From Siphonodentalium dalli (taxonomy: Eukaryota; Mollusca; Scaphopoda; Gadilida; Siphonodentaliidae), in contig CP136068.1 in assembly GCA_032622095.1 (NCBI GenBank), positions 125,245,989-125,309,988 of the forward strand: DNA of 64,000 bases. The letters are read 5' to 3'. The notes beneath the pieces were generated by a model. It ran no database searches and was not told the DNA's origin. It was given only the letters and a program-made list of their open reading frames with translations. A program made the position numbers and the translations under genes. How positions within the stretch are numbered: position 1 is the first letter of the stretch; every line of letters begins with the position of its first letter. Below, in pieces: positions 1-64,000 of the stretch.

Positions 1-205
1 AGTGCAATCCACTTAGCTGCTTATCTCTGCCCTATAATGTTTTTGTAATATAATAATTATTTTTTAATTGTTCAGTGTTTTTTATTTCAAATGCAGGCCC
101 TTGTAGCAGACCAAAAGCTTAAGTCAATCCAGGCAATGCCATTTGCACCGCTTGGGTTTAGATTTTCGGACTGGCACCTTAAGGATTCAAATTGTTGGAA
201 ATATC

Positions 206-345
206 CAGTGTTTCAAAAGTTTGGCCAAATGAGAATTTGATTGGCCAAATTAATACAAAAAACTTTGGCCAAAAAACGCTTTGGCTAAATTAAATCCTCA
301 TTTTTTAGGCGGTTCACAATTGAAATTAAAACGAATTTCGAAAAC
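206..345 (-). mobile_element. hAT-family end fragment (second copy of the 48-49.5 kb element)
   Basis: Position 206 begins with CAGTGTTT, followed by repeated TTGGCCAAA/TTGGCTAAA motifs and then CGGTTCACAATTG. Read on the minus strand this matches the right end of the hAT-type element at 48195-49557, including its subterminal motif array and the CAATTGTGAACCG block. Only this end is recognised; no second terminus or target duplication was found to the right. Confidence 0.6.
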
Positions 346-419
346 ATGAAACTAACACTATATAATTATAATAACATAAATCCGCATAAGGGGCCCTGTG
401 ATGGAAAACAAATCCATTT

Positions 420-968
420 GATGGCCATTGTATCCTGAAAGTTGGGAATTATTCGAGTTTTGGCCCAAAAAAAAATATCCAACACATTCCACGGTGATCA
501 TACTGAAATTTACACGGGGTGACCGACACGACATTTTAAATTGTTGAACATTTTGATCACATTTGGGAGGTTAGACAAACCAACTCCATTATACATGTAC
601 GTCAGGTGGCTTTGAGACACTCTATTCGTTATTCATCTGGGAAAGCGTTGCAGGGATCGTAAAGTCGGAACTGGGGGCAATCAGCTCGTAAAATTACCCG
701 ACTTGTGCTATCCCTTGGTGTGGAAGTTCATAATTTTCGGAAGAATGTCAGTAAGAATTGGCTTACATATGTAGCCAGAAAATAAGCACCATATATGTGC
801 CGATGGGCGTAACTACCTATGGTCAGCCATTCATACAGTTGTTCGGTTTTATATGGTGCAAGGGGAATGACTACTGAGACACATTGAGTGTGTCCGACGG
901 TCACAGTGGTATACCCGTCAATGAAACAGTTCTGAACCCTTCCATGACTGGACATTCGTGCAATTTTG
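420..968. other. No recognisable gene
   Basis: AT-rich sequence with short open frames only. None has domain motifs or good splice context. I see nothing assignable. Confidence 0.5.
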
Positions 969-1053
969 GTATACCCCCGTGCCAATGCATTATCTTATGT
1001 ATGCGAGTCTCCCATAAGGAGCCTCGCATATACAAAACATTGCATTGCCCTAA
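969..1053. repeat. Degenerate copy of the GCCAATGCATT hairpin module
   Basis: The arms GCCAATGCATTATCTTATG and its imperfect complement ending GCATTGCCC surround a centre like the one in the hairpins at 1332-1400 and 31636-31706. This copy has more mismatches and only a single hairpin, so it looks like an old half-module. Confidence 0.6.
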
Positions 1054-1331
1054 CACTGTTGACCTGTTGACATAATAATTGAAGCTGCTCCAGCGCAGCT
1101 CCCCTCATGAAATGGTTAAGACTAGTTGATTGGGTGTTGGCATTTTCACATGAAGCCTTTGGTGGAGATTGAAGAAATTTAACCCTTTACCCAACAAACC
1201 GGCCAAAACCGGCCAAATAAAGCTTCAACAGCCTAAAATATCTTCGGTCTGTCTCAATAAAACCATACAAATATGGATATCATTGGAACCGGCTCATTGA
1301 CCACATTGTGATGGTTATAGTTATACCCTGT

Positions 1332-1400
1332 GCCAATGCATTCTCTTATATATGCGAGTCGACCATAGGTCGCCTCGCATATATAAGAGAATGCATTGGC
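1332..1400. repeat. Long hairpin, left module
   Basis: A nearly perfect inverted repeat: the arm GCCAATGCATTCTCTTATAT continues to GCGAG, and the complementary arm ends at GCATTGGC. The centre reads GTCGACCATAGGTCGCC. The same hairpin recurs at 4945-4981, 31636-31706, 31924-31992 and 32265-32455. Confidence 0.85.
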
Positions 1401-1489
1401 CTAAAAAAAATCTTTTTTTAACACTTTTTACCATTTTTTCTTACATTCTTTAACAATTTTATAATTTTTAATGTGTTAAGCCGATGCAT

Positions 1490-1548
1490 TCTCTTATATA
1501 TGCGAGGCGACCTATGGTCGACTCGCATATATAAGAGAATGCATTGGC
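1490..1548. repeat. Long hairpin, right module
   Basis: This is the second copy of the hairpin, oriented so that it mirrors the first across an AT-rich spacer. One arm has CCGATGCATT in place of CCAATGCATT. It ends in GGCACAGGG, the complement of the CCCTGTGCC that opens the left module. Confidence 0.8.
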
Positions 1549-1724
1549 ACAGGGCCGTTCTGTTGGGTAAAGGGTTAAACCATATCAGTTATGACGGTTA
1601 GGACTTCACAGTTACAGTTACCACATGCATATAACTTGATGAAGTGGTGTCCTAACTATAATTGTAGCTGCTGAATGTGGTGTTTGCAAAAGTTCTCTAA
1701 TAAGGCTTAAATGTAATCAGCATA

Positions 1725-2073
1725 TATCAAAATATCCTCGCGGAAATACGCACATAATCGACCTATAATGTAAAATAGGTACATAATGTGATTACTTGAT
1801 TCTGAAATAAGCAGATAATAAACTCTCACCCGTTATTTGTTTTATGGCGCGGGCCACAGTGAAAATACATGTTAAAGGGTGTACACCGGAAAATTTGTGA
1901 TATTGCTTATTTGTGTCATTGTTCGCATATAATCTGCTTAGAATCCCCTCATTATGAGTCGATATTGTGACTAAAATGTCTGATTGTCAGCGCATTATCG
2001 AATCAAAATAGACGATTGTACATAATACAAGTTCTATTATAAGCAGATAATGTGCTAATTTTCGGAAAACAGG
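1725..2073 (-). mobile_element. TIR element of the CAGCCTGTTCTC family (minus orientation)
   Basis: The motifs TTTATGGCGCGGGCCACAGTG, ATAATCTGCTTAG, ATTATGAGTCGAT and a terminal ...CGGAAAACAGG are shared, in the same order, with the copy at 10480-10958 and partly with 14028-14250. It is diverged and non-coding. Its far end is unclear. Confidence 0.55.
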
Positions 2074-2692
2074 ATGCATACATGTATCAGGTAAATTGGC
2101 ACTGACAACTACACGTATGGCTACATGCATATTATAGAAAAATAACTATTAGTGAAAATAATTATAGTACGATAAACAGGTATATGAACCTGATTGCGGT
2201 GACTATTAAGGGTCTACACTGAAAGTGAACAACTTAGCACATCCAAATACACATCCTTCAACCAAATCCAAAATCACAAGTCTAAGAAATTCCATCCCAT
2301 CCATTGAATCGGAATTTTCCAACCATCAACAACTATTGACAATCTCCATGATTTGACACCCCATATTTGGATCAATTTTAAAATTTAACTAACATAACAA
2401 TTAATTCTGTCCGAAATTTCCAAGAGATCTGATGCCATGTCATATATGAAATTTCCAATTGTGGAAACAAATTTACCGTCCAAAACCCCGGTCCTTGGTG
2501 ACAGATAATCTACATGCATTATGCAGATAATTCACAATGACCATACAATTGTTCACATTTTATTCCCAAACTGACGGATTTATAGTGGTCATCCTGCCAT
2601 AGTTGTGTTACATCACAGGGTACGTCATTTTAAATTGTGCGATTAATCGTACAGTAATTCACCAGCGTTGTCCTACAATAAGTATACTCCAA
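2074..2692. other. No recognisable feature
   Basis: AT-rich spacer between two diverging fragments of the CAGCCTGTTCTC family. No coding region or repeat is recognised. Confidence 0.4.
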
Positions 2693-2880
2693 CAGCCTGT
2701 TCTCCCGAAAACTCGTACACTATCTGCTTATAATAGAACTTATTTTAGGTAGATAATCTGCTTAGAATAGCCTTTTAAATCGATAATGTGCTGAAAATGA
2801 GGCCGTTTTAGTGACATTACTACTCATAATGGACCGATTATAAGCAGATTATATACGGACCATAGCGAGTTTGCGATACC
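2693..2880 (+). mobile_element. Partial CAGCCTGTTCTC-family element
   Basis: It starts with CAGCCTGTTCTCCCGAAAAC and continues with the ATCTGCTTATAATAGAACTT and GATAATGTGCTGAAAATGAG blocks of the family. It is inverted relative to the 1725-2073 copy. Confidence 0.5.
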
Positions 2881-4890
2881 CGCCCGACGAGAACGGTTAC
2901 GTGTAAATCGGTAAACTTCCTCAGGTCACTTTCGTACTTTCAATGTAGCACATACAGAGATAGAGATATGGAATGTGTATATGTGTCTCATTGACCGGTA
3001 ATCTTTTATTAAAGTGTTCTCACCCATAATTAAGTACATTAATTCTACGAAATATCAGTCAGCTCTTTATTAACCTATTTACTACAAGATGTCATATGCA
3101 AGTTATCATTTAGGTCACATTTTATGTTCAAACTCTCGAGGTGCATGGCATCTAGCACTTAGCTAACTACGGAAAGCCAATTGTTCACAAACAACTGCGT
3201 TCTCTCCAATAATGACAGATATGGTCAAAAGAGTGATTTATTGTGCTAGATGTAGTCTCGACCCTTACACATATAGACATCAGTATATTGCGGAATTACA
3301 TCATGACCACGACGGAACTCCTTTGTTCGCCACGCCCTGTTAATACATGTAGGATAATGGATCGTACATTATTTTACAAACAACGATCCGTTATATTAAT
3401 AACGGACGCTTAACGTCGAACTTAATGGGCGGTTATTTCACTGTGAACGATTTGTTTTATATGAATTGTCATGTACATACGTGGTAACATAATATATGCA
3501 TGTATCGAGGTTGGCATGAGTGCTAAAACCCCGATCTGATCTGAGTTGAACATCTCAGTGTTCCATTCCGATCGATATATACATTTCGATAATAAATGAA
3601 ATTTTTTCACTGAAGCAAGCACGTTTGAAGAAATGAACCATCATACTGACTCAATGCCTCCACAAACCGCATGTACAAAGATTTTCAAGTATAATGGCGC
3701 TCTGACTGAGAACTGGAAGTATAGCAAAAGGAATATATATATAGAGAGAGCATCTTCATTCGCGGTGTCGGTGTCGAATTTTTAATTTCACACTGCTAAC
3801 ATACCTCGATTCTAAGCATACCAAGTGCATCAAGCTATCATTCAATTTATAATTCTCCGACAAATCCCATATAACACGTGATAAATTATTTAATACAATT
3901 GCCGAAATTTAAGAGCAAAAACGTCGTGTTCAGTTAACGGTTTGAATAAAGCAACAGGATACTATCAGTCAATTATGTTGACAATGTGTTAAGAAGTCAG
4001 ACCAATGAACGGTTGGAAGGGCCTATCACATAGTACGTCTCATGTGTGTTGATCCAATTTTGGGTTAATCCATTATGATCAGAGGCGACTGATTGGTCCA
4101 GGCCATATTTGAAGCTGGATAATAGCTTCAGACTGGAATATTTCAGCGAATAGAACGATCTCGGCCTGGGGCATCGATGGATCCATTCGCTGAAAAATTG
4201 AACAGCTAGTTCAGCCATAATCGTATACTTATACATATATTACACTTATTTGCTTACAACCGTGCAGTTACTTTATTGTATGTGGGTGGTGACGGATTTC
4301 TTCTCAATTTAATAGATTTTACCATGTGTACGGACATGACGCATTTGTTCCTTAAGCATGATGAATAATGCACTGGGAATAATATAGGTTGATAAAGACA
4401 CGAAGTACCGATATAATGAACTTATACTATATGCAACATCTTATCATAGTCCCCAGTTTCAGAGAGCAGTGAAGAAAATGTTCTTTATTCAGACCATATA
4501 ATGAATACAATTGAACGCTCTGTGTCGATACAAGTTGAATTTGTCAACCTACCTCCATGTTTAGATCCAGACCAAAATCCCAATTCTTGGAATAAACGTT
4601 TATACTTTGTTTCCCGACCCTTTGATATGGTGTAAAAGTCCAACCCAACAGTTAATACGACTAAATATTCTTCGACTAATATAATGGGCAGTTCGGTCTT
4701 ATTTGTGCTTGAAACGACATGCAGGTTTAGAACTTTATTGGACCCTGGGTCTAAAAACGATGCAATTTACACCGCATATTGGTTAGGAAATTTAACTGTA
4801 TATTAGATATATCATAACATAATATTCTCAGTCTAAAAATTCCAATTATGTTAGTCACCAATCGATCGGTCAAGGAAATCATTAAACAAA
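2881..4890. other. No recognisable gene or repeat
   Basis: About 2 kb of AT-rich sequence. The open frames are short, lack domain motifs and have no convincing exon boundaries. A short (TA)n/(GA)n stretch lies near 3735-3750. Confidence 0.45.
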
Positions 4891-5285
4891 TGTGACCCGC
4901 CATATCAAATCCAGTCGTAAGTCGGGATTTTGTTTACCCTGTGCCAATGCATTCTCTTATATATATAAGAGAATGCATTGGCCTAACAATTTTTTATCAT
5001 TTTTTTTAAATAAATGTTTCTTACAATTTTTAGGACATAAAATAAAAAGCATCAATTACCCTGCATGGAGCCCCACACATATATAGAAGGATATAGAAGA
5101 GTGTCGTCTGCTCATGTTTGTCTGGAGCGCTGTATGGGTGAAATTATAAAATTGTTAAAGAATACAAGAAAAAATTATAAAAAATGTAAAAAATTGTTAG
5201 GCCAATGCATTCTCTTATATATGCGAGGCGAGCAGAGGGTAAAAAAAATCCCAACTTACGACTGGATTTGATGTGGTGGGTCACA
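4891..5285. mobile_element. Hairpin MITE, copy A (TGTGACCCGCC ends)
   Basis: The ends are TGTGACCCGCCATATC and GATGTGGTGGGTCACA. Subterminal AATCCAGTCGTAAGTCGGG and its complement lie just inside, followed by the GCCAATGCATT hairpin module. This copy is more decayed than the copies at 31.6 and 32.2 kb: the right hairpin has lost one arm. The flanks are CAAATG on both sides if the element is taken to start at TGACCC. Confidence 0.75.
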
Positions 5286-5421
5286 AATGTTACCACAATG
5301 AGTGAAAGATAATCCCCAACACATTCACATGCACTGCGGCCAATTGTCTCCATAACGGTAAGTATAATGTCGGCAAACAAAGCAAATGTGAATAACACTT
5401 TCTCTCTATATATATAGCATA

Positions 5422-8400
5422 CTAGCAGGGTTAGCCGGCGTTGCCCAGGTTAAAGTGATGTAAAACCCTCTGTGGATATTTGGTGGGAATAGATACTACT
5501 CTTGCTCTCAAAGTGTTACACGTATTCTCATAAATTGTATATCCAAATGGCATCACAAAACATGATCCTTACACATGGAATACAAGTAGTGGCTTGCCTT
5601 GTCAGGTCGGAGCGATTATCATCTTGTTTATCGCGTTTAATCCGTCCCATCAATAAAGAAGTATTTATTTATTTACAACTGCGTATACTTCAGACGTTAT
5701 AGCATGAAACATGAACATCATAAACACATTAGTTCATAAAAATAAAAGAAGATTGTGTTTTACATAGAGATGTATCAATCAAACAATAAAGTTTAATATA
5801 TCTTCATGAAGAATTGAAGATACAGATGTTTTAAAGATATGTACACATGCTCCTCTGTTCTGCTGCTATATACTGGCTAATCATTTTCAGTTTAACAGAA
5901 ATGATATTACGCTTGCATAGCAGCTACATGTGCCCAACACAGCTATATTTTGAGTTGTTTATGTTAGGCGATGAGTCTGTTCTAAAAATGAAAGAATTCC
6001 TCTGTATCGGGCAGATATACCCTTGTCCGATGTCACTATTGGAGGATCCTGAAAAGACATGTGCTACGGACTGCGTTTTCCTTTATCTTAGAAGTAACCA
6101 TATTTTACTGCACGCTGTGACCACTATTTTTGAACAGACCTGCTCTACATTTCCATAACTCTTGGCAAATGTAACTTTTTTTGTGGAAACTATATTGAAT
6201 GGGACATACTCAATCGTGTTATAATATATACATGAGTCATTATAATATGCAATCCTCTGACGATTCAAGGTCTCTCAGTTTGAATGAATATATGTATCTC
6301 CTAAATAGATTGATATAAATATTTTTAATGCTTTCTTCTATGAATCTGTTGCTAGATCATTATATAAATGCCATGATCTCCATCCCCATATAAGTGTGAC
6401 AGTTGAGAAGATATAATTTTTCAAGTGACTTAATTCGGTCACCATTTGTCGAGATTGTGAAATTGGAATGCCAAAAACTCCTTAGAACGACATGGAGATG
6501 GCCTGGGAGATGACTATATATAACTGTGTTGGATATCGGCGAATTGAACAATCTTATAAATGCTAGTGAATCTCCTCTCGCCATCCATGACCCACACGAC
6601 CCCAAATGTGATTTAGTTCATCATATCATTAGAGAAGAACGTGCATGAATTTGGTGGAATCAGTGCTAAATATATTTGTATCAACTTTGGTGCAACTTCC
6701 CTCATGCATGACTTGAACTGCTCCTCTTTTGTCATATTTAAACCACGTCTATTAGACGCACGCATGAATTAAATAATGGAGATGATTATATATAAGTTTG
6801 GTGGTAATCGGCAACTAAACAAATTCTTATCATATTTATTACCCCCCCATCTCTCACACCTACGGCACCAATTTCGCGTCTTTAAATCACACGTTTATAT
6901 TCCTCGTATCACGGAGAAGAATAATATATCAATTTGGTCGAAATCTGCGCTAAAAATAGCCCCTCCCCTAACACCAACAACGTGACTTTAGAAAATTTAA
7001 CCCGCACCATTATCCTACTCGTAAACAGTTACCCATGTTAGACCGCATTGGTGCCATCTCGACTGAACCTTTAAAGTTATACATTGTATATAGAACACAG
7101 ACAGATATTCGTAAATATTTGATTAATTGTATCATTTGAGAAGAACGTGTATGAGTTTGATGGTAATTGGCACCAAACATATTTTTAAACGTTTTTGGCG
7201 ACCCTCCCGTCCCTATTTCGGACTCAAGTGGCGCCACTTTTGACATCATTAAACCACACACTTAGACTCATTATAGAGATGTATATAAATAAAATCTATG
7301 AAAATTGGCGAGTATACAAATTCGTATCAAATTTAGGGCCACCGTTGCCTATTTCTCACCCAAAAATCACCAATTTGGCGCATTTAAACCACACGATTAG
7401 ATTATTCGTATCACGGAGAAGAATATGTATCAATCAAGTGGAAATCGGCGCTAAACATATTGTTTATCAATGTTTGTGTCCCTCTCACCCTCTAGGCACC
7501 CCTGACTCGAATGGCCCCACTTTTGACATCGTTAAACCACACAATTAGACTCCTGATATCATGGAGATTATTATTTGTAAGTTTGGTCTAATCCGCGACT
7601 AAACAAATTTTTATCAAATTTAGTGATCCAAACCCACCCCCACCACATCACTCACCAAAGCAGCACCAATATGACGTCTTTAAAAGCACACGATTAGATT
7701 CCTCATATCATGGATAAGAATGTGTATCAATTTGGTGGAAATTGACTCCCTATCAGTGCACCCCTGACTCGAATGACGCCACTTTTGACAGCTTTAAGCC
7801 ACGCCATTAGACACCGCATACCATGGGTATGAATTGGTATAAGTTTCGTGGCAATCGGCGACAAAACCAATTCTTATAATTTTTAGTACCCACCCACCGC
7901 CCCCCAAAATCTCTAATCACAAAGACACAAATTGGGCGTCTTTAAATCACACAATAAGATTCCTTGTATCATGGAGAAGATCTCAGAAGAATGTGCATAA
8001 ATAATTGTTCAAGTGACTTAATTCGGTCACCATTTGTCGAGATTGTGAAATTGGAATACCAAAAACTCCCTAGAACGACATTGAGATGGCATGTGAGATG
8101 GCTATATATAACTTTGTTGGCTATCGGCGAATTGAACAATCTTATAAATGCTAGTGAATCTCCTCTCGCCATCCATTACCCAAACGACCCCAAATGTGAT
8201 TTAGTTCAGCATATCATTATAGAGAAGAACGTGCATGAATTTGGTGGAATCAGTGCTAAATATATGTGTATCAACTTTGGTGCAACTCTCCTCATGCATG
8301 ACTTGAACCGCGCCACTTTTGTCATATTTAAACCACGTCTATTAGACTCATGCATGCATTATATAATGGAGATGATTATATATAAGTTTGGTGGTAATCG

Positions 8401-9670
8401 GCAACTTAACAAATTCTTATCATAGTTATTACCCCCCCCCCCATGCATCTCTCACCCAAACGACACCAATTTCGCGTCTTTAAATCACACGTTTATATAT
8501 TCCACGTATCACGGAGAAGAATAATATATAAATTTGGTCGAAATCTGCTCTAAAAATAGCCCCTCCCCTGACACCAACAACGTCACTTTAGAAAATTTTA
8601 ACCCGCACCATTATCTTCCTCGTAAAAAGTTACCCATGTGAGACCGCCTTGGTGCCATCTCGATTGTACCCTTAAAGTTATATATAGCAAATATTTGATT
8701 CATTGTATCATTTGAGAAGAACGTGTATGAGTTTAATTGTAATTGGCACTAAACATATTTTGTAATTTTTTGGTGACCGTCCCGTCCATATTTCGGACTC
8801 AAGCGGCGCCACTTTTGACATCATTAAACCACACAATTAGACTCCTGATATCATGGAGATTGTTATTTGTAAGTTTGGTGCTAATCCGCGACTAAACAAT
8901 TTGTTATCAAATTTAGTGACCACCCCACCCCACCCCATCTCTCACCAAAGCAGCATCAATATGACGTCTTTAAAATCACACGATTACATTCCTCATATCA
9001 TGGATAAGAATGTGTATCAATTTGGTGGAAATTGGCGCTAAAAATATTGTGTATTTTGGTGCCGCTCTCCCTTTCAGTGCACACTTGACTCGAATGACGC
9101 CACTTTTGACAGCTTTAAGCCACGCCATTAGTCACCTCATACCATGGGGATGAATTTGTATAAGTTTCGTGGCAATCGGCGACTAGACCAATTCTTATCA
9201 GATTTAGTACCCACCCCCCCCCCCAATCTCTCATCCCAACGACACCAATTTGGCGTCTTTAAATCACACAATAAGATTCATTGTATCATGGAGAAGATCT
9301 CAGAAGAATGTGCATCAATTTGGTGGAATTCGGCGCTAAAATTATTTTGATAAATTTTGGTGCCCCTCTCCCCTTCCGGGCATCCCTGACGCAACTTTTG
9401 ACATATTTAAACCACACCATTAGATTCCTCATATTATGGGGATGATTATATATAAGTTGCAATCGGCGACAATTTTTTCTTCTGCCCCTCCCCCTTTTCT
9501 GCCCCTGACAACAACGGCGTCACTTTAGAAAATTCTAACCCTCGCCATTATCTTTCTCGTAAAAAGTTACCCCTATTAGACCCCTTTTATGCCATCTAGG
9601 TGGTCCCCTGTGAATTTCTATAGAACACAGACAGACAGACAGACAGACATTCGCAAATATAGATATAGAT
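5422..9670 (-). mobile_element. Non-autonomous Helitron-like element A with internal ~170-bp repeats
   Basis: Read on the minus strand, the element ends in a GC-rich hairpin (ACCTGG/CCGG-type stem, loop GCAAC) about 8 nt before a terminal CTAG followed by T. This is the CTRR-T terminus and 3' hairpin of Helitrons. The other end carries (GTCT)n at 9630-9650. The interior is built from diverged units of about 170 bp containing TAAGTTTGGTGG, ACCACACCATTAGA and GCGCCACTTTTGAC. A larger tandem duplication of about 1.58 kb repeats 6428 onward at 8007 onward. An inverted second copy lies at 16598-18728. Confidence 0.75.
6428..8840 (-). repeat. 1.58-kb tandem duplication inside Helitron A
   Basis: The block starting GACTTAATTCGGTCACC at about 6428 recurs at about 8007 with the same downstream order: the reverse-frame segment, TTTGGTGGAATCAGTGC, the C-rich run and ATAATATATCAATTTGG. 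The offset is close to 1.58 kb. The copies differ by substitutions and small indels. Confidence 0.7.
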
Positions 9671-9823
9671 ATATGAACTTGTTTGCAGTTGGCTCACATA
9701 CATTACCAGTCGATATGCTGAATTCTACCCGTTAAACAGTTTGCGATTACAAAACGTGTACAGATGTAACACGTCATCTCCCCAACCCTGGTTATCTCCG
9801 CCATGTATGACTAAACAAATTAA

Positions 9824-10340
9824 CTCATTTGATATCGTTTGACCATGGAATGGCAAGAAGAAATGTTTTTTTTAAGATTAACTTTACTAAGCTAAGATGA
9901 TTTTTTGTCATGTAGGTGCTGGATTGAAGGAGATATCCTGGCCTGGACATATATCTCCACACAAACCCTGACTCAAACAAGTTTTTCTCGGAAGTTAATT
10001 TCTCATGACTATAAAGCAAACTAAGCAATATAAAAACGTAGGATGGTTTTTTGTCACGTCGGTGTTGGGTGTTTGGGGGGGGGGGGGGGGGGAGAGATAT
10101 CCAGGCATGGACAATTGAAAAAAAACCAAAAACATTTAAATAAAAAATAAAAATTCTGGCCATTTCAGGATCAAACGATATCAAATGCTTGAAAAATAAT
10201 TGTCACATGAAAAAAGTTTTTAATCTAAAAAAAATATTAATTACATCTCAAATAAATTTGTTCTGCCCATTTCAGGGTCAAACGATATCAAACGATTGAA
10301 AATTTGTTTTGGCCACAAACGGGGGGGGGGGGGGATATCC
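9824..10340. repeat. Inverted/tandem repeat block with long G-runs
   Basis: TGATATCGTTTGACCATGG at 9828 is mirrored by TCAGGATCAAACGATATCA (10166-10184). A third copy, TCAGGGTCAAACGATATC, follows near 10275. Runs of 18 G (10075-10092) and 14 G (10321-10334) are each followed by an ATATCCAGG-like motif. No coding region is supported; the reverse frame across the G-run reads as polyproline only because of the repeat. Confidence 0.55.
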
Positions 10341-10479
10341 AGGATGGGGGAAAATATATCCAGGGGAGATGTCCTGTTACACCGGTACTGGCACGTACCC
10401 GTATACTTACCGGTTTTAAATCGCAAACTCGCTAATGGCATAAATAAGCCAACTGATGACTTTCCAGGTTCACGTTCGT

Positions 10480-10958
10480 TAACATATGTTTTCACTGTGG
10501 CCCGCGCCATAAAAAAGAAATAATGACTATGACTCCAGTATATGCTTATATCATCAAATAATCACATATTGTACCTATTTCACATTATAGGTCGATTACG
10601 TGCGTATTTTCGCGCCGATATGTTGGGCGCAATTACGCACGTAATCGACCTATAATATGAAACAGGTACATAATGTGATAATATGATTCTCAATTAAGCA
10701 GATGATGGACATATACCCGTTTTGTTGTTTTGGTCCACAGTGAAAGAGCGTACATCTGAAAAGTCGTGAGTTGGCTTTTTTATGTCATTGTCCGAATATA
10801 ATCTGCTTAGAATTTCCTCATTATGAGTCGATAATGTGACTAAACTGCTCACATTTTCAGCACATTATCGACTCAAAATTTGTCGATTCTGAGCATAATT
10901 TCTACCTAGAACTAGTTATGTCATAAGCAGATGTGTGGGATTTCGAGAGAACAGGCTG
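10480..10958 (+). mobile_element. CAGCCTGTTCTC-family element upstream of exon 1
   Basis: It contains TTTTCACTGTGGCCCGCGCC, an inverted pair around GGTCGATTACGTGCGTA (10591-10650), the ATAATCTGCTTAG and ATTATGAGTCGAT blocks, and ends in GAGAACAGGCTG. The end is the complement of the CAGCCTGTTCTC starts at 2693 and 14028. The left end is not clear. It lies about 290 bp upstream of the exon 1 start codon and could have supplied promoter-proximal sequence. Confidence 0.6.
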
Positions 10959-11115
10959 GTATAAACCATTCACTTTTGTGTCCTAGATGTGAACATGTTC
11001 GGATCAATTGTCATTGTGCCCATAGTGCTAGACAATAGCGAAATATCAACAAGATCTGTCTCGTTCATAGAGGACGTCATCTAGTTGTTAAGCGCGACCG
11101 TGTCATATTCATCTG

Positions 11116-11160
11116 TTTTATAACAACGGAGCTAGTTACCATTATCATCTCTCAGACAAT
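11116..11160 (+). promoter_or_regulatory. Candidate core promoter (TATA-like plus initiator-like)
   Basis: TTTTATAAC (11116-11124) is followed about 35 nt later by TCTCAGAC (11150-11157), which resembles an initiator. Transcription from there would give a 5' UTR of about 90 nt before the ATG at 11245. The spacing is a little long and the call rests on motif and position only. Confidence 0.3.
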
Positions 11161-11244
11161 ATTCAGGTTTACTTGCATGCTGTCTATACAAGCGATTTGA
11201 GATACATTTTCCTTGATCGCCTGGTCGCAATGGACATTTGAACG

Positions 11245-11479
11245 ATGAGATTCCTCAGCTATTCGATAGCCTGTATCGAGGTATCGCTTGTCACTGGACT
11301 GTACTTCGAATGGAACGAAGATTGCACAGACGGAGGAGATATCATTGCAGTCACAAAAGCTTGGTCTGAAATAAGTTGTGCTGCACAATGTGATGAATCG
11401 CCACAGTGTTATTCGTTTACATACAGCGATGCAGGGTGTCACCACATGAGCGACCTGAGCGGACAGTTCAGAGATATAC
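11245..11479 (+). CDS. Exon 1 of PAN/apple + C-type lectin gene (leader and PAN-like motif)
   Basis: This exon encodes residues 1-78. Residues 1-18 form a moderately hydrophobic leader with an internal Glu, so secretion is plausible but not certain. Residues 27-65 carry C27, C45, C49, C55 and C65 with SCAAQC and CYSFTY. This is the core of a PAN/apple domain, a small extracellular adhesion module. The chosen ATG is the first in frame after a TGA at 11239-11241. The exon ends at a strong donor, TATAC|GTGAGT, after 235 nt (phase 1). That phase matches the acceptor of the lectin exon 30 kb downstream, giving residue 79 as Arg (C+GC). The frame stays open past the donor, but that tail loses domain resemblance. 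The PAN domain is short, so another exon could exist. The start could instead be an internal exon boundary at the CAG ending at 11258. Confidence 0.72.
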
Positions 11480-11689
11480 GTGAGTACATTAGTAAAACAA
11501 CTTCCTCGTTCGAAGAGGGAATAAGCAACATGTACCTAGCTATTAGGTTAGGTGTCAACGTGTTGTTAAATATGAAGAGCAATTATGGTTTCACCTCAAA
11601 CTAACTGCAACACAATGTTTCTCAGTAGGAATAAGTACATTACCCCACCATAAACATCAAACTAAAAATAAAAAAAGATGCAGAAGGGC

Positions 11690-12050
11690 GAATTTTGTGA
11701 AATAAATTTGTCAAAATTATGTAAAAATACTCAATTTATGGCTTTTTAAAGGTAGTTTATAAAAAACTCCATTTCACAAGTCCTTCAATTTTTAATTCTA
11801 TATAGTAGACTGTACAATCCTGATTACAGAACAGAAAACCTTTTCCAGATAGGTTCAGTAACTTCAGTATTTTTCAATTACTTGCCACCAAAATTGGGAG
11901 TTTTGTCTAATTTCGAGCCTCAATCTCCCAGAGTTATCTAAATTCCATATTTATGGTCTAGTTATTGAAAAACTAGAGAAAATTGAAGGGTTTCTTGGCA
12001 TTGTATTAATTTATTCACTAGATTGTGCTCAGAAATGATCACTTTATACT
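11690..12050 (+). repeat. Dispersed repeat, copy 1 (inverted partner at 20270-20530)
   Basis: CAAGTCCTTC, TTACAGAACAGAAAACCTTT and AAATTGGGAGTTTTGTCTAATTTC-like blocks occur here and, in reverse complement and in the same order, at 20270-20530. It is a diverged non-coding family and its termini are not identified. Confidence 0.45.
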
Positions 12051-12065
12051 TAACATTAGACTAAT

Positions 12066-13687
12066 GGATTTTTTTAGATGCATGAAATACTGAATGAGGA
12101 CCAAAATGGTTTTAGACCCGGGAGGTCGTGTTTGGACAATATTTTTATACTGTCGAGCCTTATAAATGGGAAGAAACAGTTATCACAACATTTATTGACT
12201 TCCGTAAAGCGATTGACTGTGTTGACAGGGACATGTTAAGTTCAAGCTACTTAAATGTGGTGTGAATTGTAATATGTACCAATAAATAAGAAGTATATAT
12301 CAGAGCACTTACTCACGCATACGAATAAATGGACTCATATCTGACACATTTGCTTGCAACTTTGGGGGTGAAACAGGGTGACAGTATTGCCACAACGCTC
12401 TTTAATTTGTAAGTTAATGATCTTATTCGTGAACTTAAAGTTCTAAACATTGGGGTTGATTTAGGTGAACATACGATTTCCTCACTTGCTTGTGCCGATG
12501 ATTTTGTTTTGGTAACCGAGAATCAAACTGATATGCAAGTTATGTTAAAGACAGTCGAAAATTGGTGCTGCAAATGCCGTATGACTATCAATATAGATAA
12601 AACTAAACTCGTTCATTTCAGACGTAAATCTGCAGATTTGGCACCCTATACATTTGTTTTTAATAATAGTGTTATACAAATTGAACACAAATACAAGTAT
12701 CTTGAGATCATTTTTCATGAAAATGGAGATTTCAGCATTACTGCAGATACTCTGGCAAAGTCGGCAGGTAGAGCTTTAGGGGCAGTAATATCAAAAATCC
12801 ACACGTATAAAGACATAGGTTTTAAGACATATGAAAAACTCTTTCTTAACTTTGTAAGTTCGATATTGGACTATGCTACAGCGGTTTGGGGCTATACGAA
12901 ATAGCATTGTATAGATATGATTCAATACAGGGCTTTCATGTATTTTTTATGTGTACATAGGTTTTGTCCACTTTTGGCTATATATGGTGAAATTGGTATT
13001 GAGACAAGCAGAATGCGACTTCGGGTGAACATGGCTAGACTTTGGAATCATTTAATAAAACTACCTGGCAATAGACTTGTTACAATTGTTTTTCTATGGG
13101 ATTTTATGGAAAACTCAAATGGTTGGAGTGCATCCTTTGGTAAAATACTTGCTAATGTAAACATGACACAGAATTTTGAATATCTACAAACATGTTGTTT
13201 GAATGTTTTTCAACAGACTCTCACGAGAACAAGAAGAAACCTGGCTACAAAATTTAAACTATGTCCCGAAATTACGCATATACAATTTTTTTTAAATGAC
13301 TTATGCAACTGAGAAATATGTAGATATGATTTTACACAAATCACATCGTTCCATTTTGGCACAATTCCGATGTTCCATTCTCCCTTCAAGGGTAGAAACT
13401 GGACGTTTCAAGAATGAGAAACTCCAAGACCGTATTTGCGTCATATGCGACTTGAACGAGGTTGAAGATTAAACTCACCTTCTCTTGCGTTGCCCTCATT
13501 ATCATGACCTCAGGGTATTACCATTAAAATCTGTACCCAGAATAATCTCTGAAATGGTATTGGAAGGAAAATTTGATGACACACTAGCAGAAATAATATC
13601 TTATCCACGACAATTATCTAAGTATCTCTCCTACGCTTTCGGCAAAAGAAAGAATTATCTATATAAATATAAAAGCTATTGTTAATA
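12066..13687 (+). pseudogene. Decayed LINE reverse transcriptase (clade uncertain)
   Basis: Translation shows RT blocks in order: NEDQNGFRPGRS near 12090, FIDFRKAIDCVDRDML near 12195 (after a frameshift), GVKQGDS near 12366, and ACADDFVLV near 12490, the catalytic A/YADD region. A thumb-like stretch and a C-terminal zinc knuckle, CVIC...H-x4-C, lie near 13440-13490. The frame is broken by at least one frameshift and by stops at about 12409, 12902-12904 and 13470-13472, so it cannot make an enzyme. The knuckle region matches CR1/L2/Jockey-like LINEs by general pattern, but I cannot fix the clade. A short AATAAA-containing tail extends to about 13900. Confidence 0.85.
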
Positions 13688-14027
13688 TTAGTGGTTAATC
13701 CATATGCAATGAATGAGAATGGAAGTTTAATTTTCTTTTAGCTATATTGTGCAGGAATTGATACGCAAAATATTCCTTAAACGTATGCAAACTGATTGAT
13801 ATTAAGCGTGACATATAGGCCTTATTGGCCAGGTGTTTATTGTATTGTCCCCATTATATTGTATTTGATTATGTATACACATGTCACGAAAATAAATGAT
13901 ATCTCTCTCTCTTATGCATCTGTGATTCATAAGACAAAACTATTCTTAAACAAAACGTCTGTTCCATTGTATGGACTTGCCTGTGACAGGGAGCAACTGT
14001 CTCAATCACACTGATGTGAATTTCCAG

Positions 14028-16382
14028 CCTGTTCTCATGTAAATTAGCTCACATTGAACTTATCTCAGAAAAACAAATAGGCCCATATCGGCATGATTTC
14101 AATCTTAAATACGCTTTATATTACTCTAAAATTGACTTACCAGATGTAACATACGCTCTTTATAATGTGTTTCACTGTGGCCCGCGCCATAAAACAGAAT
14201 AACGGGAAAAGTCCACTGTGGGCTCAGTTCATAACCACAAATAAGTCAAAATATGAACGCATGTGAATACTTAGGTCCAATCTGAACCTATTAGCACGAT
14301 GATACGTTGGACTGTCCAACATATCCTCATGCGAATATAATGGCCGGGTTTGTCGTCTCATGTTTAAACCTGGTCTACTTAAACTTCTGTGTTTAAACCG
14401 CATGTTGAAAGCTAAACCCGTAGTTTAAATCAGAGACCGCAGGTCTACGTGACACATTCGTCATCCCTGGTTTAAACCTGGTCTAGCCAAAACAGATGTT
14501 TCACAGTAGTGCCTCTGTATCTTCGAGTTAATTAATCGTACTTTCCTAAACCCGTCGCGTTTTATTGATTGCGAAAATAAATTATCACGACAGCGAGCAT
14601 ATTTTGATTTTGATTTTGAAGCACTAACACATGTAAAGTGTGTGGGGATAAGTTTATGTCAATGTCGATATTTGTTGGTGCGTTTTATGAGCTTAAACCG
14701 GCAAATAAACCATATAATTAGGCGGTCTAGCTAAACCAGTTTTACCGAGGCTAAACCTGATATGACGAATTCTCGATCGCTGTTTAGAATTGTCAGACAT
14801 TCAGAACAATGGTTGGAGTGTAAATGATCTCGAGTGAGATTGTGTCTAAGTGGCGACTGCCGACTGGTGTTATCATGTCACAGTTGATTCATTCCCAATC
14901 GAGGGTTGTTCAGATATGGACACGCTCCTTCAATATGATTTTTACAACTATCTTGTGGCTTTTGTTTGGCTTTTCTACGAATTCATTTGAAAGGTTGAAC
15001 GTTTTAATATTGACAACAAACGATGCCACTACATGACCAGATATGCTATACACGTAACTTGCAATCCTAAAATTATAACTTATAACTTATTTTGATGTAG
15101 ATCATACCACAAAGCTCTACTCTGGCTATGCTCATACATTCCCATAATATTCCAACAGATTAAAGCTTTTTGATTTTCTACCTGTCCCTCTGGTTGCCCA
15201 CTTCCAATAGTTGAGATACCGCTGCTGGTGTGCTATCAAAATGCAAATTGTCTTTACATGACTGACCTCTTGGTCCAGGGTAGACTAGATTATGGAGCCT
15301 TTATTCAGCGTCAGAGGGACATGCGGCCACTTTGTGAGTTAAGAGTCTGCGACACATTTGAACACATTTTGATAATGTTAAAATTTTAATTAAAAAAGAA
15401 AAAATTAATTAATTTGTTTTTACTTCTTAGATTAAACTCCTTACTCAATTTAACGCTATTTGTTCATTTAAGAAAACGAAATTTCCTTATTTTTAAATCA
15501 AAATTTCGAAAACCTAACGCCGTTATACAATCCGACACCACATCTAATTTGGTTGAAATGGGTGCAGGGGTCTCGAAGAAAAGTTGCGAACAGACAAGAT
15601 ATATCCTATACTCTTTTATATATTTATGCATGTAAATACACCAAGTTTTGTCTTTTCGGGTAAAGCATCTTGCAGAAAATCTACCACAAACAAAGTGATG
15701 AACAGCGAAACTCGTGTTGAGAGAAATGCCCTCTGTCAGGTTGATCTAACATAATGAAATAAGATTAGTGGTCCATGAGCGATACTTGTTTCTCAAAGAA
15801 TATATTCCATGCGCGTGCACGCGTTCGCCATAATTTATGGCCTGTCGATAAGCATTATATCGGCATGTTGTTTTGGTCCGATTGGTAACACGGTAGTTTG
15901 ACTGCATGCTCATACCACCGAGTAGAGTTGTCAGTTAGCTGGCAACTGAACGACAAAAATGCCCTCTTAGAACCGGTCGGCTGGACTGCCAATGTAGATT
16001 TAAACCAGGTTTAAACTCGGAGGTTTAAATCGGATATGACGAATCCGGCCTATAGGTTCCTGTTGGACGTACATATTCACATATATTCATATGAAACATA
16101 TTTGATTTTTTTTTAAATAAGCCCATTGTGACCCTATACCCGTTGAAAACAAGCTATAAAGAGCGTGAATCTGGTAAGTTGTGTCTATGAAAAAAGGTAA
16201 AATAAATGATGCCAATGTGTGAAGATTTCACATGGAAATATATTCCCACATTGGACAGTTTAAAACACGCGTTTAGTAGTAGTATTTATTTGTCGTGTTA
16301 CGTCCTTATAGAGCATATCATGAGGTAAAATGGTGCTAATATGAGCGTATTTTGCTGATTAAAATAGAAGAGAACAGGCTGG
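14028..16382. mobile_element. CAGCCTGTTCTC-family element split by a later insertion
   Basis: The left end CAGCCTGTTCTC (14028) and right end GAGAACAGGCTG (ending about 16381) are inverted repeats. The left part holds TTTCACTGTGGCCCGCGCC and ATAACGGG as in the other copies. Without the 14342-16050 insertion it would be about 650 bp. No clear target duplication was found. Confidence 0.55.
14342..16050. mobile_element. GGCCGG-ended TIR element nested in the previous one
   Basis: The left end GGCCGGGTTTGTCGTCTC and the right end ATATGACGAATCCGGCC are imperfect inverted repeats. Subterminal GTTTAAACC motifs are repeated at both ends and at 14465-14480. An internal sequence near 14750-14770 (GCTAAACCTGATATGACGAA) resembles the right terminus, suggesting a shorter MITE fused to extra sequence. 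There is no transposase frame. No certain target duplication was found; TATA-like bases flank both sides. Confidence 0.5.
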
Positions 16383-16597
16383 ACTACTAACAATGGCTAG
16401 AAAATAACTGTCAGAAGTGAATCGAATCAATCTGAATTACATATATATACACCAACTCAGATGACTAAATATGTTAGTGACATAACACCTATAAGGTATC
16501 CAAGTATGGTATAGTGACTGCTTGTTATCAGAACTGGATTGACGAAATGTTATATTTTAGGTCATACTTATATACAACTCAATAAATTGATATATAT

Positions 16598-18728
16598 CTA
16601 TATGTATATTTGCTAATGTCTGTCTGTCTGTCGGTCTGTCTCTGTTCTATACAAATTCACAGGGTACCACCTATATGGCACAAAAGGGGTCTAATAGGGG
16701 TACCTTTTTACGAGAAAGATAATGGTGAGGGTTAGAAGTTTCTAAAGTGACGCCGTTGTTGTCAGGGGCAGAAAAGGGGGAGGGAAAAAAAATAATTGTC
16801 AATTGGTGCCGATTACCACCAAACTTATATATAATCATCCCCATAACACGAGAAATCTAATGGTGCTGTTTAAATATGCCAAAAGTCGCGCCGTTCGCGT
16901 CAGGGATGCCTGGAAGGGGAGAGGGGTACCAAAATAGTTTAAAAATAATTTTAGCGCCGAATTTCACCAAATTGATACACAGTCAATTACCACCAAACTC
17001 ATACACGTTCTTCTCAAATGATATAATGAATCAAATATTTGCGAATATATGTCTGTTTTCTATATATAACTTTAAGGGTACAATTGAGATGGCACCAAGG
17101 CGGTCCAACAGGGGTAACTTCTTACGAGTAAGATAATAGTGCGGGTTAAAATTTTCTAAAGTGACGTTGTTGGTGTCAGGGGAGGGGCTATTTTTAGCAT
17201 AGATTTCGACCAAATTGATATATTATTCTTCTCCGCGATAAGAGAAATATAAACGTGTGATTTCAAGATCCGAAATTGGTGCCGTTTGGGTGAGATGGGG
17301 AGGGGGGGGGGGGGGGTAATAACTATGATAAGAATTTGTTTAGTTGCCGATTACCGCCAAAAAATCATCTCCATTATGTAATGCATGTATGAGTCTAATA
17401 GACGTGGTTTAAATATGACAAAAGTGACGTGGTTCAAATCATGCATGAGGGGAGTTGCACCAAAGTTGATACAAATATAATTAGCACTGATTCTACCAAA
17501 TTAATGCACGTTCTCCTCTAATGATATGATGAATTAAATCACATTTGGGGTCGTTTGGGTCATGGATGGCGAGAGGAGATTCACTAGCATTTATAAGATT
17601 GTTCAATTCGCCGATATCCAACAAAGTTATATATAGTCATCTCCCAGGCCATCTCCATGTCGTTCTAAGGAGTTTTTGGCATTCCAATTTCACAATCTCG
17701 ACAACTGGTGACCGATTTAAGTCAATTGAACAATTATATATTTTCTCTCAACTGTTATGTTTATATGGGGATGGAGATCAGGGCATTCCGACAATGTTCT
17801 AGCAACACAGATACATAGAAGAAAGCATTAAAAGTATATTTATATCAATATAGTTAAGAGATACATATATTCATTCAAACTGAGGGACCTTGAATCGTCA
17901 GAGGATTGCATATTAGAATGACTCATGTATATATTATAACACGATTGAGTCTGTCCCATTCAATATAGTTTCCACAAAAAAGTTACAATTGCCAAGAGAT
18001 ATTGAAATGTAGAGCAGGCCTGTCAAAAATTGTGGTCACAGTGTGCAGTCAAATATGGTTACTTCTGAGATAAAGTAAAACGCAGTCCGTAGCACATGAC
18101 ATTTCGGAATCATCCAATATTGACATCTGACAAGGGTATATCTGCCCGATACAGAGGATTTCTTTCATTTTTGTTAGAACAGACTCATCACCTAACATAA
18201 ACAACTCAAAATCTCGCTGTGTCGGGCACATGTGGCTGCTATACGAGCATAACATCAATTCTTTTAAACTGAAAATGATTAGGCAGTATATAGCACCAAA
18301 ACAGAGGAGCACATGGACATATCTTTAAAACATCTGTATCTTCATGAAGATATGATAAACTAGATTGATTGATTGATTGATTGATACATCTCTGTGTAAA
18401 ACACAATTGTCGTCTTTTATTTTTTCGAACTAATATGTTTATGATGTTAATGTTTCATCCTATAACGTCTAAGTATACGCAGTTGTAAATAAATAAATAC
18501 TTCTTTATTGGTGGGACAGATTAAACGCGATAAACAAAATGATAATTGTTCCGACCTGACAAGGTGAGCCACTACTTATAAGAATCATGTTTTGTGATGC
18601 CATTTGGATTTACAATTTATGAGAATACGTGTAACACTTTGAGAGCAAGGGTATTCTCTATTCCCACCAAATATCCGCAGAGGGATTTACATCACTTTAA
18701 CCTGGGCAACGCCGGGTAACCCTGCTAG
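16598..18728 (+). mobile_element. Non-autonomous Helitron-like element B (inverted copy of A)
   Basis: It begins with (TGTC)n at about 16616-16640 and a block shared with 9480-9670. It runs through the same internal units in the opposite orientation to element A and ends CAACGCCGGGTAACCCTGCTAG followed by T. The terminal hairpin and CTAG-T are as in Helitrons. It lacks the 1.58 kb internal duplication, so it is about half as long as A. Confidence 0.75.
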
Positions 18729-18734
18729 TATATA

Positions 18735-19247
18735 TATATATATGCCTACTTAATTTAGAAGGAGGTATAATATAGATTGATATATACACGAAATATATTG
18801 ACATACCAGCTTCATGTGCTCCGAAAAATACTTGCAATTATCTCAGCCATTTTCCAGCTGTTTTAAAGTTTTCACACAGAAGTGAAACAAACTCTCAAAT
18901 TTGGTATGTAAGCCTACTTTGGTCCCGGTAACAATATGGGCGGATCCAATTTCACGTGCACCGTGTCCTTGATATTGACCTCGGTCATATACGCTCATGA
19001 AGGCATGTTTCTGGATCTCGACCAATTCGACTCAAATTTGGTTTGTAGGCCTACTTTGATCCTGGTCGGGTCCTATTCCACGTGCGACCGTGTCCTTGAC
19101 CTTGACCTCGCGCATATACGCTGATAAAGTGCATGTTTCTGGACCGATCAAAAATAGTTTATCCAGACGCTGTATATTCTATCAGAAGAAGGCTATATCA
19201 CAAACAAATACGTATATAGCCCGGACGAAGTCGCGCACATCAGCTAG
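18735..19247 (+). mobile_element. Helitron-like fragment ending CTAG-T, with ~110-bp repeats
   Basis: It ends GCCCGGACGAAGTCGCGCAC...CAGCTAG followed by T (CTAG at 19244-19247). Two internal copies of a unit carry GGCATGTTTCTGGA, CAAATTTGGT and TGACCTTGACC-like motifs. The same terminus closes elements at 51011, 60634 and 61012. It abuts element B, so the two form a tandem pair. Confidence 0.65.
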
Positions 19248-19325
19248 TATGTCCCATACATACGCACTGAAGTCTGTGGCCATGGCCAATATTTTTGTCT
19301 GAGCATAATTATGCAGATGGTATAT

Positions 19326-19483
19326 ACACAGAACGACACGATGTGTAAATCAGTTTGTCGATACGGCACGAGTGCTGTCACGGAAGGATAGAACGAGAGG
19401 CGCTTGCGCCTCGAGTTCTATCCTTCCGCGACAGCACGAGTGCCGTATCGACAAACTCATTTACTCACCGTGTCGTTCTGTGT
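19326..19483. repeat. 158-bp near-perfect hairpin
   Basis: The left arm starts ACACAGAACGACACG and the right arm ends CGTGTCGTTCTGTGT. The centre is GAGGCGCTTGCGCCTC at about 19395-19412. A few mismatches separate the arms. A further inverted pair, TTTATTACACGCTT (19483-19496) and AAGCGTGTAATAAAT (19723-19737), follows, so the hairpin may be one end of a larger foldback element. Confidence 0.8.
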
Positions 19484-19739
19484 TTATTACACGCTTCGCG
19501 CCCTAGAATCCGTGCATTAAAAATACAGGATTAGAAGGTTTATTTAGGCTCATACAGGGCGTGTTTGTCATGTGTGATGATTCTTTTATTTAAACAGTTC
19601 CAGTTTCATGGTTGAGGCGAACGTCATGTACGTCATTTTACGTCAACGAGATACGTATGGAACGTACGTTCCATACGGATTTGTAAATATGGAACAGCAA
19701 TAACGCTGTACTTCTAGAAGCAAGCGTGTAATAAATCAA

Positions 19740-20269
19740 TATTTCGTGCATTTCTCAACCCATCTTATACATCCTTCCAAATCTCGTAGACAGAATTTGG
19801 AAGCTCAAATGGGTCATATCCATCTAAACAAAATTTGACTATGCCAACATGTGTCACTGGATTTCACAGAATTTTTCAAGAAAATGACTCCATGTTTGAA
19901 CGTTGGTAATGGGGTAGGTGAACTCGCAGATGTTATCATGTCACCATAATTACAAATTAAACGCTCATTGTTTTGCTAAGTATGCACAATAACCTTTAAA
20001 ATAGACAACATCTCTCCAAAAATGCATTTTGGGAGAGCAAATTCTAAGGATTCATCAGGCCATAAGATATTTTTGTTCTTTACCATTTTTTTGGGGAAAA
20101 TTCCTTCACGATGTGTTTAACCATCGTGTATATATTAAGTGGTTGTGTGGAATACAGGGCATATTGATATCAATCTTGAGTTGTAGGATCTCAAATATCG
20201 TATTTGATCATGCTGGATCTGGGTCACAGTCAAAAAAGTATGGTCTTCTCAATCATAGGGTCACAAAAT
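19740..20269. other. No recognisable feature
   Basis: AT-rich intronic sequence. Small open frames lack domain signals. Confidence 0.4.
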
Positions 20270-20530
20270 AAATCATTTTGTGCACAAACAAGAGAGAAAA
20301 TTGCTAAAGCAACAAAAACCCCTTTATTAATCTCGAATTGCTAAAATACTTGAACATAAAATATGGAGTTCTAATAAAATTTTGGCTCAGAAATTAAACA
20401 AACTCCAAATTGTGAGGGCACATTACTCGAACAATACTCAAAATAGTCAAGAAAGGTTTTCTGTTCTGTGATTAGTACTTCACAAAATTGAAATGGAAGG
20501 ACTTCGCGGCTTGAGTTCCAACTTGTCCTA
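20270..20530 (-). repeat. Dispersed repeat, copy 2
   Basis: This is the reverse-complement partner of 11690-12050: GGTTTTCTGTTCTGTGATTA and GGAAGGACTT are its anchor blocks. It is diverged. Confidence 0.45.
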
Positions 20531-21655
20531 AGTGAATTTTCTATGTTAACCGAGATAAAAAAAATGTCAAAGTTTGGAAATCTGGAGCGAGCTTATCAGA
20601 TGGATTATAAGGTTCGCTCTAACTCCAAAAAATGTATATCCTTTCACTCAAACCAATCCATATTGCCGATACAGTAACGCTTCTTCCTTAACATACAATG
20701 GAATGAATGTTATGTGAAAATATGCGCAATTGGAACAATGTAGAATGAAATTGTTTGCCATATTGATTGGATTGGATTCAGAAGTAATATTCGCAATCCG
20801 CCTGTAAATATGGTAAAATAACACAAATAGTGCCTAATTTATTATTATGCTAGAACGTTTTTTGTTTCTCTGCGGTGACCGCCTTTACATTGGAAGGTAT
20901 ATTATGAGCTGGTATGAGTTCATTCTTTAAGCGCGCCGAACAATGTGCGATAAATATATGCATGAATCAGTATATTATTATTAACAATAAGCTGTGGACA
21001 AGCAACCGATACATACTTATTTATGCACATTTATATGTTGATTGCAGGTTGCTCGGCCTGGCACACATTACATATTAACCTGTTTTTAATATACATAAGA
21101 ATGTGGTTGAATAATTGGGCCTTATTTGTCAAAATCAAAGATTGGACAATATCCCGAACCTTTATGGCGCCATGACGTGTGAACATACCCCAGCATAAAT
21201 CATATATGTATATCACACACAACATCAATAGAAAATAGGATAATTTTACTTGACTGAATAAGTAATCATAAATTGGCTATTAAAAAGGACGCCACACATA
21301 ACCACTGACGGCATTGGAACATAGACTATGTATATTTTGTTCCAATAGACTTATAGAAGACGAAAAGCACTTTCCTTTAGAATGCAGCGGTTACGACACA
21401 CCACGTATTGAGCACATCAACCATATGCAGCTACATTTCCAAGACATCAAAAGCATGCCCTTAATTGAATAGCTTGTCAAAAACTTCAATCCAATAATAT
21501 TCCAAATATATGCAGTTATATGATATGATCCACATATTATTCTCGGCATGCGACGAGCATCGCATACCAGACTTATAGACGTCACCAATTTAGGAACTTT
21601 AAACCAACATTTTGTATTGATTATGGGGCTCCTGCCCATACTCCCCACTTTAAAT
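20531..21655. other. No recognisable feature
   Basis: AT-rich intronic sequence without motifs that I can assign. Confidence 0.4.
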
Positions 21656-21975
21656 TATACCATTATGTTACTTATATAACGGAAACATCATTATATAAGT
21701 TCGCAGGAATTACACGATAAAAACGTTTTTATAAATGGTGGTGCTCCTCAATCAACCACGTCCGACTCCGGCCATGCCACCGTGGTAACTTTGAATCAAA
21801 CCATAGATGCATTGTACACTAGAGATGACAACATATACGTTTGCTGGAAATCGACGACAAAAATGTTTTGTCAATTGTTTGCTCCTTCCGATCCCCGTTC
21901 CTGAGATGGATGGCACCATATATGTATCTCTAAACCACACCATTAGAATCACAATAGCATATATACACTTTGTGG
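21656..21975 (-). mobile_element. Fragment of Helitron A/B family
   Basis: GAAATCGACGACAAAAATG, TTTGTCAATT, and AACCACACCATTAGAATC match the ~170-bp internal units of elements A and B. No termini are present. Confidence 0.55.
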
Positions 21976-22788
21976 TAGAACTGGTTTGTGTTATTCCGAT
22001 ATAATCGTCGATCTGTTCTGTGTCAACATTTTATCTTGGCAACAATAACTAATTGTTCCATATCTGGATGCTTTCTCTTTTTTATTTCTGATCAATTGAG
22101 AGAGAGTTTTATGCTTACAATATACACGTCTTTTGTATATCATATTAAATAGATCATTGGCGGGGTTGCACAGCATACAAGCATCCATGGAGCCATTTCT
22201 TATGGCAAGAAAACACTGAAATCGATACTTAACTCCCGACACTGGTAACGTTCATGAGATGATTTTTTGTGTGTGCAGTGTCTGTTTGACAAGCAACGTT
22301 ATGCAATACATGGTCATGTCAATCGAACGCCAATGAACATGTTTATGGACATTACAGCTACTTGAAACAAAGGGCCGGCTCTTATTCGTATATTGTTCAC
22401 GATGCTCCGATCTGATATTATATGAGTTCTCCACATAGATGCCTCATACATCGCAAGCCTGTATTTCACACTTACGATTGTCTGGGAAGAATTATTTTAG
22501 GCAGAACTATTGATCGGACTTCTAATTTTGCATGGCATTCATGGGTACTCAATCTCACGATCACATTAATTATTCAAGTGTACTAGGCATCATACTTATA
22601 AACCTTTAGAAATGGCAACAATACTAGTCTCTATCGACTGGATCAGTAAAAGGCGACACTTGCCATTCGATATAGGTGATTATGCATATGTCGTGGTGAG
22701 GCTGCATGAAGTTGCCTCTACTCTTATCGATAAGTCAACATGCACATACAGACAATACGTTCACGAATTAAAGTCTGCAAGTAACAGT

Positions 22789-22812
22789 ATTATTATTATT
22801 ATTATTATTATA
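22789..22812. repeat. (ATT)n microsatellite
   Basis: A short perfect trinucleotide run. Confidence 0.9.
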
Positions 22813-22949
22813 TATACATTTAAAACGCATTCCACAATAAATTTGTTTCAATGCGCGTACATCGAGTGGTTAAAAATCTAATTATTTAAAAGACACACGA
22901 GCAACAAAGATAAAATGTTAAAAATTCTCATAGGATAAAAAGATGACTT

Positions 22950-25551
22950 AAAATACTTCAACTTTGGGGATAATTTTATTAAAATAATTAATTGCTTGTA
23001 TAACGGTATATCGTCAAATGTCAATATCAACGGGCATGTGTCTCGTAGCTTCAGAATCTCGAGGGGCTGTCGCCAAGGTGATCCAATTTCGCCTTACATT
23101 TTTTTATTGTGTGTAGAAATATTAGGTATAGGATTCCGGAAACGGAAAAATATCAAGGGTATTAAGATAGGGAATTCAGAATTTAAACTTTCACAATATG
23201 CTGACGATACCTCATTATTTCTTGATGGTGACCCCCAAAGCCTTGACAATGCATTCGAGCTATTACATGACTTTTATCTTATTTCAGGTTTAAAAATTAA
23301 TTACGACAAAACAGTTGCGGTATGGATTGGTAAGAAAAAAAATTGTACTGACTCTATATGTGACAGATGGAAAATAAGATGGCTATCAAATGGTTTTAAA
23401 GTTCTCGGTGTAAATTTCCAATTAGATGCCGATGATATATTTTCGAATAATTACATCACAGCGTACAACCAGATACGAACATTTTTTTCTGTGTGGTCTA
23501 AAAGACACCTGACGGTTATCGGAAGAGTCACAGTATTCAAGTCATTGGTACTTTCTAAACTCTCGTTTTTATTTATGACAATTCCAAATCCACCAAAAAC
23601 ATTCTTAACTGACATAAACAAAGACATATATAATTTCATATGGGATAAAAAACCTGACAAAATTGCTAGGAAATATTTTCAACAAGACTATTCCATGGGA
23701 GGTTGTAAAATGATTGATATCCAAACATTTATGCATTCAATGAAAATATCATGGGTGAAACGCTACATAACTCAACCGGATTCTTGGCAAAACCTCGTCC
23801 GATATCAAATGGAGTGTACAAACAATGACAAATGGTATCTATCGAATGGATGTGCCCTTAATAGATATAAAAGCAAATATATCAATCAATTCTGGATAGA
23901 TGTTCTAGATGCATGGAAAATATTAAACTTAAAGATGGCCCCAAAAACGCACAGTGATGTGCTCTCATCGACGATTGTAAATAACGATATTTTCAAAATA
24001 AACAAACACGCAATTAATGACAGATCGTTGGCCCTTCGTGGCATATATTTTGTGAACGATCTTATGTGTGATAATAACAAATTAATGTCCTATGACGAAG
24101 CAAAGCGGTTATATGGCATTAAAACAGATTTTTTGACATACAACGGTATAATCTCTTCAATAACAAAATACCTAACTAAAATGGAAAACTCTAGTAGCTA
24201 TCAACAAAGTAACAACGAACGACTGAACAACCCAATACTACCGTATCAGATCGAACACTTACTCAAATCGAATTCGAAATATATATACAATTGCATTCAA
24301 GACCCCAAAATTAACATGAACCTCATCTCAAAATGGGAGAAGAAACTAAATATGCACCATGAATTAGACTGGTGGTCAGACGTTTTTAAAACTCCCTTTG
24401 TTCAGTTTTGTGACACGAAATATGTATGGTTTCAATATCGGATAAACAATAGAATATTAGGGACTAACAATGTACTAAAGAAAATGGGTCGATCTGAAAA
24501 TGATACATGTTCTTTTTGTAAAATTGAAAAAGAGACCATTAGCCATCTTATGTTTCAATGTCACATTATTGCTTCGCTGTGGAACGAGATTCGTATATGG
24601 ATATTTAACACGACTTCAAATAAATTAGAAATTAATTCAAACACTATTTTATTTGGCAAAGCTGATACTTTGAAAATTGATCCACTCCTCCAAACGATCT
24701 TGGTCATAATTAAGTATAATATATACCGATCAAAGATGAGATCTGAATTACCAAAATTCCAAAATATCCAAGCAGAAATACGAATGTACGCAAAAACTGA
24801 AAGATGGATTTTTTACAGCAAATCTAGATATACTGAGTTCGAATATCGGTGGGATAAATGGAAAGGTCTGTTACACTAGTACAGTTAAACAGCACATACA
24901 TAACTATAGATATTTACATGTATGCTGGAAATGTAGTACATAACATTGCACATACCTGGCACACAAGTATTCCGTAAATATTATTTAGTATTGTAAAAAC
25001 TGTGTTTAAACACGAATGTGGACCAGACATGTGCCGTGTTGTGTGACTTACCTAACAGTATGCTTACTTATTTGAATCATATAGTGAGTAAAATTAATTG
25101 CATACCACCTATCCATGCCGTACATAATCACGTTACGTAAATATACCAGATTTTAAGACTTTTAGCTCGATGCTAACACTAATTAATAATCCCTCAATGT
25201 TAATATTTTGCATTATGCAATTACCGCATATATACCTAATAACGTGAGGGACTCAGAAAAAATTACAAATAATACATATACCCAATATTTCATTTTCATT
25301 ATATTCATTATATTTATTATTATAACTAATGGAAATTTAATATAACTAAATAACACAGCATTCATAAAACCATTCACTCCACACTCTTTTTCCTCTTCTA
25401 CCTTTCTACAGTCTCAAAAAAAAAATAACGAACGAGACAAAAACTGTTTAATTACCAACCATTAACTGTAATCTAATTCATGTATTATCACAATGTATTT
25501 GTCTTTTTTCAAATAAAAATTTATATAAAAAAAAAAAGAAAAAAAAAAAAG
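22950..25551 (+). mobile_element. 5'-truncated Tx1/L1-like retrotransposon insertion with target duplication
   Basis: The insertion is bracketed by AAGATGACTT at 22940-22949 and again at 25552-25561, directly after an A-rich tail. This is a perfect 10-bp target-site duplication typical of target-primed reverse transcription. The element starts in the RT domain, contains one long open frame, then a 3' UTR of about 630 bp with AATAAA at 25512-25517. The lack of stops implies a recent insertion. Confidence 0.9.
22951..24879 (+). CDS. Truncated LINE ORF2: RT C-terminal part and zinc knuckle
   Basis: This is the uninterrupted 3' part of a Tx1/L1-type ORF2, with no start codon of its own because the element is 5' truncated; translation runs from the first base of the insertion. 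It shows NFGDNFIK, then RGCRQGDPISPYIF (RT block), QYADDTSLFLD (catalytic Asp pair, about 23193) and SGLKINYDKT. A long C-terminal region follows, with CSFC...H-x4-C near 24510-24560, a CCHC knuckle involved in RNA/DNA binding. The fingers and first catalytic region and the endonuclease are missing, so it should be inactive. It ends TGTTACACTAG. Codon use is AT-rich, like the surroundings. Confidence 0.88.
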   Translation, partial: KYFNFGDNFIKIINCLYNGISSNVNINGHVSRSFRISRGCRQGDPISPYIFLLCVEILGIGFRKRKNIKGIKIGNSEFKLSQYADDTSLFLDGDPQSLDNAFELLHDFYLISGLKINYDKTVAVWIGKKKNCTDSICDRWKIRWLSNGFKVLGVNFQLDADDIFSNNYITAYNQIRTFFSVWSKRHLTVIGRVTVFKSLVLSKLSFLFMTIPNPPKTFLTDINKDIYNFIWDKKPDKIARKYFQQDYSMGGCKMIDIQTFMHSMKISWVKRYITQPDSWQNLVRYQMECTNNDKWYLSNGCALNRYKSKYINQFWIDVLDAWKILNLKMAPKTHSDVLSSTIVNNDIFKINKHAINDRSLALRGIYFVNDLMCDNNKLMSYDEAKRLYGIKTDFLTYNGIISSITKYLTKMENSSSYQQSNNERLNNPILPYQIEHLLKSNSKYIYNCIQDPKINMNLISKWEKKLNMHHELDWWSDVFKTPFVQFCDTKYVWFQYRINNRILGTNNVLKKMGRSENDTCSFCKIEKETISHLMFQCHIIASLWNEIRIWIFNTTSNKLEINSNTILFGKADTLKIDPLLQTILVIIKYNIYRSKMRSELPKFQNIQAEIRMYAKTERWIFYSKSRYTEFEYRWDKWKGLLH

Positions 25552-25561
25552 AAGATGACTT

Positions 25562-26749
25562 GAGGTAAAAATTAACCTGATGAATAAGATTGATATCGTT
25601 CTGAAAAAACTCAGATAAAATTTTTGGTGTAGTTAATAACTGAAACATTTTTTTGTGTGGCAGAGTAAGCCAATCTCATATAATCGTTTATCGGTATGTT
25701 AGTAGGAATTGGGGTTTTATACGTTGCATTATTCAGCAACCATTTTAATGAATGATGGACATAATTAGTATTAAGACGCTGTCAGTTTTAGTGGTGGAGG
25801 AAAGAACGCACACTGCATGTATAAACTACCGATCCCAGCCAGTAATTAACACACTCATATAATTATACAATCCATGCTACTCACCCCACATAAATGCAAG
25901 GACGAGATCACGGATCGACAGCGGTGATCAACTCATGACGGATTAACAGATGTTTTTTATTAACTTAGCTACCGGGGCTCCAGGTCGGTAGTTGGATAGC
26001 AGGCTTAATATTATTAATATCCATATTTTGTTATGACACACTCACCAATTAGTTAGCATTATATCTAACGTGGGAAATTTCTGCTTATACGCGGTCTATA
26101 TCTATAAATGACAAAACTGTAAATAGCTGGTGTATAATTACCTCTACTATATCTTCTGGTATAATGCATAGTAAAACAATAAGTACATGCAACGTGTAGC
26201 ATGCACTAGAGAAACTTTCAATATTATTTATATCTTTAATTCCTCCATAAATGAAGATATGATATACACATGTAATTTAACACGAACATACACAAACAAT
26301 AGAACATAGGAACGAGAACATAACATATATACATGTACGCACTTAATGTATGTGCAGAACAAAACGAATATAGATGGACACAGATCGGCCGGGCCCACGA
26401 ACAAGAGAGAGACAGCGCGGATACAGGTAGAGACAGTATGGGAAATCGAATGAAATGAGTTATGTTAGAGGAAAGTGGGGAGAAACAGAGAGGGGTTAAT
26501 TGAAACTAGATAATCATAAATGTACGGAGAACTGTAGCACCCAGCCGATCCACACGACCGGATGTTCACTCACAACACAGTTGTCAGTCATCATTGTTGG
26601 CCACTACAAACAATTAGTAGACCCAATATACACACCATTGTATATAAGAGGGCTACCACTTATTTATATTTGCCAACAATGGTGACTTACATCTCTGTCT
26701 AACTTAGCTTAGTCAAAATGACTAAGACAGACAACCAGAAATGGACAAT
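25562..26749. other. No recognisable gene
   Basis: AT-rich intronic sequence with no supported coding or repeat feature. Confidence 0.4.
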
Positions 26750-26750
26750 A

Positions 26751-26888
26751 GTTAACTGTTCTGAGTAGTGTACGGTTTTTCTCCTCGGGTGATTGTGGAT
26801 GATTATTTTTACGAGGCATTAGCCGAGCGAAAATAATCCTTGAATCTCACAAGAGGAGAAAACCTGTATGCTACCCAGAAGAGTTAAC
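26751..26888. mobile_element. 138-bp hairpin MITE
   Basis: GTTAACTGTTCTGAGTAG at the left is complemented by CTACCCAGAAGAGTTAAC at the right. Inside, TTTTCTCCTC and GAGGAGAAAA continue the stem towards GATTATTTTTACGAGG. It is an imperfect foldback with no coding content. Confidence 0.75.
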
Positions 26889-27003
26889 TGTTGTGTTTAC
26901 TATATTTTTGATATCAGTTTGTTATGGCCCAGACCACGGTAAAACACACAGTTAGATCTAAATAAGTTCTTAAATTTACAATATCACCAGCCATTTATCT
27001 ATA

Positions 27004-28784
27004 TCTATAACCCGTCGTCTGTGTGTGTGTGTATCTGTGTGTGTGTGTGTGTGTGTGTGTATAACTCGGTCACGCTTTTGGCGCGTTTATAACTTTTCAA
27101 CCATGCGTCCAATGTGGCCCAAATTTGTACCACGGCCTATAGTGTGTTATAAAATGTGACTCACCAAATTTCACGCCGATTGATCAAAGCAAACCTGAGA
27201 TATAACATGGTCCCCAAATGCAGCATTTGCACTCAAGTAGACACTATTTCTTATGACGTTTGTCGAAATGACGTCATTGACGTCGAACGCAAACCAACAC
27301 TTGCTTTGTTATTGTAGGCGAAACTTCCATGCGCTCTACCAAAGCGTTGTTGGAAATAGGCGCTAAATTAATGTGGCAGTTCATGTTCAGTGTGAATTTA
27401 GGTAATGAATGTTGATTTTGTCACGGAAGTGCATGTATAGTGGGGTGTTGAGTCAAGACTCGAACGTCCTACCGCCGTTGGGAATGGGTGTATGTACATG
27501 TAGTGGGATGCAGAGTCAATACTCGAACGTTCGTCGTTGGGAATGGGTGCTAATATGGTATTTTAATTTGCCAGTTGGGTTTGAACATAAGTAAAGAATG
27601 CTGTCTTTGATACGAAAGTTGTGCATTGAGTGTGGAATCGAAGGAGTATCGATATACTCGGAAGATGTCGAATGGACACAGTCTGGCCTCCCGCCAGTGG
27701 GTACCGCGAACTCAGTAAATTCGACGGAACTCAGTTATAAAAATCACATTCCCGGGCTGGGACTAATAATACAGTGTAAACACTACTGCCGACGCTAATT
27801 AATGCTCTTTTAATCTTTAGGTTCAGTGCAAATCTGATACAAAAAATGTTTAAAAGATCAAAATGTGCGCGAAGCGCACGCAGTTAAAGATCATATAATG
27901 TGCGCGAAGCTCACAAAGGGGATATAGGCCTCTCCCGCGCTAAATAAAGGTTCCGAATTGAGCCTGTTTCAGTTAGTAGGCCTATAGATAAAGTAAAATA
28001 TCTTGATTGTTGCGTTCCATATGTGCATGAATATACGTGGGTTGGGGAGATTGGGGTGGGGGTAAAAATACAGTTTTATTGAAATAAAGTGTTCATACAA
28101 TTTAAATGGGCCGCGCAGTGCAGGGCGTGTGATCATTAGGATGCATGCTGAATACAGGTTCCAAAGGGGTTCCGTTTAAGATGTGTTGTAAGTTCCCTAT
28201 ATGTGCACGAAGCGCACGCAGTTTAAGATCATATAATGTGCGCGAAGCGCAGAAAGGGACTGTATGCCCCTCCCCCGCTAAACAAGGCTCCCGAATTGAG
28301 CCTGTTTCAGTATATGGATAAAGTAAAATATTTGATTGTTGCTTTCCATACGTGCATGCATATACATGGGTTGAGGAGATGGGGTGGAGGTAAAAATACA
28401 GTTTTATTGAAATAAAGTTTTCATACAAATGGGCCGCACAGTGCAGGGCGTGTGATCATTAGGCGGCATGCTGAATACAGGTTCCAAAGGGGGTCCGTTC
28501 AAAATGTGCGCAAGCTCCCGAATAAAGGCTCCTGAATTGAGTATGTTTCAGTTGGTTTATAGTAATATTAAAATAATATGATGATTTTGTTTCGTTCAAT
28601 ATGTGCATGTGTGGACTGGGTGTGTAGAAATACAGTTTTTAGTGAAATAAAGTGTTCCAACGAGCATCCAGTATATCACAAAAGAGAAGCATGACCATTC
28701 CATGTGTCCATGAACGCGGACACTAGAAAATAACAAAGAACATTTGTATGTTTACCCGTCATTTTGTGACGGGCAACCCCCTAG
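27004..28784 (+). mobile_element. Non-autonomous Helitron, family 2, copy 1
   Basis: The start is A|TCTATAACCCGTCG followed by a (GT)n tract (27018-27060). The end is a perfect 7-bp hairpin CCCGTCA-TTTTG-TGACGGG (28755-28773), then CAACCCC and CTAG, with T next. These match Helitron rules (5' TC after A, 3' hairpin, CTRR before T). Three internal units of roughly 320 bp carry TGTGCGCGAAGCGCAC and GAATTGAGCCTGTTTCAG. There is no Rep/helicase frame. Confidence 0.82.
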
Positions 28785-29285
28785 TATATATATAAAACCC
28801 GCCGTTTGTCTGTCTGTCTGTCTGTATGTCTGTGTGTGTCTATAACTCGGTCACGCTTTTGGCGCGTTTATAACGTTTCAACCATGCGTCCAATTTGGCC
28901 CAAATTTTGACCACGTCCTATAATGTGTGGTAAAAGATGACTCACCAAATTTCATGCAGATTGGGCAAAGCAAACCTGAGATCTAATATGGTCCCAAAAT
29001 GCAGTATTTGCACTCAAGTATGGACACTATGGCTTATGACGTTTGTCGAAATGACGTCATGTGACGTCGCACGCAAACCCACACTTGCTTTGCTATTGTA
29101 GATAACAAATTCATGCGCTCTATATACCAAAGCGTTGTTGCAAATATAGACGATAAATTAATTTGTCAGTTCAGGTTGAGTGTGAATATAAGTAAAGAAT
29201 GTTGATTTTGTCGTGGAATTGCATGTAGTGATGTGTACAGTAGAGACTCAAACGCTCTACCATCGTTGAAATGGGTGCTAATATG

Positions 29286-29716
29286 TGTAACACTCCCAGG
29301 TTCTTCCACTATGTCGGCAACTCTCAGACATGACATGATAACATTTATTTCATTCAAGTATTTACAAGTTAACAGCAAGGCAGCCACGGAGAACAACATA
29401 TAATCATATGTGATCAAGTAGCGTTCGTAGTAAGATAGATGATCGACAGAAGAGAGTGTATGGACTCTGACAAAGTATATATATGCTTAGGGGCAACGTC
29501 CTGGCTTCTAGATGTCGCGTTTTGATTGTAACACGTGTGTGGCGCTCCCATCAAAACAGGCGAACACAATATTTTGTTTGTGAGACCAACGAACCCGTGA
29601 GTCAATGACATGGATCATTCACCCCGGGGTTCGCTATCCCACTATCAAGCCAGGACAATGACCCGTCATATAGTTTTAACCATACTCACGTCATCTAAAC
29701 AGTAGAAAGTGTTACA
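29286..29716. mobile_element. Solo LTR (431 bp) with 4-bp target duplication
   Basis: The ends TGTAACACT and AGTGTTACA are the TG...CA inverted termini of LTR retrotransposons. It is flanked by TATG on both sides (29282-29285, 29717-29720). Helitron copy 1 shows the uninterrupted site, GCTAATATGGTATTTT at about 27550, which acts as a natural empty allele. A TATATATA box lies at about 29477. Orientation is uncertain. Confidence 0.88.
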
Positions 29717-30409
29717 TATGGTATTTAAATTTGCCAGTTCGGTGTGAACATAAGTAAAGAATATATGCTGTCTTTGTTATGAAAATATTGCATTGAGTGT
29801 GGCATCGAAGAAGTACCGGTATACCCATGTAGATGGCGAATGGACACAGTCGGACTTCCCGCCAGTGGGTACCGTTCAGTAGATTCGCCGGAGATCAGTT
29901 AGAAAAACCACATTCCCGGCCGGGACTAATACAATGTAAACAATACTGCCGACGCTATTTAATGCTCATTTAATATTTCATGCAGTTGAGTGTAAATCTG
30001 ATAAAATAATGTTTAAAAGATCAAAATGTGCGCGAAGCGCGCTCTGTTCAAGATCATGTAATGTGGGCGAAGCGCAAAAACATGGGCCGGAAGCCACAAC
30101 CCCCGCTAAATAAAAGCTCCCGAATAGAGCCTGTTTCAGTTATCATATATAGTAATAAAGTAAAATATCTTGATTGTTCCCTTCCATATGTGCATGCATA
30201 TATGTGGGTTGGGGGAGGGTGGGGTAGAAAATATAGTTTTACTGAAATAATGTGTTCCCACAAATTGGCAGCAGTGCAGGAGCCAGTGATCCTTATGCTG
30301 CATGCTGAATACAGGCTCACACGGGGGTCCGTTTAAGATCAAAATGTGCCACAAGCCTCCTCCGTCGCTGAATAAAGGCTCCAGAATTGAGTATTTTTCA
30401 GTTAGTATA

Positions 30410-31158
30410 TACCTTACTCGTATTTAAATTAGCACAGTACTATTTTTTGCTCAGTTTTAAATTCGCACACTTTGAATTCGCGCATCATGCTGCGCGAATT
30501 CAAAACTGACAAAAATATGTTAGAAAAGGTCCTGTGTTTGATGACAGTGCCAGTTCTGAATCGCTCCTAAACATACGTGTGTGTAGTAAAGACCATCACG
30601 AGGACATGACTGCATTATAATTTTGTTGTGAAAATGGGTGTGTGATCCAAGTAATTATTCTGAAATATAAGCAGTTATGTGAATCATTGAATTGAGCTCA
30701 AAAGTAAAACCAAAATCGAGTAGGCTGCTGACTCCCGAAACAATGGTTGCTTTTACAGTTGTATTTTAAATATTTGAGTTCACACAAATAACTCAAGACT
30801 TGTTTTATGACCACGGCGCCACTCCGTGCATGGATATGGGTATATGGAGACGTGCATTCGTGCACCTTTATTCTGAAATATGTGTATTTTTACAAGCATT
30901 GAAACGTAGAAGACTATACAATTATTTATCGTTTTATATGCTTTGAATGGTATTGAGATTGGTTGTCCGAATATGAATGTAATCACTCCAATCTTCCGTA
31001 AAACATGTATATGTAACTCACGAACATATAACCCTCTTATTTTCCCACGCGGTTTGTATAAAATCAGGAGCCGTACTATTTTTCGCTCAGTTTTTAAATT
31101 CGCGCACCGATGGGTGCGCGAAAAATAGTACTGCACGTATTTAAATACGAGTAAGGTA
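30410..31158. mobile_element. 749-bp TA-flanked TIR MITE
   Basis: The ends TACCTTACTCGTATTTAAAT and ATTTAAATACGAGTAAGGTA are flanked by TA on each side. Subterminal AGTACTATTTTT and its complement, and TTCGCGCA hairpins, lie inside. The corresponding place in Helitron copy 1 (about 28555) lacks it, showing an empty site. Reverse-strand frames inside show no transposase motif. The TA target suggests a Tc1/mariner-type or related mobiliser. Confidence 0.85.
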
Positions 31159-31578
31159 TAGTAATATTTAAAGCAATATGCTGATTTTGTTTCGTTCAAT
31201 ATGTGCATGCGTATATGTGGGGTGGGTGTATAAATACAGTTTTTAGTTAAGTAAAGTATTCCCACTCGCATCCAGTGACAACAATTAAAGAGAAGCCTGA
31301 CCATTCCATTTTAATATAGAAATGAGAATTTGTTCATGACCGCGGACACTAGAATGTAATTTATATACACGTCATTTTGTGACGGGCAATCCCCTAGTTT
31401 TATAATAATGCACAATGATACCGAATGACACACAAACTATGACGCCATGACGAACTGCTGGGGTAGCATAACATCTTGAGAGTAGGGATAGAATTTATAT
31501 TTTGACAGGAAATGTTTATAAAAATAAATTATCCAGAATCAGACCAAGTTGAAAGCAGGACATGCTTTCAACCACATA

Positions 31579-32043
31579 CGTGATCCGCCATATCAAATCC
31601 AGTCGTATATGTAAGTCGGGATTTTTTTTACCCTGTGCCAATGCATTCTCTTATATATGCGAGTCGACCATAGGTCGCCTCGCATATATAAGAGAATGCA
31701 TTGGCCTAACAATTTTTTATAATTTTTTTTAAATAAATGTTTCTTACAATTTTTAGGACATAAAATAAAGAACATCCATTACCCTGCAAGGAGCCCCACA
31801 CATACATAGAAGCATATAGAAGAGTGTCGTCTGCTCATCTTTGTCTGGGGCTCTGTATGGGTGAAATTATAAAATTGTTAAAGAATACAAGAAAAAATTA
31901 TTAAAATTGTAAAAAATTGTTAGGCCAATGCATTCTCTTATATATGCGAGGCGACCTATGGTTGACTCGCATATATAAGAGAATGCATTGGCACAGGGTA
32001 AAAAAATCCCGACTTACGACTGGATTTGATATGGCGGGTCACG
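31579..32043. mobile_element. Hairpin MITE, copy B (TA-flanked)
   Basis: The ends are CGTGATCCGCCATATC and GATATGGCGGGTCACG, with TA on both sides (31577-31578, 32044-32045). Inside are mirrored AATCCAGTCGTAAGTCGGG blocks, then two complete GCCAATGCATT hairpins (31636-31706 and 31924-31992) facing each other across an AT-rich spacer. It is the best preserved copy. Confidence 0.88.
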
Positions 32044-32210
32044 TATTCCAATACTGGTATGTTGAGAGGTATACCAATAGTTTGTGGTATTCGTGTATGT
32101 CTGTTTAACTGGCTCATTTTTGCTAAAATGTCTCTGGTGTCAATGAACTAAGAACCTTTTATCCAAATAATGTATTGACTTTGCTGTGGGTTCTGATATA
32201 TGCCATTATA

Positions 32211-32503
32211 TGTGACCCGCCATATCGAATCCAGTCGTAAGTGGGGATTTTTTTTACCCTGTGCCAATGCATTCTCTTATATATGCGAGTCGACCATGTT
32301 TGTCTGGGGCTCTGTATGGGTGAAATTGTAAAATTGTTAAAGAATACAAGAAAAAATTATTAAAATTGAAAAAAATTGTTAGGCCAATGCATTCTCTTCT
32401 ATATGCGAGGCGACCTATGGTCGACTCGCATATATAAGAGAATACATTGGCACAGGGTAAAAAAAATCCCGACTTACGACTGGATTTGATATGGCGGGTC
32501 ACA
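32211..32503. mobile_element. Hairpin MITE, copy C (internally deleted)
   Basis: The ends TGTGACCCGCCATATC and GATATGGCGGGTCACA are flanked by TA. The left hairpin is truncated at its centre and joined to the spacer, so about 170 bp are missing compared with copy B. The deletion point lies inside the palindrome, near 32298. Confidence 0.85.
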
Positions 32504-33048
32504 TATTCTCCCGTCACATTCTTTCAGTTTCAGATCTAATGGAATTGCGATGCAATGAACGTTGAACATTGCATATTAAACATCATTTAATGGAGTGTTG
32601 TAATTGGAATTATTCTTCATTTGGCTATCACTAAGACCAGAGTTAGTCACAGTGATCCACTGAAAGGTGTGTGTTAGCCAATGTGACTCCAAATGCTTGT
32701 TACTAACCGTACGTTAGTAATATTAACCCGATTTATTTGTTCTCAGTGTATATAGATAATAATCGTATGGTTGAATAGCCGTATGGACCAGCGGGCCTCG
32801 GGCTGCAGGTCAGAACGTTTCGCAAGTTTACGATTTCTGGCACTTTTCGGACAAAGTGTGCAAATTGTAGTATTATTCATATTGTACCTGGATTATAATT
32901 TTAGCAAATGTAGGCTGTTTTGAATGCATTGTGCTATATCTGTGTACATATGCAACAAACATATAGCAATATTCTGCAAACAACACTTACTGTGTTACAC
33001 GTTTGCAAATATAATTCGGACAAAATGGTTGAGCTCCATAAACACACA

Positions 33049-33141
33049 GGCTCCTGATGGAAATACTAAAATAGCAGTATAGACTATACCAGCGATACTG
33101 GTTTTGTCTATATTGGTATTTTAGTATTTTCCACAGGAACC
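33049..33141. repeat. 93-bp hairpin
   Basis: GGCTCCTGATGGAAATACTA pairs with TAGTATTTTCCACAGGAACC around an imperfect stem (TATAGAC/GTCTATA). A related half-copy occurs at 44070-44130 (CCCCTGAGGAAAATTACC...TATAGACTATACC). Confidence 0.7.
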
Positions 33142-33241
33142 GGTGCATACCCATTTAGGCATCGCAACATGTATTTAATTCCACATTGTTCTATGTAGTA
33201 TAGTAACAAGTATATACCCAACAAATTGAACAGCTTGAACC

Positions 33242-33426
33242 AATGTATATATATAAGGATTAACTGTCATGTGGACTGTTTTTATGGATTTGTAACGGTG
33301 AGGTAAGTGGACATAACTTGTGTAAAACCCGAAGGGTTTTACATACAAGTTATGACCACTTACCTCACCGTTACATCTCCATAAAAATAGTCCACATGAC
33401 AGTTAATCCTTATATTTATATACATT
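33242..33426. repeat. 185-bp near-perfect hairpin
   Basis: The left arm has AAGGATTAACTGTCATGTGG and the right arm CCACATGACAGTTAATCCTT. The arms continue through GGTGAGGTAAGTGG to a centre AAAACCCGAAGGGTTTT. Few mismatches are seen, so it is young or maintained. Confidence 0.85.
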
Positions 33427-35090
33427 TAGCGAAAAAGCCACTTTTGTAAATTTATTTAAATTGAAAAGTGTATCGTGACAAGATCAGCCCAAAATACCCA
33501 ATAGCACCCTTGGCAAAAGTTAATAGGAACAATTTCTCTTCATATTGAAACCCGATGATGTATTAAGTCAATCCTGCGCGAGTCCAAATGCGCCCAAAAC
33601 ATTACGCGTTCGTCTTTCCAAACCTAATGACGTATCGATGGTGTTATTAGCTTGGTGTCGAGGCGTTGCGCATTAGGGTGGATACACACATGCATGTAAT
33701 CTCTATAAATGTCGTGTATTTGTCATTTTACATGGATCATACAGACCATGTAATATGTGTCCGCTGACAACCCAATCATTGTGGCTATGTTTGACAACAG
33801 TGAGCCAAGCTCTGAACGTACAGAGAGCCGTTAACTGAACGGTGTCGTCAGGCCGCTTAAAATAATTGTTCGCGCGATAACCCAAATGTTGGACTTTCTG
33901 TTTAAATAATTATCAGCCTTCTCTTGTTTTTAAACAGTTTTTTTTATACCAGTGATGGCCCCATGATTTCACCAACGCAGTGGCTATGATCCCCAAATAT
34001 TGTAGTTGACAGTCCTTTCAGCAATTTATGCTATTCACATGATCATGACCATAGTATTACAGGTTTAAAGTGGAGAGTACAGAAGGTGGTGTTTATGTGT
34101 GTCTTCATTCGGTTAAAAGGGTTGTCTAGCTCTACGAGTTCTCAATTACGTCACCTTTGCTCTATTGTGTTATTTATGTATACGCAAAATTTACAACTAT
34201 GGAATATTTAAGTTAAACATATTGTACATTCATGCCCAGATAATCCAGGCTGATACATTCAACTAAATCCCTTGGTTATTCGAAGCTTTCGAGAACCAAC
34301 CCCCTCCCCAACTTGTTCAATCTTTGGTTTGAGAAACATATACTGTTATGTAAATTCTGGGTGAAAACTGGGGGGGGGGTCACTCATTTTACGTTCAACG
34401 CTGTAGCTTCATTTTTTTTTTGGCGCTGTAATGAATATTTGCATGGAAATCCCAATTGAATGTTATCACATGAGCTCGCTCTGAAACTATCCGAGGAATC
34501 TCAACGAACCGGTATTGTCGGTCTTAATTTTCCAATGCCTGTTATTCAAGGCATGAGAGCACCATATCAGATTGTTAATGGGACATTAAACACTCGAGTA
34601 TCACAATCGCCCTATAAAAGAGCTTCAAATTCTGCACATTTTATTTTTATTTTGGATGACCCTGAAATGACGAGAAACAAATCAAGTATAAAATCGACGG
34701 ACTCAAATCCACTTTTCGGAATGAATTAAAACTCGTGAAAAAACAGCAACAGATATCAAACAGGATTTATTCATTTCGGCATCCACGAAATAATTTATGA
34801 CTGGCCTGAAATTTCTTGATAGCAGTTAGTTTGATAATGGCTTATAACTGCTCACTTGTCTCGCCTGTTGAAATTGTCCGATCGCCCGCAGGCGACTAAT
34901 GCTATCAATGATTGGTGTGACCATGTAAAATACATGGATTTTACATACAGAAATTACATGCATGTGTGTATCCACCCTTAACCGAGAAATAACTGCAACT
35001 AGCCACGTGGGCGCCGACCAATCAGAATGCTGGATTTAGTGATGACAACACTTAGTGTGTAAATATATATACATCAGTCATGGCGACAGG
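33427..35090. other. No recognisable gene
   Basis: Intronic sequence with a short G-run near 34370. A plus-strand open frame at 34460-34729 has no known motif or splice context. Confidence 0.4.
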
Positions 35091-35170
35091 TGTCATTTCG
35101 ATAAAAATTAAACTACACCATTAGATTCCTTATAACACGGGGAAACCTAATCGGCTGAATTCTGGTCTCA
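35091..35170 (-). mobile_element. Small fragment of Helitron A/B family
   Basis: AAACTACACCATTAGATTCC and ATAACACGGGGA match the internal units. It ends at the left arm of the long inverted repeat. Confidence 0.4.
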
Positions 35171-38100
35171 GGTCTAGACCACAGGGACTTTGTAGAAAAT
35201 ATATTTATAAAATATACATAAACAATACGACAAGGGGAGACACCTGTCGGCACCCAAAAACCTCAGTAGCGTTGAATTCCGACTCGCAACACCGATTTTG
35301 GTCGTGTAAACGGCAATTTCGCGTATATTTCGACTAACAAATGTGATAGAAGCTCTCCTTACCTTGTTATATCATCAGAATAACCGTTTAAACGTGTTTT
35401 ACAACTTTGAGGTGGGATAAAATCACCTTGCTTGACCATCAACATGCAGGGGAAATAACTCTATCTATCATACCACAATTGGTCTCTCAGAATAGGTCCC
35501 TCTATAAGGCGGTGTATAAAAGAAATGGTAACATTTCAACCTCGCAGATCAAGACTATCTTATATCATGTTCAACAACAATTTTAACTTTTACAAGTATG
35601 CAATAATATATAATATAATAATAGATAATAAAATATGTAATTTAATGAGACCAATAATTTAGTAGTTTACAAATTATGAATGGAGTGCTCCTAACACAAA
35701 TGGTTACATTACACCAAATGATGTACATAGGCCTCAGTGTTAACAAATCCCGCTGGCCTATATTCGCTGCAAAGCTTTGACCTGCACGAGTATTTGAAAT
35801 TAAAGAACGTCCTTTTAGACACACAGAAATGTGCAAAAAAGTACTTGTTAACATGGTAGATCACGCTGGAGCTTGACAAACGTCACACTACCCTTAAAAT
35901 TGTGAAAAAAATGACATCGAAAAAAACACAAACACCTCCCATAAATTATTCGCCACTTGCACAGCCATAACCATTTACCATGTGGTTATATTTGATGTTT
36001 CTCGACGGGAAACACATCTGTGCATTTTTTCGTGCACTTTTCATCCATGTATCATTGACCATTCAGCTGCCAGAATTTTTTTTATGCTGATCCTAGCTTG
36101 GGGGTCCCAGGGGAAATCACTCTACTAATTTGTTTTTGGTGTATTGTAACCAAATGAAGGACCTCAGAACAGAACTGTGTAGTTTACTGTGTCACGTTGC
36201 ATTAATAAAATATTACATATGTACTTGTTCGGGTATGTGAAACTGAACAGATAGTATTCAGGAGCTATACCAACTGTAGGAATTTAGCATTCTACGAAGA
36301 TCACCAGTAATCTGAAGCAAATGGACTGTACCACTCCATAGACAACGCGGCGATAAACTGACGAAAGTGATTTCGCCATCGAGAGTCACTGCATTCAATT
36401 AATATATAAGAATGATGGTGTTTATTGTCAATTTGGATATAATATTTGTAAAAAATACCTACTTTGAACAAGATTAATCTACATTTTTAATAGATCACCC
36501 TACTGGAGTGATCACATCACTTTAAAAAACATGGAGCAGAGCCTGGCAGAGGCGACTAAAACGACATGCAGTTACATTCATGGTGCTGCACTCTGGTGTG
36601 ATACCAGCAGGCAATAACTTATATGACCGAATACCGTATATTAGTCTCCAATATTGTCATTGATGATGTCGCTTACTGATTTAGACTGAAGTTTCGATTG
36701 TTTATCTTTCTCCACATTGGGACTTTCATGCATTAATTCTGCGAGTTTTAATAATATTTGGTGAACCAAATTGACGTAGAAGTGTAATAAATAGAGTAAT
36801 CAATTAGTTCCGAGAATTACGTTAAATAATTCGCTCGAGGCATGAGACGTTTGGGTAAGAAACGCGCACTCGTTTCTTGCCGACGTCTCTCGCCTCTCGT
36901 GAATTATTTAACGTAATTCTCGGAACCAATTGATTACTCTCTATATATTTGATGCAACTCAAGCATTTATACTAACTAGCAATCGATTTCGTTGTTTGCC
37001 AATTGTATTTCTGATTCATAATAAGTACCTGCTTGAATTTGATAATCTTCAGAGACACAAATCGAAAATGATATACATGTAGCTAACAATGTGGTAACAA
37101 TTTCAGTAACTTTTTTTGCACAAAAAGCCATACAAAGTTATTGTCATTGTGATAAATCCACTCTACACATAGTTCTAATTTTTCATATATAACACCATAT
37201 CATGCATAAGATAATTGATCGTTGCAAATATATGTGCTAATTGTTTTTTCTCTCTTCTACCCAACTGTAATCCATCAGTTCATTAATCTTCTCATCATGC
37301 TCTTTATCCCTTTAGCTTAATCTACTCTTCCACTTCTCACTGACCACTATATGTAATCTGTTCTTTTCTGAGGAGATGGCTCTATATACGCATCTGATGC
37401 TTGTTGTCAAATCATCTTCCTCCCTTCTAGTCTCATGTGAGCCTATGCATAGGCCTACATGTGTCATGTTTTATAATTATATGTTTTTGGGAAGAAAATC
37501 ACAGGTAAGAATATTTTATATATAACAAAACGTTCAAATCAAAATATAATATAAACTAGTATACACTTTAATTACAACTTAAAATGTTGTATTATGATAA
37601 TAAAATAACATACAACAGAAAAATATATTTTAACATCCAAACGTTACACAGTGATATTCTGTTCTTTTGTGAGGTCCTTCCTTTGTGTGAGGAACACTCC
37701 ATTCACAATGTGCAATCTACTGAAATATTGGTCTCGTTAAATTATGTAGCATACCTGTAAATATTAAAATTGTTATGTTGAACATGATATAAGATAGTCT
37801 TGATCTGCGAGGTTGAAATGTTACCATTTATTTTATACACCGCCTTATAGAGGGACCTATTCTGAGAGACCAATTCTGGTATGATAGATAGAGTTATTTC
37901 CCCTGCATGTTGATGGTCAAGCAAGGTGATTTTATCCCACCTCAAAGTTGTAAAACACGTTTAAACGGATATTCTGATGATCTAACAAGGTAAGGAGAGC
38001 TTCTATCACATTTGTTAGACGAAATATACGCGAAATTGCCGTTTACACGACCAAAATCGGTGTTGCTAGTCGGAATTCAACGCTACTGTGGTTTTTGGGT

Positions 38101-38181
38101 GCCGACAGGTGTCTCCCCTTGTCGTATTGTTTATGTATATTTTATAAATATATTTTCTACAAAGTCCCTGTGGTCTAGACC
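35171..38181. mobile_element. 3-kb element with ~500-bp inverted arms
   Basis: The left arm (35171 to about 35710) starts GGTCTAGACCACAGGGAC. The right arm (about 37675 to 38181) ends GTCCCTGTGGTCTAGACC. By eye the arms are close to identical for their outer ~430 bp (shared CAAGGGGAGACACCTGTCGG and its complement) and more diverged inside. The ~2 kb core has no transposase motif but holds a hairpin at 36793-36940. No clear target duplication was found. It could be a long-TIR/foldback DNA transposon or an inverted duplication. Confidence 0.7.
36793..36940. repeat. 148-bp hairpin
   Basis: AGAGTAATCAATTAGTTCCG pairs with CGGAACCAATTGATTACTCT. The stem continues through GAGAATTACGTTAAATAATT to a centre around AAGAAACG...CGTTTCTT. 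Confidence 0.85.
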
Positions 38182-38195
38182 ACCCCAATAATCAC

Positions 38196-38725
38196 GGTGT
38201 TCCATGTCAGGACTTGGTCTCGCGAAACCACCTGGTCGCAAAGCTGGGATCGGCGCATTGTTGAACAATCAACGACAATCAATGACAATCTATGGACAAA
38301 AGCGTGCTGAGCGGTGCACCGAGATTGGTGTGTTGGCGTCTCCAAACCTGAGCACGTGAAAGCGGCTTATATCAGTGTTGTTGTATAGCGGTATCTGTAT
38401 GCCGTCGCCGTTCGACAGGGATCACGGGGCAGGGGTGGTGCGGATTCCTCACCCCTGTGCGGAAGTCACGACGTTGTCAGTTTTACGGGTGGATGAAAGT
38501 CTACGCAGAGAGTGAATTCAACGAGAAACACTCCGCTGTGTGTAGAAATACCGACCCCGGAAAGGGACCGACAAACTTGCCCAGATACACGAATCAGATT
38601 ATCCTCACTTAGAGTGGATCGCGAATCCGCGCTTGTCGGCATTCGAACCAGCTTCGTCAGCGCTAGATGGCAAATGGCGGCATAATGCCCCGAGCATTCT
38701 ACCGACGGGACCACCGGCGTCATTT
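38196..38725 (-). mobile_element. tRNA-headed SINE-like element
   Basis: On the minus strand, TGGTCCCGTCGGTAGA (38699-38713) resembles a pol III A box and GGTTCGAATGC (38639-38649) is close to the B-box consensus, with the order and spacing of a tRNA gene. Downstream is a GC-richer body, unlike the AT-rich surroundings, as in tRNA-derived SINEs. The acceptor stem and cloverleaf do not form a convincing functional tRNA. The 3' end is not sharply defined. Confidence 0.6.
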
Positions 38726-38834
38726 ACAATCAATGTATAGTGTAAAATATTGTTTGTTCAGATCAATAACTAACTATATATTGTTCAACTTTGCGTCAAA
38801 ATATTACACATAAATTACATTCATCTCTTGAAAA

Positions 38835-39105
38835 CATTTCGAACCATTATTATAGGGGATATCAGGTGGGAATTTCCAACAACTGGAAATAGTGAGGTAC
38901 TTGTTGGAAATTTTCAGCAATTCATTGGGTGGGGGGGGGGGGGTGACATGTGTAATGTAATTTCGTGGACTTGGGAATTTGCAATAAGTTGAAAATTTAG
39001 AAAGATTCCAAATAACTATCGCCGTGATTGAAGTTATTGAAAATAATTTTCCAGAAAATGCAATGGTCACAACGGGGGAGGGGGGGGGGGGGGGGGGGGG
39101 GTGGC
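38835..39105. repeat. G-run rich repeat related to the 45.8-46.9 kb element
   Basis: GGGAATTTCCAAC, TTGGAAATTTTC and runs of 13 G (38931-38943) and 22 G (39080-39101) resemble the interior of the hAT-type element at 45832-46933. No termini were found. Confidence 0.5.
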
Positions 39106-40199
39106 GGTATCGGACATTGCCATGTGATTGTTTTCCAAATCCATGTCTAAAGTTAAATTATGACAAAAAAAAAACAATTTGAAATGTCAAGGCTTAAGAA
39201 ACTGGACCAAATAAATCATTAAACAAGAGCAGGGATCCCATGCATTTAATTTAATTCAATTTAATCGGACATTTCCTTATTTTGAACCACAATTTTTCGT
39301 TCTGTCCTAATATAATTTTGAGAGTTTTTACTGTTATATTGTATATCCAGTCCAGCAATAATTTATTTCTCAAATGATGAATTAGTACTATCAAAACTAG
39401 CTTCGACCTCAATTCATTTCAGAAACATGGAACGAAAGACACACGCATCCAATGCGGATTACGTTCCGATTGCAAAACTACTACCATTCCCTATTTATCC
39501 GTGTCAACCAAACTCATCGATAACATATTAGAAATAATAGCACGAAAATCTGACTTAATCCATCTAACGGTAATATGCTTTCAAACACGACAAGGATGTT
39601 ATAAATAAAACTCCACTGTAAAGCCAGATAAACGCACGCATGATTTACAATAAAATTACCAATCTGTATCGTTACTGCGAAAACAGAAACAAATGTATTC
39701 TTGTCTCAGGTTCAAGTCTCGGTTTATACAAAAATCTCAGACCAGGGGGGTACTAGGTCTCAGTTGTAGACTATTACATATCACACACATAATTATCGAT
39801 TATATTACATTTTGTCCAGTTCATATATAATTATAATCTTTCTTCTACACGGCATATCAATAAAACACAATTCATATTTGGTTAACATAAAGATAAATGT
39901 TTCCAAAATATACATATGTTTCTGTTACCAGAACTTGTACGTTACCACATGGTTCGAATTATGAACATACCGACACAGGCTTGAATGACAATAAGAAGGC
40001 AAACCATGGTTTCAAAAATACGAGAATACGGACCAGTGCTGACCAATAATCCCAGCTACTCGCATCGAAGCTGGATAACACATGGCGACCACCGTGGTTT
40101 CGGACTGGTCACGACTATAGTTTACATGAAACCCTGGTCTAGACCAGGGACCAGAATTCGGCCGATATAGATCAGTTTGGAAATAATCTGGGATAACGT
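39106..40199. other. No recognisable gene
   Basis: AT-rich intronic sequence. A palindromic CCTGGTCTAGACCAGG lies at about 40134-40149. Confidence 0.4.
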
Positions 40200-40545
40200 G
40201 TTTTTTATTAATCTTTGTGCTACTGCTGTGCCCCTTACCAAACCCCATCCTGACACAGACGTCCCAGTTTGAAAATGTAAATACACCATTATACTCCTCT
40301 TATATCACGGAGATAACTTTTCAGTTTGTTTACAGGAAATCGTCGACAAAATGTTTTGTCAATTTTTCTGTCCCTACTCCAAGCTTCACCCCTGACCAGA
40401 ACGGCGCCATTTCAGAACATTTGAACTCCATCACTAAATGTATCATTTATCACAGAGATAACTAAATATAAACTTGGTGGAAATCCGTAAAATGAAAGCA
40501 TTAATTTTGGCACCCCTCCCCAAAACTGCATCCCTGACCTGGGTG
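40200..40545 (-). mobile_element. Fragment of Helitron A/B family
   Basis: AAATCGTCGACAAAATG, CCCCTGACCAGAACGGCGCC and ATCACGGAGATAAC match two or three internal ~170-bp units. Termini are absent. Confidence 0.55.
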
Positions 40546-41380
40546 GAATAACGTTTGTATCTTTAAACAACTGTATATTGAACTGCTGAACTGTGGTGGG
40601 GGTCGCTCAAATGGTGTTCCCTCTCTGTATTGAGTTGTGGCCATTCGACTACATGTCATGTTCATAACATATACCCGAGTGTCATCGTTTAAACTGTTAA
40701 ACTGCATTCGGGAGAATATGACGAACTGCTGTCGATAAACTGCTGAACTGGAGTTTGAACTTTTAATTGTGTCCCCTGACTGTATTTGGTTATAACCCAT
40801 CGACTAGAATTCATTTGCGTACCGGACTACCTTCGTTATAATATAGTTAACCTGCGTTCGGGAGAACATGCTGAACTGTTACCGACGAACTGCTGAACGG
40901 GATTTTGAACTGAGGTTGCGGTCGGTCAAATGGTGTCCACTCAATGTATTTGGGTATAACCCGTCGACTACAAGTCATTTGCACAACCTGTCCTCGACTA
41001 TCTGCGTTACAACTGAGTTAAACTGCGTTCGCGATAATTGCTGAACTACAGCTAGCACTTAACTGCTGAACGGGATTTTGAACTATTGAACTGGGATGAA
41101 GGTCTGTCAAATGGCGGTAGCTCACTGTATTTGATTATGCCCATCAATTACAAGTCTTTTTCATAACCTGTACCCGACTTCCGTCGTTACAAATAAGTTA
41201 AACTGCGGTCGAGAGACTCTGCTGAGCTGTAACCACTGAACTGCTGAAGGCCATTTTGAACTGCTGAACGGGGATGGCGGTTCGATATTACACATATATT
41301 ACGTGCCATTTTTACAACATATGGCCGACTATCTTCGTTAAAACGAGTTAAACTGAAATCGGGAAATGTGCTGATCAGAA
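40546..41380. repeat. Diverged ~175-bp tandem repeat (about five copies)
   Basis: AACTGCTGAACTG/ACGGG recurs at about 40562, 40738, 40888, 41061 and 41238, each followed by a TCAAATGG(T/C)G block, a TGTATT(T)G block and GTTAAACTGC. Spacing varies between about 150 and 177 bp. It ends about 300 bp before exon 2. Confidence 0.7.
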
Positions 41381-41687
41381 TGTTATGTACACCTAACATG
41401 GCAGTTATCAAACATTTCAAGAAGAATTACCTACGATTACAACAAGAAAGTTGAACCCAAAGGTGGCCAAAACATAAAAAGTCAGAACATATGTCAATTT
41501 TAACCCTTTCTATACTAAATACATATCGACGAGTAGTTCCCTTAGGAAATGTTCAGATAATAAGTTCACACCATACGTAAGTCGTTAACCGGGACACAAT
41601 GAAGCGTATTTGAACAGTGACTACGCGGGCCTTAAACCATGAGACGTGAAGATCATGGCTTGCTTTGTACATATCCTTTAATTTCAG

Positions 41688-41870
41688 GCACGTCAGGATG
41701 TCCCAGCAATTACATGTTCGACTCGGCGACCAATGTTTGCTTCCGGGTCGTCTTGGCATCGGTAGTGCACCAAGATGCGCACGCTGCCTGCGTAGCGGAA
41801 GGTGGCCATCTCATCAGGGCTAGGAGCATGCATATATGGACTATGCTTGTCAACGAACTCACCAAGACAG
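41688..41870 (+). CDS. Exon 2 of PAN/apple + C-type lectin gene (CTLD N-terminal half)
   Basis: This 183-nt exon encodes residues 79-139 and is symmetric (phase 1 at both ends). The acceptor is CCTTTAATTTCAG|GC and the donor ACAG|GTGGGT. It encodes CPSNYMFDSATNVCF (C83 and C96, the optional N-terminal CTLD hairpin disulfide). It continues with QDAHAACVAEGGHLIRARS, where C113 is the first conserved long-disulfide cysteine and GGHL is the typical strand after helix alpha1, then an alpha2-like LVNELTKT. Split junctions give Arg79 (C+GC) and Glu140 (G+AA). CTLD splitting at this point, after helix alpha2, is common in animal C-type lectin genes. The open frame extends upstream of the AG but that part is intronic. 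Confidence 0.85.
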
Positions 41871-42009
41871 GTGGGTGCCAGTATTTTAGAGAAAAGTTCT
41901 GTCATTATTTGCCTTACGAAAGCCGTCAAATGGCTAAAATTTTAATCACTCGCTTATTAAATTCACTGCTTTGTCGGAACTGTTTTTCCACGAATTATAT
42001 ACTTTTCTG

Positions 42010-42640
42010 AACCTGATCCGAATTAGTCAGTTTCATACTTTCCAGCTTTCTTTATCAGTGATCTGACTGTGGTATAATATTGGCTGCCTCCCACAAATGT
42101 AACCTCTTCCCAATGGTATGCAGTCATCAGAAGTGATTACGTTGCTGTTATTCAACCCTAAGCCACGTTTACAACGTGTATATTATGTGACTGACTCACA
42201 AAGCTCTATTAAGCGACAATATAGCGGAACATAATTATCTAATTGAAAATGGTATCTTGCGCAGGACGTAATATCTGAAATAAATTTGTCACAGACAACC
42301 AATAAACATACGGAAACGGTTCATAGAATATGCAAATATGAGCTCCATCAATGGAACTCTTACCACTATGAGTCTATTGGGATCATGGATGCAGTCATTG
42401 TAACAATGCATATTACTCGCGACACTGTATACCGCATATTTATGTTGTCGGTGTTTTGTGATCAGTGAGTTTAGGCAATAGGTTAATCAGCCGAGTGTGA
42501 ATGGGGATTAATTTGTGGCTCGTTGTTACCAGCAAGGATACAGCGCAGAGGAGGAAGTAATATATATGTTTATTGTCGCGTAGATATTTACTAATAATAC
42601 TAAGTTGCTGTATTAGCTCATTAGCTCAACCTGACGAAGT
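42010..42640. other. No recognisable feature
   Basis: AT-rich intronic sequence without assignable motifs. Confidence 0.4.
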
Positions 42641-43470
42641 CAAGTTTGAGCTATTGCCATGGGTTGTTGTCCATCCGTGCGTCATTCAACATTTTCTGTT
42701 AGCACACCATACATGTCCCATCTCTCATCCGATGGTCACCAAACTTGACATATATCTTTGGGGTGACATCTAGATGGAAGCCTCTTATTTTGACAGAAAT
42801 TCGTTAAACAATTTGGCCGCCGCCTGTCATGTTGGATTATACTCCTTGCATGACTAAATCGTTTGACAAACCCCATATACCACATCCATCATCCGATCAT
42901 CACCAAACTTCATACAGATTTTCGGAGTCACCTTTAGATGGGAGCCTCCTCTTTTGACGAATGTCGTTAAAACATGGCCGCCGCCAGCCGTCTTGGATTT
43001 TACTCTTTACAGGATTAAATCCTTCGACACACAGACCAGCATACCACATCCCTCATCCGATCATCACCAAACTTCATATGGATCTTCGGGGTCAGCTCTA
43101 GATGGGAGCCTCCTATTTTGACCGAAATTCGTTAAAACATGGCCTCCAGCAGCCATCTTGTATTCCAATTTGAATACAACGACACACCCTGCAGCCCTTA
43201 TTTAATTGATAATTGTTTTGAAAATTTACAGGCATGTTTAAGTTCACTGCTAGACGGCAGCTATCGAATTTGAATTTTTTTCGATTAAAACATGGCCGCG
43301 GCAGCCATCTTAGATTTTACTCTTTACATGACTAAATCCTTTGGCACACCTTTACAGACCACATCCCTAACCCAGTCGTCACCAAAATTTAAATGGATAT
43401 GTTGGGTGACCTCTAGATGGGAGCCAATAATGTTTTCCGAATTTCGTTGAAAAAACTGGTCGCCAGCTTT
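42641..43470 (+). repeat. ~180-bp tandem repeats, orientation 1
   Basis: About four diverged units share CATC(C/T)GATCATCACCAAACTT, TCTAGATGGGAGCC, TTCGTTAAAACATGGC and a GCAGCCATCTTG block. A left boundary reads TTGAGCTATTGCCATGG. Homologous units in the opposite orientation lie at 51200-52560. This is probably the core of another non-autonomous Helitron-like family; termini are not seen. Confidence 0.6.
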
Positions 43471-44585
43471 ACTATATATATATATATAAACATTTAAACT
43501 GTCTGCGTTCCTAATGGCTCTATTGACTGTAACACACGAATTTACCCCATCCAGATCAGCAACAATGTCATTGACACTTCGATTTTAACCGTATATGTGA
43601 TTAGTCGTATTATTATCTAACAACGAAAAAAAATGAGAACTTCGTTCAATTTCTCCAATGATACCTTCAATTAATATTGGCACATCATTTTGATATTTGG
43701 CAAAACAGAATTCTTATGAAAGAAATCTTGGCAAGAGACAAGATTGGTCCAGCGCCAATCCTGACAATGACACGGTCAAATTTGAGGATAATAAATATGG
43801 ACTATATTCAGCGTAGAATGTTGTTCATTTTCAATCCATTTGCAATCTCGACACTCCAAAAGACGTGCGATGTGGCATATCAAAATTGTGGATAATACTG
43901 ATATGCAATAGAGGAAAGTGAGACTGGGAGTGTAAATGCTAAGCCATTTCTTTGTATTATATACTTTTTTGTGTTCTGGTTGCATTTTTACATCCGAGCC
44001 ATCCTCACAACTTTTTGGATTTGTTCGAATATATATTTGCATACTAATACTAACAAAAATGTTAATATCACAGGCCCCTGAGGAAAATTACCAAAAATAC
44101 CATTATAGACTATACCAGTGTAAAGGTCCAAAAGATCGATTTTGGCTAAAACCATGGCTAAAACCACAACAACTATAAAAACCATAATAAACTCTCTATA
44201 ACTCGATAATTACAGCCAAAATATCCTCAGGTGTGTCTTATTGGCAATATAATTCCCTTTCCTTTGACATATAACTCGGCGAAACCGAACGAATCTAAGT
44301 CGAGATATCATATGGGAAACTAACCAAATCTAACGAAGTAATCGGGTCGTCAATCTCCCTGTCCGCTCAGACCTAGTTATAAAATCAATATTTTCGAGTA
44401 ATAATTTGTCTCGAATGTGTACTTAAACGAGACGACATAGCCTATAAATGCACATATATGTTCCGCAAGTCATCCCGAAGCCACTCATACCTTTTTTTAT
44501 TTCATCTGTTGTATTTGTTCCCAATTTCCAGAAAAAACGAATGCTGAAATTTAGAGCAAATTATGACATAGGTACCTGACCATGG
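43471..44585. other. Mostly unassigned; half-hairpin relic at 44070-44130
   Basis: There is a short (TA)n at 43475-43490. CCCCTGAGGAAAATTACC...TATAGACTATACC resembles one arm and the centre of the hairpin at 33049-33141. Nothing else is recognised. Confidence 0.4.
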
Positions 44586-45432
44586 CACCGCTCTGCCAAC
44601 TTTGAACCACACCAGACTCATTGGGATGCCTACATTTATATCTAAATTTGGTAATAATTGGCGGTAATTTTTGTGCCCTACCCATCATGACTCGAATAGG
44701 GCTAGAAATCGTTTTGTTTAACCCATTTCATAAGTTTCCTCGTACCATGGTGATGACTAGATATAACTTTAGTCAAAATCATTACTACCAATGTTACCGA
44801 CTCTCCCTTCCACATCACTGACACAAACGGCTCCCAATGTGGCGTCTTTAACCACACCATTAGATTAGTCGTACCATGGGGAGGAATGTGTATCAATTTG
44901 TCGGAAAAGTCGCTAAAAATGTGTTTATAAATTTTGGTGTCCATCCCCCCCCCATCCCTGACTGGAGCGGCGCCACTTTTGATATCTTTAAACCACACCG
45001 TTAGAATCCGCATATCATGGAAATGACTATTAGTTAGGTGGATATGGGCGACTAAATACATTCGTATCAACTGTGAGATCCTTCCAATCTCTGACCCAAC
45101 CGACACCAATTTGATGTATTTAAACCACACGATTAGATTTTTCGTATCTTGCATAAAGAATATGCATCAATTTGATGGAAATCGAAACTGCGCCACTTTT
45201 GGCATCTTTAAGCTACAAAATGAGTGGTGGAAATCGGCCACAAATATGTTTGTTGCCCCTCCCCTTTTCTGCCCCTAACAACAATGGCGTCAGTTAAGAC
45301 GACTTTAACCCGCACAATTATCTTCCTCATAAACGTTAACCCAGTTAGACCCATTTGGTGCGATCTAGATGGTCCATAGTGAATTTCGATAGAGCACACA
45401 TACAGACAGACTTACATATAGATATAGATACA
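44586..45432 (-). mobile_element. Truncated Helitron A/B family element (copy C)
   Basis: It carries the 5'-end block with ACAGACAGA (about 45400) and the sequence GATCTAGATGGTCCATAGTGA shared with 9595-9650 and 16660-16690. Several internal units follow (CCACACCATTAGATT, GCGCCACTTTTG). The CTAG end is missing. It lies in the same orientation as element A. Confidence 0.65.
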
Positions 45433-45823
45433 CGTAATGTTTCTGAAAACAAAATTTATACCACTGGCGGGATTGCTGATTTTCCACACGAGCTTCAGAA
45501 ACACTAAGTGTATTTTGTTTATACCATGATCATACCGATAAGACTAATATTAGAAAGTTAGAACATAGAACATCGAAGAAATTTGTCAACACTTCAAGCC
45601 AACTCAGTAGATTACGGTACTGTTACATGGAGAGGGGATATGAAACCTAAAATTGTGAAAGTGAAATTTATAACATTTTTATCACATACTATAACAAATG
45701 TCACATAATGTCACAGATTCATGAAAGTAAAACTAACGTATTGTTTATTTACGTGTCAACTTGGATATATATTTTTCGTCAACTTGTAATCGCTATAAAT
45801 GGACAAAACAAGAGGTCACGAAT
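45433..45823. other. No recognisable feature
   Basis: AT-rich intronic sequence. Confidence 0.4.
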
Positions 45824-45831
45824 ACTGTAGG

Positions 45832-46933
45832 CAGGGATGTGGCTAGAGGGTCTCCGCTGGGGGGGGGGGTGTCCACTTGGGAATTTCCAACTGCACCCCC
45901 CCCCCTTGAGTCAGAATAGCACAAACACAAACAACTTTTTGCATTATTCCATTTGCACCCCCCCTTGTACCTCATGCTCAGGCCTAATTTCCTATATATT
46001 CATAAGCCATGCTTCTATTTTCCCAGTATGAGAACATTAAGATATTTTAACCTGAGAATTTCCCCCCAAAAAACAACTAGTGATCTAATTCCAGACAAAT
46101 GCACACAGCTACCGACAACAGACCAGGAAACACCGGGCCGATCATGGTTGTTCGGCCCGGTGTGAGAAAATTTTGAAAACTATACAAGAAAATCGCAAAT
46201 GCTAGCATCTAGACTGGCCTCAACTGAAGCTTTCCTAGTGTTGAAAATTTCAAACCTCATGCTCCCCCTCAGGTTGGAAAATTCTTCAACTGATGACCAT
46301 TTATGTCTACAAGTTTGACCAAATGTAGTAAAATATTGTTTTGCTAAACTAATTAGCAGTTTTGTATTGGCCATGTGGATGGGGCAATGACACACCGGGC
46401 CGACCATGGTTTTGAAATCTGAACAAGAAAATCGCAAAATCCTAACAACTAGACTAGCCTCAAGGCGTCCTACTGTTGGAAATTTCAAACCCTACACCCC
46501 CACTTAGGTTGGAAAATTTCCAACTGATGACAATTCCAATGAGAATGTTGACAATTGTATGACAATATTGTTTTCTTAAATTAACTAGAAGTTTTTGACT
46601 GGCCACGGGGGAGGGACCAGGACACAAGCTTTCCAAGTGTTGGAAATTTCCAACCTGTCACCCCCCTAAGGTTGGAAAATTTCCAACTGATGACCATTTC
46701 TGTCAAAATTTTTGACCAAAAATAGGAACATAAGCAAATATTGGTCCAAAAACAATAAATTCCCCACAATAAATTGGTTTATAATCAAACTACAAGAACA
46801 TTTTCAACCTATTGTTGGTGTGAAATTTCGTTGTGGCAGGTATGAAATTTCCAACTATTGAAAATATAGCTCTCTGCTGGGGGGGGGGGGGGGGGTGAGA
46901 CACCCCCCACACCCCCCTCTAGCCACATCCCTG
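45832..46933. mobile_element. hAT-type non-autonomous element with 8-bp target duplication
   Basis: The ends CAGGGATGTGGCTAGAGGG and CCCTCTAGCCACATCCCTG are perfect inverted repeats starting CAGGG. ACTGTAGG flanks both sides (45824-45831, 46934-46941), a perfect 8-bp duplication as made by hAT transposases. The interior has three diverged units with CGGGCCGA(C/T)CATGG, AGAAAATCGCAAA and GGTTGGAAAATTTCCAACTG, plus G-runs of 11 (45859-45869) and 17 (46879-46895). There is no transposase frame. Confidence 0.92.
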
Positions 46934-47356
46934 ACTGTAGGCATATCATTCAAAGCATATGTGAAACTTTTATACCTACAACATGCCTTTATACCTACAG
47001 TGAATATTAACAACTTGTTTCACAATGACCGTTAATACTATAGCAGAGTACGTGATCACGGTATAAAGTGTATATTTTAAAATAAACTACATGTGTATAT
47101 CCATGTATCACATGAAAACCCTATAATATTGAAAAAATCCATTACATATTTTCCGATATCTCACGAGTGTATAATCGCCGCATACGAGGCAAATTGTGGG
47201 ACTATATGTTTCGTCGCAAGGCAGAGTGCGCAATACTGTTGTGTACGGTTGTGAAGCGTCTCAGACAACGCCGTGAATGTATGCATTTTACATACATTTT
47301 TCAGGTTTTGTTAAAGATTTTGATTTGTAAAAAGATATAAAGCTCTATTTTTTCAT

Positions 47357-47460
47357 GCGATATACAAGATCTTCAACTCGTTTGATAAATTTGATTCACA
47401 ACTCGTCTACGACTCTTTGTGAATCAAATTTATCAAACTCGTTTCATAAAATCTTATATC
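47357..47460. repeat. 104-bp hairpin
   Basis: GCGATATACAAGATCTTC with CTCGTTTGATAAATTTGATT pairs with AATCAAATTTATCAAACTCG ending ATCTTATATC. The loop is CTCGTCTACGACTC. Confidence 0.8.
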
Positions 47461-47488
47461 CCAACATAACTCGTTGGAGATCCTCTAT

Positions 47489-47740
47489 ATACACTGTTAG
47501 AAAAAATACCGTCGTTTTAACGATCCGAGAACGCGCAACATCGCTGCCAACATTTGACCGTTAAACATACGTAACATGTTCCACGGTATAAAACCGTTCC
47601 AGTAACTGGCAGACCGTAACCAATAACTGTCAGACCGTTGTATGTTTTACGTTTTAGCACCGTTTAATTAATATCAAGACCGCAACTAATAATGGTCAGA
47701 CCAATGGTATTTTTTATGGGTCAATACCAATGTTTTGCTC
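47489..47740. repeat. ACACTGTTAGAAA-type end with GACCGT/CAGACC repeats
   Basis: ACACTGTTAGAAAAAATACC is followed by several CAGACCGT and ACCGTT motifs. A similar end in inverse orientation lies at 56230-56335. Either both are ends of one large element or they are separate relics. Confidence 0.35.
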
Positions 47741-48187
47741 TTAATTTGACAATTTACCATAGAATTAGCCACGTTCCCATGGTGACAATATGATTTCCCG
47801 GTAGGTGTTACGATTCATATGTTTCTGAATGGTCGAAACTAGTATTATTCGTAACTGAAAAATACATCTTAGTTCTTATGTTACGATCATACTTTTGATG
47901 AAATGTAAATCCTCAATGCATAAAGTGATAGACAATGCTTATAATGTGTTCGCCTTTCACTAACTACTGTATAAATATGGCTGTAAATAAAAAACAATAC
48001 TAGTAATAGCTGATAAGCCAACCCATCACTATTCAGTAATGAGTAATACTAATTTCGACCATTCTAAAACATGAATCGACATGTCCTTTTAAGCCATAAA
48101 AAGAACAAAGCTACATGTTTCACAGTTAAAACTCAAATTTATGTACATGTAAAAGTAAAATATCTTAACGGCATACTTTTTGGTAAC
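47741..48187. other. No recognisable feature
   Basis: AT-rich intronic sequence between repeats. Confidence 0.4.
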
Positions 48188-48194
48188 ATGTAAG

Positions 48195-49557
48195 CAGTGT
48201 TCACGCTGTCGGTAGCCAAATTAGCCAATGGCTAATCTTTTTCGAATTTGGCTAATATAAAATTTCATTTGGCTAAACTTTTGGCTAAACTTTTTTTTAC
48301 CCCAAATGGAGACTGATAGCATGGAGTCAGAAAACTAATTAATAAAAGCGCTCAATAGATCGACATTCAAGACGAAGGTAGGTGACGAAAGTATTTCATT
48401 ATTTTCGTACTTATGAAATATCGTTCCGTAACAGCAAAAGGTAAGCTCTAACAATTAGTGTACAGTAAACATATTTTTATTTCCAAATCTAACATAAATT
48501 TTTGCAAGTGGGTTTTCAATTCTGTCATATGAACGATCCAGTCCGAAAATATCGAAGGTGGGAATATATTGCCGACTGTACAAAGGGAAACCCGATCGCG
48601 GACAGTACAAAGGGAAACCCGATCGACAACTCTATCAACCAAGCGTTTACACAGTGATATGCAATCATCTTTAGTTTTCACAAGACGGACATTCAAAGAC
48701 GCATGGACATTAAACCGACCGTGGTTGAATCATGACAATGTGAAGAAAGCAATATTTTGTAAAGTGTGCATTGACGCTGTTATACAAGCAATTTGTTCGT
48801 AACAGGCTGTTTTAATCTGAAGAAAGATTACGTCACTCTGCACGAAACAACAAAAGGTTATTATTTTACTTCTTTTTTTTAATCCCCTAATCCCCCATTG
48901 TCTGTCTGGTCACTCACGGGACTCCCGCACAATGCATGTTTATGATGACATTGTATTTATGACGGTCGAGGTTTATGAGCACCAAGTGTAAGACAATAGC
49001 TTAATCAGCCAAATGTGAATCACGACAGATATTTTGTGGCTATTTGTCGTCAATACCGATACAGTCAAAATAATATGCATGCTTTTATGACAGATTGTAA
49101 TTTGATAATGGCGTAACAATATTAAGTTATTAGTTTCCAGATGTCACTTAGATATTTTCGCAAGGATAAATATTTAATGATTTAAAAAAAAATATTGATA
49201 TCAAACAAACAAATAATAACATTAAGAAGGACAATCCCGGGTTACCCCCCCCCCAACCCCCCCCCCCAAATCACTCTTTCACATAAAGATTAATAAATTT
49301 TTAATAAATGATATATATAAAAATACTTCTAGTTCATAAAAATTATTTAAATTATTGTGTATTTTACCTGTGTCTGTTAGATTTTACGTTTTAGTCATCA
49401 ATTGTGAACCGACCAGAAAACGATGATTTAATTTGGGCAAAGTTTTTTTTTAATTTGGCCAAAAAACATTTGGCTAAAGTTTTTTTCATTTGGCTAATAA
49501 AATTTTCATTTGGCTAAACTTTTGGCTAAAGTTTTTTTCGGTCCAGCGTGAACACTG
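48195..49557 (+). mobile_element. hAT-type element (1.36 kb) with 8-bp target duplication
   Basis: The ends CAGTGTTCACGCTG and CAGCGTGAACACTG are perfect 14-bp inverted repeats. CATGTAAG flanks both sides (48187-48194, 49558-49565), a perfect 8-bp duplication. Subterminal TTGGCTAAA motifs cluster at both ends, as is usual for hAT binding sites. The interior holds a zinc-finger-like remnant (48569-48802) and a C-run (49247-49267). A second end copy lies at 206-345. Confidence 0.93.
48569..48802 (+). pseudogene. hAT transposase N-terminal zinc-finger remnant
   Basis: The frame encodes FKDAWTLNRPWLNHDNVKKA followed by IFCKVC. The pattern W...PWL...K..IFCKxC is that of the TTF/BED-like zinc finger at the N-terminus of many hAT transposases and ZMYM-type host proteins. 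The frame stops about 12 residues later, and no DDE catalytic core or C-terminal dimerisation region follows. The preceding part contains a duplicated GTACAAAGGGAAACCCGATC unit. It is a remnant, not a functional enzyme. Confidence 0.55.
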
Positions 49558-50372
49558 CATGTAAGGCGTCAAATTGTTCAGTCACTTGTAAACACAGTTT
49601 TTGTTTTAACAGGTGAATCCGTACATCACGACAATACAGTACAAGTCTGAAGAAGTGGTATTTTTAGGCGCACCTTTATTGCGATATTGAGCGTGCTTAA
49701 TTTAGAAAAAAGCATGATTATAGCACACTACCAAAAATCTGTCGTGCTTATTATTGCAATATTGAATGCAAAATACTAAGCGCGCTAAATTTCGTACAGA
49801 CCCGATAGTGTTATATTTATATTAGATAAATACTTAGTCCAAGTCTTCTCGTACTAAAACTAGCTAAGATTTTGGGATGGAGATGCTAGTGTTTAGTCCG
49901 AGTTCCAGGCCCATGCATTTCTATGACACGAGTTACGCCCAGGATCTGTGGCGGGAATCTGTGGTGTATTTTACTCGATTTACCTAACAAAGCAATACAT
50001 GATGCTATATACATCGGAAAGAGTGACATCTTATGGTCATAATGGTGTATAATAATCTAACTTTAATGTTAAATTACACATAGAATATTCCGGTTGATTG
50101 CCACAAACATCGTTGTTTTTTCTGTTTGTTTACTTAACTGAAAGCCGAACTCAGGTTCCGAAGAACTTCGGCATTGTCCGGTGTTTATTTTGGCCGAGAC
50201 GAATTTCGATACAAACAAAATGGCGGCCCCCATGATATTCTAATGGTCATTGTGTTTACACTGTTTTAAACTGTGAGATGGTTACAAGAAAACTAAGATG
50301 CATGCATCAGGTCGGCCGTGAACTATCTACCATAGAATTGTTGTAGCTATCGATTATACATTTTGGAACACC

Positions 50373-51011
50373 TGTCTGTATGTATGTGTGTATGCATGAA
50401 TGCATGTGTGTATGTGTTATAGACTCTAACAATGCTCGATTGATCCGACTCGGATTTGGTATTTAACGTGTCAACTTGACCTCGCTCATAGGCATGTTTC
50501 TGGACCTTGACCGATCCGACTAAAAAAATGTGTGTAGGACTACTACGATCCCGGGAGCAATATGGACGGGTCCAATTTCACGTGGGACCATGTTCTCGAA
50601 CGTGCTGATGTAGGCATGTTTCTGGACTATTTGGACGGGTCAAATCTTGATCCCGACCTGACTTTGACATTCAAAAAGATCAATTCAAGGTCAAATCTGG
50701 TAAAACGGAAGTATTTCAACGAAATATAATACCTACTGTTACTTTTGTCCCGGGAGTGTTTCGGTTGGGTCAAATTATGACCCTGACCTGATCTTGACAT
50801 TCAAAATTGTCAATTCAAGGTCAAATCGGGTAAAGCTGGGCGGATTTCGACGGGTATTTTTGTCGTGACTTTTGTCCGGGGAGTGTTTTGGACGGGTCAA
50901 ATCGTGACCCGACATGACGTTCACCTTTAAAATGGTCAATTCAAGGTTAAATCGCGCAATTCTCCGAAAATCAGAGGGGAACATCCCGGACGAAGTAGGG
51001 TCCACCAGCTA
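50373..51011 (+). mobile_element. Helitron-like fragment with ~110-bp repeats
   Basis: It begins with CTGTCTGTATGTATGTGTG and has units with GTCCCGGGAGTGTTT, GGTCAAAT and CAATTCAAGGTCAAAT. It ends ATCCCGGACGAAGTAGGGTC...CAGCTAC, where CTAG has become CTAC. It is the same family as 18735-19247 and 59884-61012. Confidence 0.65.
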
Positions 51012-51199
51012 CTATTATATATTTCTAGATTTAGTTACAAACTAAATACCTGTATATTGTACAAAGAAATGTTTGACAAATATATCTGTATCAATATTAC
51101 CATACGGGTCATTAAAATAGATACGACGAAACAAATTTTGAAGGGTGCATGGTATCAGGTAAATTTTTATATTTCAAATGATGACAGGAATGCGGAAAG

Positions 51200-52560
51200 T
51201 TGAAGTACCTACGTAATACTGACTATCCGAATGAAGAGATATATATGTATATAAAAACCAAAATAGAAGATGACTGCTGGCGACAATGTTTTCCAAAAAA
51301 ATTCAAAGCATTCGATAGCTCCCATCTAGTTGTCAGCCCGAAGATCAATATAAAGTGTGGTGACTATCAGATGAGGGATATGACTGTACAGTTGCTAAAC
51401 AATTCAGTCACGCAAAAGAGGATCAAACAGTAAGATACCAAATTGCTACCTGTGGTAATGTTTTTTAACGAAATTCGGGAAAATTAGATTACTCTCACCC
51501 TGGTTATCCAGAAGATCATTGTGGAATCTGGTGACGATCGGACAAGGGGTGTCGTCTGTAGGATCAACCAAATTATTTAGCCATAAAAATAGTAAAATTC
51601 CAGATCACCGCTGGCAGTGATGTCTTCACAAGGACAGCTTGAGAACAAAACATGGCTCACATCTAGCGGTGACCCAAACTATCCACGTGAGAAAAAGTTC
51701 TCCAATAAAAGCTGGCTGCAGGGTGCGCCAATTGATTCAAATTCGAAATTTAACAGGGTGTACTGCTTGTGGCCATGTTTTCCCCGCATATTTGATAGAC
51801 TTATGGACAAAACCACTGAATCCGTTGAATCAATATACATGTATACATGGATTAATTTATATGCATTGTTATACACAGTACTGGTATATAAAGGTACTGA
51901 AAATAACAATATTACTAGTATACACAAAATAAACCATATATCATGGCTATGGGTTCTAATATCCGAATATCACAGCTGATAACTTGGTGTGAATTGAAGA
52001 GTGGTGGTGTCTCCAGCATATCTAACCCTCCACGTTAGAAACATGCCATTAAATGTCATAAGTATAATCTAGCTTGAGGACAGAAGTTATCCATAAAACC
52101 CCCCTTAATTCAACCAGGTCCTCGCGTGATGTATGGTCGATCACATGATGATCTAGGGGGGCTTATAATTGTTGTATAAAAACAGCACTGCATGTAAATA
52201 TAAAATAAAATAGTGCTACATCTTATTACAGATTATTGCCATATATAATCAGTGACTATACAGACAGTCTGACAAAATAAAGTTTCAGTGACACTCTATC
52301 CGAAGAGGGGAATAATTCCATCTGTTACAGTCAATGGAGCAATTATGAATCTGGAAAGGTGAAATTTCTAACTAATACTAGATATCGACATGACGCGATA
52401 ACATATAACGTAAATGCAATATGGCCGCTGGCAACCATTTTTTCCTATAAAATTAAAAAAATATTTGATAGCTCTCATCTGATATCAATATCAAGATAAA
52501 TATCAAGTTTAGTGATGATCGGATGAGTGAAGTGGACTGTGCTAAACGGTTTAGTAATGC
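51200..52560 (-). repeat. ~180-bp repeats, orientation 2, degraded
   Basis: GATAGCTCCCATCTAG, GGCGACAATG, TGATCGGATGAG and AATATGGCCGCTGG are the complements of the units at 42641-43470. They are interspersed with unassigned sequence, including 51600-52300 where no further repeat is recognised. Confidence 0.5.
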
Positions 52561-52860
52561 TTAAAAAGATTTTTACCTTAATATTTTTATGTTCACTTTA
52601 TAAACTTCACTGAGTCATCTTTGTCATGTATTGAGTTTGATATCTTTTGTTAACAGTTTATAAATCATGTATGTCTCATGTTTGTTATTTTAATTTATGT
52701 GTTTATTATCATTAAATAAAGTTGCATTCCTTAAAAAGATTCTTACCTCAATGTTTTTATGTTCACTTTATAAACTCCACTGAGTCATCTTTGTCATGTA
52801 TTGAATTTGATATCTTTTGTTAACAGTTTATAAATTATGTATGTCTCGTGTTCGTTATTA
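52559..52860 (+). repeat. Tandem duplication of a ~171-bp unit
   Basis: CTTAAAAAGATT(C)TTACC, TTTTTATGTTCACTTTATAA, TGAGTCATCTTTGTCATG and AACAGTTTATAAAT occur twice with an offset of about 171 bp. The first copy ends with an AATAAAG-containing tail, so this may be a duplicated retroelement 3' end. Confidence 0.75.
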
Positions 52861-53944
52861 TATTATATACACTTTATAGTGTGTTTCAGAACTAAAACAA
52901 AATGAATAAAATCAACAAATTTGTAAATTTAAAAACAATTCAAACGTTGTTGTATTCCATGTCCCAGCCCGGACATATACACCAAATTTCAATAATATTC
53001 ATTGAGAAACAACGGACCAAACGCCATATAACACCCCGCATGCATCTTTTATTCCGAGTTGGCCTTTTATTCCGAGTTGGCACTCGCCGATTGGGGCGAG
53101 TTAGCCCTGAGGCGAGTACACCGATTCCGACACCTTTTCTATTTGCAGCAGGTTAAGTTTACGCGTAATTTAATACACAAAGTTCCCCAATTGGTATCGT
53201 AAATAGAGCGACCTTATTTGACAGAGAATGCCTCTGTTATTGATTATAAAGTTGCTATACATTAAAAACGATAATTCACATGCTCGTTCAAGCGCAGTAG
53301 TCTATTTTCCCCATGTTAAAGGACATCCACAAATACTAAATAACGCTAACTTACTGCCGAATGTTTTACACGACAACTGTTAACATATTTGGGCTGAATT
53401 CATCTGACGCGGTATTATTCCTCAAAATAAACAACAAAACCATCGTTACTTGGAAATGTAGTTTGGGCTAACATTTACATAAATCCTCCATATCATTATT
53501 CCGACACACACGTCAGATGAAAAACTCACATGAAGTAACCGGCCAAATTGGCCGAAATAATTCCCGTAATTTATTTAATGTATTACATTTATATCTTCAA
53601 TATGTATTTAATATATGTATTTATATATTTATTGTCACGTATAATTACGATTACAATGGAGAATTCATCGTGCGTGGTTGATTGAAAATCTACGGAATAT
53701 TTTCACCGGAAAATGCCGAACGCAGTTCGCAAGGTCAACTGAGTTCGCATACTTTAAAAAATATGTAAACACTGCGGCAAAAGTTTCTTTTCACATTAAA
53801 TTACCGCTTTCAATTCACAACCGATGTGGGTTTCAGATCAAATAGCATGTCTTCTGCGGAAACTATCCGTTTATTGTAGCAATTGTGATATTTTATTTCA
53901 TATAATTGTGGTTTTATTTGAGCGGGTCACTAACGCTTAAGTCG
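52861..53944. other. No recognisable gene
   Basis: AT-rich core of the long-TIR composite. Short repeats of TTTTATTCCGAGTTGGC at about 53046-53080. No domain is visible. Confidence 0.4.
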
Positions 53945-54329
53945 TGTCATAGAAATGCATGGGCCTGGAACTCGGACTAAACACTAGCATCTCCATCCCA
54001 AAATCTTAGCTAGTTTTAGTACGAGAAGACTTGGACTAATAAATACTGTGCATATATTGTACATATAGCATTTACAACTATAATTATATACATATCTAAA
54101 ACATTGTCTCTATTTATACAATAAACAATATAGAAGAAGCAATAATTTGATTTAAATGTCACATTTTGAGCGCAAGTTGTCGCAATATTAAGCGCAAAAT
54201 ATTGAGATATTAAGCGCAAAATATTGGAATAATATCACAAATGACATGCTTATAAGCGTTTCCACTTGCAATATTATTGCGATATTGGCGCGAAAAGAGC
54301 TTAATATACCACTTCTTTTGACTGGTACT

Positions 54330-56229
54330 TTATATCAATAACAGCTAGTTGGGATTGGAACCTTCAAGACAACAGAAGATCCCATAATAACTGCGCAATG
54401 ACCTGGCGACAATGTTCTCCTGTCGTCGCACATTTTCCATGAAATTTTAAAGCATGATGCACCAAACTGTATACTGGTATCACAACCACTTAGTGTCAAT
54501 ATCAGTGAGTCAGCCAAAGATAGTTTGGTAAGAACATCCAACCAATAGTGTACTCCCGGTAAATTGTCGTAATTACTTGACGATAACATGGCGAATGATG
54601 ACGATGTCTCATATCCACACGTTTCAATGAAAATTGATGGACACAGGATTAATTGGTCCGTGTAATTGTAAAGTTGGAATTGTAGATATGTGATCGTCCG
54701 TCACTGCGCGGCGTCAGTTCATTGTTTACGGTGTTGTTGTTGACACTGAAGCGCTGGTGAATTACACTGGTGCATACAGTACATGTACATGCATATCCTC
54801 TCTTGTAAATGTACATGCATGTGCTTTGAAACAATCAGATTCAGAACACTGTCAACTGGATTGTCAACATTCTAATAACGAACCAAAGTCGGACGCTTTG
54901 GGTCGTATATAGACTATATTTGATTTTGTGACGTCACCAATTATTATCTAATATGACGCTGTTGTTTTTAATTTCGGGAGCGCGAATGTTTTACAGTAGA
55001 TCGGTGGGCTTGAATCATTAATGTCGTAATCGGCTGTCAAGAGGCCAACCCAAATCAGTTGACGTGCAACATTCTCCTATTTATATAAACGTCATAAAAT
55101 CATTTATTTGTTTTTATTTATTAGGGAAAGTAGGTCCATAATGAATTTCTAACGGGTCTACTCCGGAACTCTACTGGATCAAATCATCGGACCCTAGGAA
55201 GTTTTAATATTTTTTTTAATAAACTAAAATCACCGCAACTCAACACGATCTACGTGTGTCTCAAAGCTTCATTTTCCAACTGATGCACAGCAGTTGATCA
55301 ATACTGCAAAGTTATGTAGAGACTATACCGTGCGAAAGGAAATGAGATAATATTTACTATGGATTTGATTGTTATCATAAGTCTGCATACTTACATGCAT
55401 CTGATAATCCATGTATATCCTATTTTCTTGAATAGAATGAAAACACATACGTATGAACAAAGCAGAAGATACATTCAGTTCAACGCGAATTCAGTCAATG
55501 GTGAAAGTTATACGATGACGTTGTTTGTCGACTATCGTTGAAATCGACATGATGACATGTTATAAATGAATTAAAATAACATCCTGAGTATCTGAAGCGG
55601 AGATCTCCCCAGCACGCCAAGTATTATGGCCTATAGTGGTTAGTTTCAGTTTCATGTGCTCTCGACAACATATATAACTATTTATAATTACCACACCAAA
55701 CAAAAGCCTTATACATTTAAATCTTATTTGGTGGGAATCTATAAAGTGATTTTGATAAGAATTGTTTTAAACTCTACATGCAGAAACCCCATATGTGATT
55801 GTTTTAGCTTTGGTTCGTTAATTACGCTTGCGTATGATCATATTAGTAATACCTGATCGCTGAGTCGTTGTTATTATTGTCACTATTGGTTGACATCGAA
55901 GCTCGTGTCAATTGTACCTGTACCCGCTTGTGTCAGTAAATGTGCCAGTGTTTTGATACTAAGTCACAACACTGTCAATTTCAACATCATCGCTGAGTCG
56001 AATGAAGTCAGACCCCGGATCGTGCCATGAATCGATTGGTATGAATCTGTGCTCTCTAATTTAGTGGAAATTGTCAATGATTAAGCCTGTATATTATATA
56101 CATATTAAATATCAGCAGAGTAAGTTTCAGTCATATTGTATGGAGTATTGCCGTATATAATATGGTCGCCGATAAATGTACTTTGACTTTGAATCACGAA
56201 AATATTTAATTTAGACAATTTTCATGGGT
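54330..56229. other. No recognisable gene
   Basis: About 1.9 kb of AT-rich intronic sequence. Short frames lack motifs. No repeat family from elsewhere in the window is recognised. Confidence 0.45.
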
Positions 56230-56335
56230 ACATAAAATAACGGTAAAATACCGTCAAACTGATGAAACGGTATGGGACCGTCGATAATGACGGTCCGAAA
56301 CTGTCGAACCGACAATAATTTCTAACATTGTACGC
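56230..56335. repeat. GACGGT/ACCGTC-rich end, inverse partner of 47489
   Basis: AATACCGTCAAACTG, ATGACGGTCCG and ATTTCTAACATTGT resemble the complement of the sequence at 47489-47740. Confidence 0.35.
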
Positions 56336-56728
56336 AATATATACTGTTGACGCACTTATCTGTACGTTTGGGCACGTATATGAATATCATAACACTATTG
56401 ACTCGAAAGTCGCATTCATCACGTTATACCAGTAACTGTTAGAGAACATTATTACTGTACGCTCGCATTCTGACATTTTCGTTACACGTGATAATACTTT
56501 TGTCACAAAGTAATTTTACTTTTATATATATTCACACAGTCGAGTTAAAAAGTTCGCCAGATCAAGTCTCAAGCTTTGGTCTTGCTTGACCTTGTTAAGA
56601 AATTGATTGGCAATTACATCTTATTAAACATGAGTAATATATAATAAATATAGCCCCCAGATGACCGTAATCGACAGGGCTGATTCAAATACTTTTAAAC
56701 CTGTTTAATTGTTAAAAGAGTCGGATGC

Positions 56729-56734
<6 letters not shown>

Positions 56735-56761
<27 letters not shown>

Positions 56762-56776
56762 GGGAGAGAGGGAGAG
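56735..56776. repeat. (GA)n microsatellite
   Basis: A dinucleotide run with a few interruptions, directly upstream of the duplicated segment at 56834. Confidence 0.9.
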
Positions 56777-56833
56777 AGACAGACAGAAAGAATCGGGAGT
56801 GAATGCGAGAGAGCAAAAGAAAGAGTGAGAGAG

Positions 56834-57824
56834 TGTCCGATAGTACACAAGATAGTATAGTTATTGTTATATGTTTTCCCGAATATAGGATAAACTTCCT
56901 TTCCCCAGTGATTGTAACTGCTAGGGTTAATTGCATAGATAAGCACAATACATGGCAGACATAAATTATATAGTGCAAGAGCACGCAAGCAAAATTAACA
57001 AGATTATATTCTTAATTGGTTATGACTGGTAGCTACCATTGTATGAGTGAGGGAGAATCAGACCAGTATCATTGTACTTATCGACAGAGACTTACTGATA
57101 CAAATATAAAGTTATCAAAACCTATGGAATCTTTATTGTTTACTGTTTACCAGACTCGCCATGGATAAATAACTCTATTTTCGTTTGAATATCCATGTGT
57201 TGATTGTTTTCAGGTTCGCGACTCGCGATTATATATCCTAGATCCAACTCTCTTCTGTACACTCGGATTTAATCAAATTTTAGTTCCCACTACTTGGAAA
57301 CTCTGAACGGAGGGGACTCTGTCCGATAGTACACAAGATAGTATATTTATTGTTATATGTTTTCCAGAATATAGGATCAACTTCCTTCCCCAGTGATTGT
57401 AACTGCTATGGTTAATTGTATAGATAAGCACAATACATGGGAGACATAAATTGTATAGTGTAAGAGCACACAAGCATAATTAACAAGATCATATTCTTAA
57501 TTGGTTATGACTTGTAGCTACCATTGTATGAGTGAGGGAGAATCAGACTAGTATCATTATATAGTAAGCTATAGAACGATACACGTCATAAACAAGAGTA
57601 TCGTGGTATCTCAGACCTTATATGGATACGTGATACCACCGACACTAGGAAATAACTACCCGTTCTCTGTATCGGGGAGTTCTCTTATCCGGGAACCTTG
57701 CTACCACCAACACCTCTGTTCGTCCACCAATATATTGTGCTTATCGACAGAGACTTACTGATACAAATATAAAGTTATCAAAACCTATGGAATCTTTATT
57801 GTTTATTGTTCCCGTACTCGGCCA
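56834..57824. repeat. Direct duplication, possibly a TRIM-like element
   Basis: A segment starting TGTCCGATAGTACACAAGAT is present at 56834-57161 and again from 57320. The second copy is interrupted by about 180 bp at 57560-57738. Both copies share CCTATGGAATCTTTATTG near their ends and then close with CTCG(G)CCA. Between them is a 158-bp spacer that ends in GGAGGGGAC, directly before the second copy. TG...CA ends and a purine-rich tract would fit a miniature LTR retroelement, but no target duplication is seen. Confidence 0.45.
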
Positions 57825-57865
57825 ACTGCACCTTCAACACTAGATACATCGGGACAAGATCAGCG

Positions 57866-57941
<76 letters not shown>

Positions 57942-57945
57942 CGAA
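57866..57945. repeat. (GA)n microsatellite, ~80 bp
   Basis: A long GA tract with few interruptions. A second shorter tract follows to about 57974. Confidence 0.92.
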
Positions 57946-58179
57946 CTAGAGAGAGGGAGAACTAGAGAGAGAGGGTGAATATGATGGTGTGCGTGTGCCT
58001 GAATGCATAGTACACGAATGAGTAGCGACTTTATGTTATTCCTTTCCTTGTGATGTAACTTTGTTTTGTATTAACTTGTACATGTATATATGTTGACATA
58101 TCTGTGTCCATGTTTATGTGTGTTTATGTTCTGTATTCAATAACTCGTCGCATATATATATATAGCTATATATATCTCC

Positions 58180-58971
58180 TATATATTTTGAGACTTCCGT
58201 ATATAAATATATATATGTGTGTGTGTGTGTACTTTATAGAATCGAAAACGGCTGGTCATATCGAGCTCAAACTTGCCATCTAAGGGTAAAAATCCACGGG
58301 AATGGTCATCGTTGCGTTTTGGACAAGCTCTGAGCACTCATTCTCCACTCCCAATAATCAAAATTACCGCAAACGGTACTGCGGGAGTTAATCGCGTTGA
58401 TAGTTAAAGAGCGTTCCTATCCGCAGTGTAATTGATAAAGAGCGTATATGCGTAATGTGATTCTTACGTCTGTACACGGGCGTCAGCGTAGGTTACCATA
58501 CATGAGCGTGTTGTGTGATTCTTACGTACTTAGGACTTCCTAGGAACGGGGATCGGGTCAGTTTTTCCGCCCTAGGTGATCTTCACCTTGAAGCGGGTAC
58601 CCACAAATGATATATATGTGTGTGTCCTTTATAGACTCGAACCGATTGAGCTCAAACTTGCTACCTACGGGAAGTGTCATGGGCGGGTTAAATTGTGACC
58701 CCGACATGACCTTGACCTTGAAATGATCAATTCAATGTCAAATCGGGTAAAATTGAACAACAAAAAACTCATTGAAAAAATTAAATTAAACAATTAATTA
58801 AAAAAATTAATTAAAAAATCCAGTAAATTAAAAATGCACAATTAACTCATTGAAAAACAAAAAATAAATTATAAAAAGCCACAATTAACTCATTGAAAAA
58901 CAAAAAATTAAATAAAAAAATTAATTAAAAAAATTAATTAAAAAACGGGCTAACCTGCTACTCTATAATAT
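58180..58971 (+). mobile_element. Helitron-like array, unit 1
   Basis: It starts ATATATTTTGAGACTTCCGT and ends GGGCTAACCTGCTAC (CTAG mutated to CTAC). It contains ATCGAGCTCAAACTTGCC and TGACCTTGACCTTGAAATG. The 3' part has AATTAACTCATTGAAAA repeats. Confidence 0.65.
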
Positions 58972-59883
58972 ATTTTGAGAACTACGTATATATATATATA
59001 TAGACTCCAAAACGGCTGGCTCGATTGAGCTCAAACTTCCCATCTACCGGTAAAAATTCACGGGAATGTTCGTCGATGCATTTTGGAGAAGCTCTGAGCA
59101 CTCATTCTCCACTCCCAATAATCAAAACCACCGTCCTCGGCACTTCGGGTGTTAATGCAGTCACGCTCTTTATATTGACCAAATTTGGCGTTGTTAACCG
59201 AGTAACGCTCTTTATTGCCATCGGCGTTGCTAAACGGTCACCTATGCGTACGAAACTGCGGATGCAAAACGCACCGGACCGGAATGCATTTATCTTGATT
59301 AAAAAGGCAGAATTAACTCATTGGAAAACAACAAATGCGTGCCGTGTGATTCTTATGTCTGTCGTTCCTAGGAACGGGGGAGATTTTCATCGAATCACAA
59401 AACGCACCGGAACCGGAATGCATTTATCTTGATTAAAAAGGCAGAATTAACTCATTGGAAAACAACAAATGCGTGTGATTCTTATGTCTGTCGTTCCTGG
59501 GAACGGGGAAGATTTTCATCGAATCATACCTCTTTTACGGACGGGGGAGAATTTCATCGGGTCAGTTTTTCCGCCCTAGGAACGGGTACGATCATTTCTT
59601 TTGACTAAAAAGGCAGAATTAACTCATTGAAAAACAAAAAAATTAATTAAAACAAAAAATGCGTGTTGTGTGATTCTTATGTCTGTCGTTCATAGGAAGG
59701 GTGTGATTTTCATCGGGTCAGTTTTTCCGCCCGATGTACCGTAAATCATACCTCTTTTAGGGACGGGTACCATCATTTATCTTGATTAAAAAGGCAGAAT
59801 TAACTCATTGAAAAAAAAAAAAAATTAAAAAAGACAGAATTAAAAAAAAAAAATCTGACCAACCACGCGGGCTAACCTGCTAG
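58972..59883 (+). mobile_element. Helitron-like array, unit 2
   Basis: It starts CTATAATATATTTTGAGAAC directly after unit 1 and ends GGGCTAACCTGCTAG followed by T. It contains several units of TGTGATTCTTATGTCTGTCG, TTTTCATCG and GGCAGAATTAACTCATTG. An open frame at 59025-59432 is a by-product of these repeats. Confidence 0.7.
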
Positions 59884-60634
59884 TCTGCTATATATTTTGA
59901 AAGATCTGTGTGTCTGTCTGTGTGTTCGCGATGGACTCGAAAACGACCGAACCGATATCGATGAAACTTGGTATGTGGGGGTACTTTCGGCCGTGGAGTG
60001 GCATGGGTCTGTTAATTTGCCCGTGCGACGTGACCTTGACCTTGAAATCGGGTCATTTCAAGGTCAAACGCCCGAATATCACGGGATTTCGATGAAACTT
60101 GGTATGTGGGATACTTTCGGCCGGGGAGTGGCATTGGCCTATTAATTTGCCCATGCGACGTGACCTTGACCTTGAAGTCGGGTCATTTCAAGGTCAAACG
60201 CCTGAATATCATGGGATTTCGATGAAAATTAGTGTCTAGGGATACTTTCGTATGGGGAGTCTCATAAGCCTATTCATTTGCCCGTGCGACATGACCTTGA
60301 CCTTGAAATCGGGTCAATTCACGGTCAAATCGCTAATTTTGATGGGATTTCCACGAAATTTGATACATAGGGTTACTTTTGTCCACTGAGTGTTTTGGAC
60401 GGGTCAAATCGTTACCCCGACCTGACCTTGACCTTCAAAATTATCAATTCAAGGTCAAATCGGGTAAAACCGGATGGATTTTGACCGGTACTTTTGTCGG
60501 GTACTTTTGTCCGGGCAGTGTTTTGGACGGGTCAAATCGTGACCCCACCTGACCTTCAAAATGGACATTTCAAGGTAAACTCGCGCAATTCGCCGAGGGG
60601 AAACAGCCCGGACGAAGTCGGGTCCACCTGCTAG
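59884..60634 (+). mobile_element. Helitron-like array, unit 3
   Basis: It starts TCTGCTATATATTTTGAAAG followed by TCTGTCTGTG and ends GCCCGGACGAAGTCGGGTCC...CTGCTAG followed by T. About five ~125-bp repeats have TGACCTTGACCTTGAA and TTCAAGGTCAAA. Confidence 0.75.
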
Positions 60635-61012
60635 TCTAATATATATTTTGGGACTTCTGTTTGTTTGTCTGTTTGTCTGTTAGCTATGGCCGGGAAAACT
60701 GCCAGACGGATTTTGACGAAATTTGATACCTACGGTTACTTTTGTCCAGGGAGTGTTTTGGACGGGTCAAATCGTAACCCCGACCAGACCTTGACCTTCA
60801 AAATGGTCAATTCAAGGTCAAATCGGGTAAAACCTGACGGATTTCGACGGGTAATTTTGTCCGGTACTTTTGTCCGGGGAGTGTTTTGGACGGGTCAAAT
60901 CGTGACCTCGACCTGACCTTGACCTTCAAACTGGTCAATTCAAGGTCAAATCGCGCAATTCGCCGAAAAGCAGAGGGGAAACAGCCCGGACGAAGTCGGG
61001 TCCACCAGCTAT
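60635..61012 (+). mobile_element. Helitron-like array, unit 4
   Basis: It starts TCTAATATATATTTTGGGAC followed by TTTGTCTG and ends GCCCGGACGAAGTCGGGTCC...CAGCTAT (CTAG mutated). Two to three AGGTCA-bearing repeats. It lies 183 bp upstream of exon 3. Confidence 0.7.
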
Positions 61013-61195
61013 TATATATATATTGCAGTCATATGAATGCGAGTTATTCACCACTACTGTGTGAACATTCTTGATCTTTCGTGACACTCATTTGAGAGAG
61101 AAATAGCTATAGCTCGAACATGGGGGTGGAACAGTTGTCACCCTGCGGTTGAGTTCAGTTGAGTATAGTTCGATGTGTGCCATTTTTCTCTTCAG

Positions 61196-61428
61196 AATAC
61201 TCATCGGGTTGTGACTACTTCATGGATGGCTCTGACGCAGGCCACACCTGGACGTGGACGTACTCGGACGGCAGTAACGTCGCATGGATGAATTGGTTAT
61301 CCGGAGAGCCCGGCAATTCAAACGAGCATTGCCTCATAATATGGTGTGATCGATCGTGGCAAGTGATCGACACCTACTGCAATAATCTGTCCTTTAAGAG
61401 GAGCTATATCTGTGAAATCGATATCTGA
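61196..61428 (+). CDS. Exon 3 of PAN/apple + C-type lectin gene (CTLD C-terminal half)
   Basis: This exon encodes residues 140-216 and the TGA stop at 61426-61428. The acceptor is TTTTTCTCTTCAG|AA, entered in phase 1. It shows YFMDGSD in place of the usual WIGL region, WTWTYSDGS (the W-x-W...DG strand), VAWMNW, GEPGNSNEHC, W194, C201 and a closing SYICE. C113-C212 and C185-C201 would be the two conserved disulfides. C145 and C190 could add another. The calcium/sugar site is atypical: EPN reads EPG, and the WND motif before C201 reads WQVIDTYC. The product is probably a small secreted protein of about 24 kDa with a PAN-like module and one CTLD. Ligand and role (immunity, shell matrix or adhesion) are unknown. 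Confidence 0.9.
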
Positions 61429-61495
61429 TCCAAACAATTCATATATTTGTAAAATGTGTCATTTGAAAAAAGGGAAGTTATCGAGTCTGAAAATA

Positions 61496-61905
61496 GTGTG
61501 CCTGACATTTGCAGAATGAGGTCCCCAGAGGGTGAATTTAGTGACGCTATCCAGCACGGCGGGCTATAGCGTCATTAAATTCACCCTTTGTGAACCTCAT
61601 TCTGATTAGGCCTCAACTGCTATGGCGGATCTAGGATGAGATTGAAGATCCCTGTTGAAGTTGATGATGTTCACCCATGTGTCACCTCGATTATACATTT
61701 TATCTTCTGTAAAATTATGGAAAAAAGAAACTTCCCAGAAGGAAAAAAGTAACTGAAATGTTAATTATATACTTCCCAGAGGATGATACCTAAGCCGAAT
61801 GAGGTCCCCAGAATGTAAATAAATTTGTGTATGCTTGCCCGTTGCGTGGGATAGCATCACTAAATTAGGCCTTTGGGGAGCTCATTCTACAAATGACAGA
61901 CACAC
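61496..61905. mobile_element. 410-bp TA-flanked MITE after the stop codon
   Basis: The ends GTGTGCCTGACATTTGCAG and its imperfect complement AAATGACAGACACAC are flanked by TA (61494-61495, 61906-61907). The left half is a strong hairpin (GAATGAGGTCCCCAGAGGG to CCTCATTC). The right half carries the mirror GAGCTCATTC. It lies 67 bp after the stop and holds an AATAAA at 61818-61823. Confidence 0.8.
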
Positions 61906-61910
61906 TATTT

Positions 61911-62146
61911 GCAGACTTGGAAGTTGTGACTCTGAGATCGACAAAAATAGTACAGATACTTCAACCTGGGTATATTCGAACCTTCATTCGTGGATGATCT
62001 CCAAAAGTAGACCATCAAGAAATGATTTGAACACACATACCATGCAGATCAAGAACGGACGAGGAACATCGCGGCATGAAGTCTCACTCCACTCAATGCT
62101 GTGTAAATCAAAACCACAAACATGACATCGCGATTGTATGAATATT
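61911..62146. other. No recognisable feature
   Basis: Downstream flank, possibly 3' UTR or intergenic. An open frame here lacks lectin or other motifs. Confidence 0.35.
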
Positions 62147-62205
62147 CATACAAACGCGGACCAGGAGACTATACAGCGAACAGTCTCCTGGTCCGTGTTT
62201 GTATG
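62147..62205. repeat. 59-bp hairpin with 24-bp arms
   Basis: CATACAAACGCGGACCAGGA and the complementary TCCTGGTCCGTGTTTGTATG pair with one mismatch; the loop is ATACAGCGAAC. No T-run follows. Confidence 0.85.
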
Positions 62206-62589
62206 CACAAAAAGTACAAAACATTTTACTTCAGATCTTGATAAAGAATGGTTAATGCTTGATTATGTAAAGCAACACATGCGCCGAATGTGCTCCCACT
62301 ATACAGATAGAGGCTTGGTGTGGCCAATACTGTTTTACTTGCGTTTACACCAGATTGCCTATTACTCACTTAGAAAAACGGCAGTTCACTGGTCTTCTCA
62401 CATCACGTCATTTATCCTATTTAAATGAAATAATTAAAACAAAACCTGGCCTGGAACTGTGGGGGGCTGTCGATAATTTTCGTATACATAATTGGATCAT
62501 TGGATCATATAACATGACGTGTAATCATTTGTTGAATGAATCTTAATAATTCAGGTAAAACGGTCAATACTTGACCAATTTCGAGTAAA
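62206..62589. other. No recognisable feature
   Basis: AT-rich flank without supported coding content. Confidence 0.35.
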
Positions 62590-62850
62590 ATCTACATCAC
62601 CCGCCAATAGTTAACAGCTAGCAAACCGATATGGTCTTTACACATGGAGGACTGTCGTACCATTTTGTATATACAAAACAGTTACATCCTTTAAAATGAC
62701 GTTGTGGGTATTACCTGCCCAGTTGGCAAAATTTCAGGTCAAATTCTCTAATTTCTCTAATCACTCACCAAGGGTTACCTGCTAGCAAACCGATATGGTC
62801 TTTACACATGGACGGCTGTCCTGCCTTTTCGTATACATACTTGCTCCTAT
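62590..62850. repeat. ~175-bp direct repeat
   Basis: GCTAGCAAACCGATATGGTC and TTTACACATGGA(G/C)G occur at about 62616 and 62792. TTTTCGTATACATA at about 62477 and 62825 suggests a third, more diverged unit. Confidence 0.7.
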
Positions 62851-63851
62851 AATTTGGAATTTGCTAGATATTCAAGATTACGTTAAAGTAGTATGATAAA
62901 TTAATAAATGTTCATAAGACAAAGACTAACTCGATGAACTTGCCTTGATGAACGTTGGATGCGTAACTACCACCGGGAAAGGTCGCGTGCGATTTAGCGC
63001 GTAAAACACAAAGACGGTGTCCTGAGATTAACTGGACTCATTTAAACTAAAGATGTACCTGCCTGTTTTACCTGGAGATTGCAATGTTGGTTGTTTCACT
63101 GTCTGCTGGCCATATAGTTTTCCATATAAACGCATTTTGTGGGAGAGCAGAAATTAAGAAGACATGGTAGTCAAACGCTGCATATAAACTTGTGCATGTA
63201 TCACACTGTAAACATAAGTATTGTAGACAAGGAATCCGCGATTAGAATCTAACCGTAGCAAAGGTATAGTTGTCCTGCATATATAATTTTAATAAATTGA
63301 GTGTGATTACATACACTTTTCAGCGATAACTCTTCTATGGAAAACATATCTAATTGCAACAAAATCTTTGGAGGATAGAGTGCGTTTCAAATAATCACAA
63401 TTAAGAAATGAATAATTAAGATTATGTGAAAAATGGATCTGTGTTTTGCGGGTGGGATTGATGGTTCTGATATATGGATAATATATTATGTTATATCAAT
63501 TTAAGTTCTTTCTCACAATCACAAACATTCATACGTCACTTAATTTCAGAAGGATATCAATTCATTGAAACATTGTAAACAGTACATCAAATTTGAGAAC
63601 ATAATTATATAAACACGAATGAAGTCAGTCTGGCACATAAACGAGTTTCCAGACGGATTCGGCAGTGACAAATTTTGTTTGAGTTTGGCGTGGTTATTAA
63701 TTTCATTCATTTCATACATGTTGTTTTTATTAAGTGCAATTTGCCTTTCAATACGGTGTCGCATATCAAGTTCTCGGATGAATGCTTCCATGAAGATCGT
63801 ATCAGGATAGATCTTGCATTTGTATAGGTAATACTTGAGGGTATCACCCCC
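62851..63851. other. No recognisable feature
   Basis: AT-rich sequence. Small opposite-strand frames at 63546-63964 overlap each other and the minisatellite. Confidence 0.4.
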
Positions 63852-63854
63852 TCC

Positions 63855-63940
63855 CCCCTGAATCCTGAATACCAGTTAATTTTGGGGGTGAATCCTGTAT
63901 ACCAGTTAATTTTGGGGGGTGAATCCTGAATACATGTTAA
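63855..63940. repeat. ~38-bp minisatellite, 2-3 copies
   Basis: TGAATCCTG(A/T)ATACCAGTTAATTTTGGGGG is repeated, with the third copy incomplete. Confidence 0.85.
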
Positions 63941-64000
63941 GAAATAATATGCGATAAATGACATACAAATTGACGCCGGTCACGTTATGGGCGTTATGAG

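Follow-up and report, generated by a model that had tools for sequence, protein, structure and literature searches.

The window, by which is meant the whole 64,000-nucleotide stretch at C8:125245989-125309988, is best explained by a real gene of three exons that encodes a small, probably secreted protein with one PAN domain and one C-type lectin-like domain (CTLD). A probability of about 85% is assigned to this reading, in which the gene belongs to a dispersed family, has long transposon-bearing introns, and would serve a soluble recognition role. The joined exons give 651 nt in a single frame of 216 codons plus TGA, with coordinates as placed in the preliminary description. GT/AG was found at four of four splice sites, both introns are phase 1, and the gene model and its domain order (PAN, CTLD first half, CTLD second half) were upheld. 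As judged from sequence comparison, the three-exon model is firm because a paralog has the same layout, dN/dS values point to purifying selection, and one copy of each exon type is present in the window.

Gene model

The features of the window gene and of related loci are collected in Table 1.

Table 1. Features of the window and partial PAN and CTLD loci elsewhere in the genome (window positions are counted from its first nucleotide)
Feature	Position	Strand	Description
uORF	11230..11241	+	Four codons (ATG GAC ATT TGA = MDI*), in frame, just 5' of start codon; direct sequence reading
Exon 1	11245..11479	+	Start ATG, hydrophobic leader (~residues 1-18), PAN domain, phase-1 donor AC/GTGAGT
PAN domain core (residues 30-78)	11332..11478	+	C45, C49, C55, C65; Pfam PAN_1
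Intron 1	11480..41687	+	30,208 nt, phase 1
LINE reverse-transcriptase fragment	12413-12901	+	Intron 1; RVT_1 1.7e-7
LINE reverse-transcriptase ORF	22939-24876	+	Intron 1; 646 aa, RVT_1 4.2e-14 plus zf-RVT
Exon 2	41688..41870	+	CTLD first half (C83, C96, C113); tandem acceptor, alternative start 41697
Intron 2	41871..61195	+	19,325 nt, phase 1
Exon 3	61196..61428	+	CTLD second half, EPG motif, WQVID; stop TGA 61426-61428
Possible poly(A) signal	61818..61823	+	First AATAAA past stop; consensus match only
Partial locus	C7:90.16 Mb		SP+PAN, phase-1 donor; strongly diverged first half of a CTLD at a distance of 5 kb, phase-1 acceptor
Partial locus	C8:42.34 Mb		SP+PAN, phase-1 donor; CTLD second half 25 kb on, phase-1 acceptor
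Partial locus	C8:170.12 Mb		SP+PAN, phase-1 donor; CTLD first half 12 kb on, phase-1 acceptor
Candidate loci	C3:188.99 and C4:281.21 Mb		Splice reading covers PAN donors only

The start codon at 11245 and the exon 1 donor align with eight paralogous SP+PAN exons. The splice positions of the window gene are kept in relatives. Conversion of an ancestral ATG into a stop codon was considered and rejected, since ATG 11245 aligns with the family start; the start of the sister gene described below lies three codons farther upstream than this family-aligned ATG. Rfam and tRNA scans gave no matches.

The exon 2 acceptor reads TTTCAG followed by GCACGTCAG and then GATGTCCC, and the exon can begin at 41688 or at 41697, each in frame, so that the protein would have 216 or 213 aa. 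In three relatives TTTCAG immediately precedes the homolog of GATGTCCC, i.e. their acceptor is the second position. The window copy therefore appears to be 9 nt longer by gain, the insertion being apparently private to it in comparison with these three relatives.

Sister gene and selection

A search of the genome (2.23 Gb in nine contigs) with the product identified a sister gene on the same chromosome, at C8:148987332-148997641, in which three homologous exons lie in the same order and on one strand within 10.3 kb, separated by introns of ~6 and ~4 kb. Its exons of 244, 174, and 233 nt also sum to 651 nt, are joined at homologous phase-1 sites, and encode 216 codons plus stop. Identity to the window exons is 68% for PAN, 69% for the CTLD first half, and 66% for the CTLD second half. 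The sister PAN scores 19.4 bits, just under the Pfam cut-off of 21.4, and Lectin_C was not reported for the sister. All three window exons are under purifying selection against the sister gene, with dN/dS values of 0.26, 0.42, and 0.22 for exons 1, 2, and 3 (0.285 overall) at a silent divergence of 0.65; the differences by codon position number 42, 30, and 67.

The arrangement is not due to chance, because each exon has homologs in the genome and the paralog repeats both the layout and the joined length. A rough estimate, in which the close PAN and CTLD-N exons number ~13 and 4, predicts ~4e-4 same-strand PAN/CTLD-N pairs within 31 kb in 2.2 Gb; two were found. A compact paralog can thus support, without RNA, a gene whose long introns stretch it to tens of kilobases. 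Inverted partial copies of CTLD exons were also observed near the window gene (C8:125214753-125214863, - strand) and near the sister gene (C8:149040819-149040992, - strand), which suggests local duplication and decay.

Were the PAN exon to have its partners elsewhere and the CTLD exons to form an independent gene with its own 5' exon, the window would hold two neighboring genes or their leftovers. The 30 kb of intron 1 would be in keeping with this, as would two closely related CTLD exon pairs (C8:125.08 Mb; C7:97.51 Mb), near which no family PAN exon was detected in the searches. Such a division is nevertheless very improbable given the equivalent three exons and equal joined length of the compact sister gene, the position of the sister PAN as the closest relative of the window PAN (68% versus 42-50% for other PANs), and the presence in the window of exactly one copy per exon type, profiles of the three types having detected no alternative PAN or CTLD exon above noise. 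It is likewise improbable that the gene is a decaying copy, once intact and now poorly expressed owing to its very long introns, the uORF, and the 9-nt acceptor change. The reading frame and every splice site are intact, either exon 2 acceptor preserves the frame, and the combined CTLD exons give dN/dS values of 0.16-0.30 against three relatives; these outweigh the uORF at 11230, the 9-nt insertion, and an extra lone cysteine (C27) that is private to the window copy and absent from the paralogs, all of which would fit decay. An intact three-exon gene is preferred to either explanation.

Domains of the predicted protein

The product would consist of a leader peptide, one four-cysteine PAN domain, and one CTLD, with a mass of ~22 kDa after cleavage. 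The leader has an 11-residue mean hydropathy of 1.8 from residue 8 and occupies a position common to nine paralogs, from which the secretion assumed in the preliminary description is likely. Its two domain assignments were confirmed with Pfam, PAN_1 (PF00024) matching residues 30-79 at 23.8 bits (cut-off 21.4, E 4.1e-5) and Lectin_C (PF00059) matching residues 107-213 at 32.9 bits (cut-off 22.6, E 1.2e-7).

The PAN core cysteines C45, C49, C55, and C65 are invariant in nine paralogs and are predicted to form two inner disulfides. The outer disulfide that links the N- and C-terminal ends in the six-cysteine apple subtype was not found in this PAN domain; with only the four core cysteines and the lone C27, it was not assigned to that subtype. 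Four-cysteine PAN modules are known, for example the HGF N-domain. A single-sequence AlphaFold2 model of exon 1 alone had a pLDDT of 48 and was of insufficient quality to be used.

The CTLD contains eight cysteines, including the long-form set, and from their positions the pairs would be C83/C96, C113/C212, and C185/C201. An extra subfamily pair, C145/C190, is kept in four of four close CTLD relatives. Neither a canonical EPN or QPD motif nor WND was found in the CTLD, which has EPG and WQVID instead. By position, three of the five site-2 ligands are kept (E177, E183, and D198) and two asparagines are replaced (G179 and I197). With only three of the five canonical Ca2+/sugar ligands, it is doubtful that mannose is bound in the classical way, and from the residues present a ligand that is non-canonical or a protein seems equally likely. 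In bivalve lectins the EPN and WND motifs often vary, and some lectins with such variants are still Ca2+-dependent (PMC12842671), so that loss of sugar binding can at most be inferred for the CTLD described here.

The PAN domain may contact proteins or glycans, and ligand binding may fall to the CTLD. By analogy with the domains of other proteins, the most likely role is recognition in innate defense or in mucus, the protein being soluble, secreted, and of an innate-immune or mucus-lectin type.

PAN and CTLD exons elsewhere in the genome

Among the best matches listed, a CTLD exon lies up to 60 kb downstream of a PAN exon in the same orientation eight times; by comparison, among these matches the CTLD exon is upstream on the same strand once and downstream on the opposite strand twice. 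Besides the window gene, the only complete and verified PAN-CTLD gene is that at C8:148.99 Mb, and the other loci are partial. Up to five of these (Table 1) have a signal-peptide/PAN exon and then a CTLD exon, the phase having been checked at both ends in three. At C7:90.16 Mb the CTLD first half gave only 0.089 with Pfam Lectin_C. C8:180.21 Mb was rejected as a third complete triad and the pair at C8:160.36 Mb as a direct join; in both cases the PAN donor looks phase 0 versus phase 1 for the CTLD acceptors, and these loci were therefore left out of the direct joins. Dense clusters of PAN exons, with no CTLD exons among the matches listed, occur at C8:8.04-8.58 Mb and 142.3-144.4 Mb and perhaps represent a separate PAN expansion.

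The loci provide exon-level evidence for the reuse of one SP+PAN exon ahead of CTLD exons, and the two related CTLDs near which the searches detected no family PAN exon (C8:125.08 Mb; C7:97.51 Mb) imply that a lectin half need not be accompanied by PAN. A wider reading, which we put forward tentatively and consider possible rather than probable, is a lineage-expanded family of modular recognition proteins in which exon shuffling would have combined one phase-1 SP+PAN exon with divergent CTLD exons, such as the CTLD half that follows the PAN exon at C7:90.16 Mb, some CTLD members being PAN-less.

Introns and repeats

The exon distances of 30 and 19 kb given in the preliminary description are correct (30.2 and 19.3 kb), but they do not constitute a special feature of the gene. 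Genome-wide, the two halves of CTLD pairs are spaced 0.9-29 kb apart (n=56); the window pair, at 19.5 kb, is near the top of this range and within it. Since this spacing lies inside the genome range and LINE remains are present in intron 1, the 50 kb span is unremarkable here and reflects long introns carrying transposon remains.

Other repeats were noted in and around the gene. An ORF of 125-127 aa in intron 2 (51596-51976, + strand) recurs nearly identically at L066:6438-6812 (+ strand), a site of this chromosome that lies ~220 kb farther upstream, and is probably part of an interspersed repeat. Tandem arrays lie near exons 2 and 3 at 40819-41276 (~180 bp unit), 42725-43164 (~164 bp), and 59954-60556 (~130 bp). 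Just past the gene, at 61514-61602, is an imperfect inverted repeat with arms of ~37 bp that by eye resembles a small MITE-like hairpin.

Comparison with known lectins

The preliminary description had regarded a PAN module joined to a single CTLD as uncommon. This is not supported, in view of the further loci in the genome, the complete sister gene, and a named class of C. elegans proteins, and the window gene is an ordinary member of an already known PAN plus CTLD kind. Protein databases probably list PAN_1 plus Lectin_C proteins in several animal phyla. The best PDB sequence matches of the second half of the protein are CTLDs of C-type mannose receptor 2 (E 5.7e-8). The likeness is one of sequence; this receptor is a membrane protein with several CTLDs and lacks a PAN domain.

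In the literature searched, no paper was found on PAN with a single CTLD in molluscs. Mollusc lectins such as codakine and the CgCLec series are small, secreted, and equipped with one CTLD (PMC12842671), as the window protein is small, probably secreted, and equipped with one CTLD. The lectins in that review are depicted as a signal peptide and one or more CTLDs, some with a transmembrane region, whereas the window protein adds PAN; the review does not mention a PAN domain, 'PAN' occurring in it only as an author name (PMC12842671).

According to a survey of nematode lectins, the pairing of CTLD and PAN had been reported earlier, and a named class comprises 16 proteins of C. elegans in which 1-2 CTLDs are accompanied by 1-2 CW (PAN-3) domains (Table 2 of PMC5297725). 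These class IV proteins, like the window protein, combine a PAN-type module with one or two CTLDs (PMC5297725). Theirs is of the PAN_3/CW subtype and that of the window protein is PAN_1; the likeness is one of architecture. The window gene provides a well-supported further example of the PAN plus CTLD architecture, here with PAN_1.
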